A stretch of 64,000 bases of DNA from Streptomyces rubrogriseus (GTDB lineage: Bacteria; Actinomycetota; Actinomycetes; Streptomycetales; Streptomycetaceae). The translations under genes and the position numbers were made by a program. Shown one piece after another: positions 1 to 64,000 of this stretch. The number at the start of each line of letters is the position of its first letter. Within the stretch, counting starts at the first letter, position 1. A model generated the notes under the pieces. That model was given only the letters and a program-made list of their open reading frames with translations, was not told the origin of the DNA and did no database searches. The stretch is from positions 4,526,001 through 4,590,000 of the forward strand of contig NZ_CP116256.1 in assembly GCF_027947575.1 (NCBI RefSeq), given 5' to 3'.

Positions 1-1353
1 GACAGCACCCAGCGCTTCCACGTGTCGTCGAACGAATCCTCGAGCGGCACCGACGAGGGACTCTACGACGAGAGAATCCTGACCGACCTCGGTACCGGGC
101 AGACCCACATCGCCCGCATTCCCAGCGCCCGCGACACGGAACTCTCCGACGCGGGCCTCGCGGTGGTGCCCCGCGACGACGGCGGGACGGCGGTCCTGGT
201 ACCGCTCGGCACAGCGCTCATGGTCGTGCGTGCCGAGCGCTATGACCGCAAGCAGTTCCCGGCCACGCACGGCGACGCGGCCACCAGCATGTCCCCGGAC
301 CGGCGCTTCATGGCCATCGCGGACCAGCGCAGCCTGCAGGTCGTCGACACGTCCGGCGCCCGGCCGCAGTCCGTGCCACTCCCGTTCATCGACGACGCGC
401 CGTCCTGGACGCTTTCCTGGACCGCAGATTCACGACGGGTCGTGGTATGGAGCAGGGGAGGCAACCTGCTCGCCGCGTACCCGGCAGGAAGCCTCAAGGA
501 CAAGGTGCCTCTCGACGGTTCGCTGCCCGGGGCGAAGGCGGCGGAGAAGGAAGACTACGACCAGGGAGGTGAGGTGGAGGAAGTCGCCGCCCTGGGCGGC
601 AGCCAGGTCGCCCTGCTGACGCTCGACGGACGCCTCGCCCGGGTCGACACAGCCAACGGGGCCCTCCTGACGAGGCCGGTCCCGGCCCACCCCGATCCCG
701 ACCGGTCCGGCATGGGCACCCTCGACGACATCTTCACCGAGGGCCGACTCGTCCCCCGGCCGCGCCACCCCGGGCAGGTCGTGGCGGTGACCCGGCGCGG
801 CGCCGCGTTCGGCGACATCCTGCTGTGGGACCTTCGCACGCCCCGGCACATCAAGACCCTGACGGGGCTGCCAATCTCGGCGCCGTTCGTCAGCAGCGAC
901 GACCCGTCACCCGGCCCTCTCGCCTTCGACGAGCGCGGTACCCGTCTGGCCGTCCAGACCAGCGGCAAGAAGGTCCGGGTGTGGGACGTCGACCGGGGCA
1001 AGCCTCTGCCCGGCAGCGCGACCAGCTCCGCGGACGGGTACATGATCGGCGTCGGTGCCGGAGGCCGGGTCCTCACCTACAAGGAAGGCCGGGTGACGAT
1101 CCACGACCTGAACGACGCCGAGAACTCCACCACGTTGAACGTCCCCGAAGAAGCGGTGGCCTCCGTGCAGGGGAACCGTCTGGAGGTACTCATCGGAGGG
1201 GTGAAGGAGTCCTTCACCTTGCGGCGCAGGACCTTCGACCTGCGTCCCGAGGCCCAGTTCCGCGCCCTGTGCAAAGTCGCGGCCCGCGACTACACCCCCG
1301 CCGAGCGTGAACTGCTGCCGGACGGAACCCCGGAACAGCCCCCCTGCACCTGA
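1..1353 (+). CDS. WD40/beta-propeller protein, C-terminal part (5' end outside window)
   Basis: The frame is open from the first base of the window, so this is the C-terminal portion (about 450 residues) of a larger protein. Several blades resembling WD40 repeats are visible, for example segments ending DILLWDL and VRVWDVDRGK, alternating with SPD/ADSRRVVVW-type strands. The tail, with ALCKVAARDYTPAERE, resembles the C-terminal end of Streptomyces proteins that join a trypsin-like or nSTAND NTPase module to a WD40 propeller. That architecture is inferred, because the N-terminus is missing. The next gene encodes a trypsin-co-occurring domain protein, which supports a protease/NTPase-propeller conflict system. 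A GTG at 22 could be read as a start, but no ribosome-binding site precedes it and the coding frame runs through it. The propeller call is fairly firm; the identity of the missing part is a guess. Confidence 0.7.
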   Translation, partial: DSTQRFHVSSNESSSGTDEGLYDERILTDLGTGQTHIARIPSARDTELSDAGLAVVPRDDGGTAVLVPLGTALMVVRAERYDRKQFPATHGDAATSMSPDRRFMAIADQRSLQVVDTSGARPQSVPLPFIDDAPSWTLSWTADSRRVVVWSRGGNLLAAYPAGSLKDKVPLDGSLPGAKAAEKEDYDQGGEVEEVAALGGSQVALLTLDGRLARVDTANGALLTRPVPAHPDPDRSGMGTLDDIFTEGRLVPRPRHPGQVVAVTRRGAAFGDILLWDLRTPRHIKTLTGLPISAPFVSSDDPSPGPLAFDERGTRLAVQTSGKKVRVWDVDRGKPLPGSATSSADGYMIGVGAGGRVLTYKEGRVTIHDLNDAENSTTLNVPEEAVASVQGNRLEVLIGGVKESFTLRRRTFDLRPEAQFRALCKVAARDYTPAERELLPDGTPEQPPCT

Positions 1354-1424
1354 CCTGGAGGCACGAGAAGATCCTGCGACCGAGTCCGGCAACATAACTG
1401 TCCGGTCGGGGTCCTTCCTGCAGA

Positions 1425-1814
1425 ATGATCCACATGACCGATTCACAGGATTTCGCTCTCTCGGACGGAACCACAGTCCACTTCCTGATCCGGCCCGCGG
1501 AGCGTCCCACCTCCGACGCGGAGCAGGCACCGGACGGCATCGGCCCACTCGTTCCGGTCTCCAGGCGAAGGCGAGCGGCCGCCGCCGTCGCCGCCGACGC
1601 CTTGCGTACCACGCTGCAACCCCTTGGCTCGCTGGTCCAGGACGTGCACGACGCGATCACCACAGGGGCGACCCCGCCCGCCGAAGTATCCGTCACCTTC
1701 GGCGTTCAGCTCGGGCACGACCTCAAACTCGGCATCGTCAGTGGCAGCGGGCAGGCACACCTGACGGTCACCGCCACCTGGAAACCGGAACAGAACCAGG
1801 AACCCGGAACCTGA
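1425..1814 (+). CDS. Trypsin-co-occurring domain (trypco1 / CU044_2847-like) protein
   Basis: A 129-residue protein that starts with a beta-rich segment (SDGTTVHFLIRP), passes through an arginine/alanine-rich helix and a VQDVHDAI helix, and ends in a second beta-rich segment (VSVTFGVQLGHDLKLGIVSG). This pattern matches the CU044_2847/trypco1 family as I remember it. Those small domains sit beside trypsin-like proteases and nSTAND/WD40 proteins in predicted actinobacterial conflict systems. Here it directly follows the WD40 gene on the same strand with a 71-bp gap, which fits. A second ATG lies three codons downstream (1434), and neither start has a clear Shine-Dalgarno. Biochemical function is unknown; it may be an adaptor or effector-associated domain. 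Confidence 0.6.
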   Translation: MIHMTDSQDFALSDGTTVHFLIRPAERPTSDAEQAPDGIGPLVPVSRRRRAAAAVAADALRTTLQPLGSLVQDVHDAITTGATPPAEVSVTFGVQLGHDLKLGIVSGSGQAHLTVTATWKPEQNQEPGT

Positions 1815-2160
1815 CAGCACCAGCGGCAAGCCTCGATCATGCTGACACCGGCAAGTCGGAGGCCCATGGCCGCCCTCTCCCCCCAGCGCTCGTGCAACTG
1901 AGCCTTTTCAGCGCTTCCGCTCCAGGGTGAGGATGGCGGCGGCGATTGACGAGAGCCGCTTCGGACTGCAGCGGGCATAACGGAAGATCCGTCCGAGGGG
2001 CGTACGTCTGACCGGCGTGGTCACCCAGGGGCCGGCTCCTATTCCAAGGAGTGCTCGCCGCGGGCGAGCGGCGCCGCGGAGCATCCACGGGTACCGAAGG
2101 CGCGGGCCGTAACCCGGCCGACACCACCGCACGCCCTGGGATGGCAGAGGCGCCGCCCAG
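1815..2160. other. Intergenic stretch without a supported gene
   Basis: These 346 bases separate the trypco1-like gene from the convergent secreted-protein gene. No frame here shows recognisable domains, a convincing ribosome-binding site or codon usage better than its neighbours. No strong terminator hairpin was identified. Confidence 0.5.
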
Positions 2161-2682
2161 CTACCAGCCGGCCTTCACCGCGTTGTAGGCCGTACGACAG
2201 TCGGCGTTGGTGGCGTCCGCGGCCAGCTTCTCCATGGAGTCGCGCCAGACCGTCTTGGCCACCCTCTCCATCTCCCGGGTCTCGGCCGGGACATTGGGGG
2301 CGTACTTCTTGATCGTCGCCAGTGCGGACCTGGCGAACTTGTTGCACACGGGTCCGGCGGCGTTCCGGTAGCGGCTGTCCAGGTCGGTCGCGACCGCCTG
2401 GCCATTCCGGGTCGCCCAGGTGTTCCAGGCCGCGCACGCCACCTCGGTGAACACTGCCTGGTCGGCCTCGCTCAGCCCCAGCACCTGGGCAGTCATGGCG
2501 TTCTTGGCCTTGTCCGGGACCGTGAAGTCCACGACGGGGAACTTGTCGAGTGTTTCGAGCAGCGCTTCCTGACACGCGGGCGGCAGCGGAGCGGCCTGTG
2601 CGGTGGCGGGGACGGCCGGCGTGGAGACGCAGACCAGGGCCGCGGTGAGGACGGCGCGGCGGGCGGTACGCGAGAGAGACAT
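2161..2682 (-). CDS. Secreted small protein of unknown function
   Basis: A 173-residue protein with a clear signal peptide: a basic start (SLSRTARR), a hydrophobic stretch (AVLTAALVCVSTPAVPA) and a likely cleavage after TAQAAP or close by. The mature part is helical and contains four cysteines (in ACQEAL, VACAAW, VCNKFA and DCRTAY), suggesting two disulfides outside the cell. The start is supported by AAGGAG ten bases upstream of the ATG. I do not recognise a family. The gene is convergent with the trypco1-like gene and separated from the ABC-transporter operon on the same strand. The localisation call is firm; function is unknown. Confidence 0.65.
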   Translation of the reverse strand: MSLSRTARRAVLTAALVCVSTPAVPATAQAAPLPPACQEALLETLDKFPVVDFTVPDKAKNAMTAQVLGLSEADQAVFTEVACAAWNTWATRNGQAVATDLDSRYRNAAGPVCNKFARSALATIKKYAPNVPAETREMERVAKTVWRDSMEKLAADATNADCRTAYNAVKAGW

Positions 2683-2865
2683 GGGGCGGTGCTCCTTGCA
2701 CTGGTGAGCGGGTCGTTCCGGGCACCGGTCCAGCGCCCGACGGCTACTGAACGATCACCGCCTGCCCAGGTCACGGGCGTATCGGCGGGACAGGGGGCGC
2801 ACACGGAGTCGACGGCCGTCGTGCGACGGACGGAGTCCCCCGAACGGCCCCGGGCAGCCGGGCGG

Positions 2866-3741
2866 TCAGGCGGGTCCCACCCTTTCCGGCGTCGGGCCGG
2901 ACTCAGCCGGGGGCCGGTGAGCGCCGGGGCCCTCGGTCGCTCCAGCGCCGCGGGACGCCGGAAGCGATGGCTTCCTGTGCCGCAGGAGCGCGTTCCGGGT
3001 ACGTCGGCGGAAGACCAGGAATCCCGCCGCCGACGCGCCGGTGAGCCAGAGGCACTGGGTCAGGAGCGCCCGGCCGCCCGACGCGTCGGAGAAGGCGGCG
3101 GACATGCTGGCCTGAACCGCCCCGTACGTCGGGAGGAAGCGCACGACGGCACTGTCGGACCCGGAGCTGGAGAGGGGGTTCTGCAGGGCGACGTCGAGGA
3201 CACTGATCATCAGGATGGCGAACATCCCTTCGACCTCGCGCCGGAGCACCGACCCGAAGACCACGCCGAGCGCGCCGTAGGTGAGGGCGGCGCCGAACAG
3301 CGCGGCGGTGAGCAGCAGGGGCTGTCGCGGCGTCCAGGCGAACCCGGCGGCGGCGGTGGCGTACACGGAGATCGCGACGCAGACCAGCGTGAGCGCGGAC
3401 AACTTGGCGAGGACGAGGTGGTACCTGGGGTAGCCCGCCATCGCCAGTCGGCGGTCGAAGGCTCCCCCGGTGAACGTGGCCGCGAACATCATGAACCCTG
3501 CGATGAGGGTGACCGCGTTCAGCGCGCCGGTGATCTGAGTGAGGTGGTTGCCGGGCGGGGAGAGCACCTCGCCGGTCGCCCGGAGCCGGAAGGGGGCGGG
3601 CTGATCGGGAATGGTCACATAGGCGAGCGCGATCCACACCGGGATGTACACGACCACCAGTAGCATCGCGAACCGGTTGCGGGCGTGTCCGATCAGCGCG
3701 TACCGCGATGCCGTGACGAACAGGGACAGGTGCCGCCTCAC
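2866..3741 (-). CDS. ABC transporter permease (ABC-2-like)
   Basis: A 291-residue protein with about six hydrophobic segments, including LLVVVYIPVWIALAYV, a long stretch with IAGFMMFAATFTG, LTLVCVAISVYATAA and a segment ending GFLVF. A basic, proline-rich cytoplasmic tail follows. The layout is that of an ABC-2-type exporter permease. Its GTG start overlaps the TGA stop of the upstream ATPase gene (GTGA), so the two are translationally coupled and should form one transporter. The substrate is unknown. Its position next to the secondary-lipid locus makes export of that product possible, but there is no direct evidence. The call rests on topology and pairing, not on a specific permease motif. 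Confidence 0.75.
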   Translation of the reverse strand: MRRHLSLFVTASRYALIGHARNRFAMLLVVVYIPVWIALAYVTIPDQPAPFRLRATGEVLSPPGNHLTQITGALNAVTLIAGFMMFAATFTGGAFDRRLAMAGYPRYHLVLAKLSALTLVCVAISVYATAAAGFAWTPRQPLLLTAALFGAALTYGALGVVFGSVLRREVEGMFAILMISVLDVALQNPLSSSGSDSAVVRFLPTYGAVQASMSAAFSDASGGRALLTQCLWLTGASAAGFLVFRRRTRNALLRHRKPSLPASRGAGATEGPGAHRPPAESGPTPERVGPA

Positions 3742-4352
3742 GCCGCGGCCTCCGCAGGCCGTTGCTGGATGTGCAGGCGCCCGCCCTCCAGGCGCCAGAG
3801 CTGGTCCAGCCGGTCGATGTCGTACGCGAGGTGCGAGACGACCAGCACCGAACGCCCGGCGTCGCGCAGCATGGTCGCCAGTTCCCAGAAGCGCAGGTAG
3901 GTCTCCCAGTCGAAGCCCTGGTAGGGCTCGTCCAGCAGGAGTACGTCCGGGTCGTGCATGAGGGCCAGGGTCAGGTTGAGCTTCTGCCGCGAGCCGCCGC
4001 TGAGCCGGCCCGCGCGCTGGTCGAGGTACTCGGTGAAGGCCAGTGTCTCCATCACCTCCTCGGCCCGTTCGAGCCCGGTGAGGCCGAACGCGCTCCGGAA
4101 GAAGTCGAGATGCTGGCGGACGGTGAAGGAGTCGTCCAGCACCACGGTCTGCGGACAGTATCCGAACCTGCCGCTGTGGTGCACGGTCCCCCGGTCCGGA
4201 CGGAGTTCACCGGAGAGGATCTTCAGCAGGGTCGTCTTGCCCGCTCCGTTCTCGCCGACGATCCCGGCCAGGGTGCCGGGCTTCAGCCGGAGGCCGACGC
4301 CCCGCAGGACGGCATGCTGCCGGTAGGAATGGTGCACATCGTGGACGTCCAT
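3738..4352 (-). CDS. ABC transporter ATP-binding protein
   Basis: A 204-residue nucleotide-binding subunit with all core motifs: Walker A GENGAGKTT (residues 33-41), Q-loop region YCPQ, signature LSGGS (117-121), Walker B DVLLLDEP (136-143) and a switch-type histidine in VVSHLAYD. I chose the ATG at 4352 (MDVHDVHHSY) because the family fold begins there. The frame stays open further upstream, but that extension is arginine/proline-rich and not conserved-looking. It overlaps the permease start by four bases. The gene is divergent from the flavin monooxygenase at 4593 across a 240-bp promoter region. Confidence 0.88.
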   Translation of the reverse strand: MDVHDVHHSYRQHAVLRGVGLRLKPGTLAGIVGENGAGKTTLLKILSGELRPDRGTVHHSGRFGYCPQTVVLDDSFTVRQHLDFFRSAFGLTGLERAEEVMETLAFTEYLDQRAGRLSGGSRQKLNLTLALMHDPDVLLLDEPYQGFDWETYLRFWELATMLRDAGRSVLVVSHLAYDIDRLDQLWRLEGGRLHIQQRPAEAAA

Positions 4353-4592
4353 CGCTTCGCTCCGTCGTACCTGGCCTGCGGTCCGCGGAACCGGTCCGCG
4401 CGTGCCCAACGAGTCGGCCGGGCGGGGGAAACGGCAGCCGGGAGAGCGGCTTCCTGCGGTGTCAACCTGGCGCCCGCGCGTCACGCGTGCGGCGGGAAGC
4501 CTGCCCGGAACCGGCTCGGTCGCGGTGGCGGCGGCTACCGTGACCGGGCTCCGGGAGGGTCGTACCCATCTGATGTGAAAGGCCGGTCAGCC

Positions 4593-5969
4593 ATGCGGAG
4601 AACGTGCGTGATCGGAGCCGGCCCGTCCGGCCTGGCCGCGAGCAGGGTCCTCGCCTCGCGCGGCATCCCGTTCGACTGCTTCGAGGCGGGCTCGGGCATC
4701 GGCGGGCTCTGGCGCTATGGCAACGACAACGGGATGTCGGGGGTGTACGCGTCGCTGCACGCGAACATCTCCAAGGAGAGCATGTCCTTCTCCTCGTTGC
4801 CGATGCCGGATTCCTACCCGGTCTTCCCGCACCACACCCAGGTCCTCGCCTACCTGGAGAGCTACGCGGAGGCCTTCGGGCTGCACGGTCACATCGCGCT
4901 GCGCGCGGAGGTCACCTCCGTGCGCCCTGTGGAGGGCGGCGGCTGGGAGGTCACCCGCCGGAGCCGAGGAGCGGCGGAGGCGGTGACCGATCGGTACACC
5001 GAGGTGGTGGTGGCCAACGGGCACCACTGGGACCCGCGTCTTCCGGACCCCGCTGTGCCCGGGACCGGGGTGTTCGAGGGCTCCGCCGTCCACGCGCACG
5101 CCTACCGCTCCCCCGCGCCGTACGCCGGGCAGCGGGTGCTCGTCGTCGGGATGGGCAACTCCGGGTGCGAGATCGCGGCGGAGATCTCCCGTTCGGCGGC
5201 GCGGACGTTCCTCTCCGCCCGCACCGTGGCGCACGTGTTCCCGAAGATGCTGCTCGGGCGGCCCGCGGACCACTGGGCGGTGAGCAGGGCGGCCGCTCTG
5301 CCCCGCTTCCTCAAGAACCCGGCGATGGCACTCCTGCTGCGGCTGGCCCGTGGGACCCCCGCGCTCTACGGGCTCCCCGAACCGGTGCGGCGGCCTCTCG
5401 CCGCCCACCCCTCCACGTCGGACGAGCTCCTCGTCCAGCTGGCCCGGGGCGCGGTCACCGCGAAGCCCGGCATCCGCTCCTTCGGCAGGGACTCGGCGTC
5501 TTTCACGGACGGCAGCCGCGAGGCCGTGGACGCCGTGGTGTATGCCACCGGGTACTCACTGTCCTTCCCCTTCCTGGACCCCGCCGTCTTCGCCGCGCCG
5601 GACGGCCGCACCGAGCTGTATCTGCGCACGGTGCCGCCCCGGCTTCCCTGGCTCTTCTTCATGGGGCTCGCACAACCGGCGGGAGCGGCCTTCCCGTTGC
5701 TCGAACCGCAGGCCGAATGGATCGCCGACCTGATCGAAGGGGAGGTCCTTCTGCCGACGCCCGCGGAGATGACCCGGTCGATCGCCCGTGCGCGGGAACG
5801 GCACGACAAGGTCTACGCGCCGACCTACCGGCACGGGATCGAGATCGACATCCGCGCCTACCGGCGGGCCCTTCGTAGGGAGCTGCGGGCGGGCAGGCGC
5901 CGAGCGCTCCGGGCCGCCGCTCGCCGCCCCGACGCGCCTCGTCCCGCTCCGGTGTCCGACGCGGTGTGA
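4593..5969 (+). CDS. Flavin-containing monooxygenase (FMO/BVMO-like)
   Basis: A 458-residue flavoprotein. The N-terminal FAD site is VIGAGPSGLAASRV, the NADPH-binding Rossmann motif is VVGMGNSGCEIAAE, and the FMO-identifying pattern FxGxxxHxxxY appears as FEGSAVHAHAY between them. Such enzymes insert one oxygen atom into soft nucleophiles, or into carbonyl compounds in the Baeyer-Villiger relatives, using NADPH and O2. The ATG at 4593 is preceded by AAAGG and starts directly at the FAD fold. An in-frame extension to 3762 runs antisense to the ABC genes and is not real. The C-terminal 25 residues are a basic, low-complexity tail. It lies at the edge of the pfa-like locus and could oxidise its product (inference). 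Confidence 0.85.
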   Translation: MRRTCVIGAGPSGLAASRVLASRGIPFDCFEAGSGIGGLWRYGNDNGMSGVYASLHANISKESMSFSSLPMPDSYPVFPHHTQVLAYLESYAEAFGLHGHIALRAEVTSVRPVEGGGWEVTRRSRGAAEAVTDRYTEVVVANGHHWDPRLPDPAVPGTGVFEGSAVHAHAYRSPAPYAGQRVLVVGMGNSGCEIAAEISRSAARTFLSARTVAHVFPKMLLGRPADHWAVSRAAALPRFLKNPAMALLLRLARGTPALYGLPEPVRRPLAAHPSTSDELLVQLARGAVTAKPGIRSFGRDSASFTDGSREAVDAVVYATGYSLSFPFLDPAVFAAPDGRTELYLRTVPPRLPWLFFMGLAQPAGAAFPLLEPQAEWIADLIEGEVLLPTPAEMTRSIARARERHDKVYAPTYRHGIEIDIRAYRRALRRELRAGRRRALRAAARRPDAPRPAPVSDAV

Positions 5970-5977
5970 CCAGCCCT

Positions 5978-6021
5978 CCCGTGCCGGTGCGGGGGCGGGG
6001 CCGGCCACGTGCGGGCACGGG
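5978..6021. terminator. Possible terminator between convergent genes
   Basis: Arms CCCGTGCC and GGCACGGG (8 bp perfect) flank a 28-nt GC-rich loop in the 84-bp gap between the stops of the monooxygenase and the acyltransferase genes. A bidirectional terminator is plausible here, although the loop is long. Confidence 0.35.
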
Positions 6022-6053
6022 GCAGCAGGGGCCCGCGCCCGCACACCCGCTCA

Positions 6054-7421
6054 TCACCGCCGCACGCTCTCCTCCAGCTCTCGCACGGCCTGTTCCCACA
6101 GCTCCGGCAGCAGCTCGCCCAGCGGCAGGGCGCGGTCCGCGACGAAGGACACCTCCGCCCAGTCGCCGAAGAACGACAGCCCCACTCCGCAGAGGTGTCC
6201 CGGCACGAGGAGCGGCAGCAGGGCCGTCCCCGTCACCCGGGTCTCCCCCAGGCTCCCCTTCTCGGCGAGCGGCATGGACGTGGCCATGACGTTGGTGACG
6301 CGGGGGGACAGCATCCTGCGCAGGTACCACGCGGTGGGACGGTCCGGCATGTAGCGGACCAGGTCCTGAACGGCCTGTCGCCAGGTGTGGCCCCGCAGCT
6401 TCCGGGTCACCGCCATGATCCGGTCGAGCCGTCGCAGCGGCGCCTCCTCGTCCGGGGAGCCGTCCGGGCGGCCCGGGGCGGGGCCAACCGGCAGGTCGAC
6501 CGGAAGGGCGAAGCAGCGGTTGCCCCAGGTCTGCTCCTCGTCGGCCCGCCGCGCGTCGACGGGCAGCACGGCCGTCACCCGGGGCAGCGGCACGCCGGAG
6601 CGGGCCGCCCACACCGACAACGCCCCGGCCAGCGCGGCGAGATGCGCGTCGTGGGCCGAGCCACCGCGTCCGGCGCCGATCAGCCGCAGGGTGTCCACGG
6701 GGACGCGCCCCCGCCACAGCCGCCGCTCACCGGTAGGGGCGAAGGCCGGGTCCGGGCGGTGTCCGCGTACGGCGAAGGTGCGCGCCAGGAACCTCGTGGC
6801 CAGCGCGGCGGCCGCGCCGAACCGCCGGGGCACGCCGACCACCCCGCTCCCGCCCGGCAGTGGACGCGCTGACGGCTCCCCGTCGCCCAGCATCGCGCGG
6901 AACGTCATGGCAGCGGCCGAGCCGTCCTGGCAGGCGTGGAGGAAGCGGTAGCAGAGGGCGTACGCGTCGGGTTCGTGGCCGTGGATCAGCCAGACCCCCC
7001 AGTAGGCGCCCGGCGCGAACGGGGCGTTGAGCGCACTGTGCAGGGCTCTGTCCCAGTCGGCGGGTCCGTCGGCCACCACCTCGTACACATGCCGGTCGAC
7101 GGGGAAGTCCTCGGACGGCTGCCACCCGGGCCGCCTGCCTCCCGTCACCCGGCTGGTGAGCAGGGGCAGTTCACCGAGCCGGAACGCCACGTACGCGCGC
7201 AGATCGGCCAGGCTCGGGGGCGGGCCGCTGAGATACGCGACGCCGCCCGCGTCCCAGCGGACGTCGGGGCGGCGGCGCTCCAGGTCGAGGAACGCGCGGT
7301 CGACCGCGTGGGTGGGATGACAGGGCGGGGGGACGGAACGCTTCGGCCGGTCGGACCCCGCAGAGGGGCCCGCCGGCGCGGTGGGCGGGGCGGACACGGT
7401 GGACTGCTCGGAGTCGGGCAT
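6054..7421 (-). CDS. Wax ester synthase/DGAT-like (condensation-fold) acyltransferase
   Basis: A 455-residue protein built like bacterial WS/DGAT enzymes. Residues 39-95 (DRAFLDLE...DLRAYVAFRLGELPLLTSRV) match the family N-terminal pattern, and the catalytic motif HHxxxDG is present as LHACQDG (H162, D166, G167). The second, catalytic histidine is kept and the first is replaced by leucine. The C-terminal half carries NVMATSMPL and GVGLSFFGDWAEVSF, resembling the DUF1298 half. These enzymes join an acyl-CoA or acyl-ACP to a fatty alcohol or diacylglycerol. Start ATG at 7421 has a weak GGGAG; the open extension to 8138 lacks family sequence. The gene is opposite in strand to the surrounding lipid genes, divergent from the reductase. 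It could esterify the alcohol made by that reductase (inference); amide or other ester formation is also possible. Confidence 0.72.
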   Translation of the reverse strand: MPDSEQSTVSAPPTAPAGPSAGSDRPKRSVPPPCHPTHAVDRAFLDLERRRPDVRWDAGGVAYLSGPPPSLADLRAYVAFRLGELPLLTSRVTGGRRPGWQPSEDFPVDRHVYEVVADGPADWDRALHSALNAPFAPGAYWGVWLIHGHEPDAYALCYRFLHACQDGSAAAMTFRAMLGDGEPSARPLPGGSGVVGVPRRFGAAAALATRFLARTFAVRGHRPDPAFAPTGERRLWRGRVPVDTLRLIGAGRGGSAHDAHLAALAGALSVWAARSGVPLPRVTAVLPVDARRADEEQTWGNRCFALPVDLPVGPAPGRPDGSPDEEAPLRRLDRIMAVTRKLRGHTWRQAVQDLVRYMPDRPTAWYLRRMLSPRVTNVMATSMPLAEKGSLGETRVTGTALLPLLVPGHLCGVGLSFFGDWAEVSFVADRALPLGELLPELWEQAVRELEESVRR

Positions 7422-8179
7422 GCGGGTGCGGGCTCCCGTTCGGGCCGAGGCGGTGGCGACGACCACCGGTGGTGGGACAGAGGTACGACAGCGCGCGAAG
7501 GGCGGGACTCCGGCAGCCGGGCGCCCCATCCACCCGAGCCGGTCGCGCTGCCGGGACCGGCGGCTCACCAGGATGACCGGCGACCGGGACAGCGTCGGCC
7601 GGCTGCTGCGGCCCGTCCCGGCTCCGCGGGCGGGTACCGGACGGTTCCGCGACGGTCGCCGCCCACCCGCTATCCGCACCTCGCGGCCTCGTTTTCCCGT
7701 GCCGCGGCGGGGCCCCGGTGCCCGGCGCGCGCGGCCGTGTCCCGGGTCGCGGCCCGCGAGGGCGTCATCCTGGGGTACCGCGACGAGTTCCCCCGAAAGA
7801 GGGACCGGACCGAGCGGCGTGCGCCGGCGCCACCCACGGTCGAGCGACATCCTCCGTTCGGGTGGCCAGGGCGGATCGATGGGTGTGTTCCGTCCGCCGT
7901 CTGCCATTGTGTGGAAGGCGCCGGAGATCACCGGGGTTCGAAGGCCTGGTGAGCGCCGTCCGGGACGGGCGTCGGAAGAGCCGGGGGGCAGCGGCAGCAC
8001 GGATCGGCGGGACGATCCGGACCGTGCGCGGCGCGATCGCCGACGACGACCCGCGCCGCGGGACGGTCGACGCCGTGCCGCTCGTATCCGCTTCCGGTCC
8101 GCCGCACCGCCGGTGCTCCGCCTCCGCACGCCCCGCATGGCAGGGGACCGCCCTTCTCACCGCTCTGGGAGCCACGCTC
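7422..8179. other. 758-bp divergent gap inside the lipid locus
   Basis: This stretch separates the divergent acyltransferase and reductase genes. Frames are open on both strands because of GC bias, but their products are arginine/proline-rich with no domain, and none has a ribosome-binding site. It is unusually long for a plain promoter in this region. I see no regulator gene in it, so it probably holds the two promoters and possibly operators. Confidence 0.45.
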
Positions 8180-9388
8180 GTGCACGTCGCACTCACCGGC
8201 GCCACCGGATTCCTCGGACTGCGCCTGTTACGTCGTCTGCTCGACACGCATGAGTGGGTGACGGTCCTGGCCCACGCCGGTTCGGGCGACGCGCTGCACC
8301 GCATCACCCGTGCCCTCGAACTGACGGGTGCGCCGAGCGCGTTCCTCGCACGACTGCCCAAGCGGCTGAGGGTGGTGGAGACCGATCTGGCGCTGCCCCG
8401 GCTGGGCCTGTCCGCACGGGCGTTCCGAGAGCTGGCCGACAGCCTCGGCGAGATCTGGCACAGCGCGGGAAGCATCCATCTGGAAGGGGACCTTCCCGAG
8501 CTGCGACGGACCAATGTCGAAGGCACCCGCCACGTCCTGGAACTGGCGGCCGCCGGGCGCGCGGAACCGGTGGTGCGCCATGTGAGCACCGCGTTCGTGG
8601 CCGGCGCGCGGCGCACCGGGGTGGCGTACGAGGACGAACTGGACGACGGCGCCGGTTTCGAGAACGCCTACGAACAGTCCAAGTACGAGGCGGAGCTGCT
8701 GGTTCACGCCTGGTCCCGCGAGCACGGGCGACCGGCCTTGGTGCTGCGGCCGAGCATCCTCGTCACGGACGTGCCCCCGCACCCGGAGCTGCCTTCGCAC
8801 CCCCTGCAGGTCGTCGAGCGCATCCTGCGCGACGCGCGACGGGCCACCGCCGCCGCACCACCGACCGCCCCAGGCCCTCCCACCGGGGCTCCGGACGGTC
8901 CTTCCCGCGGCGCTCCCGGGTCGCCGGGCCCCGGGACCCGGCCCCGGGTACGGACGGTGGGGCACCCGCACGGGCGGCTGAACCTGTTACCGGTGGAGCA
9001 CGCGGCCGACGTCATGGTCCGCCTGTCCGAACTGCCGTCCTCACCCGGGGTCGACACGTACCACGTCGTCCATGACCGCGATGTCCCCGTGCCCACCGTC
9101 GTCGCCCTGCTGGAACGGCTCGTCCCCCTCTCGATCGACCTGGTCGACGCCAAGCCGGAGGACCCTTCGGCGCTGGAGACCATGATCGACTTCTACCCGG
9201 GCATCACGGCCTACCTCACCCACCGGAGGCGGTTCGACGACACCCGGGTGAGGACCCTGCTCGGTCCGGCGGCGGTCTGCGCTCCGGTCGGTCTCGATCG
9301 GCTGTGGTCCGGACTGGCCCCGAGGAGCGGGGCGCTCCCCCGGCCCCCGGACACCCCGCCCGCCCCTGCGCCCGCACCGTGCGCCTGA
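8180..9388 (+). CDS. NAD(P)-dependent thioester-reductase-like SDR (HglB/male-sterility type)
   Basis: A 402-residue extended SDR. The nucleotide-binding motif TGATGFLG is at residues 6-13, and the catalytic Ser136 (HVSTAFV) pairs with Tyr164 and Lys168 (YEQSK). The order of motifs, including LRRTNVEGTRHVL and LRPSILV, is that of thioester reductase and fatty acyl reductase domains. These release acyl chains from carrier proteins as aldehydes or alcohols. I chose the GTG at 8180 because it starts exactly at the Rossmann strand and has GGGAG eight bases upstream. A proline/glycine-rich insert (about residues 230-255) interrupts the fold. It precedes pfaD by 67 bp on the same strand and is probably the first gene of the synthase operon. 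Its likely role is reductive off-loading, as HglB does for heterocyst glycolipids (inference). Confidence 0.78.
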   Translation: MHVALTGATGFLGLRLLRRLLDTHEWVTVLAHAGSGDALHRITRALELTGAPSAFLARLPKRLRVVETDLALPRLGLSARAFRELADSLGEIWHSAGSIHLEGDLPELRRTNVEGTRHVLELAAAGRAEPVVRHVSTAFVAGARRTGVAYEDELDDGAGFENAYEQSKYEAELLVHAWSREHGRPALVLRPSILVTDVPPHPELPSHPLQVVERILRDARRATAAAPPTAPGPPTGAPDGPSRGAPGSPGPGTRPRVRTVGHPHGRLNLLPVEHAADVMVRLSELPSSPGVDTYHVVHDRDVPVPTVVALLERLVPLSIDLVDAKPEDPSALETMIDFYPGITAYLTHRRRFDDTRVRTLLGPAAVCAPVGLDRLWSGLAPRSGALPRPPDTPPAPAPAPCA

Positions 9389-9455
9389 GCTTCCCGTACG
9401 TCGCAGACGGCGTACGCCCGACCAGCAGCAACCGTCCCGCCCCGTTGGAGCTTCC

Positions 9456-11039
9456 GTGTCCGTTCTCGCCGCTCCCCACGCCCTTCCCGTGCGTCCGCCG
9501 GTCTTCTCCCCCGAGGGGATCGCCGACCATGTCCGGCTGATCCGGGAACCCGTGCACGTCGTCAGCGGGCCGGACGGCCGGGAGCTGGGCCTCGCGACCG
9601 GGGCACCGCCCGCCGGTCCGGTGCTGGGCACGCTGCCGCCGCTGTACCCCGAGTGGCTCGGCGGCCGGACCTTCTGCGAGGCGCACGGCGTCCGCTTCCC
9701 CTATGTGGCGGGGGAGATGGCGAACGGCATCGCGACCACCGGCATGGTCGCGGCGATGGCGCGGGCGGAGATGATCGGCTTCTTCGGTGCGGGCGGCCTG
9801 CCCCTCCCGGAGGTGGAGCGGGCTGTGCACTCCCTGGCGCAGGAGCTGGGGTCCCGCACGAACTGGGGAGTCAACCTCATCCACTCACCGGCCGAACCGG
9901 AGCTTGAGTGGCGGGTCGCGGAGCTTCTGCTGCGCCGCGGTGTCCCCCGGATCTCGGTGTCGGCGTTCATGGAGCTGACCCCTGCGGTCGTCCTGTGCTC
10001 GGCGCGGGGCCTGCGCCGGGGTGCGGACGGCGGCGTCGTCCGGCGTACGCGGCTGCTCGCGAAGCTCTCCCGTCCCGAGGTGGCCGAGAGGTTCCTCTCC
10101 CCCGCCCCGACGGCTCTGCTGGACCTCCTTGTCGCGCGGGGCAGCCTGACCCGCGAGGAGGCGGCTCTGGCGGCCCTGGTGCCGGTGGCCGAGGACATCA
10201 CCGTCGAGGCGGACAGCGGTGGGCACACCGACAACCGGCCGTTGTCGGTCCTGCTGCCGCGGATCGCCGCCCTGCGCGACACGGTCTGCCGGCGGTTCGG
10301 GTACCGGCGGCCGGTCCGCCTCGGCGCGGCCGGGGGCCTCGGCACCCCGGACGCGGTGGCCGCCGCTTTCGCTCTCGGCGCGTCCTACGTCGTCACCGGT
10401 TCGGTGAACCAGACGGCGGTCGAGGCCGGTCTGTCCGACGAGGCCAAGGCGATGCTGTGCGACGCGGACATCGCCGATGTCGCCATGGCGCCGTCGGCCG
10501 ACATGTTCGAGCTGGGCGTGAAGCTGCAAGTGCTGTCGCGGGGCACGATGTTCGCCCGGCGGGCCGGCCGCCTGTACACGGCCTACCGTGACCACGGCTC
10601 GCTGGAGGAGATCCCGCCCGCGCTGCGTACCGCCATCGAACGCGACGTGCTGGGCGCCCCGTTCGAGGAGGTCTGGCAGCGCACGCGTGCCTTCTGGGAG
10701 GAGCGCAATCCGGCGGAAACCGTCCGTGCGGAGGCCGACCCCCGGCATCGCATGGCTCTGGTGTTCCGCTGGTACCTGGGCAGTTCCAGCCGGTGGGCGA
10801 TCACCGGGGAGAGCGCGCGGCGGGCCGACTACCAGATCTGGTGCGGACCGGCGATGGGCGCGTTCAACCGGTGGGCGGCCGGCACCTTCCTGGCAGAACC
10901 GCTCCACCGGTCCGTGACGCAGATCGCCCTCAACCTGCTGGAAGGGGCCGCGACACTCACCCGCGCCCATCAACTGCGCACGTACGGCGTTCCGTTGCCT
11001 TCCGAGGCGTTCACCTACACGCCGCGCGAGCTGGCGTGA
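9456..11039 (+). CDS. pfaD: PfaD-type enoyl reductase of PUFA/polyketide synthase
   Basis: A 527-residue FMN TIM-barrel protein of the 2-nitropropane-dioxygenase superfamily that matches PfaD along its length. The start is MSVLAAPHALPVRPP, then GLPLPEVERAVHSL, the NWGVNLIHSP segment, GAAGGLGTPDAVAAAFALGA and the phosphate-binding GSVNQTAVEAG. The C-terminal half is the PfaD-specific region (AFWEERNP, MALVFRWYLGSSSRWAI, WCGPAMGAFNRW, then LNLLEGA). PfaD acts in trans as the enoyl reductase of secondary-lipid synthases. The GTG start has GGAG seven bases upstream. It lies 50 bp before the pfaA-like gene and is transcribed with it; in myxobacterial loci the same gene (pfa1) is also first. Confidence 0.9.
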   Translation: MSVLAAPHALPVRPPVFSPEGIADHVRLIREPVHVVSGPDGRELGLATGAPPAGPVLGTLPPLYPEWLGGRTFCEAHGVRFPYVAGEMANGIATTGMVAAMARAEMIGFFGAGGLPLPEVERAVHSLAQELGSRTNWGVNLIHSPAEPELEWRVAELLLRRGVPRISVSAFMELTPAVVLCSARGLRRGADGGVVRRTRLLAKLSRPEVAERFLSPAPTALLDLLVARGSLTREEAALAALVPVAEDITVEADSGGHTDNRPLSVLLPRIAALRDTVCRRFGYRRPVRLGAAGGLGTPDAVAAAFALGASYVVTGSVNQTAVEAGLSDEAKAMLCDADIADVAMAPSADMFELGVKLQVLSRGTMFARRAGRLYTAYRDHGSLEEIPPALRTAIERDVLGAPFEEVWQRTRAFWEERNPAETVRAEADPRHRMALVFRWYLGSSSRWAITGESARRADYQIWCGPAMGAFNRWAAGTFLAEPLHRSVTQIALNLLEGAATLTRAHQLRTYGVPLPSEAFTYTPRELA

Positions 11040-11089
11040 GCGGCCCCGCCGCGGCACCGTCCGCCGCCGCCCGGCCCCGAGGAGAGACC

Positions 11090-14000
11090 ATGTCCGGCTC
11101 CACCCCCCGCCAGTGCCCCATCGCCGTGGTCGGCGTCGGGGCGCTGGTTCCGGGCGCCACGGACGCAGCCGGCTACTGGCGGGTCGTGACCGGCGGCCGC
11201 GACCTGATCACCGAGGTCCCCGCCTCCCGCTGGCGGGTGGAGGACCACTACGATCCGGACCCGGCCGCCCCCGACAAGACGTACGCCCGCCGGGGCGCCT
11301 TCCTTCCCGAGGTGGACTTCGATCCGATGGCCTACGGGGTGCCTCCCGCCAATCTGCCGGCCACGGACACCTCCCAGCTGCTCGCCCTCATGGTCGCCGA
11401 CCAGGTGCTGAGGGACATCGGCGGGACGTCCGGGATCGACCGGGACCGGACCGGCGTTGTCCTCGGGGCGGCCGCCCTCGAACTGCTGCCGCACATGTAC
11501 GGGCGCTCCCAGCGCCCCGCGTGGCTGGCGGGGCTGCGGGAGAGCGGGCTGGACGAGGCCGAGGCGCAGGCTGTGTGCGACCGCATCGCCGCCCGCTTCG
11601 AGCCGTGGCGCGAGTCGACCTTCCCGGGGCTGCTGGGCAACGTCGTCGCGGGGCGGATCGCCAACCGGTTCGATCTGCACGGCGTCAACCACACCACCGA
11701 CGCCGCCTGTGCCAGCTCGCTGGCCGCCCTGTCGACGGCGGTCGCAGAACTGTCCCTGCGCCGGGCGGACCTGGTCATCAGCGGCGGCGTGGACACCGGG
11801 AACGACGTCGGCATGTTCCTCTGCTTCTCCAAGACGCCCGCGCTCTCCCCCAGCGGCGACTGCCGCCCGTTCGCGGAGGCGGCGGACGGCACGATGCTCG
11901 GTGAGGCGGTCGTGATGTACGCCCTGAAGCGTCTGTCCGACGCGGAGCGCGACGGCGACCGGATCCACGCCGTGATCAGGGGCATCGGCACCTCGTCGGA
12001 CGGCCGGAGCACAGCGATCTACGCCCCGCTGCCCGAGGGCCAGGAACGGGCCCTGCGACGCGCGTACGAGGAGGCCGGCTACCCGCCGGAGACCGTGGAG
12101 CTGGTCGAGGCGCACGGCACCGGCACGAAGGCCGGGGACACCGCGGAACTGGCCGCGCTCAACGCGGTGTTCGGCGCCTCGGGACGTCCTGACGGCCAGT
12201 GGTGCGCGATCGGCTCGGTGAAGTCGCAGATCGGGCACACCAAGTGCGCGGCGGGTGCGGCGGGGCTGCTCAAGGCAGTGATGGCCCTCCACCACAAGGT
12301 GCTCCCGCCCACAGTCAAGGTCGAACGACCGAACCCGGCGGCCGCCGCCCCTGACGGCCCGTTCTACGTGAACACGGAGGCCCGGCCGTGGGTGCGGCCG
12401 GCCGGTCATCCGCGCCGGGCGGCGGTGTCGAGTTTCGGCTTCGGCGGCAGCAACTTCCACGTCACCCTGGAGGAATACACGCCGCCGACCGTGCCCACCC
12501 CCTCGTCGGGCACGCAGGCGGACACCCCCGCGCGCCCGGCGCCGAAGAACACGGGCCGCCCTGCCCTGCGCCACCGCACGGCGTCGAGCGAGCTGGTCCT
12601 GTTCGCCGCCGCCTCGCCGTCCGCCCTGGAGGAACAACTGCCCGAGGACGGGCGGCCGCTGACCGAGCTGGCGAGGGAGAGCCACGCCGCGTTCTCGCCC
12701 ACCGCCCGGGTGCGGCTCGCCGTCGTCGCCACCGACACCGACGACCTGCGGGGTAAGTACGCGCAGGCGCTCGCGCACATCCGGCGGCGCCCCGAGGCGT
12801 CGTTCTCGGCCCCTTCCGGAATCCGGTACGCGTACGGAGAGTCCGCGCCCGGCCGCATCGGCTTCCTGTTCCCCGGGCAGGGCTCCCAGTACGTCGGGAT
12901 GGGGGCCGAGCTCGCGATGCTGGCCCCGGCCGCGCAGGCCGTGTGGGACCGGCTGGGCTCCACCCGCTTCGACGGAAGGCCGCTGCACCGGGCGGTGTTC
13001 CCGCCGCCCGCCTTCACCGAGGAGGAGCGTGACGCCCGAGCGACCCTGCTGAACGCCACCGAGTGGGCTCAGCCTGCGCTGGCGGTGCACGCCCTCGCGC
13101 TGCTGGCCGTGGTGCGGGAACTGGGGCTGCGGCCGGACTGCGTGGCCGGCCACAGTTTCGGCGAACTGGTGGCGCTGCACTGCGCGGGCGCCCTGGACGC
13201 GGAGTCGCTGGTCGGGCTGGCGCGTCGCCGCGGCGAGCTGATGCGGGAGGCGGCGGCCACCCCGGGCGCCATGCTGGCGGTGGCGGCGGACCGCGAACGC
13301 GTGACGGAGGTACTGGCCGGCGGTGGCTTCGAAGACATCTGGCCCGCCAACCACAACTCGCCCCGTCAGACGGTGCTCTCAGGTTCGGCGGCGACGGTCG
13401 AAAGGGCGAGGAGCGCCTTCTCGGCCGCGGGGATCGCCTCCCGCGCACTGTCCGCGTCGACCGCCTTCCACAGCCCGCTGGTCGCCCCGGCCGTCGAGCC
13501 GCTCGCCGCCCACCTGCGCACGGTGACGTTCTCGGAACCCCGGATCGAGGTCTACGGCAACACGGACGCGGCGCCCTACCCCTCCTGCCCGGACGCGGTG
13601 CGCCGCCGGGTCGCCGGTCATCTCGCCTCGCCGGTCCTCTTCCAGGACCAGATCGAGGCGATGTACGCGGCGGGGGTGCGGATTTTCGTGGAGGTCGGCG
13701 CGGGCGCCACGCTCACGGGCCTGGTCGGGCAGATCCTCGGCGACCGTGAGCACGCGGCCGTGCCCCTTGACCGGCCGGCCGGGGCGGGCGCCGACACCTT
13801 CCACGCCGCGCTCGGTGAACTCGCCGTACGGGGCGTTCCCCTCGACCTCGTCCCCCTCTGGACCCCCTACGCATCACCCGGAACACCAGCGAAGGAGCGC
13901 GAGCCCCGAATGACCGTGAAGATCAGTGGAGCCAACTACGGTCAGCTCCCGCCCTCCGGAACCCCGCACGTCGAACCGACGCACGCCCCGGAATACGGGC

Positions 14001-17000
14001 CGCGCCCCGACGCCGTACCGGCTGTCGCCGCCCCCGCACCGGCGGTCACCCTGCCCTCGCAGCCCCCCGGCGACGTGCCACCGCCACCGGTATACGTGCC
14101 GGCTGCCGCGTCCTCGCAGCAGGAGTTCGGGCCGTCGCACCCTGCCCAGGCGCCGGCTGACGCCCGCCCGGTCATCGGCGACGATCGGCAGCTCGCCGTC
14201 GAGAGCATTCACCGGCAGACCGCCGAGACCCACCTCGCCTGTCAACGTCTGCTGACGGACAGCCATATGGCCTTCCTGAGGATGACCGAGACGACCCTGG
14301 CCGCGCTGCTCGGTGCGCCGGTCCCGGGCGCGGTCCCGGACATGACAGCACCCGCTCCGCTGCCGCTCCCCCGCTCCGCCGGCCCGCTCGACGTACCGGC
14401 CGCCGTGGCGCCCCCCGTGGCGGCGCCGGCTCCCGCGGCGGTCGTCGGGGCCGCGACGCCGTATCCCGTGCCGGAGGCGAGCGCCCCTCCGGCGAGCCAC
14501 GCGGTGCGCCCCTCGGTATCGGAGCCGGCACCGCCGACCGAAGCACCGGCACGGGACGCGTCGGCGCCGGACCGATCGGTGTCGGAGCCTGCTCCCTCGG
14601 AGCTGTCTTCCTCGGAGCTGTCTTCCTCGGAGCTGTCTTCCTCGGAGCTGGAGGAGTTGCTCCTGTCGGTGGTGGCCGACCTCACCGGCTATCCGACCGC
14701 CATGCTGCACGTGGACATGGATCTGGAGGCGGACCTGGGCGTCGACTCCATCAAGCGTGTCGAGATTCTGTCGGCCGTGCGCCGCCGGGTGGGCGACGTG
14801 GCGGTCGGGGACGCCGGACGGCTAGGCAAGCTCCGTACCCTGCGCGAGATCACCACGGCACTCGCCTCCGGCGCCCGGGCCGCCGGGTCCGCGCCGGAGC
14901 CGGGCGTCCCTGGGGTGCCCGCGCCCCGCGCGGACGCGTTCGAGCCCTCCCCGGCAAAGGCTCGCGAGGCCGCCCCGTTCTCCACGACCGTCGATGTCCC
15001 GGCCGTACGGGGCGACGGATCCGGGGGGTCCGACGGTGACGCGGGGGCGGACGGGTGGACGCCCTTGACCCGGCTGGCGCCGCGCATGGTGGAGTCCCCG
15101 GCGTCCGGGCTGGCCACGGCGGGGCTGCTGGACGGGCCGGTCGTGGTGAGCGGCGAGGACGTGACGGGGTGCCCGGTCGTCGGCCTCGTGGCCCGGAAGC
15201 TGGCGGAGCGCGGTGTGGACGCCACCGCTGTGGCGGAGGTACCCGAAGGGGCGCGCGGCGTCATCCACCTCGGCGGCCTGTCCGCGAGCGGCACACCGGA
15301 CGAGGCCCGGGAGGTCCACCGCTCGGCGCTCCGCGCGGCGCGCGCGCTGGCACCGCGGGCGGCCGAGGGCGGCGGCCTGTTCGTCACCGTCCAGGACACC
15401 GGCGGCGACTTCGGGCTCGGCGGACACGCGCCCGGCCGTGCGTGGCTGGGCGGAACGGCCGGACTGGCGAGGACCGCCGCGAAGGAGTGGCCGGACGTCC
15501 AGGTGAGGGTCCTCGACTGCGAGCGGGGCGGGCGGGACGACGAAGAGGTCGCCGACGCGATCGTGTGCGAACTGCTCGAAGGCGGAGCCGACACGGAGGT
15601 CGGCCTTCGTGCGGACGGCACCCGCGCCCTGCTGCGGATGGTGCCCGCCCCGCTCACACCCGGCGGCGCCCCGCGCATCGGCGAGACCTCCGTGATCGTG
15701 GCCACCGGCGGTGCCCGCGGGGTGACCGCAGCCGCGCTGCTCGACCTGGCCAGGACCCACCAGCCGCGGATCGTCCTGCTCGGACGGACCGAGGCCGCCG
15801 CCGAGCCCGCCGGCCTGGCATCGGCCACCGACGAAAGGGCCCTCACCCGACTGCTCGCGGAGCGGGCCCGGGACGATGCGGAGGGGTCCTCGCCCGCCCG
15901 GATCGCGGAGGAGGCACGGAGGATCCTCGCCGCCCGCGAAGTACGGGCGACGCTGGCCGGGTTGGAGGCCGCCGGTTCGCCCGCCCGGTACGTCAGGGTG
16001 GATGTCCGGGACGCCGACGCCCTCACCGCGGCGCTGCGCGAGGTGCGCGCGACGTGGGGGCCGGTGACCGGCATCGTGCACGGGGCGGGCGTGCTCGCCG
16101 ACAAGCGGATCGCGGACAAGACCGACGAGCAGGCCGAGCCGGTCATGGCCACGAAGGTGGACGGCCTGCGGGCCCTGCTGACGGCGACGGCGGACGATCC
16201 GCTGGACACGATTCTGCTGTTCTCCTCGGTGGCCGCCGTGTTCGGCAACGCGGGCCAGAGCGACTACGCCATGGCCAACGAGGTCCTCCAGCAGGTCGCG
16301 TCGGCCGAGCAGGCTCGCCGCCCCGACTGCCTGGTGCGCTGCGTGGCCTGGGGACCCTGGCAGGGCGGCATGGTCACCCCGGCCCTGGCCGCGCACTTCG
16401 GCCGGGCCGGGGTGCCGCTCATCCCCCCGGCCCAGGGGGCCGCGGCCTGCACCGCCGAACTGGACGGTGCGGCCGGCGAGGCCCGTGTCGTGCTGACGGC
16501 GGGCGACAGGCCGGCCGCCGCGGACGAGCGGTTGCGCGCACAGGTGCTGGTCACCTCGGACACCCTGCCGCAGCTGGCCGACCACGCGCCCGCCGGTGTC
16601 CCGGTGCTGCCCGTGGCGCTGGTCCTGAACTGGTTCGCGGGCGCCGCGGCGGCCTGGCTGCCGACCGAGGGGCCGCTGGTCCTGCGTGATCTGCGGGTGT
16701 ACCGGAAGTACGACCTGCCGGAGCTGGAAGGCGTGGGCCACCGGCTCACCGTGTTCGGCAGCCGGGGCGCGCCCGGCTCCCCGGCCGGGCTGGAGGCGGA
16801 GTTGCGGGGCGAGGAGGGCCCGGCGCACTTCCGTGCCGTCGTGGACACCGGCGACGGTGCGCCCGACCGGTCCTCCTGGGACACCCCGGGGGACCTGAAG
16901 CCGCTCGACGTGGCCGCGCCGTACCACGGGGGCGTCCTCTTCCACGGCCCCCGGTTCCACGCCCTGCGCGAAGTGCGCGGTGTGTCGGAGCACGGGGCGG

Positions 17001-17314
17001 AGGCGACGGTAACGGGCCTGCGGTCCCTTGGCTGGCCGGGCGGGCACGGTCCGCTGGATCCGGCCGCCGTGGACGGCGCGCTGCAACTCGCGCTGCTCTG
17101 GGGCGAGAAGGTGCTCGGGACGGCGACCCTGCCGATGGCCGTCGCGGAGTGCAGGGTGTACCGGCGGGGCCCGGTGGACGACGCCGTGCGCTGTGTGGTG
17201 CGGGGACGCAAGGCCCACGACACCGGGGCACGCTGCGACGCCGCGCTGATCGGCCCCGGCGGGTCCGTCCTGCTGGAGCTGACCGGCGTCGAACTCGTCA
17301 GCCGCCCCTCCTGA
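11090..17314 (+). CDS. pfaA: PfaA-type iterative fatty-acid/polyketide synthase (KS-MAT-ACP-KR-DH)
   Basis: A 2074-residue megasynthase. Domains in order: ketosynthase (about 8-455, catalytic Cys207 in DAACASS, His342 in EAHGTGT, His383 in GHTKCAAG); malonyl acyltransferase (585-890, Ser689 in GHSFGE); proline-rich linker; one acyl carrier protein (1180-1265, phosphopantetheine Ser1220 in LGVDSIKR); ketoreductase with its structural part (1345-1790, GGARGV, Tyr1726 in DYAMAN); and a C-terminal polyketide-type dehydratase (1825-2070, His1832 in DHAPAG, Asp1995 in VDGALQL). This is the PfaA order, but PfaA of PUFA producers normally carries several tandem ACPs and this one has one. The ATG at 11090 follows GAGGAGA. 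The protein would extend and reduce acyl chains with PfaD and PfaC. A separate phosphopantetheinyl transferase is not in the window. Confidence 0.92.
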   Translation: MSGSTPRQCPIAVVGVGALVPGATDAAGYWRVVTGGRDLITEVPASRWRVEDHYDPDPAAPDKTYARRGAFLPEVDFDPMAYGVPPANLPATDTSQLLALMVADQVLRDIGGTSGIDRDRTGVVLGAAALELLPHMYGRSQRPAWLAGLRESGLDEAEAQAVCDRIAARFEPWRESTFPGLLGNVVAGRIANRFDLHGVNHTTDAACASSLAALSTAVAELSLRRADLVISGGVDTGNDVGMFLCFSKTPALSPSGDCRPFAEAADGTMLGEAVVMYALKRLSDAERDGDRIHAVIRGIGTSSDGRSTAIYAPLPEGQERALRRAYEEAGYPPETVELVEAHGTGTKAGDTAELAALNAVFGASGRPDGQWCAIGSVKSQIGHTKCAAGAAGLLKAVMALHHKVLPPTVKVERPNPAAAAPDGPFYVNTEARPWVRPAGHPRRAAVSSFGFGGSNFHVTLEEYTPPTVPTPSSGTQADTPARPAPKNTGRPALRHRTASSELVLFAAASPSALEEQLPEDGRPLTELARESHAAFSPTARVRLAVVATDTDDLRGKYAQALAHIRRRPEASFSAPSGIRYAYGESAPGRIGFLFPGQGSQYVGMGAELAMLAPAAQAVWDRLGSTRFDGRPLHRAVFPPPAFTEEERDARATLLNATEWAQPALAVHALALLAVVRELGLRPDCVAGHSFGELVALHCAGALDAESLVGLARRRGELMREAAATPGAMLAVAADRERVTEVLAGGGFEDIWPANHNSPRQTVLSGSAATVERARSAFSAAGIASRALSASTAFHSPLVAPAVEPLAAHLRTVTFSEPRIEVYGNTDAAPYPSCPDAVRRRVAGHLASPVLFQDQIEAMYAAGVRIFVEVGAGATLTGLVGQILGDREHAAVPLDRPAGAGADTFHAALGELAVRGVPLDLVPLWTPYASPGTPAKEREPRMTVKISGANYGQLPPSGTPHVEPTHAPEYGPRPDAVPAVAAPAPAVTLPSQPPGDVPPPPVYVPAAASSQQEFGPSHPAQAPADARPVIGDDRQLAVESIHRQTAETHLACQRLLTDSHMAFLRMTETTLAALLGAPVPGAVPDMTAPAPLPLPRSAGPLDVPAAVAPPVAAPAPAAVVGAATPYPVPEASAPPASHAVRPSVSEPAPPTEAPARDASAPDRSVSEPAPSELSSSELSSSELSSSELEELLLSVVADLTGYPTAMLHVDMDLEADLGVDSIKRVEILSAVRRRVGDVAVGDAGRLGKLRTLREITTALASGARAAGSAPEPGVPGVPAPRADAFEPSPAKAREAAPFSTTVDVPAVRGDGSGGSDGDAGADGWTPLTRLAPRMVESPASGLATAGLLDGPVVVSGEDVTGCPVVGLVARKLAERGVDATAVAEVPEGARGVIHLGGLSASGTPDEAREVHRSALRAARALAPRAAEGGGLFVTVQDTGGDFGLGGHAPGRAWLGGTAGLARTAAKEWPDVQVRVLDCERGGRDDEEVADAIVCELLEGGADTEVGLRADGTRALLRMVPAPLTPGGAPRIGETSVIVATGGARGVTAAALLDLARTHQPRIVLLGRTEAAAEPAGLASATDERALTRLLAERARDDAEGSSPARIAEEARRILAAREVRATLAGLEAAGSPARYVRVDVRDADALTAALREVRATWGPVTGIVHGAGVLADKRIADKTDEQAEPVMATKVDGLRALLTATADDPLDTILLFSSVAAVFGNAGQSDYAMANEVLQQVASAEQARRPDCLVRCVAWGPWQGGMVTPALAAHFGRAGVPLIPPAQGAAACTAELDGAAGEARVVLTAGDRPAAADERLRAQVLVTSDTLPQLADHAPAGVPVLPVALVLNWFAGAAAAWLPTEGPLVLRDLRVYRKYDLPELEGVGHRLTVFGSRGAPGSPAGLEAELRGEEGPAHFRAVVDTGDGAPDRSSWDTPGDLKPLDVAAPYHGGVLFHGPRFHALREVRGVSEHGAEATVTGLRSLGWPGGHGPLDPAAVDGALQLALLWGEKVLGTATLPMAVAECRVYRRGPVDDAVRCVVRGRKAHDTGARCDAALIGPGGSVLLELTGVELVSRPS
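14597..14650 (+). repeat. 15-bp tandem repeat (about 3.6 copies) coding SELSS units before the ACP
   Basis: The unit TCGGAGCTGTCTTCC is repeated exactly at 14597, 14612 and 14627, with a partial copy at 14642. It keeps the frame and encodes repeated Ser-Glu-Leu-Ser-Ser in the linker directly upstream of the single ACP of the PfaA-like protein. Such a repeat can expand or contract by slippage and so change linker length. Confidence 0.9.
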
Positions 17315-17361
17315 CCGGGCGCTCTCCCTCTTGTCCGAACCCGCCGTGAAGTGAGACCCGC

Positions 17362-20300
17362 ATGCGTTTCGAACCGATCGCCATCGTCGGCCGGGGCTGT
17401 GTCCTGCCCGGCGCACTGGACCCGGACGGGTTCTGGGAGAACGTCGCCGCCGGGCGTACGAGTCTGACGGCGGCCCCGGAAGGCCGGTGGCGGCTGCCGC
17501 GCCACCGGGTCATGGGCACGGTGGACGACCACCTCGACCGCACGTGGACCGACATCGGGGGGTACGTCGAGGGGTTCGAATCCGTCTTCGACCCGGCAGG
17601 CTTCCTCGTCCCCCCGGAGCGGATCGCGACGCTGGACCCGCTCTTCCACTGGGTGCTCCACGGGGTACGGCAGGCGCTCACGGAGGCGGGCCGCACCGCA
17701 CCGCTGGGGCGCGGCGGGCTGATCCTGGGCAACCTGTCGTACCCCACTCCCACCGGGGCGGCCTTCGCCGAACACGTCTGGCTGTCGGCGCAGCGACCGG
17801 AGCTCCGCGACGTGCTGCTGACGGGTGGTCGCCGCCCCCGCCCCGATGCCCGCAACCGCTTCTCCTCCGGCCTCCCGGCCCTGCTCGCGGCCCGCGCGCT
17901 CGGGCTCGGGGCCGGGGCGTGGTCCCTCGACGCGGCCTGCGCCTCCTCGCTGTACGCGATCAAGCTGGCGTGCGACCGCCTGCACGACGGCACGGCCGAC
18001 CTGATGGTGGCCGGTGCGGTCAGCCGGCCCGACCCTCTCTACCTGCACGTGGGGTTCTGCGGGCTGTCCGCGACGAGCCGTACGGGGCGCAGCCGCCCCT
18101 TCGACCGGGACGCCGACGGGCTGGTGCACGGTGAGGGCGCCGGGTTCGTCGCCCTGGCGCGGCTCTCCGACGCCCGCGCGGCGGGACTCCCCGTGTTCGG
18201 GGTGATCCGCGGGGTGGGGCTGTCCAACGACGGGCGGGGGTCCGGTCTGATCAGCCCGTCCGAGGAGGGCCAGGTGCGGGCGATGCGCCTGGCGTACGAG
18301 GTGGCGGGCGTCGCTCCCGAGTCGGTGTCGCTCGTCGAGTGCCATGCGACGGGAACCCCGGTCGGCGACGCGGTGGAGGCACGGGGCATGGCCCGGGTCT
18401 TCGGGGCCGCCGACGACGTGCCGATCGGTTCGGCGAAGTCGAACGTCGGGCATCTGCTGGCCTCGGCGGGCGTGGCGGGGCTGCTGAAGGTGCTGGGTGC
18501 GATGCGCTCCGGGGTGCGCCCGGCGACACTCGGCGCGCGTCGGCCGCTGGACGCCCTGTCGGGCACGCCGTTGCGCGTGCTGGACACGGCGGAGCAGTGG
18601 GCGGGGCCCCGCAGGGCGGCGGTCAGCGCGTTCGGGTTCGGCGGGACCAACGCCCACCTGCTCCTCGACGACCCGGACGACGCTCCCCCGCCCTCCCGGC
18701 CCCGGCCGGCGTACGGACCGCGGTCCACCGCGCGGCGGACCGCACCGGCGGAGCGGGCACCGGAGGACCCGGTGCCGGGACCCGACGCGCCGGTCACCCC
18801 GGCCGCGGCAGCCGACAGCGGTGCGCCGGGCGACCGTACGCCCGGGGCATGCGCGGTACCCGTGGCGATCGTCGCCATCGGGGCGCGGGTCGGGGAGGGA
18901 ACATCGGTCGAGGACCTCCGCCGGGCGGTGCTGGGCGGTGGACGGCGCGGCCCGGTCGCGGAGATCGCCGTGCAGCTGACGGGCCTGTGCTTCCCCCCGC
19001 TCGCCCTGGAGCGGACCGTACGCCATCAGCTCCTGGTGCTGGAGGCCGCCCGGGAGGCTGCCCGGACGGTGGACCTGCCCCGGGAGCGGACCATGGTGGT
19101 CATCGGTGCCGGCGTGGACCCGGAGGTGGCCCGGGCGGGCGCGCGCTGGCGGATTCCCCACTGGCTGGAGGAGTCGGGTGTGCCCGTCACCGCGGCGTCG
19201 GCGGACCTCGCCCGGGACGCCTTCACCCCGCCCATGACGGCGGAGGGGGTGGTGGGCAGCATGCCGAACCTGGCGGCGAACCGCATCAGCACCCAACTGG
19301 ACCTGGCGGGACCGAGTTTCACGGTGTCCGCCGAGGAGACGTCCGGGCTGGTGGCGCTGGAGGCCGCGGCCCGCGCCCTGCGGTCGGGGGAGGTCGACGC
19401 CGTGCTCGTCGGCGCCACCGACCTGTCCTGCGAGGCGGTCCACCGGGCCGCCGTGCGGGAGTCCGCTCCCGGCGTGGAGCCCGGTGACGCGGCGGTCGTC
19501 CTGGTCCTCAAGCTGCTGGACGCCGCCCGCCGGGACGGGGACACCGTCGTCGCCGTACTGGACGAGGAAGCCGGCGACGAACCCGACATGGTCATCGGCG
19601 ACGGCCCGGACGCGGGATTCGATCCGGCGTCCGCCTTCGGGCGCGCCCATGCGGCATCCGGGCTGGTGTCCGTCGCCGTCGCGGCGCTCTCGCTCCAGCA
19701 CCGCGCGGTCCCCCGCCCCGACGCTCCCGCCGACACGACGGCCGTCGCCCACACCGCGCGGGTCGTCGCCGTACCGGCGGCGGGGTCGGCCATGAGCGTC
19801 CGGCTGCGGGCCGGGGACCCCCGGCCGTGGCTGCCGGGGCCCGACCCGCGCCTGCGCGTCTTCTCCGGGGCGGACCGCGCTCAGGTGCTGGCCGCACTGG
19901 AGGCCGGGACCGAGTCCTCGGCGGGCCCGGCACGGCTGGCTCTCGTGGCGGACGGCGGCACCGCCTGGGCGGAGCGGCGCGAAGCGGCCCGTCGCTGGCT
20001 GGCGGAGGGCGGGGCCCGCCCGGCGGATGTCCTGTACCGGGACGCGCCGGTCGGCGGCGAGACCGCCTTCGTGTACACCAACGGCTCGGCCGCGTACCCC
20101 GGGATGGGCCACGCGCTGACGCTGGCGTGCCCGTCGCTGGGCGAGAGCGTCCGAGCGGGGCACCGGGCGATCGGGACGCGGCTGCGCTCCGGGAGGGGGC
20201 CCGGCGTGCTCGACCAGATCTGGTCCGTCGCCGAACTGGCGGTCTTCCACACCGTGTTCAGCCGTGAGGTGCTGGGCCTGCGGCCGGACGCCGCGATCGG

Positions 20301-23300
20301 CTACTCCTCGGGCGAGTCGACGGCACTGGTCGCGCTGGGCGCGTGGCCGGACGCCTCGGGGCTGTACGAGGCGACGCAGGAGAGCGGGCTGTTCACCACG
20401 GAGCTCACGGGTGAGCTGCGGGCGGTGCGGCGCTACTGGCGGCAGCGTGGCATCGGCGGCGACCGCTGGTCGAGCTATCTGGTCGCCGCGCCCCTTGAGG
20501 CTGTCCGCGCGGAGCTCGCCGGGGAGCGGGCGGTCCATCTGATGGCGGTGAACGCGCCGGGGGTCTGCGTCGTCGGCGGCGAGGCTAAGGCATGCGCGGC
20601 CGTGGTCACCCGGTTGGGCGTGGACCGGGCGATCGAGCTGGACTACGACATGGCCGCCCACGCCCCGGAGTTGGCGGAGGTCCGCGAGGTGTGGCACGAG
20701 GCCCACCGCCGCCCCACGGTCGATGTGCCGGGGGTCCGGTTCTACAGCGCGGCCACCGGCCGGGCGTACCGTCCGACGACCGAGCGGGCCGCCGAAGCGC
20801 TCACCGCTCAGGGACTGGGCACGATCGACTTCGCGGCGACGATCGAGCGGGCGTGGGCGGACGGTGTCCGCGTCTTCGTGGAGCACGGGCCCCGGAAGCT
20901 GTGTACCGGCTGGATCAAGCGGGTCCTCGGGGACCGGGAGCATGTGGCCGTCGCGCTGGACACCCCGGACGACGCCGGGCTGCGGAATCTGTGCCTGGCC
21001 GTCGGCGAACTCGTGGTGGCCGGGGTGCCGGTGCGGGCCGACGCGTTGACCGCCCGGCTCGCCGAGGCCGCCACCGGCCTCCCGGCCCCCGGCCCCACCG
21101 TCACTGTTGCCGTACCCCCCACGCCCTGCCTGCCGCCCCTGGAGCGCGCCGTGACCGTTCTGCCCCGGGCCCCCGAGCTGGCGCCGGTGCCGGCGGAGCG
21201 GCCCGCTCCCGCGGAACGGCCCGGTGCCCCGGTTGCCGCCGTGTCCGCCGCCGCGGTGGGGCCGGTGGCCCGGTTGTCCGACCCGGCGTCCCCGGCGTTG
21301 GGGTCGCCGGAGGTCGCGGGCACGGTCGCCCGGCAGAGCCGGCGGGCCGCCCTGGTGCACGAGGAGATCATGGCCGCGCACGCGGAGGCCCACCGGCGGT
21401 TCCTGGACGTGTCCGCGCTGGCCGTCACGGCGCTGACGGCGGGCGGCAGGGCGGACGCCGGACGCGCGGCGGTTTCCCTGCCCATGGGAGGCGTTGTCTC
21501 CGTACCGCCGTCCGCCGCCCTCCCCGTACGACCGCCGTGCGCCCCGCCCGTCCCCGTGCGGCCGCCGGGCCCGGTATCAGCCCCGCGCCCCGGCACGGCT
21601 CCGGCTCCGGTCCCTGTCCCGGGAGGGAAGCCGGTGTTCGACCGGGCCCAGTTGGAGTACCTCGCCTCCGGGGAGATCTCCGCGCTGTTCGGTCCGCGCT
21701 TCGCCGAGCAGGACCGGTACGCGGTGCAGACCCGGATGCCCGGACCACCCATGCTCTTCGCCGACCGGGTCACCGCCATCGACGCGGTGCCCGCGGCGCT
21801 CGTCCTGCCGGGGCCGGTCCGCACGGACGGGCGGATCTGGACGGAGACCGACATCCTGACCGACAGCTGGTACCTGGACGCGACGGGACGCATGCCGGCC
21901 GGCGTGCTGATCGAGGCGGGACAGGCCGATCTGCTGCTGCTCAGCTGGCTGGGGGCGGACCTGCTCAACCGGGGCGAGCGCGCCTACCGCCTGCTCGGCT
22001 GCGAGGTGACGTTCCACGGCGGCCCGCCCCGCCCCGGCGACACCCTGTGCTTCGAGATCCATGTGGACGGCCACGCGGAGGCGGGCGGGGTCCGGCTGGC
22101 CTTCTTCCACTACGACTGCTACGTGGACGGCGAGTTGCGGCTCAGCGTCCGCGAGGGCCAAGCCGGCTTCTTCACCCCCGCCGAACTGGCCGCCGGCGGC
22201 GGGGTGCGCTGGGACCCGGCCGAGCACCCTCCCGGCGACGACCTTCCGTTCGACCCTCCGGCCGTACGCTGCGAGCGGACCAGCTTCGGCACGGACCGGG
22301 TGCGGTCCCTCGCGCAGGGGTCGCCCGCGGAGTGTTTCGGGCCGGGCTGGGAGGCGACGGCAGCCCATGTGCGGACACCCCTGCTCGACGGGGAGCGGCT
22401 GCGCCTGCTGGACGAGGTCACCGTGTTCGACCCGGTCGGCGGGCCGTGGGGCCGGGGGTATCTGCGCGCCGAGACGGCGGTGTCCCCGGACGACTGGTTC
22501 TTCACCGGCCACTTCAAGAACGACCCCTGCATGCCGGGCACCCTGATGCTCCAGGGCGGTCTCCAGGCCATGGCCTTCTATCTGACGGCCTCGGGCCACA
22601 CCGTCGACCGGGACGGCTGGCGTTTCGAACCGGTCGACGCCCAGCCGTCCCGGGCCAAGTGCCGGGGCCAGGCGACTCCGGAGTCCCGGAGGATCGTCTA
22701 CGAGGTGTTCGTCCGGGGCGTCTCGGCCGGGCCGGTGCCGACGCTCCACGCCGATGTCCTCGGGTCGGTGGACGGCAGGAAGGCGTTCCTGGGGCGCGGC
22801 ATGGCACTCCGGCTGGTGCCCGACTGGCCGTTGTCGCAGTGGCGGGTCTCGGGCCCGCCCGTCGTGCAGGAGGACGGAACGCCGGTGCCGCTGCCCCGGC
22901 TCGGCGGACTGTCCGGGCACCGGGAGGAGAAGGCGGTGGCCGTCACGGCCGATGGGTTCCGCTTCGACTACGCGTCGTTGCTGGCATGCGCCTGGGGCAG
23001 GCCCAGCAAGGCGTTCGGCACCATGTACGAGCCCTTCGACGGCACCCGCAGGGTCGCCAGGCTCCCCGGGCCGCCCTACCACTTCATGAGCCGGATCGTC
23101 TCGGTGGACGGCGTCCAGGGCGGCATGCGGGAGGGCAGCGTCGTCGTCGCCGAGTACGACGTACCGGAACGGGCGTGGTACTTCGAGCAGAACCCGTCCC
23201 GGCGCATGCCGCTCGCGGTCCTCATGGAGGTCGCGCTGCAGCCCTGCGGGTGGCTGGCCTCGTACGCCGGCAGCGCGACGACCAGCGAGCAGGACCTGCT

Positions 23301-24084
23301 GTTTCGCAACCTGGACGGAGTGAAGACGGTCACCGGCGAGGTCACCGCCGGGACGCGCACGATCCGCACCCGGGCCGAACTGACCCGTGTCTCGCGCAGC
23401 GGGGACATGATCATCGAGTCGTTCCGGGTGGTGTGCACGGCCGACGACGCGCCCCTCGCCGAACTCACCACGGTCTTCGGCTACTTCCCCCGGTCGGCGT
23501 TCGACGACCAGCAAGGGCTGCCGGTCCCGGCCGAGGATCGCGCCCGTCTCGACGAGCCCTGCGACCGAGTGGTCGACCTGACCGTCCGGCCCGCCCGCTA
23601 CTGCGCCGGGGAGCCGCGCCTGCCGGGCCGCATGCTGCTGATGCTGGACCGGGTCACGGGCTCCTGGCCGGAGGGCGGAAGCGCGGGGCTCGGCCGACTG
23701 CGGTCGGAGAAGGACGTGCGCCCGGAGGCCTGGTTCTTCCGGGCCCACTTCTTCCAGGACCCGGTGCAGCCCGGCTCCCTGGGGGTCGAGGCCATGTGCC
23801 AACTGCTCCAGTACCACCTGATCGAGGGCGGCGCGGCGGACGGGATCGTCCACCCCCGATTCGATCCGGTGCTGCCCGGCCGGGAGACGGTGTGGACGTA
23901 CCGGGGCCAGATCACCCCCGCCAACCGGCTGATCCGGGTGGACATGGACATCGTGGAGTCCGGTACGGACGCACGCGGACCCTATGCCGTCGCGGACGCG
24001 ACGCTGTGGGGCGACGACACGTGCATCTACCGGGTACGGGGGCTGGGGATGCGGGTGGTGTCGGGCCCTCCGCCCGTGCGGTGA
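17362..24084 (+). CDS. pfaC: PfaC-type synthase with embedded AT (KS-CLF-AT-DH-DH)
   Basis: A 2240-residue megasynthase. The ketosynthase (1-440) has Cys193 (DAACASS), His328 (ECHATGT) and His364 (SNVGHL). A chain-length-factor domain (about 495-835) has Glu659 where a KS would have cysteine. An acyltransferase (about 885-1210) carries GYSSGES, with Ser982 in the nucleophile position. After a long Pro/Ala linker come four hotdog segments forming two FabA-type dehydratases; the active ones have GHFKNDPCMPG (His1717) and AHFFQDPVQPG (His2129). The AT placed inside PfaC, instead of in a separate PfaB, is the layout I know from myxobacterial Pfa3. The AGPAT domain that ends Pfa3 is absent here: the protein stops just after the second dehydratase. 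It lies 47 bp after pfaA. FabA-type domains suggest trans/cis double-bond handling, but the final product is unknown. Confidence 0.9.
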   Translation: MRFEPIAIVGRGCVLPGALDPDGFWENVAAGRTSLTAAPEGRWRLPRHRVMGTVDDHLDRTWTDIGGYVEGFESVFDPAGFLVPPERIATLDPLFHWVLHGVRQALTEAGRTAPLGRGGLILGNLSYPTPTGAAFAEHVWLSAQRPELRDVLLTGGRRPRPDARNRFSSGLPALLAARALGLGAGAWSLDAACASSLYAIKLACDRLHDGTADLMVAGAVSRPDPLYLHVGFCGLSATSRTGRSRPFDRDADGLVHGEGAGFVALARLSDARAAGLPVFGVIRGVGLSNDGRGSGLISPSEEGQVRAMRLAYEVAGVAPESVSLVECHATGTPVGDAVEARGMARVFGAADDVPIGSAKSNVGHLLASAGVAGLLKVLGAMRSGVRPATLGARRPLDALSGTPLRVLDTAEQWAGPRRAAVSAFGFGGTNAHLLLDDPDDAPPPSRPRPAYGPRSTARRTAPAERAPEDPVPGPDAPVTPAAAADSGAPGDRTPGACAVPVAIVAIGARVGEGTSVEDLRRAVLGGGRRGPVAEIAVQLTGLCFPPLALERTVRHQLLVLEAAREAARTVDLPRERTMVVIGAGVDPEVARAGARWRIPHWLEESGVPVTAASADLARDAFTPPMTAEGVVGSMPNLAANRISTQLDLAGPSFTVSAEETSGLVALEAAARALRSGEVDAVLVGATDLSCEAVHRAAVRESAPGVEPGDAAVVLVLKLLDAARRDGDTVVAVLDEEAGDEPDMVIGDGPDAGFDPASAFGRAHAASGLVSVAVAALSLQHRAVPRPDAPADTTAVAHTARVVAVPAAGSAMSVRLRAGDPRPWLPGPDPRLRVFSGADRAQVLAALEAGTESSAGPARLALVADGGTAWAERREAARRWLAEGGARPADVLYRDAPVGGETAFVYTNGSAAYPGMGHALTLACPSLGESVRAGHRAIGTRLRSGRGPGVLDQIWSVAELAVFHTVFSREVLGLRPDAAIGYSSGESTALVALGAWPDASGLYEATQESGLFTTELTGELRAVRRYWRQRGIGGDRWSSYLVAAPLEAVRAELAGERAVHLMAVNAPGVCVVGGEAKACAAVVTRLGVDRAIELDYDMAAHAPELAEVREVWHEAHRRPTVDVPGVRFYSAATGRAYRPTTERAAEALTAQGLGTIDFAATIERAWADGVRVFVEHGPRKLCTGWIKRVLGDREHVAVALDTPDDAGLRNLCLAVGELVVAGVPVRADALTARLAEAATGLPAPGPTVTVAVPPTPCLPPLERAVTVLPRAPELAPVPAERPAPAERPGAPVAAVSAAAVGPVARLSDPASPALGSPEVAGTVARQSRRAALVHEEIMAAHAEAHRRFLDVSALAVTALTAGGRADAGRAAVSLPMGGVVSVPPSAALPVRPPCAPPVPVRPPGPVSAPRPGTAPAPVPVPGGKPVFDRAQLEYLASGEISALFGPRFAEQDRYAVQTRMPGPPMLFADRVTAIDAVPAALVLPGPVRTDGRIWTETDILTDSWYLDATGRMPAGVLIEAGQADLLLLSWLGADLLNRGERAYRLLGCEVTFHGGPPRPGDTLCFEIHVDGHAEAGGVRLAFFHYDCYVDGELRLSVREGQAGFFTPAELAAGGGVRWDPAEHPPGDDLPFDPPAVRCERTSFGTDRVRSLAQGSPAECFGPGWEATAAHVRTPLLDGERLRLLDEVTVFDPVGGPWGRGYLRAETAVSPDDWFFTGHFKNDPCMPGTLMLQGGLQAMAFYLTASGHTVDRDGWRFEPVDAQPSRAKCRGQATPESRRIVYEVFVRGVSAGPVPTLHADVLGSVDGRKAFLGRGMALRLVPDWPLSQWRVSGPPVVQEDGTPVPLPRLGGLSGHREEKAVAVTADGFRFDYASLLACAWGRPSKAFGTMYEPFDGTRRVARLPGPPYHFMSRIVSVDGVQGGMREGSVVVAEYDVPERAWYFEQNPSRRMPLAVLMEVALQPCGWLASYAGSATTSEQDLLFRNLDGVKTVTGEVTAGTRTIRTRAELTRVSRSGDMIIESFRVVCTADDAPLAELTTVFGYFPRSAFDDQQGLPVPAEDRARLDEPCDRVVDLTVRPARYCAGEPRLPGRMLLMLDRVTGSWPEGGSAGLGRLRSEKDVRPEAWFFRAHFFQDPVQPGSLGVEAMCQLLQYHLIEGGAADGIVHPRFDPVLPGRETVWTYRGQITPANRLIRVDMDIVESGTDARGPYAVADATLWGDDTCIYRVRGLGMRVVSGPPPVR

Positions 24085-24145
24085 TCTGCTCGGTCCTCCA
24101 TCCCGAGGTCGGCCGCCGGGCCCGTACGACGGTCGTGCCGGCCCG

Positions 24146-24176
24146 CGCCGGGCAGGACGCCTTCCCCTGCCCGGCG
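24146..24176. terminator. Strong hairpin, likely terminator of the pfa-like operon
   Basis: A perfect 10-bp stem (CGCCGGGCAG / CTGCCCGGCG) with an 11-nt loop lies 62 bp after the PfaC stop. There is no T-run, as is usual for Streptomyces terminators. Its convergent position suits termination from both sides. Confidence 0.6.
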
Positions 24177-24263
24177 GTGACGCGTCCTGTGTGGGCCTGG
24201 TCGACCGGCGCCTTGCCGCGATGAAGGCTGCCGGCGCCGAGAGTCGAAGCTCTGATGTCTGTC

Positions 24264-24390
24264 CAGCTCTCCGCTTCGTCCTCGGCGAGGAGGTGATCTG
24301 AGCTTCGTAGCCGTTGCGGGTGGGCTCGTAGTACGTCTCGCGGTCCATGCCGTCGGGGAAGCAGGCGGCGCCTGAGAAGCCGTCGGTGGT
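24264..24390 (-). pseudogene. Possible C-terminal remnant of RarA (MgsA)-like ATPase
   Basis: On the minus strand this stretch encodes FPDGMDRETYYEPTRNGYEA, which resembles the conserved C-terminal signature of RarA/MgsA replication-associated ATPases (PD.....YY.PT..G.E). No upstream part of the protein is present, and the frame has no start of its own. If real, it is a leftover of a deleted or rearranged gene. The similarity is short and judged by eye. Confidence 0.3.
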
Positions 24391-24445
24391 GTCGGGGGGC
24401 GTACCGGTGTCCTGTTGTCCGCGATCAGTCGCTTTCGCGTGGAGG

Positions 24446-25108
24446 TCAGTGGTTGCGCGGGGTGACAAGGCCGGATTCGTAGGCGAGGACTACGAGTTGG
24501 GCCCGGTCGCGGGTGCGGAGTTTGGTCATGGCCCGGTTGATGTGGGTCTTCGCGGTCAGCGGACTGATCACCATGTGGTCGGCGACCTCGTCGTTGGACA
24601 GGCCCTGCGCGACCAGGGCGACCGCCTCGCGTTCGCGACGGGTCAACTCGTCGAGCCCGGTGGCCTTGCTGGTGGGGGGCGGCTGGGTGACGTACCGGTG
24701 AATGAGCCTGCGGGTAATCGACGGGGCGAGCAGGGCGTCGCCCCGCGCGGCGACCCGTACGGCGTGAAGGAGGTCCTCCGGCACGATGTCCTTGACGAGG
24801 AATCCCGCGGCGCCTGCGCGCAGCGCGTCGAGGACGTACTCCTCCATACCGTAGTTGCTCAGGATGACCACGTGCACCTGGGCCAGAGCCGGGTCGGCGG
24901 CGATGCGCCGGGTCGCCTCGATGCCGTCGACGAGCGGCATCCGGATGTCGATGAGCGCGACGTCGGGCAGATGCTCCTTGATGAGCGCCAGGCCCGCGCT
25001 GCCGTCGCCGGCCTCGGCCACCACCTCGATGTCGTCTTCGAGATCGAGCAGCGCGCGGAATCCGCTTCGGATGAGCGGCTGGTCGTCGACCAGTAGGACA
25101 CGGATCAC
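24446..25108 (-). CDS. LuxR/NarL-family response regulator
   Basis: A 220-residue two-component regulator. The receiver domain has the acidic pair VDDQ (residues 8-9), the phospho-acceptor Asp54 (LIDIRMP) and Lys106 (FLVKD). The C-terminal LuxR-type HTH starts at LTRREREAVALVAQGLSNDEVADHM and continues with ISPLTAKTHINRAMTKL. Its ATG overlaps the stop of the kinase gene by four bases (ATGA), so the pair is co-translated. DNA targets are unknown, but repeats in the kinase promoter (26291-26340) are candidates. The closest lipid gene is convergent, so control of the pfa-like locus is possible only by proximity. Confidence 0.93.
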   Translation of the reverse strand: MIRVLLVDDQPLIRSGFRALLDLEDDIEVVAEAGDGSAGLALIKEHLPDVALIDIRMPLVDGIEATRRIAADPALAQVHVVILSNYGMEEYVLDALRAGAAGFLVKDIVPEDLLHAVRVAARGDALLAPSITRRLIHRYVTQPPPTSKATGLDELTRREREAVALVAQGLSNDEVADHMVISPLTAKTHINRAMTKLRTRDRAQLVVLAYESGLVTPRNH

Positions 25109-26232
25109 GATGTCTGCTCCACGGGGAGTTCGGCCTGGACGGTGAAGCCGCCCTCGCAGCCCGGTTCGGCCCGCACCCGTCCGCCCAGGGCAGTGACGCG
25201 CTCACGCATCCCGAGGAGCCCGATGCCGGGTGTCGGTGCGGTGCCCGCAGCGGCCTCGCCGTCGTCGTCGACGCGCAGCACGAGAGAGGCCGGACGGTAC
25301 TCGATCCGGACGAAGGCGGTCGTGGCGTTCGCATGGCGGGCGATGTTGGTCAGCGCCTCCTGGACGATCCGGTAGGCGGTCCGACCCACCGTGGCCGGCA
25401 CGCCGTACGGCCGTCCTTCGATCGTCAGGATCGTCTTCAGGCCGGTCGTCTGGAACCGTTTGACCAGCTCCGGTACGGCATCGAGCGCGCGCGGCGGGGT
25501 CGTGCCGTCGTCCCGAAGCGCTCCCAGCGTCGCGCGGAGCTCCCGGGTCGCCTCGCGACCTGCCTCCTGGATCGCGAGCAGCGTCTCCGGCACCTGTTCG
25601 CCGCGTCTACGGGCGAGGTGGACGGCGACCTCGGACTGCACCTTGATAACCGATATCTGGTGAGTGAGCGCGTCGTGCAGCTCCCGTGCGATGTGCAGCC
25701 GTTCCTCATCCGCACGGCGTCGTGCCGTCTCCTCCCTGGTGCGTTCGGCCTCCTCAGCCCGCCGCTCGGCTTGCCGCAGCGCCTCCCCGGCGGCAAACGC
25801 CGCGATCAACCAGGCCACCTCCAGGACACTACGGGCCTGGGTGAGCGCATCTCTCTCGGTCCCGTCGCGAAAGAGCAGAGCCGTGACGTGCAGAACGAGC
25901 AGCAGGGTCACGGACGCCGTCACGGCGAGGGCGCCGTGCCCCGCCCGCACCGCGGCGTACACCGCGACCAAGTACGCGACGGAGAGCACATCGAACCCGG
26001 CCGCCAGGTAGCCCACCGCGCACAGTCCAGTCACGGTCAGAACCAGAACCGGAGCCCGTCGGCGCGCAGCGAGCGCAAGACCGCCGGCCGTGAGCACGAC
26101 GGAGCCGAACAGGCCCGCGCCCCCGCCGGGGTGTGCCTGTGACACACCGGTGCCCAGCAGCAGCGCCGCCACGGCGACGGCGATCGTCCAGTCGCCGGCC
26201 CAGGCCGGAACGCCGAGCCGTCGTACGTCCAT
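25105..26232 (-). CDS. Sensor histidine kinase (NarL-type, HisKA_3)
   Basis: A 375-residue membrane kinase. The N-terminal third has five or six hydrophobic segments (for example WTIAVAVAALLLGTGV and TLLLVLHVTALLF) with no large extracytoplasmic domain. A charged coiled linker (QAERRAEEAERTREETARRRADEERL) leads to the HisKA_3 phospho-acceptor His186 (RELHDALTHQ). The C-terminal HATPase domain has the N-box QEALTNIARHA and G-boxes DDDGE and GIGLLGMRERV. It phosphorylates the co-translated regulator downstream. It is divergent from the DUF6223 gene. Confidence 0.93.
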   Translation of the reverse strand: MDVRRLGVPAWAGDWTIAVAVAALLLGTGVSQAHPGGGAGLFGSVVLTAGGLALAARRRAPVLVLTVTGLCAVGYLAAGFDVLSVAYLVAVYAAVRAGHGALAVTASVTLLLVLHVTALLFRDGTERDALTQARSVLEVAWLIAAFAAGEALRQAERRAEEAERTREETARRRADEERLHIARELHDALTHQISVIKVQSEVAVHLARRRGEQVPETLLAIQEAGREATRELRATLGALRDDGTTPPRALDAVPELVKRFQTTGLKTILTIEGRPYGVPATVGRTAYRIVQEALTNIARHANATTAFVRIEYRPASLVLRVDDDGEAAAGTAPTPGIGLLGMRERVTALGGRVRAEPGCEGGFTVQAELPVEQTS

Positions 26233-26290
26233 GCACGCACCCTAGACCGGGCGGCCCTGCGGGCGAGTCCCGCCCGCGGACGAGACGGCG

Positions 26291-26340
26291 GCTACCGCAA
26301 CCGCGGTAGCCGTGCGGCGGCTGCGGTATCCGCGGTAGTC
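26291..26340. promoter_or_regulatory. Repeat cluster in the kinase/DUF6223 divergent promoter region
   Basis: A perfect inverted repeat GCTACCGC-AACC-GCGGTAGC (26291-26310) is followed by two more copies of its right arm: GCGGTATCC (26323-26331) and GCGGTAGTC (26332-26340). The cluster lies between the divergent kinase and DUF6223 genes. This is where an operator for the neighbouring LuxR-type regulator would be expected; binding is inferred. Confidence 0.5.
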
Positions 26341-26465
26341 GGCTGCCGCAGCGGCGGCAGCACGAAGTGTCCGCGCCCGCTGGACGACCAGGGGTGTGTC
26401 CGCCGCGCATGCTCAAGTCCCTGCGGAAGCACGGAGATTCCCTGCGCACGAAGGAGGAGAGCAGC

Positions 26466-26861
26466 ATGAACGCACCACAAGCCCTGGCGGTCGCCGCCGA
26501 GGGCGGCATCATCGGAGACGGGCGGACCGGGGCCAACCTGGCCCTCGGGGTCGGGCTGATCGGCCTGGCCATCGGCTGGGCGGCTCTGATGCGCGTCACC
26601 GGCCGGATCAGCATCGGCAACGCACGCACCGGTGGCCTGTCGGCGATGGGGGCAGGGGTGGCAGGCATGGTCCTCGCGGTGCTGCATCTGGCCACCTCCA
26701 GCGGCGGACCCGGCACCGGCAACGGGCTTGTCGGAGCCATCGCCGCCGTCCCGCTCGGGCTGGTCGCAGTGGTGCTCGGCCGCCGGGCACTGACCCTCTC
26801 CCGCCACACCGGCCCCGCGACGGAACACGGCACTCACGAGCGCACGGCCGAGCCTCACTGA
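26466..26861 (+). CDS. DUF6223-like small membrane protein
   Basis: A 131-residue protein with three hydrophobic, glycine-rich helices (NLALGVGLIGLAIGWAAL, GAGVAGMVLAVLHLAT, VGAIAAVPLGLVAVVLG). Conserved turns RISIGNARTGG and SSGGPGTGNG lie between them, which I recognise as the DUF6223 pattern. The start is secured by a very good ribosome-binding site (AAGGAGGAGAGC) just upstream. It is divergent from the histidine kinase with shared regulatory repeats, a common arrangement in which the two-component system controls its membrane neighbour. Function is unknown; it may take part in envelope stress sensing (inference). Confidence 0.72.
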   Translation: MNAPQALAVAAEGGIIGDGRTGANLALGVGLIGLAIGWAALMRVTGRISIGNARTGGLSAMGAGVAGMVLAVLHLATSSGGPGTGNGLVGAIAAVPLGLVAVVLGRRALTLSRHTGPATEHGTHERTAEPH

Positions 26862-26949
26862 ACCTGTCCGCTCCGCGTTCCAGCCCGGCCTCCGCGGCCA
26901 CGGCTCACGTGGCTGTACGCCGCTGCCGACTCGGCCATGGGGCCCGTTC

Positions 26950-26981
26950 GGGAGTCCTATATCGTCCGATACAGGACTCCC
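26950..26981. repeat. Long tight inverted repeat (15-bp arms, 2-nt centre)
   Basis: Arms GGGAGTCCTATATCG and CGATACAGGACTCCC pair over 15 bases with one G-T/A mismatch and only TC between them. The base composition is less GC-rich than its surroundings. It could be a terminator for the DUF6223 gene, a MITE-like end, or a protein-binding palindrome. Confidence 0.5.
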
Positions 26982-27428
26982 GGACGCCAAGAACGTCGTC
27001 TACCGCCAGAACTGCAACTGACAGCGGCTGGTCGCCGCACGCAAGATGTATGCGCGTTCGGCCGGCATCCACTACAACGAGGTCCTCGACCAGGTGGGTT
27101 AGCGACCCAAGAGCGACGGCGGCACCGGCAAGGCGCAACCGGCGAGATCAGCAGCAGCCTGTCGTCCTGCGTCTTCATCCGCAACGCCGTAGAGAGGTCT
27201 GGCGTGGGCCCTTCACCCCCATGCGCACAAGGTCGAGCAGAAGCGTGCCAGCGAGTTGGTGCACCTTCTGTCTCTACCGCACATCCTCCGTCTCCGCATA
27301 GTCGTTGAGCATATGCAAGGAGATGAGAAAAACCTCTCCCTGCGGGGAACGAACAATGCGCAGCAGTGAAGGGGACGGGGCTGACTACGAACAACATGCG
27401 GCCTTGTGTCCGTGATGCGGGGTCTAAG

Positions 27429-27464
27429 GGGCGTCCCGTAAAACAGGGGCCCGGTGGGACGCCC
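27429..27464. repeat. Inverted repeat with 9-bp perfect arms
   Basis: GGGCGTCCC and GGGACGCCC flank an 18-nt spacer, about 80 bp before the start of the DUF7878-like gene. A role as terminator of upstream transcription or as a decayed mobile-element end is possible. Confidence 0.4.
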
Positions 27465-27541
27465 GGCATCAGTTGGTACGGTTGTCCGTATTTAGGTGGC
27501 CTGGGCATTCAGCTGGCCTCAGATCTCATGGAGGCCGGGCG

Positions 27542-27973
27542 ATGCAGTTCGCCTGCCGGAACTTTCGACTGTCGGACCTGCCCCGGCGCGGCCTCACTCC
27601 GCAGGAGGCGCTCCTGGAGGTGCTGCTCCTCGACATCGAGGCAGAGCTATCCATCTGGGAGCAGGGGTGGGAGGTGTGGTCCGAGGAGGCGTTCCCGGTG
27701 GCTGAGCTGGCGTACCACCTGGCGCTCTGGCTCCAGAGCCCGGCTGCCGGTCATGAGGACTTCGAGCTTGATTCGATGCAGGCCGAGGAGGGGATGATCT
27801 GCATCGTCCACTCCGATGAGGGCTGGCGGGTCGGTTCCATCTTCACGCCGGACTTCTGGACCCCACCCGTCCCTTGGGACGTTCTCGTAGCAGAGATCAA
27901 GCGGTTCGACGGTGCCGTGCGCGAGGGCATCGCCGGGATGGGCATCGACCCGGCCTTCATCCCAGAGCCCTGA
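27542..27973 (+). CDS. DUF7878-like small acidic protein (possible immunity protein)
   Basis: A 143-residue acidic protein (MQFACRNFRLSDLPRRG at the start, then EVLLLDIEAELSIWEQGWEVWSEEAF) with alternating strands and helices. It ends IKRFDGAVREGIAGMGIDP. The pattern resembles DUF7878-type Streptomyces proteins and is typical of small single-domain immunity-like proteins. The ATG has GGAGG eight bases upstream. The stop codon TGA (27971-27973) coincides with the left target-site copy of the adjacent IS5-type element, so the element inserted exactly at the end of this gene without disrupting it. The family name is from memory and function is unproven. Confidence 0.6.
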   Translation: MQFACRNFRLSDLPRRGLTPQEALLEVLLLDIEAELSIWEQGWEVWSEEAFPVAELAYHLALWLQSPAAGHEDFELDSMQAEEGMICIVHSDEGWRVGSIFTPDFWTPPVPWDVLVAEIKRFDGAVREGIAGMGIDPAFIPEP

Positions 27974-28812
27974 GACTGTTCCGACCCCGGCCGACGAGTT
28001 GGAACGATCACGGTGTGGCTGGTGTGATCACGGCGTCGCGGCCGTCCTGGATAGGCCCGTTCACCGGGCTGAGCCCGCGCTGTTTCCGTAAGCTCGTGAC
28101 CGCGCTGCGCCGCGAGGGAGCGGACGCGGTCCGGCGGGGCCGACCGTGGAGCCTGTCGCTGGGGGACCGGATTCTGCTGGTCGCAGCGTACTGGCGGACC
28201 AACTTGACGCTGCGCCAGCTCGGTCCGCTGTTCGCGGTCTCGAAGTCCGCAGCCGACCGCCTCATCGACCACCTCGGGCCCCCTCTCGCGCTCCGGCCGC
28301 GCCGACGGTTTCGCAAGGACACCGTCCTCATCGTGGACGGAACCCTCGTCCCCATGCGTGATCACACAGTGGCCGAGCAGTCGAAGAACTACCGGTACTC
28401 CACCAATCACCAGGTCGTCGTTGACGCTGACACCCGGCTCGTCGTGGTGGTCGGCCAGCCTCTGCCGGGCAAGCGCAACGACTGCAAAGCGTGGGAGCTG
28501 TCCGGCGCGAAGGCAGCCGTCGGCAACACGACAGTGATCGCCGACGGCGGCTACCGCGGCACCGGCCTGGTCATCCCATACCCCGCGACGCCGGCCAGAC
28601 CGAACTCCCAGCTTGGAAAGAAGAACACAACCGCTCCCACCGCAAGGTCCGCGCCCGCGTCGAGCACGCCTTCGCCCGGATGAAGGGCTGGAGGATCCTT
28701 CGCGACTGCTGCCTCAGAGGCGACGGCGTCCACCACGCCGTGCTCGGCATCGCCCGCCTCCACAACCTTGCCCTTGCCGGATAGCCCGAGGAGCCCCAGC
28801 CGCAGAGCTGTC
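27974..28812 (+). mobile_element. IS5-family element (copy A), about 839 bp, transposase frameshifted
   Basis: Inferred ends: left GACTGTTCCG (27974) and right, read on the minus strand, GACAGCTCTG (ending at 28812); they agree at 7 of 10 positions. Each is flanked by TGA (27971-27973 and 28813-28815), a 3-bp direct repeat of the TNA type used by several IS5 subgroups. The interior encodes one transposase broken by a frameshift. The decayed copy B at about 31.8-32.7 kb belongs to the same transposase family. Confidence 0.55.
28015..28784 (+). pseudogene. IS5-family DDE transposase with a -1 frameshift (copy A)
   Basis: The first frame (GTG 28015 to 28683) begins AGVITASRPSWIGPFTGLSP and carries an HTH-like SKSAADRLIDHL and the first catalytic aspartate in LIVDGTLVP. 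The conserved NYRYSTNHQVVVDADTR follows, then the second aspartate in VIADGGYRGTGLV. At a run of four C (28581-28584) the family sequence jumps to the -1 frame (RDAGQTELPAWKEEHNRSH), which carries the last catalytic glutamate in RVEHAFARMK and ends at 28784. An intact enzyme of this family is about 255 residues in one frame. The shift is most simply a one-base loss. Programmed slippage at CCCC is possible but unusual for this type. Confidence 0.8.
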
Positions 28813-28848
28813 TGACACAACTATTCGATCATTGCGGGACAAGCCTTA

Positions 28849-28879
28849 CGAGCTCGTGCACGGTAAGCGGTGAGACGTC
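28849..28879. repeat. Left terminal inverted repeat of the complete IS5-type element
   Basis: 31 bases starting CGAGCTCG, the exact reverse complement of 29866-29896. It is preceded by TTA (28846-28848), matching TTA at 29897-29899. Confidence 0.95.
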
Positions 28880-28902
28880 ACGGACTCCGGTGTGGGCCGT
28901 GG

Positions 28903-29865
28903 TCACATCTGTCGTGTCAGGTTCAGGTCCGCTGTCTGCTGGTGGGACAGCAGGCCGGCGATGGCTTGGACGGTGTCGCTCATGTGCTCGCGGCGGCCGA
29001 GGTGGCGGGCCAGGGCCCGCCAGTTCTTGAGATGGGCGATGCCGTGCTCGACACGGATACGCCGTGATGAGTGCGCCTTGCGCTGGCGCTCGTACATCTC
29101 CTCGTACCAGTCGGGGGTGTTCTTCTTGAACTTACGGTGTGGTGGTGTGATCACCCGGCCGCCGGTCTGGGCGCCCAGGCCCTGGTAGCCGGCGTCGGCG
29201 AGGATCTCCACCGCGGGTCCGTCGGCCAGGAGTCTGACCAGCCCTAATTGGCGGGCGTGGGTGATGTCCGCGCAGCTGCCGGGCTTGGTCGGGCTGCAGA
29301 AGAGCACGCGGCCGTCCGCGTCCGTGACAACCATGGTCTTGACCGCGTTCTGCTTGTTCTTGCCGGAGATGAACTTGTCGCGGTCCTTGCGTCCGGCGGC
29401 CGGGCGGCGGACCCGAATCTCGGTGCCGTCGATGATTCCGGTCTTCCCGTCGGCACCGAGGTGGTCGATGACCTCGGCCAGGGTCCGCAGCCGCACACCC
29501 TGGCTGACGGTGCACCCTCGCTCGGCGAGCAAGGGCCGCACCTCCCCGATGGCACGGGTGACGGTGGAGCGGTCGACACCGAACCAGCAGGCGAGCACGT
29601 CGTGCGTGGTGGCATGCCGGAAGTGCACGAGCGTGGCCAGAAGCCGGTCGACGAACACCAACCGGTGCTTCGCTCCGGCACCCACAGCGCGCTTCCGCGG
29701 ACGGGACGCAAGCTCGGCCTGGTGACGTCCGTGCCACAACGGGCCGAGCTCGGCGACCAGTTCAGCGATCACGCTGGCCGATAGACCCGTGATCCTCCGG
29801 TCGCTGATGATCGCTGCACGAGATGCGTTCCCCACCACATGGCCATGATCGCGGATCAGAGGCAC
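28903..29865 (-). CDS. IS5-family DDE transposase (intact)
   Basis: A 320-residue transposase. An N-terminal helix-turn-helix region (HATTHDVLACWFGVDRSTVTRAIGEVRPLL) precedes the DDE catalytic core: Asp in GIIDGTEIRV, Asp in ILADAGYQGLG and Glu in RVEHGIAHLK. A short insertion ASLIKE is absent, and the core segment KFISGKNKQNAVKTMVVTDADGR is typical of the family. The GTG start at 29865 abuts the right terminal repeat, so the first residues may be missed or a GTG further in may be used. It excises and inserts its element at TNA sites. Confidence 0.9.
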   Translation of the reverse strand: MPLIRDHGHVVGNASRAAIISDRRITGLSASVIAELVAELGPLWHGRHQAELASRPRKRAVGAGAKHRLVFVDRLLATLVHFRHATTHDVLACWFGVDRSTVTRAIGEVRPLLAERGCTVSQGVRLRTLAEVIDHLGADGKTGIIDGTEIRVRRPAAGRKDRDKFISGKNKQNAVKTMVVTDADGRVLFCSPTKPGSCADITHARQLGLVRLLADGPAVEILADAGYQGLGAQTGGRVITPPHRKFKKNTPDWYEEMYERQRKAHSSRRIRVEHGIAHLKNWRALARHLGRREHMSDTVQAIAGLLSHQQTADLNLTRQM

Positions 29866-29896
29866 GACGTCTCACCGCTTACCGTGCACGAGCTCG
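29866..29896. repeat. Right terminal inverted repeat of the complete IS5-type element
   Basis: 31 bases ending in CGAGCTCG, the perfect reverse complement of the left end at 28849-28879, followed by the TTA target-site copy. Confidence 0.95.
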
Positions 29897-29899
29897 TTA

Positions 29900-30154
29900 G
29901 CCAGGGACCGGCGCTGTTGGCGGAACCGACCTGCAGTACCAGTAGGAACTCACCAAGGAATCCCGATCGACGATGCGGGCTGGCCGGAAGAGGTCGGTGC
30001 TCTGGCCCTACTGCTTACCCGGCTAAGGACTGTCCCATAAATGATCTATGGCATGCCTGAGCCAAAGCACGGCAGTTGTCACCGAGGCAGGCGTGTTGTC
30101 ATCAGAGCCACCGGGCGGCGAGTGCTGAGCGGAGTTCTGGACCTGGGTGCAGCC
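29900..30154. other. Short stretch without an intact gene
   Basis: 255 bases between the insertion sequence and the HEAT-repeat gene. One plus-strand frame reads GIPIDDAGWPEEVGALALLL, protein-like but too short and without a start, so it may be a remnant. Nothing else is supported. Confidence 0.4.
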
Positions 30155-31576
30155 TCAGCTGTCCACCCCGGCTTCCCACTTGCGTCGGCGCAGTACGAAG
30201 TCGCTGAAGAGATGTCGGCTCCGGTCGAGCAGTTCACCCACCTCCCTGTCGCCGCGCGGGCCGTCCGGGGACGGCTGCCAACGCTGCACTGATTGCGCGG
30301 CCCAGGTGCGCAGCTTCATATCGGGGTCCTCGAGCAGACCGACCGCCGCCCGTAGCGCCACGATGCCGCCGTGCGCGTCGAGCAGCCGGAACGCACCGAC
30401 GCGGACGTGCCGCGGCCGCTGGGAGCTGGTGCGTTCCAGTAGCCAGTCGGCGGGCAGTTCCTTGGCCGAGGGCAGCAGGGCGGTGGCGGTCTCGCGGACG
30501 ACCTCGGCGGCAGGCTCGTCGAGGAGCGGCCGCATCTGATTCGCATCCGCGCAGTCCAACGTCCGCAACCCGGCCACGGCTCGCGCCCGCACTCCGGCCG
30601 CCGGGTGCGAGAGCAGTGGCCGCAGCACTCCGGCGTCCGCGCGGTTCCCGCACTCGGCCAGCCCGATGACTGCGCCGGGCGACAACTCGGGGTCGTTAGG
30701 CACCATGCACCGCTCTCGGTACCAGGCCGCCGGGTCGCCACCCTGCTGTCGTACGACGTAGCGGGCACAAGCACGCACGAGCGCCGAACGGTCGCTGAGA
30801 AACGGCTCCGCCTGCTTCGAGTGCCCTGCCCGTCTCAGCGCGGTGACGCCGGCCGAACGGACACGGGGGTTGCGTGCGGACAGCAGCGGAGACAGCACAC
30901 CCTCGTTGCTCTCCTCATCCCGCGGAGCTGTGAGCGCCGCTGTGGCACACAGGTCCTGGACTACGATGTCCTGGTCCCGGGCGGCCGCGCGGGCCAGCTC
31001 GGCGGGACGGAGCAGTCGGCCGTCGATGGCCAGCCGGTAGGCGAACCGACGGACGATGCGGTCGGGGTCTGTGAAGAGAACAGCGAGCTGCCCGGGAGAT
31101 GCCTGGCGCAGGATGTGGCCGAGCGCATCGACGCCGAAGGTGCCTCTGTCGCGGCGGCCGACGCGGAGGATGAGCGGCGCGAGGTCGAGGGCAGAGCCCA
31201 CGTTCAAGGCTTCACGGAGCAGCCGTCGGGCGTGCTCGCGCACCGGCTCGACCCAGTCGGTGCAGCGGATCACGACCAACGGCAGCAGGCCGGGGTACCG
31301 AACCGACTGGAGCAGAGCCTCCTGACGGATCCGCCCGTCTCGGTGGCAGAGGGCGAGTGCGAGCCGGGACTCGCCGAGCTGAGTCAGCTCAGCGGGCGGT
31401 GGGGCCGAGGGCTCCCACCCCGGCAGGAACTGCGGGCGGTGCCAGGCCACCTCACGCACTGCTGCGTCCAGCGCGAGCCAGTCAGCGGGGTCGGTGGCAT
31501 CGAGCGTGCTCTGAATCGGCGCACCACCCGCGAGCTGCGTTGCTGCCGCTGCCCCGTCCCCCATGTTTTCAAGCAT
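30155..31576 (-). CDS. HEAT-repeat protein
   Basis: A 473-residue protein built almost entirely of repeated helix pairs. Examples are LSPLLSARNPRVRSAGVTALRRA, then LRPLLSHPAAGVRARAVAGLR and MRPLLDEPAAEVVRETATALL, each about 30-40 residues and typical of HEAT repeats. There is no signal peptide or membrane segment, so it is cytoplasmic, and such solenoids usually bind proteins. The ATG at 31576 has GGAGAGGGG upstream. It stands alone between IS elements in the accessory island. A role in conflict or regulation is possible, but the sequence gives no partner. Confidence 0.8.
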   Translation of the reverse strand: MLENMGDGAAAATQLAGGAPIQSTLDATDPADWLALDAAVREVAWHRPQFLPGWEPSAPPPAELTQLGESRLALALCHRDGRIRQEALLQSVRYPGLLPLVVIRCTDWVEPVREHARRLLREALNVGSALDLAPLILRVGRRDRGTFGVDALGHILRQASPGQLAVLFTDPDRIVRRFAYRLAIDGRLLRPAELARAAARDQDIVVQDLCATAALTAPRDEESNEGVLSPLLSARNPRVRSAGVTALRRAGHSKQAEPFLSDRSALVRACARYVVRQQGGDPAAWYRERCMVPNDPELSPGAVIGLAECGNRADAGVLRPLLSHPAAGVRARAVAGLRTLDCADANQMRPLLDEPAAEVVRETATALLPSAKELPADWLLERTSSQRPRHVRVGAFRLLDAHGGIVALRAAVGLLEDPDMKLRTWAAQSVQRWQPSPDGPRGDREVGELLDRSRHLFSDFVLRRRKWEAGVDS

Positions 31577-31831
31577 TCCCGCCCCTCTCCAGTAGTCGTA
31601 CCGGGTGATCGTAAGAGGCGGGGTTCGCGTAGGGCCCGGGAAATACGGTCCGTGATCGCCGAGGGCCGCCGCTCAGCACCCTGCTCACCAGAAGCCGAAC
31701 GCGGTGACATAGCCCCTGCTTCGCTTGCCGCTGGTGACAGGTAGGGCCGCCGCATCGGTGACAACCAGTGTGCTTCCCCTGCTGAAGCCGCAGCCCCAGC
31801 GGATGCCAACGGTCACAGCTGTCGTGCTTCG
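31577..31831. other. Short stretch without a supported gene
   Basis: 255 bases between the HEAT-repeat gene and the decayed IS copy B. No domain, start or terminator is convincing. The outer end of copy B probably lies in it but could not be fixed. Confidence 0.4.
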
Positions 31832-32676
31832 TCACAATGCCGATTGACCGGCGACGATGCCTCTCACTGTGTGAGGGTGAGGGTTGTGGGGGCGGACGAT
31901 CCCGAGCATGGCGTGGTGGACGCCCTCGTCCTTGAGGCGGCAGTCTCGGAGGATCTTCCACGTCTTCATGCGTGCGAAGGCGTGCTCGACGCGGGCGCCG
32001 ACCTTGCGGTGAGAGGCGTTGGGCTCCTCCTTCCAGGTCGGTAGTTCAGCCTGGTCGCGTTCCCGGCGATGAGGGATGACCAAGCCGGTGCCGCGGTAGC
32101 CGCCGTCAGCGATCACGGTTGTCTTGCCGACTGCGGCCCGACGGCGGCCTTCGCGCCGGACAGTTCCCACGCCTTGCAGTCGTTGCGGTTACCCGGCAGG
32201 GGCCGACCTACGGCGATGATGCGCCGGTTGTCGGCGTCGATGACGACCTGGTGGTTGGTGGAGTATCGGTAGTTCTTCGAACGCTCGGCGATGCCGTCGT
32301 CGCGGGTGGGGACCAAGGTGCCGTCCACAAGCAGCACAGCCTCTTTGCGGAACCGCCGGCGCTGGCGCAGAGCGAGGGCGGGCTTGAGGTGGTCGATGAT
32401 GCGGTCGGCGGCCGACTTCGAGACCCCGAACAGCGGCGCGAGCTGTCCCAGTGTCATGTTGGTCTGCCAGTACGCGATGACCAGCAGCACGCGGTCCTCC
32501 CGTGGGAGACCCCACGGTCGTTCCTGCGTACTGGGACCGCTTCTTCCCGGGCTCACGGGACCCACAGGGCTGACGCGGGACACGTGTCTGAAGCGGCGGC
32601 CGACGCGAGAGGACCAGCCGTCGGGCACCGTCCTGGCCCGGACGACGCGGATCACGATGCCACCCGGCGGGCGCAC
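31832..32676 (-). pseudogene. Decayed IS5-family transposase (copy B), frameshifted and 5'-damaged
   Basis: Read on the minus strand, the first part carries PWGLPREDRVLLVIAYWQTN, SKSAADRIIDHLKPALAL, the catalytic LLVDGTLVP and NYRYSTNHQVVIDADNRR. After AAVG the frame is lost, then regained one frame over as GKTTVIADGGYRGTGLVIPH through RVEHAFARMKTWKIL. The loss coincides with an 11-bp tandem duplication (32127-32148). The N-terminal part before PWGL does not look like the family (compare copy A), so the 5' end is replaced or scrambled too. It is a paralogue of copy A, independently inactivated. Confidence 0.8.
32127..32148. repeat. 11-bp tandem duplication inside IS copy B
   Basis: CCGACTGCGGC (32127-32137) is followed at once by CCGACGGCGGC (32138-32148), one mismatch. 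Removing one unit restores the transposase frame (AAVGKTTVIADGG), so this duplication is the likely inactivating event. Confidence 0.75.
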
Positions 32677-32957
32677 CGGGTGCCCCGGTACGGCTGCCGG
32701 GCCACCCGGCTCTCGCGCAGCGCACTACCGTTTACAGAAAGACGGGCCGGTACGGAATCGACGTACCGGGCCGCACATACCGCTCCTGAGCACGCGCACG
32801 TACCGCCGGACCGCGCCGGGGATCAGGTGTCCTACCGCGTCAGTTCGGCAAGCTGATCACCGAGCTACGACGCGGCGTATCCCTGCGGCACCCAGCGTGT
32901 CGCCTCCTTGCTCACTGGGGAGTGTGAGCGTTTTGCGATACCGACTGAGGTGGACTG
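32677..32957. other. Stretch without a supported gene between copy B and the HAD gene
   Basis: 281 bases; no frame has a recognisable domain. It probably contains scrambled 5' sequence of the decayed insertion element. Confidence 0.4.
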
Positions 32958-33668
32958 TCAAGGCTGTTGTGGCCCCCGCGGACTGCCGAGCGCGTGGGCC
33001 CAGGCCAGCAGTTCGGGAGCGTCCAGTGACGGTAACCACCCGTCGGCCAGGGTGGCGCCGTCGCCGTGCGGCCGGGGGCCGACGCCCAGGACCCGCAGGC
33101 TTGCCCGGCGGGCTGCGTCCACACCGGTGAGGGAGTCCTCCACCGCCAGCGCCCTGTGCGGGGGGACACCGCAGAGCCGGGCCGCCACGGCGTACACGTC
33201 GGGATGCGGCTTGGGGCGCACGCGGTCCCCGGTGTCGGGGACGACGAGGTGCTGGAAGTGCACGAGCAGCCCGGCCCGTTCCAAGCTGCCTTCGACCACG
33301 ACCCTCGGGCAGTTGCTGGCCACCGCCAACGGCAGGCGGTCGGAGAGCAGCCGTACGAGCCGCACCGCACCCGGCATCGTCACCGGTTCGTCGGTGACGA
33401 GTGCCAGGAAGTGGTCGAGAAGCGCGGCTGTCAGGTCCTCGGCCAGTTCGGGTTTGTGCACGGACTGCGCCATGAGCCGGCCGCAGTCCTCGTAGTGAAG
33501 TCCAAGAGCCCGCTCCGTGAATCCGGGCGGTGGCTGAAGGCCGTGCTCCCGGAAAGCCCGGTTGCGGGCCTCCTGCCAGTGGCGTTCGCTGTCCATGAGG
33601 GTGCCGTCACAGTCGAAGACGACGGCTTCGGGCGACCAGTCGAGCAGAGCGTGGTCCGAGGTAGTCAC
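32958..33668 (-). CDS. HAD-superfamily phosphatase (beta-phosphoglucomutase/phosphoglycolate-type)
   Basis: A 236-residue HAD hydrolase. Motif I is FDCDGTL with the nucleophile Asp19 and acid/base Asp21; motif II is the threonine/serine region LAVASNCP; motif III is the lysine of RPKPHPDVY; motif IV is the acidic pair AVEDSLTGVDAA. The helical cap between motifs I and II (EARNRAFREHGLQPPPGFTERALGLHYEDC) places it in subclass I with small phosphate-ester substrates. The GTG start has GGGAGG upstream. It is divergent from a gamma-butyrolactone-receptor homologue, and its promoter carries two short palindromes. Some butanolide/butenolide pathways need a phosphatase step, so a link to signalling is possible but unproven. 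Confidence 0.85.
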   Translation of the reverse strand: MTTSDHALLDWSPEAVVFDCDGTLMDSERHWQEARNRAFREHGLQPPPGFTERALGLHYEDCGRLMAQSVHKPELAEDLTAALLDHFLALVTDEPVTMPGAVRLVRLLSDRLPLAVASNCPRVVVEGSLERAGLLVHFQHLVVPDTGDRVRPKPHPDVYAVAARLCGVPPHRALAVEDSLTGVDAARRASLRVLGVGPRPHGDGATLADGWLPSLDAPELLAWAHALGSPRGPQQP

Positions 33669-33720
33669 TGGGGCCTCCCATGCTTTCGCATGTACGTGGC
33701 ATTCCCGTCTCCACAGGAAA

Positions 33721-33760
33721 CGGAAAGATAGTTTCCGCTACGTTATTTCCGTCCGGGAAA
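33721..33760. promoter_or_regulatory. Two adjacent inverted repeats upstream of the HAD gene
   Basis: CGGAAA-GATAG-TTTCCG (33721-33737) and TTTCC-GTCCG-GGAAA (33746-33760) share the GGAAA/TTTCC core and are spaced about two helical turns centre to centre. They lie in an AT-richer stretch 53-92 bp upstream of the HAD start, in the divergent region shared with the ScbR-like regulator. They are candidate operators for that regulator, although they do not spell the classical ARE consensus. Confidence 0.45.
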
Positions 33761-34055
33761 ATCGGGCAATAACCCATTTCAGTGACTCGACGCGCGCCCG
33801 AAACAGGCGTATGCCTGTGCGGCGACGGGCACGGTGCAGCCATTGAGAGCGTTAACACCACGCGCCTGCCGGTCAGTTGTCAGGCGCGATCGACGATGCG
33901 AGGGCTGAGCGTCGCGCTTCCCCTACCACTCGCACGCGTTCGTCTTCGAAAGAACTGTGTAATTGCCGCCCGAAAGTGCCCGTCTGGGCTCCGGGCGTAC
34001 GCTGGCGCACTAGATTCGTGGCCCGACATCAAAACAGACGAGGGCGGACGGAACC

Positions 34056-34667
34056 TTGCAGGAACGGGCGAAGGCAACCCGCAGATCACTGCTGGAAGCG
34101 GCAGCCCAACTGTTCGCCGAACAGGGATACACGGCCACAAGCGTCAACGACATAAGCGCGAGGTCGGGCCGTACCAGCGGCGCCGTCTACTTCCACTACA
34201 CCAGCAAGGAAGGAATCGCCGTCGCCGTCGTCGAGGACCGGTTCGCCACCTGGCCCCAGCTCGCAGCACGTTACGGAGACGACACCGTCCCCCCTCTCGA
34301 ACGGCTCGTCGCCCTCAGCTACGACATCGCACACGCCCTCACCCGTGACCCAGTGACCCGTGCCGGTGCCCGTCTGTGGGTCGAGCGCACCGTCATCAAA
34401 GCCCCCATCCCCGACCCCTTCGCGCTCTGGACCACCGCCACCACACGACTGCTCGCGCAGGCCCGACTGGCAGGGCACGTCAACGAGGGGATCCGCCCCG
34501 CCCGCGCGGCCCGCACCCTGGTGCCTGCGTTCTTCGGCCTGTGCACTCTCACCGAGGCACTCGAGGACACGACCGCCCTCGACAACCGCCTGACCGACTG
34601 GTGGCACCTCACCCTCCTCTCCCTCCGGCCGCAACCGTCGCCCGGAAACCTCCGGACAGGCCGGTGA
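34056..34667 (+). CDS. TetR-family regulator of the ScbR/ArpA (gamma-butyrolactone receptor) type
   Basis: A 203-residue TetR regulator. The DNA-binding domain reads ATRRSLLEAAAQLFAEQGY, ATSVNDISARSGRTSGAVYFHYTSKEG; the GAVYFHY-SKE recognition helix is typical of the ScbR/ArpA group. The ligand domain keeps family features such as VTRAGARLWVERT, IPDPFALW and the final DWWHLTLL. Proteins of this group bind gamma-butyrolactone or butenolide signals, or act as pseudo-receptors for antibiotics. The likely start is TTG at 34056 with a GAGGGCGG-like site. No afsA-type synthase gene is in the window, so it may be an orphan or pseudo-receptor. It is divergent from the HAD gene. Confidence 0.82.
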   Translation: MQERAKATRRSLLEAAAQLFAEQGYTATSVNDISARSGRTSGAVYFHYTSKEGIAVAVVEDRFATWPQLAARYGDDTVPPLERLVALSYDIAHALTRDPVTRAGARLWVERTVIKAPIPDPFALWTTATTRLLAQARLAGHVNEGIRPARAARTLVPAFFGLCTLTEALEDTTALDNRLTDWWHLTLLSLRPQPSPGNLRTGR

Positions 34668-34976
34668 GACACATACTCCAGAAGGGCCGGCCCGCGCAGC
34701 GGGCTCCGTCAGGCGGCGACCCGAAGGGCTTCCCAGCGGAACGACTGGTACGCGGGTGGCCGGAGCGCGCTGCGCGCCCGGACGGCTGTCCGGAACTGTC
34801 CACACTGCGATGGGCCCGTCCCGATCGTCGCCCTGCTCGCCACCCAGGAAGCCGCTCGCCGAACGATCACCAACCGCGTCACCGACATCGTCCCGCTCAG
34901 GCGCCTCCAGTGAGCTTCGGCTGACCGTCACCGATCACTGTGCCCGCTGACCTGACGGCCGGCGGGCCCGCAACAG
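34668..34976. other. 309-bp stretch with a short gene remnant
   Basis: No intact gene. The plus strand holds a C-terminal-looking fragment (see 34770-34913); the rest is GC-rich sequence without recognisable coding. Confidence 0.4.
34770..34913 (+). pseudogene. Possible C-terminal fragment with a CPHC zinc-ribbon half
   Basis: One plus-strand frame reads RTAVRNCPHCDGPVP, then IVALLATQEAARRTITNRV and DIVPLRRLQ before a stop at 34911-34913. The CPHCDG pair looks like half of a zinc ribbon. There is no start or upstream domain, so if coding it is a truncated remnant. The family is not recognised. Confidence 0.25.
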
Positions 34977-35456
34977 TCAGGGCCGCGAGCGCAGCTGGTC
35001 CAGTTCGCTGCCGATCGCATCCCGCAGCGCGTCGTGCTGCGGCCCGAGCCTGAACTGCTTGTCACTCCACCGTTCACGCGGATAGAGCCACACTGGCTTG
35101 CCCACCCTGTCGGCCGGCTCCCATTCGAACCGTGGCCAGACATGCGCGTGCAAGAACGGGTCCGTGTTGCCCAGGATCTCCAGGTTGACCCGGCGGAAAG
35201 CCGGGTCGAGCCGCCGGCAGGCGCGCTCGACCGCTTCACCGAGCTGGTCCATGTCAGACAGGAACGACAGCCGCTTCGCCCTCGGCAGGTCCGACAGCCG
35301 CTGCACATCCGGCTCGTCCACGAGCAGAACCGAGTAGCCCGGCAGGAACTGAACATCCCCGATCACCGCGAACCCCGACGTCAACCGTCGCAGCACGGTT
35401 GGGTTCTCGCCCTTCAGCGCGGCCCCGATCCGGGCCGCCCGCCAGTCGCCAGTCAT
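34977..35456 (-). CDS. HIT-like family protein (nucleotide hydrolase/transferase-like)
   Basis: A 159-residue protein with the HIT-fold ending: VNLEILGNTDPFLHAHVWPRFEWEP. The HxH pair of LHAHVWPR corresponds to the HIT histidine triad, whose third position is not histidine here. The upstream part (VIGDVQFLPGYSVLLVDEPDVQRLSDLP) matches the first strand and helix of HIT proteins. HIT enzymes hydrolyse or transfer nucleoside monophosphates from dinucleoside polyphosphates or AMP-conjugates. The ATG at 35456 is plain, and the gene is divergent from the next small gene. The relaxed triad makes activity uncertain. Confidence 0.7.
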   Translation of the reverse strand: MTGDWRAARIGAALKGENPTVLRRLTSGFAVIGDVQFLPGYSVLLVDEPDVQRLSDLPRAKRLSFLSDMDQLGEAVERACRRLDPAFRRVNLEILGNTDPFLHAHVWPRFEWEPADRVGKPVWLYPRERWSDKQFRLGPQHDALRDAIGSELDQLRSRP

Positions 35457-35635
35457 GGCCAGAACCTACGTTCCGGTGATCAAGGACCGCTCTTCGATCC
35501 CCATTTCCCTCACACAGTTCAAAGGCTTGGCAAGTGGGGCGAGGAGCGGCCCCGGCCGTTCGCAAGGCTCTGTCCGTAGTTCCGTGAACGGACATATGGC
35601 GGGGGCGAACGTGCCGAATGTGACACTCTGACCAG

Positions 35636-36049
35636 ATGGCACAGAGCGACCGGGAACGCGCGATAGAGGGGTGGGTCTGGAGCGAGAACGTCCTGCCCTT
35701 CTTGGCTCTCTTGGCGGGTTACGCCGGCTACAACTTCGATGGCACCGACTGGCAGGCGGTCGAACTCGGTCTTGAGGCCACCGATGATGAGCACCCGGAT
35801 CGCTGGTACAGCTATCCACTCCTCGGATTGAACCATCACCTCGAGGTGCACCTTGCGCAGGCCGTGGATGGCAATGAGGTCTCTGTCCGCGTGGCGGGAA
35901 CTTCCAACCCTGGGCTGCTGCTGAGGGCGGAAACCCTGACAGCGGCCTTCGCCACGAGGCTCGTCGCATCAGGCGAGCATGAGTCACAGCCCTCACGGCT
36001 GGGTGAGAATCCGGGCCCGGAGGCGGGCGATAACTCCACTATCTCATGA
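35636..36049 (+). CDS. Small acidic protein of unknown function
   Basis: A 137-residue acidic protein (WVWSENVLPFLALLAGYAGYNF, DWQAVELGLEATDDEHPDRWYSYPLLG, HHLEVHLAQAVDGNEVSVRVAG). It shows an alternating beta/alpha pattern and ends in a hydrophilic tail. I do not recognise the family. It precedes the barstar-fusion gene by 60 bp on the same strand and resembles immunity-type proteins in size and acidity. No Shine-Dalgarno is evident before the ATG at 35636. Confidence 0.55.
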   Translation: MAQSDRERAIEGWVWSENVLPFLALLAGYAGYNFDGTDWQAVELGLEATDDEHPDRWYSYPLLGLNHHLEVHLAQAVDGNEVSVRVAGTSNPGLLLRAETLTAAFATRLVASGEHESQPSRLGENPGPEAGDNSTIS

Positions 36050-36109
36050 CCGAGTTGCGGGGAGTCTCCCGGTCGCACAGCACGGTGAACGCCCCCGTAG
36101 GCTGCCCGC

Positions 36110-36991
36110 ATGCCGACCGACAACAGCCCCGACAGCGTCGTCAAGCACTGGCAGGAGTGCTCTGACGTGTACGACTTCCTGGAGCAGATCCGTTTGCGCC
36201 CCGGGATGTGGCTGCCGGGTGGGTCGCTCCAGCACTTGCAGTCCATCCTCACCGGCTACCGCGTGGCGCTCGCCGTTCACTCCGCCCACGAGCCCTTCGC
36301 CTTCTGGCCCGAGGAAGACTTCATCAACTGGCTCCACGAGCACTACGGGACGTCAAGCTCCCTGACCTGGGCCGCCGAGATCGAGCGGCACACGCCAGCC
36401 GACTCCACGCCGGTCGATGAGTTCTTCCGGCTCCTGGACCACTTCCAGCGCGACATCACCAGGAAACCAGCCTCGCATGACACGTGGGATCGGCTCCCTG
36501 GCATCGAGTACATGAGCAACACGGTGGTGACCCTCTTCTGGCGACGCCGCGTCCTCGCCGAGGCTGTCCGGCGACTTGAGAACCGCGGATTCTGCGTCGT
36601 CCATCTCGAAGCGCATGCATGGACGACGGAACGTGACATGCACCAAGCTGTCGCCGCAGCACTGCAGTTCCCCGACTACTACGGCCACAACCTGGACGCC
36701 CTCAACGACTGCCTCGGAGACGTCGCCTGCTTCGGGCCCTACGAGGAGACCGCCGAGGGAATCGGACTCGTACTGTCCCTCACCGACTACGACCGCTTCG
36801 CCGCCGCATCCCCCAGCACGGCCCAGATCGTGCTGGACATCATTGCGGAACAGGCCCGTCGAGCGGCGGTAGTCCAGCGACGCTTCTTCGCCCTAGTCCA
36901 CAGCAACGACCCCGGCATCCGGTTCGAGCCGGTGGGAGCCATCCCCGTCATGTGGAACAGCGACGAATGGGCCGACTCCAGCCGCCGTTGA
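36110..36991 (+). CDS. Barstar-domain protein fused to an N-terminal immunity-like domain
   Basis: A 293-residue two-part protein. The N-terminal domain (about 1-130) contains LEQIRLRPGMWLPGGSLQ, LQSILTGYRVALAVH and EPFAFWPEEDFINWLHEHYG. The IR-RPGM(W/Y) start is seen in several predicted immunity proteins. The C-terminal domain (about 155-270) is a barstar: the diagnostic FPDYYGHNLDALNDCLGD supplies the helix and acidic residues that block the active site of barnase-like RNases. Barstars normally stand alone at about 90 residues, so the fusion suggests a dual immunity protein. No matching RNase toxin is next to it. The ATG at 36110 lacks a strong ribosome-binding site. Confidence 0.8.
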   Translation: MPTDNSPDSVVKHWQECSDVYDFLEQIRLRPGMWLPGGSLQHLQSILTGYRVALAVHSAHEPFAFWPEEDFINWLHEHYGTSSSLTWAAEIERHTPADSTPVDEFFRLLDHFQRDITRKPASHDTWDRLPGIEYMSNTVVTLFWRRRVLAEAVRRLENRGFCVVHLEAHAWTTERDMHQAVAAALQFPDYYGHNLDALNDCLGDVACFGPYEETAEGIGLVLSLTDYDRFAAASPSTAQIVLDIIAEQARRAAVVQRRFFALVHSNDPGIRFEPVGAIPVMWNSDEWADSSRR

Positions 36992-37030
36992 GAACCCAGC
37001 CCGGGAAGCAACTCGCGGCGGGGGCGTCTG

Positions 37031-37516
37031 TCACGCCGCCGTGGACCTCCAGGCTTCGGTGACGCATCCCTCTTCCCAGTGCCACCACTCCTTGGCCGCA
37101 CCGTGCTCCAAGAGCCTGCGAAGCTGCCGAAGATCGGCATCCGGCGGCACGTCCAGTGCGACCATCCGGAACTGCTCGATGCCCTCGCCGGTCGCACCGA
37201 GGCGGTGAAAGACGTCCAGCACGCTCTGCCGGGCCGCGGCAGAGCCACCGTCCTTGAGAACGATCAGCCGGATGGTGCAGTTCTGCGACGCCTGAACGGT
37301 CTCTCCGGCCCAACGGACGCCGCCTTCGTCGAGCTCCACGCGGATGATGTCGTCGCTGGCGACTCCGCGGACGAACCATGGGGTGTTGTCCAAGCGGACT
37401 GTTCCGTCACCGAGATCGGTCGCCCACAGGCTCTCCACGCTCGCCGGCGGCCAGCCGTCCTCGTCCACGTCCATACGGAAGTGGACCTTTACATGGTTAT
37501 CAGTCACGCTCGTCAC
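37031..37516 (-). CDS. DUF4265-like protein
   Basis: A 161-residue acidic protein starting VTSVTDNHVKVHFRMDVDED and continuing WPPASVESLWATDLGDGTVRLDNTPWFVRGVASDDII. This is the recognisable N-terminal pattern of DUF4265, followed by a ferredoxin-like C-terminal half (TIRLIVLKDGG, FHRLGATGEGIEQFRMVALDVP). I chose GTG 37516 because GAGG lies 11 bases upstream; GTG 37507 is the alternative. Proteins of this family often sit in arrays of immunity genes. Here it is convergent with the barstar fusion and divergent from a DUF4253 gene, which supports such a role. Molecular function is unknown. Confidence 0.72.
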   Translation of the reverse strand: MTSVTDNHVKVHFRMDVDEDGWPPASVESLWATDLGDGTVRLDNTPWFVRGVASDDIIRVELDEGGVRWAGETVQASQNCTIRLIVLKDGGSAAARQSVLDVFHRLGATGEGIEQFRMVALDVPPDADLRQLRRLLEHGAAKEWWHWEEGCVTEAWRSTAA

Positions 37517-37561
37517 GGCACCATCATCCTCATTGTCAGCGCCTCGAACTAGCCTCCGCTC

Positions 37562-38374
37562 GTGACCCCTGAGCTGCTGACCTCTCTCGCTGTCCCGCTC
37601 CCTGCGGGCCGGTTGATCACATCCGATGAAGGAGGCGGGGCGGTACAGCCACTGTGGCTGAGTGACTCCCCGGCTTCCGCCGAACTGTGGGCGCGGCTGC
37701 TCGCCGAGCACAACACCTCAGGACTGTGGCCACTGCTTCTTGACGCCCACGACCCAGGCGACGCCGAATTCCGCCCCTGGGCGTCCGGCGAATTGTTCCC
37801 GGAACGCATGAGCGCACCCCAAGCGCACAGCCCGGCCGAACTCCTGGCGCAGTGGTGGAGCGCGTACGCGGAGACCGACGAGGACGACAACTTGCTGCCG
37901 CCGGGCGAACGACTTGCTGTCACCGCGCCGTTCGGACAGGCCTGGCCGGGTCCGCTCGTCAGCGATGACCTCGTGACTTGTTCCGAGGAGATGGCCGCGG
38001 AGTACGCAGAGGTCTTTGCCGACCAGCGCCCCCAGGCGCGTCTCGGACTCGTTGCCGCTGCCTGCGGCTCGGACGCGCTGACGGCTGCCGGCTGGGGCGG
38101 ACCGGTCAACTACCACAACGACACGGCCAAGTTTTCGGCCGTCGTGGGCGACTGGGAACGCCGCTTCGGCGTGCGCGTCGTAGCCGTCGGCTTCGACAGT
38201 CTCCACCTCAGCGTCGCAGCACCCCCCACGAACACGCAGGGCGCCCTCCGGGTCGCTGCCGAACACTTCGCCTTCTGCCCGGACAACATCTGGCAGAGCT
38301 CCCACCCCTACACGCTCGCTGCCTATGCGGAACGCCTAGTCGGCGTGAACAGCTGGGACTTTTGGTGGGACTGA
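37562..38374 (+). CDS. DUF4253 domain protein
   Basis: A 270-residue protein whose C-terminal part is the DUF4253 domain: RLGLVAAACGSDALTAAGW, then NDTAKFSAVVGDWERRFGVRVVAVGFDSLHLSVAAPP and HFAFCPDNIWQ. The N-terminal 120 residues are a less conserved, acidic module (ELWARLLAEHNTSGLWPLLLDA). The GTG start at 37562 is 45 bp from the divergent DUF4265 gene. DUF4253 proteins are common in actinobacteria, often among presumed immunity or toxin-related genes; the function is not established. Confidence 0.78.
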   Translation: MTPELLTSLAVPLPAGRLITSDEGGGAVQPLWLSDSPASAELWARLLAEHNTSGLWPLLLDAHDPGDAEFRPWASGELFPERMSAPQAHSPAELLAQWWSAYAETDEDDNLLPPGERLAVTAPFGQAWPGPLVSDDLVTCSEEMAAEYAEVFADQRPQARLGLVAAACGSDALTAAGWGGPVNYHNDTAKFSAVVGDWERRFGVRVVAVGFDSLHLSVAAPPTNTQGALRVAAEHFAFCPDNIWQSSHPYTLAAYAERLVGVNSWDFWWD

Positions 38375-38392
38375 CCGTTGGTGCAAGGGCCG

Positions 38393-38825
38393 TCATGAGG
38401 CGTCGGCGTAGGCGAGATGGGTGCCGCAAGTGGTGCAGCGGAAGAGCATCGCGCTGGCGCCTTCGCCGAGGTGGGTGAGGAACTGCTCGAGTCGGGCTGC
38501 GTCATGCCAGCCACCGAGGCGCAGGTCTTGTCTGAGTTGGTCGAGAGTCTCCGGGTGGGCTACCAGTTCGCTGTAGCCGACCTCCTGGGCGGTGTAGAAG
38601 GACGCGGTGTAGATCCACCCGGTCCATGCGCTCGGCGAGTTCGTCCCGGATCTCCGCCGCCTGCTCCACCGGGACCAGGTACTTCAGCTCGAACCGGTTG
38701 AACGCGTGCAGCCTGCTCGCCACGTGCAACGGCTCTTCGCTCCCCGCGGTGTTCTCCGCGGTTTTGGCTGCCCGGCCCTGATCAGCCGAACCTCTGCGCG
38801 CTGCGGTTGCCTTCGGCAGGAACAC
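38393..38825 (-). pseudogene. Chimeric remnant: VTC-domain N-terminus joined to a CbrC-like C-terminus
   Basis: Reading from 38825, the first frame gives RLHAFNRFELKYLVPVEQAA followed by EIRDELAERM, resembling the start of VTC-domain polyphosphate polymerases. At about 38610-38625 that frame loses sense. A different frame then gives WIYTASFYTAQEVGYSELVA and ends LFRCTTCGTHLAYADAS (stop 38393-38395), the C-terminal signature of the CbrC/UPF0167 family. Two unrelated gene ends are therefore joined out of frame, most simply by a deletion between two genes. Neither part would be functional. Family calls are by eye. Confidence 0.5.
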
Positions 38826-39499
38826 CCTGCGCCTCCTTCATCGTGCTTCGCGGACCAACGGGCCACGAGCAGGCAACCAACGGCGCATGAGAAGCCGCTG
38901 AAGATTCCGGGTGCATTACAGGAGACTTCTACGTGTATTCGAGGTGAACACAGGGTGTCTGTGGAGATGAAGCTCAGGTCAAGCGGTGATCATGGCGCGC
39001 TGAGAGTACGGTCGGCAGACCAGTCACGCTGGGAAGGCTGGAGGCCCGACCCCTACCCACCGAGGGCGTGGTGCTCGCCCGAGTAGTGGCCACCACCCAT
39101 GTACGCGAGGCCTGTCCGGAGTTGGACCGAGCAGAGCGAGAGCCGCCTCCACGACGTCCCGGGAGAACCAGCCCATGGCTGCCACGAAGCGTGGCCGCTG
39201 GTCCCTCCCGGCACGTCGTGGGACCAGGATTCCTTGTCATCTGAGCGTCGCGGCTGTGCCTCTGACGTCGTCACTCGGCCCCGGGGCACCCGGCTGCGCC
39301 ACCACACCAGCTCAACCACCTCTTTCACTCGCATCGTGGAGGCAGTGCCGGTCACCGCGTTCGGTCCCTCGGCACCGCCGACATGGGCCGCACACGAAGG
39401 ACCGTCCTGCCTGGCACCGTGCATGCCAGGTGGGGACGACGCCGTCAGAGTAGCCCGCCCGAAGGTGACGGATACGGCCCAACGTACGCGCGGGATTCA
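38826..39499. other. 674-bp stretch without a supported gene
   Basis: Both strands have short open frames but no recognisable domain or ribosome-binding site. The sequence lies between the chimeric remnant and the amidohydrolase gene and probably marks the edge of the decayed island. Confidence 0.45.
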
Positions 39500-42400
39500 T
39501 CACTCGCTGCAGCAGGCGTGTCGTGCCTCCTCCACGTAGGTGTGTCCGTGCCACCAGAACACGTCGTTGGCCGGGTGTTCGGGTACGGGAGGCAGCACGG
39601 TGCCGCCCCCGTCCGGCTTCCGGAAGCCGGACGCCGCGGCCTCGGCGAACGGCCGCATCAGGGAGTCGACGGTGTGCGCGATGCCCGACACCAGGACCTG
39701 CTCGACGTTGGCGGCGTCCTTGATGTCGGTGAGTGGGTCACCGTCGACGACGGCGAAGTCGGCGTACATGCCGGGGGCGATCCGGCCGAGGTCCTCGTGC
39801 AGGGTCTCGCCCGCCAGGCTGGTCGCGGTCGTCAGCGCCTCGTACGGGGTGAACCCGTAGGTGACCATGGCACGCAGGTTCATGTGCAGGCTGACTGCCG
39901 CGTGGTCGATCGGGGCGTCGGTGCCGGCGACGACCCGGCCTCCCCGGCGGAAGAGGTCGAGGGCCTGGCGGACCTGCGCCCGGAGGTTCTCCCGCCGCGC
40001 GGTCTGGTCGGTCCGGCCCGCGGCGTCGGCGCTCTCCCGGAGGGCGGCCAACCGCCACGGCGGATTGAGCGTCCGTACTCGACGGTCCTCGACCAGGGAC
40101 TTGTCCTCCCGGTACAACGTGGTCGAACCGAAGAGGGTCGGTGTGCGGGCCATGTCGGAGGCCACGAAGAGGTCGGTGACGTCCGAGTACCCCGTTCCGA
40201 GCGGTGTCACGGTGCGCGAGTAGCCGAAGCGGTTGGTCGCGCCCGTGTGTTCCATCCCGTCGCCGCCGAGGGCCGTGGCCGGGTAGTGGTAGTGCGAGGT
40301 GACGGGGATGCCGACGCCGTGCGCGAAGGCGATCACCCGCTTGTGCCAGGCCACCGGCAGGCGGACGTAGCACTTCATGAGGTCGTACTCCAGGCTTCTG
40401 GCGCGCTCCAGTTCCAGCCTCAGTTGGGCGTCGCTGAACGTGGGGCGCATGAAGTTGTAGTAGATGCGCGGCCCGTCGACCGCCTCGCCCGTCGCGAAGT
40501 ACCTGGGCGCGATCCGGGCGCCGGACCGGGTGGCCTCGCGCTCCTCGACCATGTGGTAGGCGGGGCTCCCCGGGGACCTCGTGGTGGTCACGCCCAGGGA
40601 GAGCCAGAGCCGTCCCTGCCGGTCGCCGTAGGCGTAGCCCTGCATCTCCCGGTGGTGGTGCATGTCGACGAGTCCGGGCATCACCAGCCGGTCGCGCGCG
40701 TCGATGCGCTTGCCCGCCCGGCCGTCGGCGTGCGGCTCCACGGCCCTGATCCGGTGCCCTTCGACGACGATGTCGACGTCGCGCCGGATCTCCCGGCGCA
40801 CTCCGTCCCACATCCGGCCCGCGTGGACGACGGTGCGCGCCGGTGGCCGCACGGCGGTCCAGGTCAGCGGCACGGCGACCGTACGAGGACGCCCGCCCTG
40901 CGCCGGTACGAGGCGGAGCCTGCCGTTGTTGAGGTAGAGGAGGTGCTTCGAGTCGCCGCTCCAGGACGGGGCGTCGGTCACCTCGTCGGTGAGCTGCCGG
41001 GGCTCACCGACCGGCGTTCCGTCCGCGGCGACGTCCACGGTGTACAGGACGCTGGCGACCGCGAACGCCATGCGCCTGCCGTCGGGGGACCAGACCGGTC
41101 CGTCGTCTCCCCGGGTCTGGATCGAGCGGCCGGGCACGGCCTCGACGTATCTGCCCCGCCCGGTGGCCCTGTCGACGAGCAGGATCTGGCTCAGCCCTTC
41201 GCGGAACCTGGCCGAGTACGGCTTCACCGCCGCCAGGGCGATCGTCCTGCCGTCGGGCGACCAGGTGGGTCTTCCGGGTTCGAAGGTCGCGGTGAAGACC
41301 CGACGCACGTCGCCGCTCGCCGCGTCGGCCGTCCACAGGGCGCCGTCCTGGTCCAGGAAGGCGAGCTCCTTTCCGTCGGGCGACCAGGCCGCCGAGACCG
41401 CCGCCCTGGTACCGAGGTCGGTCAGTTGCCGGTCCCGGCCCGTGTCGAGGTCCCTGATCCAGATGTCGAGCGTCCCGCCGCGGTCCGTGGAGTAGGCCAG
41501 CAGCCTCCCGTCGGGCGACCAGGCGGGGTCGCACTTCCACCAGTGGTCGCGGGTCAACGGCCGTGGCGCGCGGCCGATCCTCATGACGTAGATGTCGTTG
41601 AGCGCGCGGAAGGCGACGTGCTCCCCGTCGGGGGACAGCACCGGGCTGCCGATGCCGCGCACCGGCCGCGGCCCGGTGCTCTCGAAGTCGGACCGGCGTC
41701 TGGTGTACTTCGGTCTGCGGGTCGTCACGGCGGCGGAGAAACCGATGGTCCGGGTACCGGGGTCATGTACGGACCGCACGTGGATGCGGCCGTCCGCGGT
41801 GTAGAGGAAGCGTTCGCGATCCAGCCACGACACCCGGAAGGGGAAGGTCTCCTGGTCCTCCACCAGGGGCGTGTCACCGGTCATCAGCCGGCACCGCCCG
41901 TCGTGGGTCAGGTGGTGGACCAGCCCGGCACCGTCCGGGGTCCATTCCGGCTGGTGGATCACCTGGCCCGCGGGCACGGTGAGACGGGTGCCGCGTCGGC
42001 CGGTGGTGCGGTCCACGACCTCGATACGGGTGTTGTCCACGACGAAGGCCACCTGGTTGCCGTCCGGCGACCAGGCCGGCTCGTACTCCTCGCCCGAGCC
42101 GTCGGCGAGCACGTCGATCCGTCCGCTGCCGACGTCGTACGTCTGGATCGCGTAACTGCCCGACGCGTCGCCCGAGAAGACGATCGTGCGCCCGTCCGGC
42201 GACCAGCGGGGCTCGCGGTGGTCGAAGGGGCCCTCGGTCAACCGGCGCAGTCCACTGCCGTCGGGCCGTACGGTCCAGAGGTCGAAGACGCCGTCACGGT
42301 AGGACTGGAAGACCAGCCGGCTGCCGTCCGGCGACCAGTCGGGCTGCGCGATGTCGAACAGGTCGCTGGTCAGCCGCCGCGCGGCCCCGCCGGATGCCGG

Positions 42401-42670
42401 CATCACCCACAGCACCCCCAGCAGGTCGTGGGCGATCCACCGGCCGTCGGGCGAGACCCGTGCCCCGAACGTGGTGCCCGTGCCCAGCCGCAGGTCGCCC
42501 GTACCGCCGGTGCGGGGACCGGCCGCGACGGCGCTCGGCCCGGCCAAGGAGGTCAGCGCCACCGCGGCGCCGGCGCCGGCCAGGAACCCGCGCCGGGACA
42601 CCGGTGACGTCCTCGCCCGTGGGCCGGACTCGGCCTCTTCCGGTGATGCCTCGGAAAACGCTTCGCTCAC
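39500..42670 (-). CDS. Tat-exported amidohydrolase with PD40/TolB-like propeller
   Basis: A 1056-residue exported protein. The N-terminus carries a twin-arginine signal (SRRGFLAGAGAAVALTSLAG). Residues roughly 70-610 form a beta-propeller of PD40 repeats, with about ten copies of WSPDG or close variants. The C-terminal 400 residues are a metal-dependent amidohydrolase: MPGLVDMHHHREMQ gives the first metal histidines, PVTSHYHYPA a further pair, VVAGTDAPIDHA the catalytic aspartate, and GRIAPGMYADFAVVDGDPL the family ending. Secreted proteins of this design cleave amide or peptide-like bonds; the substrate is unknown. The GTG at 42670 has AAGGGA upstream and is preferred over an ATG at 42736. 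Confidence 0.88.
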   Translation of the reverse strand: MSEAFSEASPEEAESGPRARTSPVSRRGFLAGAGAAVALTSLAGPSAVAAGPRTGGTGDLRLGTGTTFGARVSPDGRWIAHDLLGVLWVMPASGGAARRLTSDLFDIAQPDWSPDGSRLVFQSYRDGVFDLWTVRPDGSGLRRLTEGPFDHREPRWSPDGRTIVFSGDASGSYAIQTYDVGSGRIDVLADGSGEEYEPAWSPDGNQVAFVVDNTRIEVVDRTTGRRGTRLTVPAGQVIHQPEWTPDGAGLVHHLTHDGRCRLMTGDTPLVEDQETFPFRVSWLDRERFLYTADGRIHVRSVHDPGTRTIGFSAAVTTRRPKYTRRRSDFESTGPRPVRGIGSPVLSPDGEHVAFRALNDIYVMRIGRAPRPLTRDHWWKCDPAWSPDGRLLAYSTDRGGTLDIWIRDLDTGRDRQLTDLGTRAAVSAAWSPDGKELAFLDQDGALWTADAASGDVRRVFTATFEPGRPTWSPDGRTIALAAVKPYSARFREGLSQILLVDRATGRGRYVEAVPGRSIQTRGDDGPVWSPDGRRMAFAVASVLYTVDVAADGTPVGEPRQLTDEVTDAPSWSGDSKHLLYLNNGRLRLVPAQGGRPRTVAVPLTWTAVRPPARTVVHAGRMWDGVRREIRRDVDIVVEGHRIRAVEPHADGRAGKRIDARDRLVMPGLVDMHHHREMQGYAYGDRQGRLWLSLGVTTTRSPGSPAYHMVEEREATRSGARIAPRYFATGEAVDGPRIYYNFMRPTFSDAQLRLELERARSLEYDLMKCYVRLPVAWHKRVIAFAHGVGIPVTSHYHYPATALGGDGMEHTGATNRFGYSRTVTPLGTGYSDVTDLFVASDMARTPTLFGSTTLYREDKSLVEDRRVRTLNPPWRLAALRESADAAGRTDQTARRENLRAQVRQALDLFRRGGRVVAGTDAPIDHAAVSLHMNLRAMVTYGFTPYEALTTATSLAGETLHEDLGRIAPGMYADFAVVDGDPLTDIKDAANVEQVLVSGIAHTVDSLMRPFAEAAASGFRKPDGGGTVLPPVPEHPANDVFWWHGHTYVEEARHACCSE

Positions 42671-42925
42671 AGCACGTCCCTTCAGCCGTACGGGGCCCCG
42701 CCATCGGACGCCTCCGCATCCTTCATGAGTTGCCATGCCCAGTCGCGGGGTTTACGAAGTCCTGCTTTTTGTCGCTGAGTCCGGCACGAGGTTCGCGGCC
42801 TCCTGACTGATGGTTGCGAGCGGCGGTTGGCACGGAGTTCCAGCGAAGTTAGAACGTCACGCGGTGGTCCGGTAGGCGTGCTCTCTGAATCACGTCATAA
42901 GCGACGTGTATGAGCGGCGCAAGCC

Positions 42926-42966
42926 CCGTCGGGGGCACGCGGCCTGAGGCCGCAAGCCCCCGACGG
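42926..42966. terminator. Nested hairpin, likely terminator of the cstA operon
   Basis: The outer arms CCGTCGGGGGC / GCCCCCGACGG (11 bp, perfect) enclose an inner perfect hairpin GCGGCC-TGA-GGCCGC. It starts 9 bp after the ybdD-like stop codon (minus strand), so it should end the cstA transcript. The rest of the 304-bp gap to the amidohydrolase start holds the latter's promoter. Confidence 0.75.
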
Positions 42967-42974
42967 CGCTCCAG

Positions 42975-43184
42975 TCAGCAGCAGCGGCCCTGCGGGTTCG
43001 CTTCGCGGTGGAACGACCGGCGGTTCTCGTACTCCCGCCGGGTGGGCACCGGTTCGCCGGGGTGTTGCTCCCGGTGCCGTCTGCAGTGGCGTTCGTAGTC
43101 GGCGGTGCCCGAGATCTCCCGCAGGTACCAGCGGATGCCTCGTAGGAGCCGGGCCAGCGGGCCGGAAAACGACGTCCCGGTCAT
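42975..43184 (-). CDS. YbdD/YjiX-like small protein paired with CstA
   Basis: A 69-residue basic protein: RLLRGIRWYLREISGTADYE, then HCRRHREQHPGEPVPTRREY and a cysteine-ended tail GRCC. This is the YbdD/YjiX family, whose members are encoded directly after CstA-type pyruvate/peptide transporters and are needed for their function. The ATG at 43184 overlaps the cstA stop (ATGA), so translation is coupled. A strong nested hairpin follows the stop. Confidence 0.85.
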   Translation of the reverse strand: MTGTSFSGPLARLLRGIRWYLREISGTADYERHCRRHREQHPGEPVPTRREYENRRSFHREANPQGRCC

Positions 43185-45328
43185 ACGCCGTCCGTTGGTC
43201 CGGCCTGTGCGCCGACCGGCGTCTCGGACCGGGGGGCCGGGACGGTGATGGCGGACTCGACGTAGGCGGCCTCCGTGGTGGGCAGCGGCTGCGGTGAGCG
43301 CACGGCGCGGAGGCAGACCGACGCGGCGTGCACGACCACGAGGGCGACCATGACGAGGAAGGCGGCCATGATGACGCCGTCCACGGTCGAGTTGAGGACC
43401 ACGGTCTCCATGTCGTCGAGCGACTTGGCCGGGGCGAGGATCTTGCCTTCGTCGAGCGCGTCCGCGTACAGGTCCCGCTGGGCGAAGAAGCCGATCTTCG
43501 GGTCGGAGTCGAAGATCTTCTGCCAGCCCGCCATGAAGGTGACGGCCAGGTCCCAGACCAGGGGGATGCCCGTGACCCAGGCCCAGCGCAGCTTGCCCGT
43601 CTTGATGAGCAGCATGGTGCACAGGGCGAGGGCGATGGCGGCGAGGAGCTGGTTGGCGATGCCGAACAGCGGGAAGAGCTGGTTGATCCCGCCGAGGGGG
43701 TCGGTGGCGCCGACGTAGAGGAAGTAGCCCCACAGGGCGACCATGACGGCGCTGGTGATCCAGATGCCCGGCTTCCAGGAGACCCGGCCGATGGGCTTCC
43801 AGACGTTGCCGAGCATGTCCTGGAGCATGAAGCGGCCGACCCGGGTACCGGCGTCCACGGTGGTGAGGATGAACAGCGCCTCGAACATGATGGCGAAGTG
43901 GTACCAGAACGCCTTCATGCCGGCGCCGCCGAAAAATCCGGAGAAGATCTCCGACATGCCGAGGGCGAGGGTGGGAGCCCCTCCGGTGCGGGAGATGAGG
44001 CTCTGTTCCTCCACGGACCGGGCGGCCGCCGCCAGGTCGTCCGGGCTGATGGTGAAGCCGAGGTTCGCCACCGCCTGGGACGCGCTGTCCACCGTGGTGC
44101 CCAGCAGGCCCGCGGGTGCGTTCATCGCGTAGTACAGGCCGGGGTCGAGCACGGAGGCCGCGATGAGGGCCATGACGGCGACGAAGGATTCCATGAGCAT
44201 CGCGCCGTAGCCGATGAGACGGACGTGCGACTCCTTCTGGATGAGCTTGGGGGTGGTACCGGAGGCCACGAGGGCGTGGAAGCCGGACAGGGCACCGCAG
44301 GCGATGGTGATGAACAGGAAGGGGAACAGCGCGCCGGCGAAGACCGGTCCGGTGCCGGTGGAGGCGAACTGGCTCACCGCGTCGTTCTTCAGCAGCGGCG
44401 CACTGAACACCACGCCGATGGCGAGCAGCACGATCGTGCCGACCTTCATGAAGGTGGACAGGTAGTCGCGGGGTGCCAGCAGCATCCACACGGGCAGGAC
44501 CGAGGCGACGAAGCCGTAGGCGATCAGGCAGAAGACCAGCGTGGTCGGTGCCCACGTGAAGGCACCGGCGAGCGAGGAGTTCTCGACCCATCCACCGCCG
44601 ACGATGGCCAGGAGCAGGAGGGCGACGCCGATCAGGCTGGTCTCAAGGACCCGCCCGGGGCGCAGGTACCGCATGTAGAAGCCCATGAACAGGGCGATGG
44701 GGATGGTCATGGTCACCGAGAAGGTGCCCCAGGGGGACTCCGCCAGAGCGTTGACGACCACGAGGGCCAACACCGCGAGGATGATGACCATGATGGCGAG
44801 GACGGCGATCAGCGCGGCGATCCCGCCGACCCTGCCGATCTCGTCGCGTGCCATCTGCCCGAGGCTCTTGCCGTCGCGCCGCATGGAGATGAACAGGACG
44901 ACCATGTCCTGGACGGCGCCGGCGAAGATCACGCCGACGACGATCCAGATGGTGCCCGGAAGGTAACCCATCTGTGCCGCCATCACCGGGCCGACGAGCG
45001 GGCCGGCACCCGCGATGGCGGCGAAGTGATGGCCGAACAGGATCCGTCGGTCGGTGGGCTGGAAGTCGATGCCGTCGTCGAGCCGCTCGGCCGGCGTGGC
45101 CCTCTTGTCGTCGAGTTCGAGAACCCGGCGGGCGATGAAGCGCGAGTAGAAGCGGTAGGCGATCGCGTACGAGCCGAGGGCAGCGGCGACCAGCCAGATC
45201 GCGGAGACGTCCTCTCCCCGGGAGAGGGCGACCACGCCCCAGGCGGCGGCGCCCACCAGGGCCACGCCCGTCCATATCAGCATCGATTTCACTGGTGGCC
45301 GCGCGCTGCGGGCGCCGTTGACGGACAC
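43181..45328 (-). CDS. cstA: CstA carbon-starvation transporter
   Basis: A 715-residue membrane protein with about 18 hydrophobic segments and the CstA hallmarks: FQPTDRRILFGHHFAAIAGAGPLVGP, QMGYLPGTIWI, the GAVQDMVVLFISMRRDGKSLG region and ALSGFHALVASGTTPK. CstA proteins take up pyruvate, and in some bacteria peptides, under carbon limitation. The GTG at 45328 has TTGGAG upstream; an ATG at 45418 in the same frame lies in non-conserved sequence. It overlaps the YbdD-like gene by four bases, and the pair is divergent from the SSF-transporter operon. Confidence 0.94.
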   Translation of the reverse strand: MSVNGARSARPPVKSMLIWTGVALVGAAAWGVVALSRGEDVSAIWLVAAALGSYAIAYRFYSRFIARRVLELDDKRATPAERLDDGIDFQPTDRRILFGHHFAAIAGAGPLVGPVMAAQMGYLPGTIWIVVGVIFAGAVQDMVVLFISMRRDGKSLGQMARDEIGRVGGIAALIAVLAIMVIILAVLALVVVNALAESPWGTFSVTMTIPIALFMGFYMRYLRPGRVLETSLIGVALLLLAIVGGGWVENSSLAGAFTWAPTTLVFCLIAYGFVASVLPVWMLLAPRDYLSTFMKVGTIVLLAIGVVFSAPLLKNDAVSQFASTGTGPVFAGALFPFLFITIACGALSGFHALVASGTTPKLIQKESHVRLIGYGAMLMESFVAVMALIAASVLDPGLYYAMNAPAGLLGTTVDSASQAVANLGFTISPDDLAAAARSVEEQSLISRTGGAPTLALGMSEIFSGFFGGAGMKAFWYHFAIMFEALFILTTVDAGTRVGRFMLQDMLGNVWKPIGRVSWKPGIWITSAVMVALWGYFLYVGATDPLGGINQLFPLFGIANQLLAAIALALCTMLLIKTGKLRWAWVTGIPLVWDLAVTFMAGWQKIFDSDPKIGFFAQRDLYADALDEGKILAPAKSLDDMETVVLNSTVDGVIMAAFLVMVALVVVHAASVCLRAVRSPQPLPTTEAAYVESAITVPAPRSETPVGAQAGPTDGV

Positions 45329-45729
45329 AGTTGCTCCAAGTGGTCGAGGGTGTTGGTACGTCTCGGAAAAGGCGTTGTGCCGGCGGAAGGCGGGCTGCCT
45401 CACCTGCGGGTGGGCCACGGTGCGCCGGCGTTCGGGCAGGTGAGGACCACCGATGCGCGCGTGAACGACTTCGCGTCGATGGGCTGTTCATTGGCTGGAA
45501 TCGGTGGTTCACTCCTCAGCGGTCAGGGTCGATCTCGCTCGACGCTGATGGCTTCCGGCCTGACGACGGCCTCCTGGCACGGGGTTCGCGTCCGGTAGTT
45601 GCTCGGTGACCCGGGAGGGTTTACCGCGCGACTCGGCCGAGTTCCTTCTGGCGGTACAGATCGCCGTCCCAGAAACGGAACCGGCCGCGCTCCGGACTGA
45701 CATCGCGTCACTTCGAGCGTGGAGGAGCC
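45329..45729. other. 401-bp divergent promoter region
   Basis: Lies between divergent cstA and the SSF-transporter gene. No gene is supported. Promoters for both operons should be here, but I could not assign -10/-35 boxes with confidence. Confidence 0.5.
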
Positions 45730-47283
45730 ATGAACAGCCCTGGCGCTGTGATCACATGTTCGACCGTCGTACTCGTCGGGTCCGCGGTCGCCCTGCGGAG
45801 TGCCCGCCCGAGGTCGAAAGGCCCCGGTGCCCGGACGGAGCTCGAGGACTGGGCACTGGCCGGCCGCGGGCAGGGCAGCGGACTTCTCTGGTGTCTCCTC
45901 GGCGGCACCGTGTACACGGCGTACACCTTTACCGCCGTGCCGGGGGCCGTCTTCACCTCTGGCGGCATCGGCTTCTACGCCCTGCCCTACACGATGATCA
46001 TCTGCGCGATCGGCTTCGTCCTGCTGCCCCGGCTGGCAGCGACGGCACGCGCGCACGGACACGTCACCGTCGCCGACTTCGTACGGGTGCGCTACGGATC
46101 GTCGCTCCTCGCGCTGGCGGTCGCGCTGACCGGCATCTTCGCGCTGATGCCGTACATCGCACTCCAACTGCTCGGCCTGCGTGCGGTCCTCAGTGTGCTG
46201 GGCATGCGCCAGGACGGACTCATGGGCGACGCCGCGCTCACCGCGGTGTTCGCCGTACTCGCCGTTTCCACCTACCGCTACGGGCTGCGGGCCCCGACGC
46301 TCGTCTCGGTCGTCAAGGCGGGACTGGTCGTCGGCGCGACCGTGGCTGTCGCAGGTCTCGTGATGACGGGTCTCGGGTCGCCGGCTGATCTCTTCGCCCG
46401 GGCCGACGCCGCGTTCGCGGCGCAGGACGGCACTGCCTCACTCGTACCCGATCCCTCGCTGGCGCCTGCGTACGTCTCCCTCGCCGTCGGATCGGCGCTG
46501 GCGCTCTTCGCCTTTCCGCACGTTCTCCAGGTCGCCTTCTCCGCCCGCTCGGGCGACGTACTGCGCAGGACGTCCGTCACGCTCTTCGGATGGACGGCGA
46601 TGCTCGGCCTGTTCGCGCTCTTCGGCATCGCGGCACTGGCGGCGGGTGTGAGTCCTCCACCTGGACGCAGTGAACTCGCGGTACCGCTGCTCGTGCTCGA
46701 TCTCGCTCCCGGGTGGGCGGCGGGGCTGATCCTGGGCGCGATCGTCGTGGCGGCGCTCGTGCCGGCCGCGGTCATGTCCATCGGCGCTGCGACCCTCTTC
46801 GCGAGGAACGTCTACCTGGAGTTCGTCAACCCGACGGCCACCGTCGTGCAGGTGACCCGGATGGCCCGGCTGATGTCGCTCGTCGTCAAGGTGGGTGCGT
46901 TGGTCTTCGCCCTGGGCGTGCGTGACCAGGCCGCCATCAACCTGCACCTGCTGGGAGCGGTGTGGGTCCTTCAGATCCTGCCCTCGATAGTGCTGGGCCT
47001 GCTGCACCGCACACCGCACCGCGTCTCCCTGCTCGCGGGCTGGATGTCCGGCATGGTGGTCGGCACCGCGCTGGTGAGCCGGGGCGGGTTCTCCTCCCTC
47101 GTGCGGATCTCGTTCGGCCCCTTGGACGTACAGGTGTACGCGGGGGTTGTCGGCCTGGTCGTCAATCTCCTGGTGGTCGCGCTGGCGAGTCCCCTGCTGG
47201 ACCGCCTCGGTGTGCCACGCGGGCTGTCGGGTCTGCTGAGACCTGCCGACGGTGCGGTGCGTCGGAACGGGGTGGCCCGGTGA
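45730..47283 (+). CDS. Sodium:solute symporter family transporter
   Basis: A 517-residue membrane protein with about 13 hydrophobic helices. The SSF pattern is seen at LEDWALAGRGQGSGLLWCLLG, GIGFYALPYTMIICAIGFVLLPRLA, HVTVADFVRVRYGS and ALVPAAVMSIGAATLFARNVYLEF. Relatives carry small carboxylates such as acetate, pyruvate or pantothenate with Na+. The ATG is preceded by GGAGGAG. Its last codons overlap the GTG start of the sigma-factor gene (GTGA), so transporter and regulator are co-translated. It is divergent from cstA, giving two possible carboxylate importers back to back. Confidence 0.9.
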   Translation: MNSPGAVITCSTVVLVGSAVALRSARPRSKGPGARTELEDWALAGRGQGSGLLWCLLGGTVYTAYTFTAVPGAVFTSGGIGFYALPYTMIICAIGFVLLPRLAATARAHGHVTVADFVRVRYGSSLLALAVALTGIFALMPYIALQLLGLRAVLSVLGMRQDGLMGDAALTAVFAVLAVSTYRYGLRAPTLVSVVKAGLVVGATVAVAGLVMTGLGSPADLFARADAAFAAQDGTASLVPDPSLAPAYVSLAVGSALALFAFPHVLQVAFSARSGDVLRRTSVTLFGWTAMLGLFALFGIAALAAGVSPPPGRSELAVPLLVLDLAPGWAAGLILGAIVVAALVPAAVMSIGAATLFARNVYLEFVNPTATVVQVTRMARLMSLVVKVGALVFALGVRDQAAINLHLLGAVWVLQILPSIVLGLLHRTPHRVSLLAGWMSGMVVGTALVSRGGFSSLVRISFGPLDVQVYAGVVGLVVNLLVVALASPLLDRLGVPRGLSGLLRPADGAVRRNGVAR

Positions 47284-47906
47284 GGCAGACGGACAAGCCC
47301 TGGCGTCGTACGGAGGGGCGCACGACCGTACTCGGGGAGCGGGCGTCCGGCCTCTCGGACACCGCTGACGCTTCCGAGCTCCCGGCGGATCCGGAACCCG
47401 GCGTCGACCTGCGTGACGTCGAGCGGGAGACCGCGATGATCCGGCTGTTCGACGGCCATCACGCCCAGCTGGTGCGGCTGGCCGTACTGCTGGGAGCCGA
47501 CCAGGACGCCGAGGACGTCGTGGCGGAGGCGTTCTGTGTGCTGCACAGCCGTTGGTACAGACTCCGTGCGCCGGAGTCCGCGGCCGCGTACCTTCGTTCT
47601 GTGGTGTGCAACCTCGTCCGGATGCGGATACGGCGACTCCAGGTCTCCCGCCGTCATGCGGACGTGCAGCTCGACCCCATCGCCTCCGCCGAGTCGACGG
47701 CGATGCTGCACGAGGACCAACGGCAGGTGGTCGACGCCCTGAAGGGGCTGCCCACGCGGCAGAGGGAGGCTCTGGTGCTGCGGTACTGGATGGATCTCAA
47801 GGAACGGGAGATCGCCGAGGCGATGGGGATCAGTACGGGCGCGGTGAAGTCGCACATCTCCCGTGGCATGCATGCGCTTTCGCGTGCCATGGGGACACGC
47901 CGATGA
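47280..47906 (+). CDS. ECF-type RNA polymerase sigma factor (SigE-like)
   Basis: A 208-residue sigma factor. Region 2 lies at DGHHAQLVRLAVLLGADQDAEDVVAEAFCVLHSRWYRL and region 4 at DALKGLPTRQREALVLRYWMDLKEREIAEAMGISTGAVKSHISRGM, an intact helix-turn-helix for -35 recognition. The first 45 residues are a hydrophilic extension. The GTG start overlaps the transporter stop and the stop overlaps the next ATG, so all three genes are coupled. The following small membrane protein may be its anti-sigma factor. The target regulon is unknown. Confidence 0.9.
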   Translation: MRQTDKPWRRTEGRTTVLGERASGLSDTADASELPADPEPGVDLRDVERETAMIRLFDGHHAQLVRLAVLLGADQDAEDVVAEAFCVLHSRWYRLRAPESAAAYLRSVVCNLVRMRIRRLQVSRRHADVQLDPIASAESTAMLHEDQRQVVDALKGLPTRQREALVLRYWMDLKEREIAEAMGISTGAVKSHISRGMHALSRAMGTRR

Positions 47907-48163
47907 GTGTTGACGACCCCGAGTCACGGCTTCGCGAGACCCTCGACTCGCTCGCCTCCACGGTGGTGCCCTCCCCGGACACGTATGCCCGGGCGCGCAG
48001 GGAGTGGCAGCGCCGGGACCGGAGGCGGCGGCTGGTCATGCTGGCGCTCGCGGTGCTGATCGTGGCCGTTGCCGACGTCGTGGGGCTGTGGGCGCTGAAC
48101 TCCCTCAGTGGTCCCGAGCCGGCGCCGCGCCACGAGCGGATCGACGTGATCGTCCAGCCCTGA
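47903..48163 (+). CDS. Small membrane protein, possible anti-sigma factor
   Basis: An 86-residue protein: a soluble N-terminus with the helix PESRLRETLDSLASTVV, a basic stretch (RARREWQRRDRRRR), one transmembrane helix (LVMLALAVLIVAVADVVGLWAL) and a short outside tail. This is the layout of the C-terminal half of an anti-sigma factor, although the N-terminal domain is very short and no zinc motif is present. ATGA overlap with the ECF sigma gene supports partnership. A bidirectional terminator lies just after it. Confidence 0.6.
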   Translation: MSVDDPESRLRETLDSLASTVVPSPDTYARARREWQRRDRRRRLVMLALAVLIVAVADVVGLWALNSLSGPEPAPRHERIDVIVQP

Positions 48164-48210
48164 GGTCAGGACGCGGGTGTCCGGACGCCCCCAGTGCGTA
48201 CATGCCGGAA

Positions 48211-48233
48211 GGCCGCGGACAACGTCCGCGGCC
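48211..48233. terminator. Bidirectional terminator between convergent operons
   Basis: A perfect 10-bp stem GGCCGCGGAC / GTCCGCGGCC with the 3-nt loop AAC, in the 89-bp gap between the small membrane protein and the PLP enzyme, which are convergent. Confidence 0.85.
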
Positions 48234-48252
48234 CTTGGCTTGTGCTACGGGC

Positions 48253-49668
48253 TCAGCTCATGGTGCGGGACAACCGCCACAGGGCGTCAACCACCCGCTT
48301 CACGTCCTCCTCCTGGTGGAACAGGTGCGTGGAGATGCGGACCGCCTGGTGTGCCTTGGCCGATCCGGCGACCGGGAAGTCGCTGGTGCGGATCACGATG
48401 CCGTACTCGTCCTTCAGCCGGGCCACCAGCGTCTCCGTCTTCTTCGCGTCGTGCACGTCCCGCGGGTCACGGAACGGCGCGAAGGAAGTGAGCCCGCACA
48501 CCAGGCGCGGGTCGTCCTTCGGCGAGTACAGGGCGCGAACGCCCCATCGCTCGGCGATCAGGTCCTTGGCGTAGGCGGAGAGCTGGAGGACGTGGTCCTG
48601 GATCCGGGCCCGTCCGATGCGGTCCCAGACCTCGCAGACGTTGCGCACACCACTCATGATCGCCAGGCTGCTGTTGCCCACGCTCTGGAGGGTGGCGGCG
48701 ATGTCGTAGCTCGCCGTCGGTCCCGACGAGCGCGGCGGCAGTCCTCCCTCGGCCGGGTAGCCGCTGGAGACCACGGGCCAGAACTCGGGCAGGGGGTTGG
48801 GGTTGTGGCGGGGCAGCACCTTGTTGCGGATGTAGAGGACGCCGGTACCGCCCGGTCCGCACTGCCACTTGGCCGCGGAACCAGCGAGGAAGTCCACGCC
48901 GAGTTCGTGGAAGTCGTACGCCATCATGCCGGGTATGTGGGCGCCGTCGACGACGCTGATCAGGCCGTGGTCCTGGGCGAGCCTGGCCAGCATGGCGATG
49001 GGCAGCATCGTGCCCGTCTTGTAGGTGGGGGCGGAGAACACCAGGGCCTTGGTCCGCGAGGTGATGGCGCGGCGGAAGAGGTCGACGTAGTCCTCGGCCC
49101 GTTGGTCGTTGCCGACCGGCAGGGCCACCCGCTTGAGCACGACCCCGTACCGGTCCCGCGCCAGTGCGAGCGGCACGTTGCCGCCGGAGTGTTCGTGGTT
49201 GGTGGTGAGGAGCTCGTCGCCCTCCTTCAGCGCGAGCCCGGCCAGGATCTTAGACATGCCGTCGCTGGTGTTGTGCGTGATGACGACCTCGTCGGGATCG
49301 CACCCGTATCCGCGTGCGGCCACGGCTCGCACGTCGGCGAAGTCGCTGTAGGAGGACGTCGCCTTGACGGCCACCTCGCGGTGCACCCGGTCGACGGTGT
49401 CGAGCACCTCGCGCGGGGGCGACCCGACAGTGCCGACGTTCATGAACAGGACTTTTTTGTCCAGGACGAACAGCCGCTCGACGGCCTTCCAGTATCCCGG
49501 CGAAGAAGGAGGCGGCAGGGCGGCGGACGTCGCGCTCTCGGCGGCCGCGACCGGGGCGGCTCCGACCGTCCCGATACCGACGGAGGCGGCACCCGCGCCC
49601 AGCAGTCCGACGAATCCGCGTCGTGAGACCCCACTGCCCTCACGGGCACCCGATGATGTCAGGGGCAT
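48253..49668 (-). CDS. Tat-exported class V aminotransferase-fold PLP enzyme (isopenicillin-N-epimerase-like)
   Basis: A 471-residue PLP enzyme with a twin-arginine signal (SRRGFVGLLGAGAASVG). The fold-type I core has the cofactor aspartate Asp241 (ISVVDGAHIPG, with His244) and the Schiff-base Lys267 (GSAAKWQCGPGG), as in cysteine desulfurases and isopenicillin N epimerase. Tat export of a PLP enzyme is uncommon but sensible, since Tat carries folded, cofactor-loaded proteins. The ATG at 49668 has AAGGAG upstream; an ATG at 49695 is less likely. It follows an exported RidA gene by 23 bp, suggesting that the two act together outside the membrane. The substrate is unknown. Confidence 0.85.
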   Translation of the reverse strand: MPLTSSGAREGSGVSRRGFVGLLGAGAASVGIGTVGAAPVAAAESATSAALPPPSSPGYWKAVERLFVLDKKVLFMNVGTVGSPPREVLDTVDRVHREVAVKATSSYSDFADVRAVAARGYGCDPDEVVITHNTSDGMSKILAGLALKEGDELLTTNHEHSGGNVPLALARDRYGVVLKRVALPVGNDQRAEDYVDLFRRAITSRTKALVFSAPTYKTGTMLPIAMLARLAQDHGLISVVDGAHIPGMMAYDFHELGVDFLAGSAAKWQCGPGGTGVLYIRNKVLPRHNPNPLPEFWPVVSSGYPAEGGLPPRSSGPTASYDIAATLQSVGNSSLAIMSGVRNVCEVWDRIGRARIQDHVLQLSAYAKDLIAERWGVRALYSPKDDPRLVCGLTSFAPFRDPRDVHDAKKTETLVARLKDEYGIVIRTSDFPVAGSAKAHQAVRISTHLFHQEEDVKRVVDALWRLSRTMS

Positions 49669-49691
49669 GTCATTCTCCTTTCGGTGGTGGC

Positions 49692-50222
49692 TCATCGGAC
49701 GGCGATCGCCGAGATCTCGACCTTCGCGTCACGCGGCAGTCGTGCCACTTCGACAGTGGCCCGCGCGGGCGGGACGGAAGAGCCGAAGAACTCGGCGTAC
49801 GCGGTGTTGAAGCGGTCGAAGTCGTCGAGGTCGGCCAGGTAGACCGTGGTGCTGACGACGTGCTTCAGCGTCAGCCGGTCAGCCTTCAGCACCGCCTGGA
49901 CACTGCGCGCGGCCCTGCGTGTCTGTTCCTCGATGGTGGCATCGGAGGGAATCTCACCGGTTGCGGGGTCGATCGGGAGCTGCCCGGAGACGAACACGAG
50001 GTGCCCGGCCGAGACACCCTGCGAGTAGGGCCCGATGGCCGCGGGCGCGTCCGGCGTGGAAATGGCCCGGTGCCGTCCATGGTGATCGGTGCCCGCGGAC
50101 GCCCCGCCGGCGCCGGCGACGAGCGCGACGACCGCGCCCAGGGCGAGCAGCACCCGCCGGGACCTGCGGAGGCCGGCCGCCCGGGGCACGGCACGGGGTG
50201 GTGAGTGAGGCGCTGTCGTCAC
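49692..50222 (-). CDS. Exported RidA-family enamine/imine deaminase
   Basis: A 176-residue protein. A signal sequence (LRRSRRVLLALGAVVALVAGAGGASAG) precedes a full RidA domain: AISTPDAPAAIGPYSQGVSAGHLVFVSGQLPIDPATGE, then TTVYLADLDDFDRFNTAYAEFF and the catalytic-type arginine in PPARATVEVARLPRDAKVEI. RidA proteins hydrolyse reactive enamines such as 2-aminoacrylate and are normally cytosolic; a signal peptide is unusual. The SRRVLL motif could allow Tat export. The GTG at 50222 has AGGAGG six bases upstream. It lies just before the Tat-exported PLP enzyme in the same operon. Confidence 0.87.
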   Translation of the reverse strand: MTTAPHSPPRAVPRAAGLRRSRRVLLALGAVVALVAGAGGASAGTDHHGRHRAISTPDAPAAIGPYSQGVSAGHLVFVSGQLPIDPATGEIPSDATIEEQTRRAARSVQAVLKADRLTLKHVVSTTVYLADLDDFDRFNTAYAEFFGSSVPPARATVEVARLPRDAKVEISAIAVR

Positions 50223-50410
50223 GGAATTCCTCCTGCTCGTCGACACGTACGCCTGGGCGGCGTGGTGCTTGTTGGTTGCGAGGGACGCAGGAAGGTTTAC
50301 GGGTGTCGCAGGTTTCTCCAGGAGGCGGAGGGCAGTGCACGGGGGCTGCCCTGCGCGGTTGTCGCACCTGCGTGCCGGGCAACGCCACGGCGGGGTGACG
50401 GGAGGACCGC

Positions 50411-50788
50411 TCACCGGTCCCGTGTGTGCTCCGGCCCGGCCGGGTGCCACGGTGCGTCTCGGCGGGTGGCTCGGGCGTCCGCGGCCAGCCGCAGGGCGTA
50501 GACCGGCCGCTCGCCGGGGACGGGGCCGAGGTAGGTGTGGCCGGTCATGTGGCACCAGGCGGGCAGGTCGAGCGGCGCCGCCGGGTCGGTGGCGACGACA
50601 TGGACGACGGTGCCGGGGGGTGCGCCGTCGATCTGTGCGCGCAGGCGGAGCAGGAGGGTGACGCAGAGCAGGCCGGTGCCATCGACGGTCAGGTCGGCTT
50701 CGGGGAGCGGTGACGCGGATCTCATCGGCTGTTCGACTTCGGCGCCGTCGCGGGGGCCGACGCGGTTGTCGGAGTTGTCGTCGCTCAT
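50411..50788 (-). CDS. TusA/SirA-like sulfur-carrier family protein
   Basis: A 125-residue protein with a TusA core: EADLTVDGTGLLCVTLLLRLRAQI, then GAPPGTVVHVVATDPAAPLDLPAWCHMTGHTYLG. The sulfur-carrying cysteine of the CPxP motif is kept, but the first proline is valine (LCVT). Hydrophilic tails extend both ends, so it is longer than the usual 80 residues. TusA-like proteins relay persulfide sulfur. It lies between the Lrp regulator and the exported RidA gene on the same strand, which suits a cysteine/sulfur theme. Confidence 0.75.
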   Translation of the reverse strand: MSDDNSDNRVGPRDGAEVEQPMRSASPLPEADLTVDGTGLLCVTLLLRLRAQIDGAPPGTVVHVVATDPAAPLDLPAWCHMTGHTYLGPVPGERPVYALRLAADARATRRDAPWHPAGPEHTRDR

Positions 50789-50854
50789 GGGCCGCAGGCT
50801 ACGACCACGTTCGGCTCACCGACGTGCCGGGGCGGATGGGTGACGTCCGCTCGC

Positions 50855-51340
50855 TCAGGTGGCCGCTGCCGGCGGAGGCAGCTCACGCGACGGCCGCCCG
50901 GGCAGGGGCCGGGGATGGACGGCCTGCTTCATCACAATGGTCGAGTTCAGCCCGCGGACGCCCGGCAGGTGGATGAGCACCGATTCGTACAGCCGCTGAT
51001 AGGACTCCAGGTCCGCGCTGACCACGCGGATCAGGTAGTCGGGTTCACCGAAGAGCCGCTGCGCCTCGATGATCTCCGGAACCTCGGCGAGAGCCGCATC
51101 GAACTCGGTGACGGCGTCGGGGCGGCTGAGCGTGGCGAACACCAGCACCTCGAATCCGTATCCCAGGGCTGCGGCGTCGACCACCGCGCGATAGCCACGG
51201 ATGACCCCGGCCGCCTCCAGTTCCCGGACGCGTCGCTGGCACCTGGACACACTGAGCCGGACCTTCTCGGCCAGATCAGTGAGCGTGATCCGCCCCTCCG
51301 ACTGAAGCAGCGCAACAATTTTGCGGTCAGTGACATCCAT
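50855..51340 (-). CDS. Lrp/AsnC-family transcriptional regulator
   Basis: A 161-residue regulator. The N-terminal HTH reads MDVTDRKIVALLQSEGRITLTDLAEKVRLSVSRCQRRVRELEAAGVI. The C-terminal RAM domain holds the strands LVFATLSRPDA and DYLIRVVSADLESYQRLYESVLIHLPGV. Such proteins respond to amino acids. The gene is divergent from a MalY/PatB-type lyase, and a near-perfect 30-bp palindrome lies between them (51371-51400), so it probably controls both operons and itself. Confidence 0.92.
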   Translation of the reverse strand: MDVTDRKIVALLQSEGRITLTDLAEKVRLSVSRCQRRVRELEAAGVIRGYRAVVDAAALGYGFEVLVFATLSRPDAVTEFDAALAEVPEIIEAQRLFGEPDYLIRVVSADLESYQRLYESVLIHLPGVRGLNSTIVMKQAVHPRPLPGRPSRELPPPAAAT

Positions 51341-51370
51341 GCGCTAGATCTTAGCTATCAGGCGACAGAG

Positions 51371-51400
51371 AAGGGCAAAGTTCACGAACACTTTGCCCTT
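51371..51400. promoter_or_regulatory. Palindromic operator between the Lrp regulator and the C-S lyase gene
   Basis: Arms AAGGGCAAAGT and ACTTTGCCCTT are perfect over 11 bp around TCACGAAC. Outside them a second, weaker symmetry (CGACA/TGTCG and TAGCT/AGCTA) extends the element to about 60 bp. It ends 21 bp before the lyase ATG and 31 bp from the Lrp start. This is a good candidate for the Lrp binding site and may overlap both promoters. Confidence 0.75.
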
Positions 51401-51421
51401 TGTCGTAGCTAGCATCCAGCC

Positions 51422-52672
51422 ATGGCAACCGACACGACCTCCCCCCTCGACCGAGCACGACAGGATGCCTCCGCAGTCGGCTCCGGTTCGATCTTCGACA
51501 CCGTCGTCGACCGCAGGAACAGCAACTCGATGAAGTGGGCCTACGCCCACGATCTCCTGACCGCCGACGAGGCCGCTGCCGATCCGCTGCCCATGTGGGT
51601 CGCCGACACCGACTTCAGGGCCCCCCGAGCCGTCATCGACGCACTCCACCAAGCCGTGGGCCACGGCGTCTTCGGCTACCCCGGCGGCGCGACCGACAGC
51701 TACCTCGACGCGGTCACCGGCTGGCAGGCCAAGCGGTTCGGCTGGGAGGTCCCCAAGGAGTGGGTGATGCAGACCGCCGGCATCATCACCACACTGAAGA
51801 CGGCGGTGCAGGCGTTCTCCGCGCCCGGTGACTCGGTCCTGATCCAGCCACCGGTCTACGCCCACTTCCACGACGACATCCTGCTCAACGGCCGCCACCT
51901 GGCGTTCGCGCCGCTCGTGCGGACCGACGGCGGATACCGTTTCGACGCCCGGACGTTCGAGGCCGCCATCCGGCCCGACACCAAGCTGTTCATCCTCAGC
52001 CACCCCCACAACCCCACCGGGAACGTGTGGAGCGAGGACGAACTGCGGACCATGGGCGAGATCTGCGCCCGCCACGGTGTCCTGGTCGTCTCCGACGAGA
52101 TCCATCAGGACCTCGTCATGAACCCGGACCGCAAGCACATCCCGTTCGCCTCGCTCGGCGAGGAATTCGCACGCAACAGCATCACCTGCACCGCCCCCAG
52201 CAAGACGTTCAACCTCCCGGGCCTGCAGAGTGCCAACGTCTTCGTACCCGACCCAAGGCTGCGCGCGGAACTGGCCCGCCAGTACGACCGCAACATGTTC
52301 CCGCTGGTCAACGTGCTCGGCATGGTCGCCGCCGAGGCCGCCTACGCGCACGGCGAGCCCTGGCTGGAGGAGATGCTCACCTACCTGCGCGGCAACCACG
52401 CCCACTTCGCCCAGTCGGTCAACTCCGCCACGACCAAGGTGCGGGTTCTGCCGGCCGACTCCCTCTACCTGGCTTGGATGGACTGCCGGGAACTGGGGAT
52501 GGACGCCGCGTCGCTCGACAAGTTCATGCTCACCAAGGCACGGCTGTGGCTGGACAAGGGACAGAAGTTCGGCATTGAGGGCCACGGCTACATGCGGGTC
52601 AACCTGGGCTGTCCCCGCTCCACGGTCGACGAGGCCATCGACCGGCTGCTGACGGCCGTCGAAAACCTCTGA
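51422..52672 (+). CDS. MalY/PatB-family PLP-dependent C-S (cystathionine/cysteine) beta-lyase
   Basis: A 416-residue fold-type I PLP enzyme. It opens with the MalY/PatB signature around PLPMWVADTDFRAPRAVIDAL and GVFGYPGG. It has LSHPHNPTGNVW, the cofactor-aspartate region VVSDEIHQDL and the Schiff-base Lys261 in APSKTFNLPGLQ. These enzymes split cystathionine or cysteine conjugates to give pyruvate, ammonia and a thiol through 2-aminoacrylate. A RidA gene follows 43 bp later, ideally placed to clear that enamine, and then a permease. The gene is divergent from the Lrp regulator. Confidence 0.92.
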   Translation: MATDTTSPLDRARQDASAVGSGSIFDTVVDRRNSNSMKWAYAHDLLTADEAAADPLPMWVADTDFRAPRAVIDALHQAVGHGVFGYPGGATDSYLDAVTGWQAKRFGWEVPKEWVMQTAGIITTLKTAVQAFSAPGDSVLIQPPVYAHFHDDILLNGRHLAFAPLVRTDGGYRFDARTFEAAIRPDTKLFILSHPHNPTGNVWSEDELRTMGEICARHGVLVVSDEIHQDLVMNPDRKHIPFASLGEEFARNSITCTAPSKTFNLPGLQSANVFVPDPRLRAELARQYDRNMFPLVNVLGMVAAEAAYAHGEPWLEEMLTYLRGNHAHFAQSVNSATTKVRVLPADSLYLAWMDCRELGMDAASLDKFMLTKARLWLDKGQKFGIEGHGYMRVNLGCPRSTVDEAIDRLLTAVENL

Positions 52673-52715
52673 ACACCGCACGGACAGCGAACACAGCCCC
52701 CACCGGAGGACACGC

Positions 52716-53180
52716 ATGATATCCGCCGTCGAAACCCGCCTTGCCGAACTCGGCGTGCCACTGCCGCAGCCGGCCCGGTCGGTGGCCAACTACCTGCCCT
52801 GGACCCGGTCGGGCAACCTGCTGCGCACCTCCGGACAACTCCCGCTGCGGAACGGCGCGCTGATCGCCACCGGACTGCTCGGACAGAACCTGGACGTCGC
52901 CACCGGACAGCTCGCCGCCCGCTGGTGCGCGGCCAACGTCCTGGCCCAGGCCAAGGCAGCCCTGGGCGACCTCGGCCAGATCCGCCAGTTGCTGAAGATC
53001 ACCGTGTTCGTCGCCGGCGTTCCCGAGTTCGCCGAACACCACCTGGTCGCCAACGGGGCCTCCGACCTGTTCGTCGAGGCGCTGGGCGAGGCGGGCAAGC
53101 ACGCCCGTTCCGCCGTCGGAGTCGCCGCCCTGCCGATGCGGGCCCCGGTAGAGATCGAAGCAATCATCGCCACCGTCTGA
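52716..53180 (+). CDS. RidA-family enamine/imine deaminase (cytosolic)
   Basis: A 154-residue RidA protein of the longer subfamily: LPQPARSVANYLPWTRSGNLLRTSGQLPL, the AKAALGDLGQIRQLLKITVFVAGVPEF segment and RSAVGVAALPMRAPVEIEAI, with the catalytic-type arginine in HARSAVG. It has no signal peptide, unlike the exported paralogue at 49.7 kb. GGAGG precedes the ATG. It probably detoxifies 2-aminoacrylate released by the adjacent lyase. Confidence 0.9.
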   Translation: MISAVETRLAELGVPLPQPARSVANYLPWTRSGNLLRTSGQLPLRNGALIATGLLGQNLDVATGQLAARWCAANVLAQAKAALGDLGQIRQLLKITVFVAGVPEFAEHHLVANGASDLFVEALGEAGKHARSAVGVAALPMRAPVEIEAIIATV

Positions 53181-53208
53181 CACAACCCCCGCGCACCCGC
53201 ACTCCTTA

Positions 53209-53234
53209 CGCGCCCGTGGCCGGCCACGGGCGCG
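53209..53234. repeat. Perfect 26-bp palindrome, terminator or attenuator
   Basis: CGCGCCCGTGGCC joined directly to its reverse complement. It lies between the RidA and permease genes, 29 bp after the RidA stop and 85 bp before the permease start. As RNA it would form a very stable hairpin with a minimal loop, which could end or attenuate transcription before the permease. Confidence 0.65.
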
Positions 53235-53318
53235 CGCCGCAGCGCCCTCGCTGCGGCTTTCGCGTACCTGCACGTCCCTTCGTCAGAGCACCACCCTTTT
53301 CCTCCAGGGAGCAGTGAC

Positions 53319-54797
53319 ATGACCGCAAGAGCCGCGAAGGACTACGAAAAAGAAGAGCTCAAACGGGACCTCAAGAGCCGGCACATCCAGATGATCGCCA
53401 TCGGCGGTTCCATCGGAACCGGCCTGTTCTACGGTTCCGGATCGGCGGTAGCCACCGCCGGCCCCGCCATCATCGTCACCTACGTCGTCGCCTCCGTGGC
53501 GATCTACTTCGTGATGCGGGCCCTGGGCGAGATGTCGGTGGCCGAACCGGTGTCCGGGGCCTACATCTCCTACGCCAACCGCTACATCCACCGGTTCGCC
53601 GGCTTCCTCAACGGGTGGAACGCGTTCATCTTCCTCCTCGCCACCACCGCAGCCGAACTCAACGCTCTCGGGCACTACGTGCAGTACTGGTTCCCCGCGG
53701 TGCCGATCTGGGCGACGGCGGCCGTGGTGGTCACCGTGATGTTCGTCGTCAACGTCGTCGGGGTGAAGTTCTACGGTGAGGCGGAGTTCTGGTTCGCGCT
53801 CATCAAAGTGGTGGCGATCATCGCGCTGATCCTCTTCGGCTTCGCCATGGTCGCCTTCGGGGTCGGCAACGGCGGACACGCCATCGGTCTCGGTCATCTC
53901 CACGAGCACGGAGGTTTCCTCCCCAACGGCATCAGCGGCGCGTTCCTCGCCATCGTCATGGTCGCCTTCTCCTTCGGCGGCGTGGAGAACCTGGGCATCG
54001 CGGCAGGCGAGACCAAGGACGTCGCCACGACCATGCCGAAGGCCGTCAACGCGACCTTCTGGCGACTCATGATCTTCTACGTCGGTGCCATCACCGTCCT
54101 GGTCACCGTCTTCCCCTGGACCTCACTGAACGGCTCGGGCAGCCCGTTCGTCACCGTCTTCGCCAGAATCGGCGTACCGGCCGCGGCAACGGTCATGAAC
54201 GTCGTCGTCATCACCGCCGTCCTCTCCGCCGTGAACTCGGCCGTCTTCACCAACAGCCGCACCTTCTACAACCTCTCGCTCCAGGGCAACGCGCCGAAGC
54301 TTCTCGGCACCGTCAACGACAGGAACGTTCCCTCGAAGGCGGTCACGGCGGTGTTCGTGACGATGGCCGCCGGTGTGCTGCTCAATCTGCTGATGCCCGA
54401 TCAGGTCTTCACGGTCTTCTCGTCCGTCACCGTCTTCGGCCTGATCTGCGCCTGGGGATCGATCGTGGTCAGCCACCTCAGGTTCCGCAGGAGCAAGGTC
54501 CTGAGCGGTCAGGCGGACAACATCCGGTACAGGATGCCTCTCTACCCGTACAGCAACTACCTCGCCCTGGTGTTCATAGCCGTCGTCCTCGTCTGCGTCG
54601 CGATCCTCCCGGACACCCGGGTTTCGCTGGTCGTCTCCGGCGTCTGGGTACTGGTGGTACTCGCCGCCTACACCTTCTACACCAGGGACCCGAAAGGGAA
54701 GTCGGCCGATGACCAACCGGCTCGGGATCCCAGCTCGCCGGGGCCAACGGAGCCGCTCCACCGCGCCGTGCCCGGCGTGGGCCATACAGATCAGTGA
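53319..54797 (+). CDS. Amino-acid permease (APC/AAT family)
   Basis: A 492-residue permease with 12 hydrophobic helices. It starts with the family signature KRDLKSRHIQMIAIGGSIGTGLFYGSG and includes GEMSVAEPVSGAYISYANRYI, FSFGGVENLGIAAGETKD and NSRTFYNLSLQGNAPKLL. This matches bacterial AAT-type transporters for aromatic, basic or neutral amino acids. GGGAGCAG precedes the ATG. Following the C-S lyase and RidA genes, it probably imports the substrate of the lyase. The hydrophilic C-terminal tail is proline-rich. Confidence 0.92.
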   Translation: MTARAAKDYEKEELKRDLKSRHIQMIAIGGSIGTGLFYGSGSAVATAGPAIIVTYVVASVAIYFVMRALGEMSVAEPVSGAYISYANRYIHRFAGFLNGWNAFIFLLATTAAELNALGHYVQYWFPAVPIWATAAVVVTVMFVVNVVGVKFYGEAEFWFALIKVVAIIALILFGFAMVAFGVGNGGHAIGLGHLHEHGGFLPNGISGAFLAIVMVAFSFGGVENLGIAAGETKDVATTMPKAVNATFWRLMIFYVGAITVLVTVFPWTSLNGSGSPFVTVFARIGVPAAATVMNVVVITAVLSAVNSAVFTNSRTFYNLSLQGNAPKLLGTVNDRNVPSKAVTAVFVTMAAGVLLNLLMPDQVFTVFSSVTVFGLICAWGSIVVSHLRFRRSKVLSGQADNIRYRMPLYPYSNYLALVFIAVVLVCVAILPDTRVSLVVSGVWVLVVLAAYTFYTRDPKGKSADDQPARDPSSPGPTEPLHRAVPGVGHTDQ

Positions 54798-54948
54798 TGA
54801 GGACATTCGGGTTCGTCTCCTACCGGCTCGCGCTGCGGCTCTCTACAGTGGCGGCGGTCCGCCGCCACCAGCCGCGCCGTCCGAGGAGCGCCAAGTCTCC
54901 TCGCGCAACCCGAACCCGCAGACCCGACCGCACATGTGGAGGAGAGCC

Positions 54949-55482
54949 GTGTACGAACTGCAGGCGCTGTTGGACGAGTACGACCGTGCCCGCGGGTACA
55001 CCGACGAGCTGTGGCGGGACCTCACGCCGGACGAGGTGGTGTGGCGGCCGAGAGAGGACTTCAGCGCCATCGGCTGGCACCTCGGGCACCAGGCCCACGT
55101 CGCCCACTTCATGATCCGCAACCTCACGGCAGCCGAGCCCAGCCCGGATCCGGAACTGGACGGGCTCATGGACTCGGCCAACCCGGAGAAGTTCCGCGGC
55201 GCTCTCCCGACGGTGGAGCGGCTCGCGGCCTTCCGGGAGACCGTCGCCGAGCGGGTACACGCACGCATCGGTGACATCGCGGCCGGGAGGACCGGCGCGC
55301 CCACCCAGATGACCATCGTCGCGACACATCTGCTGACCGCTCTCGTCAACCACGAGTACCAGCACGACCAGTGGATCGGCGAGGTCCGCGCCGAGCACCT
55401 CGGGCACGCACTGCCCGGCGACCCGGACTGCGACCATGTGCGCCGTATCGACGGCTACCTGTGCCTGCACCCCTGTACGTGA
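54949..55482 (+). CDS. DinB-family protein
   Basis: A 177-residue four-helix-bundle protein. Motifs include YELQALLDEYDRARGYTDELW, IGWHLGHQAHVAHFMI with the first metal-type histidines, and LVNHEYQHDQWIGEVR with the later ones, as expected for DinB/YfiT-like proteins. They bind a divalent metal and include thiol-dependent transferases. The GTG at 54949 has GGAGG seven bases upstream and fits the domain start; the ATG at 54934 is possible. The gene stands alone, and its substrate is not evident. Confidence 0.82.
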   Translation: MYELQALLDEYDRARGYTDELWRDLTPDEVVWRPREDFSAIGWHLGHQAHVAHFMIRNLTAAEPSPDPELDGLMDSANPEKFRGALPTVERLAAFRETVAERVHARIGDIAAGRTGAPTQMTIVATHLLTALVNHEYQHDQWIGEVRAEHLGHALPGDPDCDHVRRIDGYLCLHPCT

Positions 55483-55530
55483 CAGGCGCGGCGGTAGGCG
55501 ATCGGCACCTTCCGGACGTGACGTGAGGTG

Positions 55531-55980
55531 ATGACAGTTCTTCCCCGGCTCCCTGCGGTGACCGCGGTGACGCGCTCCGCGCGAGCGCGCCGGGGTCTTC
55601 TCGCCCTGCTGTCGCTGCTCGTCGTGCTGAGTGCGTGGGCCTGCGGAACACGCACGCTCGACGTCGGCACGGGGGTGTCGAGTCCCAGGACCGTGACCGC
55701 CTCGGCGGATGCGGCGGTCCAGGGCCCGGGCGAGGCCACCGATCGGGTGCGACCGGGCTCCGCCCAGTGCGATGCACCCGGCACACCTCCCCCGTGCAGG
55801 AAAGTGCTCCTCGCCCAGCCGGACGTACGCCTCCTGGAGACGGCGGAGCCGGTGGCCCGGACGACCGCCCCGGCCGCAACCGGGCTCGACACGATCTCGG
55901 CCGACGTGTGCCGAGACGTGGTGACGTCGGGACTCTCCCCGCCGGCGGGACGGGCCGTACCCGACCGAATGCGGATCTAG
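55531..55980 (+). CDS. Small exported or membrane-anchored protein of unknown function
   Basis: A 149-residue protein with one N-terminal hydrophobic segment (GLLALLSLLVVLSAWACG) after a basic start, then a hydrophilic, low-complexity, Thr/Pro/Ala-rich outside part with a few cysteines. The SAWAC sequence is only a poor lipobox. GAGG precedes the ATG. No family is recognised. It lies upstream of the DsbA-like/CcdA pair but separated by 135 bp. Confidence 0.45.
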   Translation: MTVLPRLPAVTAVTRSARARRGLLALLSLLVVLSAWACGTRTLDVGTGVSSPRTVTASADAAVQGPGEATDRVRPGSAQCDAPGTPPPCRKVLLAQPDVRLLETAEPVARTTAPAATGLDTISADVCRDVVTSGLSPPAGRAVPDRMRI

Positions 55981-56115
55981 GCCGGACGCTCGCGCGTTCC
56001 CCACGCGCCGCGCGCCGACCGGCCGTCCTTCGGTCACGGCCCGGCGCACGGCCACAGCGCCGTGCGCCTACCGCTGTCCGTCACTCACCCACCGAGCACG
56101 AGGTTGTCTCCCGCC

Positions 56116-56862
56116 ATGCCGTCTTCTTCCTCCCCCGCCGCATCCCGCGTCCGCCGACGCAACCGCACACTCGCCGCCACCGCTGCCGGACTGACCGCCG
56201 TCGTCGCAGCGGTTCTCGCCCTCACCCTCGACGACGGGCCGTCCGGCACCGCGTCTCAGGACTCCGCCGTCGCCGACACCAGCACGTCCGACGCCCAGTC
56301 GAGCGCCTTGCTCGCACTGGCCCGTCGGGACACCGACGACCCGTTGGCCGTGGGGGACGCCGACGCGCCTGTCGTCATGATCGAGTACTCCGACTTCCAG
56401 TGCCCCTATTGCGGGAAGTTCGCCCGCGACACCGAACCGGAGCTGATCCGCTCCTACGTCGACGAGGGCGTGCTGCGCATCGAGTGGCGCAACTTCCCGA
56501 TCTTCGGCGAGGAATCGGAAGCGGCAGCCCGCGCGGCCTGGGCGGCCGGCCAACAGGACAGGTTCTGGGAGTTCCACGACCAGGCGTACAGCAAGACAGG
56601 CAAGAAGAACACCGGCGCCTTCTCCACCGACAAGCTGACCGCGATGGCCAAGGCCGCCGGGGTGACTGACCTCGACAAGTGGCGCGCGGACCTGGACTCC
56701 GACGCGGCAGACACGGCAATCCGACGGGACCAGAACGAGGGCTACTCCCTCGGCGTGACCAGCACTCCCGCCTTCCTGATCAACGACGTTCCCGTCCTCG
56801 GCGCCCAGCCGGTCGGCACTTTCAAGCAGACCATCGAGGCAGCCGCGAAGGCCGCCCGGTGA
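56116..56862 (+). CDS. Membrane-anchored DsbA-like thiol-disulfide oxidoreductase
   Basis: A 248-residue protein. A basic start and one membrane helix (LAATAAGLTAVVAAVLALTL) precede a spacer and a thioredoxin-fold DsbA domain with the active site Cys96-Pro-Tyr-Cys99 (SDFQCPYCGKFA). The cis-proline loop GVTSTPAFLIND is intact. It acts on the outer face of the membrane. The ATG at 56116 is chosen because the 18 in-frame codons before it look non-conserved. The next gene, ccdA, overlaps its stop (GTGA), indicating that CcdA feeds or takes electrons from this protein. Confidence 0.9.
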   Translation: MPSSSSPAASRVRRRNRTLAATAAGLTAVVAAVLALTLDDGPSGTASQDSAVADTSTSDAQSSALLALARRDTDDPLAVGDADAPVVMIEYSDFQCPYCGKFARDTEPELIRSYVDEGVLRIEWRNFPIFGEESEAAARAAWAAGQQDRFWEFHDQAYSKTGKKNTGAFSTDKLTAMAKAAGVTDLDKWRADLDSDAADTAIRRDQNEGYSLGVTSTPAFLINDVPVLGAQPVGTFKQTIEAAAKAAR

Positions 56863-57722
56863 ACGGCGACGCGAGCCTGCTGGCCGCCTTCCTCGGCGGC
56901 CTGCTGGCCCTGCTCAGCCCCTGCAGCGCGCTGCTGCTGCCGGCCTTCTTCGCCTACTCCTTCACCAGTCCGGCCAAGCTGCTGCTGCGCACCGGCCTGT
57001 TCTATCTCGGCCTGTGCACCACCTTGGTGCCGCTCGGCGTCGCGGGCTCCTTCGCCAGCCGTCTCTTCTACGGCCACCGTGACCTGCTGGTCACCATCGG
57101 CGGCTGGACCGTGATCGCGCTGGGAGCGGCACAGATCCTCGGGATCGGATTCGGAGTGCGCCGATTGCAGGAAGCCGCAGGAGCCCGCCGTTCCGGATCG
57201 GCCGTCTCCGTCTTCGCCCTCGGCACCGTCTACGGCCTGGCGGGTTTCTGCGCAGGCCCCATCCTCGGCTCCATCCTCACCCTCGCCGCCCTCGGCGGCC
57301 GGCCCGCCCACGGCGGCCTGCTGCTCGCGGTCTACGCACTCGGCATGGCAGTCCCCCTGTTCGCCCTGGCGCTGCTCTGGGACCGCTTCGACCTCGGCCA
57401 CAAACGCTGGCTACGGGGCCGCACCGTGCGGCTGGGACGCTTCTCCTGGCACACCACCTCCCTCGCCGGCGGCATCCTCTTCATGCTTCTCGGCGCGATC
57501 TTCCTGCTGTTCGACGGCACGGCGGCCCTCCCCTCCCTGATCAGCGTCGAGACGGAGGCAGGGCTGGAAGAACCCCTCGCACGCCTCGGCGGCGCCGTAC
57601 CGGACCGCGTCCTCCTGCTCGTCCTGGCCGCGGCCGCGGCGCTCACCGCCGTCGTCCTGCTGGCACGCCGGGACGGCCCCCGGCCGAAATCCCGCTCCGG
57701 ACCGTCCCGGCACGATCTCTGA
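56859..57722 (+). CDS. ccdA: CcdA-type thiol-disulfide transmembrane transporter
   Basis: A 287-residue membrane protein with six core helices of the CcdA/DsbD type. The two redox cysteines are in LSPCSALLLPAF (Cys22) and GLAGFCAGPILGS. CcdA moves reducing equivalents from cytosolic thioredoxin to outside partners. The GTG start overlaps the stop of the DsbA-like gene, so the two are coupled. The C-terminal part has an extra helix and a basic tail. Confidence 0.9.
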   Translation: MNGDASLLAAFLGGLLALLSPCSALLLPAFFAYSFTSPAKLLLRTGLFYLGLCTTLVPLGVAGSFASRLFYGHRDLLVTIGGWTVIALGAAQILGIGFGVRRLQEAAGARRSGSAVSVFALGTVYGLAGFCAGPILGSILTLAALGGRPAHGGLLLAVYALGMAVPLFALALLWDRFDLGHKRWLRGRTVRLGRFSWHTTSLAGGILFMLLGAIFLLFDGTAALPSLISVETEAGLEEPLARLGGAVPDRVLLLVLAAAAALTAVVLLARRDGPRPKSRSGPSRHDL

Positions 57723-57797
57723 ACCGTGGCCGGCCACCCCGCACGCCCTTCGCCCTCCCGACACCCACTCAGCCGACTCACCAAGGAGCGCCGACAC

Positions 57798-59123
57798 GTG
57801 AGCACGCCACAGGACATAGCCCCGACGCCGTGGCAGGAGCAGGACCGAGTCCGCGCGGTGCAGAAGCGCACGGTCCGGATCCTGTCCGCGGCACAGATCG
57901 TCGGCGGGGTCGGAGTGGGCGTCTCGGTGTCCGTCGGTCCCCTGCTCGCGGAGTCCGTGGCCCAGAGCGAGACCTACGCCGGACTGGCGCGCACGGCGAC
58001 CACGGCGGGCGCCGCCCTGGTCGGCATACCGCTCGCCCTCCTCGCCCAACGGCGCGGTCGCCGGACCTCTCTCGGGGCAGGATGGCTCGTCGCCGCAGCC
58101 GGCGGGGGCCTGCTCATCGCCTCGGCGGTGAGCAGGTCGATCCCTCTGCTGATCGTGGGCATGCTGCTGTTCGGCGTCGGCAGCGCCACCAACCAGCAGA
58201 GCCGCTACGCGGCCGCGGACCTGGCCGCGCCGCACCGGCGGGCCCATGCGCTGTCCATCGTGCTGTGGTCCACGACCATCGGCTCGGTGATCGGACCCAA
58301 CCTCGCCGATCCCGGTGCCGCCGTGGCGTCGGCTCTCCACCTACCGCGCCTGGCAGGGGCGTTCGTCCTGGCCACCGTCTGCACGGCGGCGGCATCGGCT
58401 CTGCTGTGGGGCCTGATGCGCCCCGACCCGCTCACGCTCTCCCGCCGGTACCAGGACGCCGACGCGCCCGTGGACAAGGACACGGGCATTCCGGCGGCAC
58501 AAGACGAGACCGGCGGGCAGAAGAAGAAGGACCGGCAGAACGGGACCGTGCGCGCGGGCCTGCGGCACCTTCGCCGCACCCCGCAAGCGGCCTTCGCGTT
58601 CGTGACCATCGTCGTGGCCCACACGGTCATGGCCGCGGTCATGACGATGACCCCGGTCGACATGTCGGAGCACGGTCACGGGCTCACCGTGGTCGGCGTC
58701 ACCATAAGCGGTCATCTGCTGGGCATGTACGCGTTCTCCCCGCTCGTCGGCCGGCTCTCCGACCGGATCGGTCACATGCCGACCATCGTGGCCGGGCAGA
58801 CGGTCTTCCTGGTGTCCGCCGCACTGTCGGGCATGGGCCACGGCTCGGTCGGCATGATGATGGCAGGGCTGTTCCTCCTGGGACTGGGCTGGTCCTTCAG
58901 CCTGGTGGCCGGGTCGGCCATGCTCAGCGAGACCACGCCACTCGCCCTTCTGCCCGGCGTACAGGGCACCACGGACACCTCGATGAACGTCGTCGCGGCC
59001 GTGGGCGCCGGCCTCGCCGGGCCTTTGATGGGCTGGGCCGGCTTCGGCGCTCTGAACGCCGTCGCCGCCGTCCTGGTCCTGCCCGTGCTCGCCTTCTGGG
59101 CGGTCCTCGTGCGCGCACGCTGA
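57798..59123 (+). CDS. MFS transporter (multidrug-efflux type)
   Basis: A 441-residue protein with 12 hydrophobic helices. The loop after helix 2 has the MFS-type ALLAQRRGRRTSLG, and its repeat in the second half is LVGRLSDRIGHMPTI. Between the halves lies a hydrophilic loop rich in Lys/Asp/Gln (about residues 235-260). AAGGAG stands nine bases before the GTG at 57798. It follows ccdA by 75 bp on the same strand and may be co-transcribed. The substrate is unknown. Confidence 0.88.
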   Translation: MSTPQDIAPTPWQEQDRVRAVQKRTVRILSAAQIVGGVGVGVSVSVGPLLAESVAQSETYAGLARTATTAGAALVGIPLALLAQRRGRRTSLGAGWLVAAAGGGLLIASAVSRSIPLLIVGMLLFGVGSATNQQSRYAAADLAAPHRRAHALSIVLWSTTIGSVIGPNLADPGAAVASALHLPRLAGAFVLATVCTAAASALLWGLMRPDPLTLSRRYQDADAPVDKDTGIPAAQDETGGQKKKDRQNGTVRAGLRHLRRTPQAAFAFVTIVVAHTVMAAVMTMTPVDMSEHGHGLTVVGVTISGHLLGMYAFSPLVGRLSDRIGHMPTIVAGQTVFLVSAALSGMGHGSVGMMMAGLFLLGLGWSFSLVAGSAMLSETTPLALLPGVQGTTDTSMNVVAAVGAGLAGPLMGWAGFGALNAVAAVLVLPVLAFWAVLVRAR

Positions 59124-59399
59124 ATCGACCACGAGCGTCGGCGGCCGTATGGCGCCGCGTCCGCGGACGACCGCCGCCGGGCCTCCGCCCGGCCCCGTGC
59201 GGGCCCGGACGTGGCCGGTGGCCTCGCACGGACGGCGGGGGAAACGGCCGACCCGGGCCCGCGACGGACGGCTTGACGTCTCCAGGTGTGGGGCCCCGTT
59301 TACGAGGTGGCCTCGAGCGTCAGCGCGTGGGAGAGCCGACGCACCGTCCTGCCCGCGCCGAAGGAGACGTCGTCGGGACGCAGGCGCGGGTTGCCCGGG

Positions 59400-60479
59400 T
59401 CAGCTCAAGGGGAGCCCGCGGCCGTGCGCGGTCGCGGACAATACGGCACGGGCCGCGCGCTCGCCGGAGTGCAGCGCGCCCTCGATGTGCCCTGCGTATT
59501 CGGTGGCCGTCTCGGTCGAGGCCCAGTGCAGTCGGCCGTCGAGGAACGGCCGCTGGTAGAGGTCGTGGCCGAAGAAGGAGTAGTCGCTGAGGGCGTGCAC
59601 GGAACGCGGGGCCGTCCAGGTCTCTCGGCTCCAGTCCTGCACGTACACGGCCTCGGGTGCGGCGGCGGGCCCGAAGCACGCAACGAGTTGTGCAACCACT
59701 GCCGCTTCGAAGCCCGGCCGGACGGTCCGGGCGTGCGCGAAGCCGAACAGCGCCGCGGGACGTCCGTCGACGCCGGACATGTCGTGGATCTCCTGGAGCG
59801 GTCCGACTCTGCTGAAGGCCGCGCCCGCGAGCCCGTCCTCGCGCCAGAAGGCGGTGGAGTAGCGGGCGACGACCTTGGCGACGGCCCCCATCCACACCGG
59901 AGTGGAGCGGGCCAGGCGGATCAGGTCGTCGGGCAGGGCGCCGGCGAAGTCGATGCGCTCCAGCGCCAGCGCGGGTGGGACGGCCACGACGACCTGCGTG
60001 GCGCGGAAGGCCCGCCCCGCTGCGTGGACGTCGACTCCGTCCGCGCCGACGGGACGGATCGCGGTGACGGGCGTGTCCGGCAGTACGGCGCCCGGGGGCA
60101 GACTCGACGCGAGTGCCGAGGTGAGACGCTGCGCCCCGGCGGCGAAGCGGTAGGAGGGAACGTCGATCATGTTGCCGGGGTAGCGGTGGACGCCGGACCG
60201 GTCGTGCAGGACGGCGTCCCCCGCCAGGTGCTGGTCGAAGACCTCGGCCCCGGTCCGCGCGGCCAGGGCCGCGACGCGCTGCTCCCCCGGCCAGAACCAG
60301 GTGGCCCCAAGGTCCAGGACGCCGCCGTCGACGGGCTCGCTGAGCAGTCGGCCACCGACCCTCGTCCGCGCTTCCAGGCACAGGACTCTGTGCCCGGCCT
60401 CGTGCAGTACGGTCGCGGCGGTCGTCCCGGCCGCGCCGGCGCCGATCACGATGACGTCATGAGTGCCGCTGTCGAGCAT
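59400..60479 (-). CDS. Flavin-containing amine oxidase-like protein
   Basis: A 359-residue FAD enzyme. The dinucleotide site is VIVIGAGAAGTTAATVLHEAGHRVLCLEARTRVGGRL, where the GG-R-motif is typical of monoamine oxidases, followed by LDLGATWFWPG. The C-terminal flavin-contact segment is LHWASTETATEYAGHIEGAL. It is about 90 residues shorter than standard amine oxidases, mainly in the middle, so the substrate domain is reduced. AAGGGA precedes the ATG at 60479. It follows the alcohol dehydrogenase gene by 79 bp and probably shares its transcript. Oxidation of an amine is the expected reaction. Confidence 0.85.
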   Translation of the reverse strand: MLDSGTHDVIVIGAGAAGTTAATVLHEAGHRVLCLEARTRVGGRLLSEPVDGGVLDLGATWFWPGEQRVAALAARTGAEVFDQHLAGDAVLHDRSGVHRYPGNMIDVPSYRFAAGAQRLTSALASSLPPGAVLPDTPVTAIRPVGADGVDVHAAGRAFRATQVVVAVPPALALERIDFAGALPDDLIRLARSTPVWMGAVAKVVARYSTAFWREDGLAGAAFSRVGPLQEIHDMSGVDGRPAALFGFAHARTVRPGFEAAVVAQLVACFGPAAAPEAVYVQDWSRETWTAPRSVHALSDYSFFGHDLYQRPFLDGRLHWASTETATEYAGHIEGALHSGERAARAVLSATAHGRGLPLS

Positions 60480-60558
60480 GGCGGATTCCCTTCGGGACGG
60501 TGGAGGACCGTCCCGCAGGCTGCCGGCGCGACGGGCGGACGGGAGAGATCCGGTGAGG

Positions 60559-61587
60559 TCAGAAAACTTGGGACGGGTCCAGCACGATACGGAACCGGGG
60601 TGCCGCGGAGCGCAGGCGCGCGACGGCCGCACCCGCTTCCCGCAGCGGCATCCGCTCGATCATGGGCCGGACTCCGTTGGTGACGGCGAAGGCCATGGCC
60701 TCCTCCGTGTCCCGCGCGCTGCCGGTCAGGTGCCCGGTCACACTCACGCCCTGACCGACCAGCAAGCCCACCGGGAGACACAGGGCGCCGTCGTCCACGC
60801 CCACCAGCGTGAGCCGGCCGTGCGGCCGCAGGCCGGTGACCAGCTCGCCCAGCCTGTCGGTGGTGGAGGCGGTGCAGATGACGTGGTCGACGCCGCCGAG
60901 GGCAGCGAGTGCCGCACCGGGGGCCTCTCGGGTGCTGTCGACGTAGTGCCGGGCGCCGAGTTCACGGGCCAGTTCCTCGCGGTCGGCGCCGCGGGCGACC
61001 GCAACCGTCTCGTAGCCGAGCTTCGCCGCGAACTGCACGGCGAGGTGTCCCAGCCCGCCCACTCCGAACACGGCGACCCCGCCCCCGGTCCGCGTACCGG
61101 CGTTGCGGACGGCGTTGAAGGCGGTCACGCCCGCGCAGCCGAAGACCGCCGCGTCGAAGAGGTCCAGGCCGTCGGGGACGCGCGCCAGTGCGTCGGCCGG
61201 CACGATGATGCTCTGTGCCCAGCCGCCCGGGTAGGACAGTCCGGGCACCTTCCGCTCGGGGCAGTGCACGACGTCACCGTCACGGCAGAAGGCGCAGTGC
61301 CCGCAGCTTCCGCCGAACCAGCCGACGGCCACGCGTTCCCCGACCGTCCAGCCACGCACCCGGTCGCCCACCTCGGCGATGACGCCGGCGACCTCGTGTC
61401 CGGGCGTCACCGGTGTGTCCCGGCCGGCCTTCGGGGCACTGGCCGTGCCGATGTCGGCGTGGCACACGCCACTGGCCTGCACGGACACCCGGACCTGATG
61501 TCCTTCCAGCGGGGCGGTGTCGACGGCGGACGCGACCAACGGCCCGTGCGGCTCGGTCACGACCATGGCGACGGTGGGATCCGACAC
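60559..61587 (-). CDS. Zinc-dependent alcohol dehydrogenase (MDR family)
   Basis: A 342-residue medium-chain dehydrogenase. The catalytic-zinc ligands are in SGVCHADI and GHEVAGVIAEVG. The structural-zinc cysteines are the cluster CGHCAFCRDGDVVHC, and the coenzyme site is VFGVGGLGHLAVQFAAKLG. It oxidises alcohols or reduces aldehydes with NAD(P)H. The GTG at 61587 has AGGAAG upstream. It is divergent from a LysR regulator across 126 bp with a perfect palindrome and is followed by an amine oxidase gene; the pair could handle an amino-alcohol or amine. Confidence 0.93.
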   Translation of the reverse strand: MSDPTVAMVVTEPHGPLVASAVDTAPLEGHQVRVSVQASGVCHADIGTASAPKAGRDTPVTPGHEVAGVIAEVGDRVRGWTVGERVAVGWFGGSCGHCAFCRDGDVVHCPERKVPGLSYPGGWAQSIIVPADALARVPDGLDLFDAAVFGCAGVTAFNAVRNAGTRTGGGVAVFGVGGLGHLAVQFAAKLGYETVAVARGADREELARELGARHYVDSTREAPGAALAALGGVDHVICTASTTDRLGELVTGLRPHGRLTLVGVDDGALCLPVGLLVGQGVSVTGHLTGSARDTEEAMAFAVTNGVRPMIERMPLREAGAAVARLRSAAPRFRIVLDPSQVF

Positions 61588-61632
61588 AGTGCACTTCCTG
61601 GGGGAACGCGGATGAGTGTTATAAGGGTGAAT

Positions 61633-61647
61633 GATGACGAGGTCATC
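61633..61647. promoter_or_regulatory. Palindrome GATGAC-GAG-GTCATC, likely LysR operator
   Basis: A perfect 6-bp inverted repeat with a 3-nt centre in the middle of the divergent region between the alcohol dehydrogenase and the LysR gene, the usual place for a LysR recognition site. It contains a T-N-A type core (ATGACGAGGTCAT). Confidence 0.6.
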
Positions 61648-61713
61648 GGCGGCCCACGGTAACCAGGGGTGAGCCGCAGCGGTAGGCGACTTCAGCGAAT
61701 GAGGCGATAAGCG

Positions 61714-62601
61714 ATGGCTATGACGGAGCGACTGAACGTCGAAGGTCTCCGCTACGCGCAGGCGGTCGCCGAGACCCGTTCCTTCAGCGCGGCGGCGCGG
61801 GCGTACGGCGTCACCCAGCCGGCCCTGTCCAACGGCATCGCGAAACTGGAAGAACGGCTCGGGGGGAAGCTCTTCGACCGCTCCCCTCGCGGCGTGACAC
61901 AGACCGCCTTCGGCAGCCGCATCCTGCCACTCGTCGAGCGCGCTGTCACCGCCCTGGACGCCGTCACCGCGGAAGCCCGGCGGCTCACGGAACCGGACGA
62001 CCAGAAGATCCGGATGGGCGTCTCCCCGCTCATCGGCCCGCATCTGGTGGGCCGCGCGTTCGCCGCCGTCCGCGACCTGCCCACGCCCCGCGACCTCGTC
62101 CTGCGCGAGGCCAACATGCAGGACCTGCGCGACGGGCTGCAGGCCGGACGACTCGACCTGATCCTGATCCCGGCCGTGACCGCGATGCCGCGCTTCGAGC
62201 ACCGGGTCATCGATGTCGAGCCCGTCGTCATCGTCGGCACGGCTGCCGACGACGGCACCTCGCTGGAACTGACCGAGGCCGGAAACCAACAGTTCATCCT
62301 CGTGCCGGAAGCCTGCGGGCTGACCACGTTCACCACCCAGCTCTTCCATGCGAACGAGGTACCGCTGCACACCTATCCCGGGGAAGCGGCCAGCTACCGG
62401 GTCCTGGAGGAATGGGCGGCTCTCGGCCTGGGCTCGGCCATGCTTCCCCAGTCCCGGCTCACTTCCCCGGCCGTCCCGCACCGCCCGCTGCTGAACGCGG
62501 GCCGGGAGGTACAGATCTCCTTCGAGGCCGTATGGAGCCCTGACTCGGCCCTGCACACGGACCTCGTCCTGCTCGCCCAGCAGCTCGGCGCCTCCCGGTA
62601 G
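61714..62601 (+). CDS. LysR-family transcriptional regulator
   Basis: A 295-residue LysR protein. The HTH is LRYAQAVAETRSFSAAARAYGVTQPALSNGIAKLEERLGGKLFDRSPRGV; the effector domain holds LILIPAVTAMPRF and later EEWAALGLGSAMLPQSRL. It is divergent from the alcohol dehydrogenase, which it presumably controls. A second ATG two codons in (61720) is possible. After its stop the DNA is less GC-rich and includes TATATGG, probably part of the promoter of the next gene. Confidence 0.92.
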   Translation: MAMTERLNVEGLRYAQAVAETRSFSAAARAYGVTQPALSNGIAKLEERLGGKLFDRSPRGVTQTAFGSRILPLVERAVTALDAVTAEARRLTEPDDQKIRMGVSPLIGPHLVGRAFAAVRDLPTPRDLVLREANMQDLRDGLQAGRLDLILIPAVTAMPRFEHRVIDVEPVVIVGTAADDGTSLELTEAGNQQFILVPEACGLTTFTTQLFHANEVPLHTYPGEAASYRVLEEWAALGLGSAMLPQSRLTSPAVPHRPLLNAGREVQISFEAVWSPDSALHTDLVLLAQQLGASR

Positions 62602-62728
62602 CCATACAGATTGCTTATATGGCGATTCAGCATTCTCCCCTACCGGACGGCATTCCGTCTGCCTAACTTGGCGATGTGCAGCGACGATGTCGCAGCGCAC
62701 CCGTCGAGCTGGAAAGGCAGACATAATC

Positions 62729-63010
62729 GTGGCCTATCTTGAGATCACTCTCTCCGTGGACCCGGCCAACCGTCCCGCGGCGGCAGCCGTCTACGAGAAG
62801 TACAAGCAGCAGTTCCTGGACGGCGTCTCCGGCGCCACCAGCAAGGAGCTCCTGATCCGGGACGAGGACGTCCAGGTGCTCCACGGCTTCCGGTCGGTCG
62901 CGGACGCCCGCGCGTACCTGGACAGCGAGCTGTTCACACAGGATGTCGTGGGTGAACTCGCGCCGCTGCTGTCGAGCGACCCGGACGTACGGGTCTACGA
63001 CACCGTCTGA
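62729..63010 (+). CDS. Small ABM-like ferredoxin-fold protein
   Basis: A 93-residue protein: VAYLEITLSVDPANRPAAAAVY, ATSKELLIRDEDVQVLHGFRSV, LDSELFTQDVVGELAPLL. This is the beta-alpha-beta pattern of small dimeric monooxygenase/ABM-like proteins. The GTG at 62729 has GGAAAGG about 11 bases upstream; an in-frame ATG at 62687 would add a short non-conserved leader. It lies 27 bp before a carboxymuconolactone-decarboxylase-family gene, and the pair probably works together. The reaction is unknown. Confidence 0.7.
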   Translation: MAYLEITLSVDPANRPAAAAVYEKYKQQFLDGVSGATSKELLIRDEDVQVLHGFRSVADARAYLDSELFTQDVVGELAPLLSSDPDVRVYDTV

Positions 63011-63037
63011 CATCCCCGTTCTGCGAAGGAGGACAGT

Positions 63038-63565
63038 GTGAGCACCGTGCGAGTCACCCCCTGGCAGGAAGGTGATGTCCCGTCTCCCCCGTCCGAGCTG
63101 CTCGCGGGCATGCGAGGCCGCCGCCCGGGCGGTGAGCTGATCGGTATCGACCGCGTTCTGCTGCGGAGCGTTCCGCTCGCCACGGGTTGGAACGGCCTGC
63201 TGGGCCGGGTCCGTGCCGAGTTCGACCTCAGTCTGGAGTACCGCGAGCTGATCATGCTCCGGGTGGCCGCTCTGAACAGGGCGGAGTTCGAATGGGGCGT
63301 GCACCACCCCGCGTACCTGGATGCGGGCGGGAGCGACGAGAAGAGCCAGGCGCTTCGGAAAGAGGACGCGGACAGCACGCTCTTCAACGAGGAGGAGCGG
63401 GCTCTGATCACTCTCACCGACCAGTCGACACGCCGGGTCGAGGTGGACGCTGACGTGATCGAGCACCTCAAGCGTCTGTTCGGCGAGGCACAGACGGTGG
63501 AGGCGGTCGCCACGGTCGCGGCGTACAACATGGTCTCCCGCTTTCTGGTGGCGCTGGCCATCTGA
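63038..63565 (+). CDS. Carboxymuconolactone decarboxylase/AhpD-like family protein
   Basis: A 175-residue helical protein with the CMD pattern: LEYRELIMLRVAALNRAEFEWGVHHPAYLDAGG in the first half and VEAVATVAAYNMVSRFLVAL at the end. The AhpD Cys-x-x-Cys pair is absent (the position reads NRAEFEWGVHH), so it belongs to the non-peroxidase CMD group. GAAGGAGG precedes the GTG start. It is in an operon with the small ABM-like gene, next to a LysR/ADH unit. Confidence 0.85.
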   Translation: MSTVRVTPWQEGDVPSPPSELLAGMRGRRPGGELIGIDRVLLRSVPLATGWNGLLGRVRAEFDLSLEYRELIMLRVAALNRAEFEWGVHHPAYLDAGGSDEKSQALRKEDADSTLFNEEERALITLTDQSTRRVEVDADVIEHLKRLFGEAQTVEAVATVAAYNMVSRFLVALAI

Positions 63566-63592
63566 CCCGGGCGACGCCACGGCGACATGTCA

Positions 63593-63626
63593 CGTACCGG
63601 CTGCCGGCGTCGCGGTGGCCGGTACG
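63593..63626. terminator. Hairpin after the CMD-family gene
   Basis: CGTACCGGC and GCCGGTACG form a perfect 9-bp stem around a 16-nt loop, 28 bp after the stop codon. It is a plausible terminator for the small operon. Confidence 0.55.
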
Positions 63627-63660
63627 GGTGCCGCCTGACCGGTATCAAAGTGGCGCGGTC

Positions 63661-64000
63661 GAGCCGCGTTCCCTAGTAACGCGGGGGGCGATGACGGTAG
63701 CTCGCAGCACCACCGGAGGCTTCCGCATGGAGATCGTCAACTTGGAGATCTCCGCGCCGTAGATCTCGGCCAGATGCGCGGAGATCTCCCCATGCGGCAG
63801 CCCCTTCGCCGACAGCGACAGGACCATCTCGTCCACCCCGACCAACCGCCGCTGCCGCTGTGACCAACTGCGGCTCGAACAACCCCACCCGGTCCCGCGG
63901 CACCGCGATCTTGACCGGCCCCGACTAGGTAATCACCATCTTGGGGCGGTGCCCGTAGCGGTAGTTCTCCAGGCCGCCTTCCCCGGTGAGCTTCACCCCA
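63661..64000 (-). pseudogene. IS256-family transposase remnant (continues beyond the window)
   Basis: Read on the minus strand from the window edge, the sequence gives GVKLTGEGGLENYRYGHRPKMVIT, a stop, then GPVKIAVPRDRVGLFEPQLV. In another frame it gives GVDEMVLSLSAKGLPHGEIS and AHLAEIYGAEISKLTISM. These are consecutive conserved pieces of the N-terminal half of IS256/mutator-type transposases, broken by a stop and at least one frameshift and missing the catalytic core downstream. The element is dead, and only part of it is in view. Confidence 0.8.

Follow-up and report, generated by a model that had tools for sequence, protein, structure and literature searches.

Pfa-type synthase genes linked to a thioester-reductase-like SDR and a WS/DGAT-like acyltransferase in a Streptomyces lipid cluster

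Gene content of the locus

The Streptomyces rubrogriseus stretch analysed here (64,000 nucleotides; the window) holds a known lipid-making gene cluster, long labelled as an omega-3 (eicosapentaenoic acid, EPA) cluster. Its pfa operon lies on the plus strand and begins with the gene for an SDR-type thioester reductase (8180..9388, 402 aa), followed by those for the enoyl reductase PfaD (9456..11039, 527 aa), PfaA (11090..17314, 2074 aa) and PfaC (17362..24084, 2240 aa). On the minus strand is the gene for a 455-aa WS/DGAT-like acyltransferase of the condensation-domain superfamily (6054..7421), and beyond it, on the plus strand, that for a flavin-containing monooxygenase (FMO; 4593..5969; PF00743, E 2e-81). 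Three minus-strand genes lie further upstream. They encode an ABC transporter ATPase (3738..4484; PF00005, E 3e-28), an ABC-2 type permease whose gene overlaps that of the ATPase by 4 bases (2866..3741; weak match to PF12698, 24.9 bits versus 31.6), and a 173-aa protein with no Pfam match and, by eye, a signal-peptide-like N terminus (2161..2682).

The six genes from FMO to PfaC, named in the original prediction, are all uninterrupted open frames whose codon-position signal is strong (third-position GC 0.86–0.93), and four of them (PfaD, PfaA, PfaC and FMO) give family matches far above chance. The acyltransferase gene is present alongside, as had been proposed, but points away from the pfa operon, and its start is probably at about 7421 rather than 8138, because positions 7422–8138 carry no codon-position signal; the 694-aa frame 6054–8138 was rejected on this ground.

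The synthase core

PfaD and PfaA both score above the cut-offs of their family models (TIGR02814, 686.6 bits versus 449.25; TIGR02813 omega_3_PfaA, 1189.5 versus 1010.1). PfaA consists of KS, AT, a single ACP, KR and PS-DH domains, and PfaC of two KS-type stretches (KS and CLF), an AT and two FabA-type dehydratases. The active-site motifs customary for KS, AT, KR and PS-DH domains are all present in the window. Among 39 PfaA proteins (the window and 38 relatives longer than 1,700 aa), a strict KR motif fails in five, of which a looser pattern fits one and not the other four.

Two features separate this core from a classical EPA or DHA synthase. PUFA synthases have tandem ACPs, from two to over ten, according to the passages of PMC4882568, whereas a single ACP motif was found in 39/39 PfaA proteins, that of the window included; the same motif occurs 2, 2, 3, 6 and 4 times in five other synthases. 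Plasmid records, five of six without annotation, supplied comparison synthases. In addition, profile matching gave no AGPAT domain anywhere in the window PfaC, its C terminus included. AGPAT (PF01553) ends the PfaC of an Azospirillum relative and, as passages of PMC8436480 describe, the Pfa3 of myxobacteria. The AT of PfaC carries the motif GYSSGE, which keeps the Ser and Tyr given for PfaB-type terminal acyltransferases in PMC12895367, and PfaC scores below the cut-off of the PfaB model (TIGR02816, 69 versus 144.3). Chain exit through this AT could be an alternative route.

In a KS tree (40 rows; first 560–600 residues, mostly KS; SH-aLRT only; midpoint root), the window clade lies near AGPAT-bearing Type L-like synthases. 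The tree takes in Aureispira PfaC, a Polyangiaceae MAG and a Nostoc PCC 7524 protein and leaves out the Saccharothrix PfaC. Its sample is biased, because Azospirillum and Persicobacter queries supplied the outside rows, and it lacks most of the references that the original prediction had asked for, no Shewanella, Moritella, Sorangium or Hgl name being among the protein matches listed.

The reductase and the acyltransferase

Thioester reductase (R) domains have a Gly-rich NAD(P) motif, a Thr/Ser-Tyr-Lys set and an extended SDR fold. The corresponding columns of the SDR (TGATGFLG, STAFV and Y-E-x-S-K, the Tyr-x-x-x-Lys element) are invariant across 28 close SDR proteins, and its fold is nearest the MxaA R domain. 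The fold search ranks the terminal R domains of MxaA (4u7w, 4w4t) and of an S. coelicolor PKS (8v1x) highest, with R domains of carboxylic acid reductases next; the matches are moderate (TM ~0.6), and other extended SDRs such as epimerases come further down. The protein matches PF07993 (E 5e-46) and falls below the cut-off of TIGR01746 (136.8 versus 213.35); it is 95–96% identical to proteins of S. lividans/S. anthocyanicus.

WS/DGAT enzymes are recognized by an HHxxxDG motif and their acyltransferase fold. By sequence the acyltransferase falls below both relevant cut-offs (TIGR02946, 101.4 versus 309.95; PF03007, 22.8 versus 23.6), and a sequence search of the PDB returned only two hits, neither credible (E 0.25 and 0.64). 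The best PDB folds for its structure model (pLDDT 76.8) are the WS/DGAT structures 6chj and 7nxg, at moderate similarity (TM ~0.6) and with condensation domains also scoring well. In its His-x-x-x-Asp-Gly motif (LHACQDG in the window), the second His, the Asp and the Gly are kept in 34/34 aligned proteins and the first His is variable. The assignment as WS/DGAT-like, weak by sequence, would thus be strengthened by the modelled fold and the conserved motif.

Conservation of the neighbourhood

We found 46 related loci and dropped two (L076 and L077, partial weak matches of 41% and 37% without pfa genes), leaving 44. The SDR gene is followed by PfaD and PfaA in 42/42 loci whose contig leaves room for them (41 Streptomyces and one Saccharothrix, in which PfaC lies on the opposite strand), and an Embleya plasmid has the same order behind an SDR that is 39% identical. 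The predicted linkage of the SDR to Pfa genes thus holds in every testable locus.

The link to the acyltransferase, also predicted, is frequent and follows the synthase. A WS/DGAT-like gene lies beside the SDR in 29/38 loci, and its distances increase together with the SDR distances (Spearman 0.91, 29 loci, 0/999 permutations; plus-strand copies, namely second copies and that of Saccharothrix, and a 185-aa fragment in L066 left out), a correlation that shared descent can also produce. In Saccharothrix the gene sits between the SDR and PfaD. Because it is absent beside the SDR in the other 9/38 loci, esterification is not part of the core. The possibility that SDR and acyltransferase belong to unrelated conserved neighbourhoods, raised in the original prediction, does not hold, as both are linked to Pfa genes.

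The FMO gene is an optional member, found in 13 of 38 loci and absent in 25; remnants matched only as fragments in L039 and L040 were left out of these counts. The protein itself is intact, with FAD, FMO and NADP motifs, but with the gene in so few loci the proposed hydroxylation is weakened. The ABC permease is present in 21/38 loci with room for it and absent in 17, and the ATPase and the 173-aa protein are each matched over at least 75% of their length in 21/44 relatives; permease, ATPase and small-protein gene recur together with the acyltransferase. S. tendae (L032), one of the nearest relatives, lacks the FMO and matches the ABC genes only in part. An MMPL transporter lies near PfaC in two of five Streptomyces loci that lack WS/DGAT and for which downstream DNA was fetched. 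Saccharothrix likewise has one near PfaC, and Embleya has one divergent from its SDR.

For genes downstream, the 4.7-kb loci were too short and longer stretches were used. The two-component genes at 24446–26232 were rejected as core members: the kinase has no tblastn match in the 44 relatives or in 16 downstream stretches, and the regulator has one weak match (35%, L074).

A putative reductive release pathway

We favour, with moderate confidence, a reading of the locus as a cluster for a specialised lipid with a Type L PUFA synthase at its core, in which a Pfa-type chain is released reductively as an aldehyde or alcohol and probably esterified and exported. PfaA, PfaC and PfaD would assemble a long acyl chain on the one ACP that PfaA has, and their domain set would allow several double bonds to be retained. 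Because the AGPAT domain is missing, the synthase itself would make no transfer to glycerophosphate. Family, fold and constant linkage suggest that the stand-alone SDR uses NAD(P)H to reduce the thioester of the acyl-ACP, giving the aldehyde or alcohol. Where present, the divergent WS/DGAT-like enzyme may esterify the alcohol or move the chain to another hydroxyl; the product may leave through the ABC transporter or, in some relatives, the MMPL transporter; and the FMO may add an oxidation in some strains. Given SDR release, a WS/DGAT-like step and an exporter, the product is probably a reduced lipid of the cell surface, possibly polyunsaturated and esterified, rather than free or phospholipid-bound EPA.

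A more specific version is tentative, and we hold it to be rather doubtful: a Streptomyces pathway to polyunsaturated fatty alcohols or wax-type esters, in which a Type L synthase exchanged phospholipid transfer by AGPAT for reductive release and, with a wax-synthase-like enzyme and an exporter of its own, makes a lipid for the surface of aerial hyphae or spores. Were the polyunsaturated alcohol or wax-ester reading true, the S. coelicolor cluster would be wrongly labelled as one for EPA; should release be reductive, the label is misleading, and the cluster content already suggests as much. The case would then bear on a two-decade-old orphan cluster and on PUFA synthases re-routed from membrane to specialised lipids.

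Alternative readings

The locus might encode a plain, EPA-like PUFA synthase, with release through the AT of PfaC and a general PlsC while the SDR acts elsewhere. PfaA and PfaD scores above both family cut-offs, the GYSSGE motif, the PS-DH and FabA-type dehydratases, and the ARA, EPA and DHA made by myxobacterial Type L clusters (PMC4882568, in part) are all in keeping with it. We consider it unlikely, given an SDR that precedes PfaD and PfaA in all 42 testable loci, the single ACP throughout, the lack of an AGPAT match in the window PfaC, the linkage of WS/DGAT and transporter genes, and the statement in passages of PMC3098273 that PUFA production in S. coelicolor had not been demonstrated as of 2011.

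That the SDR and Pfa genes form one unit, with the WS/DGAT, FMO and ABC genes as mere neighbours through common Streptomyces synteny, seems quite improbable. Each of the three is absent from some loci, as counted above, and in the genome of L053 (G051) a WS/DGAT of 74% identity sits right where a contig begins, outside the L053 stretch. Yet the WS/DGAT-like gene is retained when gene families beyond the ABC block are common to at most four loci, it stands inside the Saccharothrix cluster, and the cluster is patchy, with an SDR at E ≤ 1e-60 in only one of 60 other genomes of the genus. Quite improbable, too, is a zeamine-like hybrid, in which the SDR gives the chain an aldehyde or alcohol end, the condensation-fold protein makes an amide or ester bond to a partner supplied from elsewhere in the genome, and the ABC transporter exports the product. 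Its gene set is analogous (PMC3547906, in part), the fold search finds condensation domains with good scores, and the window contains two aminotransferase genes (48253–49668 and 51422–52672). These lie at least 24 kb away, past transposase genes and among amino-acid genes, however; PfaD has no aminotransferase match, the part of the window's genes that was scanned gave no NRPS match, and the best folds of the acyltransferase are wax synthases.

Comparison with known systems

The cluster is not newly found: from gene order and literature we infer that it corresponds to the cryptic SCO0124–SCO0129 'eicosapentaenoic acid' cluster of S. coelicolor, the Type L of Shulse and Allen (passages of PMC2374992, PMC3098273 and PMC5932044), which the original prediction, made without database searches, could not have known. 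Shared features are PfaD on the 5′ side of PfaA and PfaC, and a PfaC that fuses KS, CLF, AT and FabA domains; Type L pfaBC is given as KS-CLF-DH2-AT (PMC3098273, in part), whereas in the window the AT precedes the dehydratases (KS-CLF-AT-DH-DH). The SDR, acyltransferase and transporter of the window go without mention in the passages on SCO0124–0129 and Type L, and in the open-licence literature we found no description of the SDR and acyltransferase of this cluster. In S. coelicolor, transcription of the cluster seems to be linked with sporulation (PMC2374992), and transcriptome studies, as far as their passages go, keep the EPA label in use since the genome paper.

The myxobacterial Type L clusters of Aetherobacter, Sorangium and Minicystis, as excerpted, share pfa1 (PfaD), pfa2 (PfaA with PS-DH) and pfa3, which in Aetherobacter and Minicystis is KS-CLF-AT-DH-DH′ like the window PfaC. 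They end in AGPAT, and PUFA synthases are multi-ACP, whereas in the window no AGPAT is matched, PfaA carries one ACP and an SDR is added. Hgl islands, by the passages on them, carry a glycosyltransferase, for which the window genes scanned gave no match, and share with the window a Pfa-related synthase, a thioester reductase (TER) and an ABC transporter.

By gene set, the nearest characterised analogue appears to be zeamine. Passages of PMC3547906 describe pfaA, pfaC and pfaD orthologues, a stand-alone thioester reductase (Zmn14), a stand-alone condensation protein (Zmn19) and ABC transporters; unlike the window, the pfaD orthologue has an aminotransferase domain, the pfaC orthologue lacks an AT, and PKS and NRPS genes are present. 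The original prediction had allowed for a characterised cluster with the same genes and product: the gene set of zeamine is analogous, but its product needs an aminotransferase domain and NRPSs, lacking among the window genes scanned. What the zeamine and fabclavine clusters have in common with the window, as far as the zeamine passages describe them, is the combination of PfaA-, PfaC- and PfaD-like genes with a thioester reductase, a condensation-domain protein and ABC transporters.

Gene content of the locus

The genome is a single contig of 8.41 Mb with dnaA matches at 1097–2122, so the record begins at the origin and the window (contig positions 4526001–4590000) lies about opposite it; on a linear chromosome this position would be subtelomeric, or it may be an arm junction. 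All six genes named by the original prediction are real and intact. The plus-strand operon runs from a putative thioester-reductase-type SDR (8180–9388; thioester-reductase family matches, TIGR01746 below cut-off) through PfaD (9456–11039; TIGR02814, 686.6 bits against a cut-off of 449.25) and PfaA (11090–17314; omega_3_PfaA TIGR02813, 1189.5 against 1010.1) to PfaC (17362–24084), with intergenic gaps of 67, 50 and 47 bases. Divergent from it, on the minus strand, is a WS/DGAT-like acyltransferase gene (6054–7421; WS/DGAT family matches below both cut-offs), followed outwards by a plus-strand flavin monooxygenase (FMO) gene (4593–5969). Upstream of the FMO, minus-strand genes for an ABC permease and ATPase (2866–4484) and for a small protein whose start resembles a signal peptide (2161–2682) recur among relatives.

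Three DDE-transposase-type genes (28024–28683, 28903–29772 and 32113–32490) lie to the right of the pfa cluster and of two-component genes, whose sensor kinase adjoins a DUF6223 protein (26409–26861). The right half of the window also encodes a Barstar-domain protein (PF01337, 36110–36991).

A stable core with variable neighbours

A scan covering a single genome of each species, run with an alignment of 28 SDR proteins, yielded 46 loci; two partial weak matches without pfa genes (L076 and L077) were dropped, leaving 43 from Streptomyces and one from Saccharothrix. Two of these 44 (L049 and L051) stop just beyond the SDR, and PfaD and a PfaA-like gene follow the SDR in all 42 others. Among the 38 loci with more than 3.4 kb upstream, the WS/DGAT-like gene is present in 29, the ABC permease in 21 and the FMO in 13, and tblastn agrees for the latter two (21 and 13 of 44). 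In S. tendae (L032), whose SDR is 96–97% identical, tblastn matched the ABC genes only in part and did not match the FMO.

The remaining nine of the 38 loci have no acyltransferase beside the SDR (L053, L060, L061, L062, L065, L071, L072, L073 and L075), and it is apparently also absent from L067, which has less upstream room. In Streptomyces loci the SDR and the WS/DGAT-like gene are divergently oriented; in Saccharothrix the latter sits between SDR and PfaD on the same strand, and PfaC is on the opposite strand. Three loci carry a second, plus-strand WS/DGAT-like gene beside the first (L040, 6615–7847; L049, 6417–7649; L051, 6802–8049), its proteins 29–31% identical to that of the window.

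Export genes vary as well. In the DNA 3′ of PfaC of five acyltransferase-less loci (L060, L061, L062, L072 and L075), an MMPL-family transporter was found in two, L062 and L075; such a transporter adjoins PfaC in Saccharothrix and is divergent from the SDR in Embleya. Several acyltransferase-less loci and Saccharothrix share a dehydratase-like C-terminal extension of PfaC, which is a separate gene in L062. The MMPL gene behind PfaC in the more distant relatives, and the separate extension gene of L062, were seen at L120 (5808–8066 and 8063–9229, both (−)) and L121 (2216–4483). Where downstream DNA was covered for WS/DGAT-carrying loci, ten in all, they share no gene family next to PfaC; L113 and the window have a TetR-type regulator family in common at a distance of some 10 kb. 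Set against the constant linkage, these variable neighbours define SDR–PfaD–PfaA–PfaC as the stable core, around which the tailoring and export set varies.

The Embleya sp. NBC_00888 plasmid (L124, 11876–28417) carries MMPL, SDR, PfaD, PfaA and a short PfaC (KS, CLF and extension) in which AT and FabA dehydratases were not detected; it is a further variant, one that may make no cis double bonds.

Distances rise together for SDR and PfaD (Spearman 0.90, 43 loci), WS/DGAT and SDR (0.91, 29 loci), WS/DGAT and PfaD (0.88, 27 loci), FMO and SDR (0.73), ABC permease and SDR (0.52) and FMO and WS/DGAT (0.52), and none of 999 label permutations equalled any of the six values; shared descent alone could suffice to produce such correlations. 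Of 60 further genomes drawn from the genus, one has the SDR at E ≤ 1e-60, indicating a patchy distribution of the cluster.

Synthase architecture and predicted folds

The 17 SDR-linked rows group together (SH-aLRT 100) in a quick, midpoint-rooted tree built from 40 PfaC N-termini, and the next rows outwards are one protein each from Rhodocyclaceae (93) and Polyangiaceae (90). The Embleya sequence sits on a long branch, and its placement is unsure. Across the root lie Nostoc PCC 7524, Persicobacter, an unrelated Streptomyces plasmid synthase and Aureispira, for which passages of PMC4882568 attribute the synthesis of arachidonic acid to the pfa genes.

All 39 PfaA and all 37 PfaC proteins, window included, carry the KS cysteine motif, most of the PfaC being N-terminal pieces; the window CLF has glutamate in place of this cysteine. 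The AT motif is GHSFG in the window PfaA and GYSSGE in its PfaC, the latter including the tyrosine described for PfaB in part of PMC12895367, and the PfaC AT scores 69 against TIGR02816, below the cut-off of 144.3. A strict KR motif occurs in 34 of 39 PfaA; a looser pattern fits L073, and neither pattern fits L061, L067, L072 or L074. A single ACP motif was found in every one of 39 PfaA, counting that of the window and those of 38 relatives above 1,700 aa in length and leaving out four shorter, cut-off ones. Applied to five other synthases, the same motif gave counts of 2, 2, 3, 6 and 4, so the method does detect tandem ACPs; PUFA synthases are described with two to over ten (PMC4882568, in part). 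The window PfaC ends after its second dehydratase and has no match to the PF01553 acyltransferase domain, which is present in an Azospirillum relative and whose counterpart in myxobacterial Pfa3 is described as AGPAT in passages of PMC8436480.

Terminal reductase domains, those of MxaA (4u7w, 4w4t) and of a PKS thioreductase from S. coelicolor (8v1x), are the nearest folds to the SDR model (pLDDT 72.4); carboxylic acid reductases come next, ahead of nucleotide-sugar epimerases (TM about 0.6). For the acyltransferase model (pLDDT 76.8), the WS/DGAT of Marinobacter (6chj) and the wax synthase of Acinetobacter (7nxg) head the fold matches, followed by AzeD (8s6l) and condensation domains of NRPSs (TM about 0.5–0.7). 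Of the acyltransferase's HHxxxDG motif, the second histidine, which is the catalytic residue, and the aspartate and glycine are kept in all 34 aligned proteins; the first histidine is variable, and leucine in the window.

Given this gene content, linkage, domain set and these folds, the Pfa complex would build a long chain and the SDR would release it by reduction, in place of AGPAT transfer. The WS/DGAT-like enzyme might then acylate the alcohol or take the chain as acyl donor, and ABC or MMPL transporters would move the product out. The PUFA-synthase-like locus with an SDR and a WS/DGAT-like acyltransferase, as observed in the original prediction, is confirmed, and the interpretation placed on it is supported in part; the cluster type is already known.

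Comparison with known clusters

The SDR shares 95–96% identity with proteins of S. lividans and S. anthocyanicus, and close relatives and gene order suggest that the locus is orthologous to SCO0124–0129 of S. coelicolor. Passages of PMC2374992, PMC6414726, PMC7324645 and PMC5932044 treat those genes, or members of the set, as an eicosapentaenoic acid cluster, and the first describes apparently sporulation-associated transcription. Part of PMC3098273 places the cluster in Type L, a class of secondary lipid synthase, with PUFA production not demonstrated. The gene set makes the eicosapentaenoic acid label doubtful. In the open-licence literature searched, no paper was found that describes this Streptomyces cluster's SDR or its acyltransferase.

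The window also holds two aminotransferase genes (48253–49668 and 51422–52672), amid amino-acid genes at least 24 kb from the pfa cluster and beyond the transposase genes. An analogous set occurs in the zeamine cluster, which, in passages of PMC3547906, combines pfaA, pfaC and pfaD orthologues with a stand-alone thioester reductase, a stand-alone condensation protein and ABC transporters.
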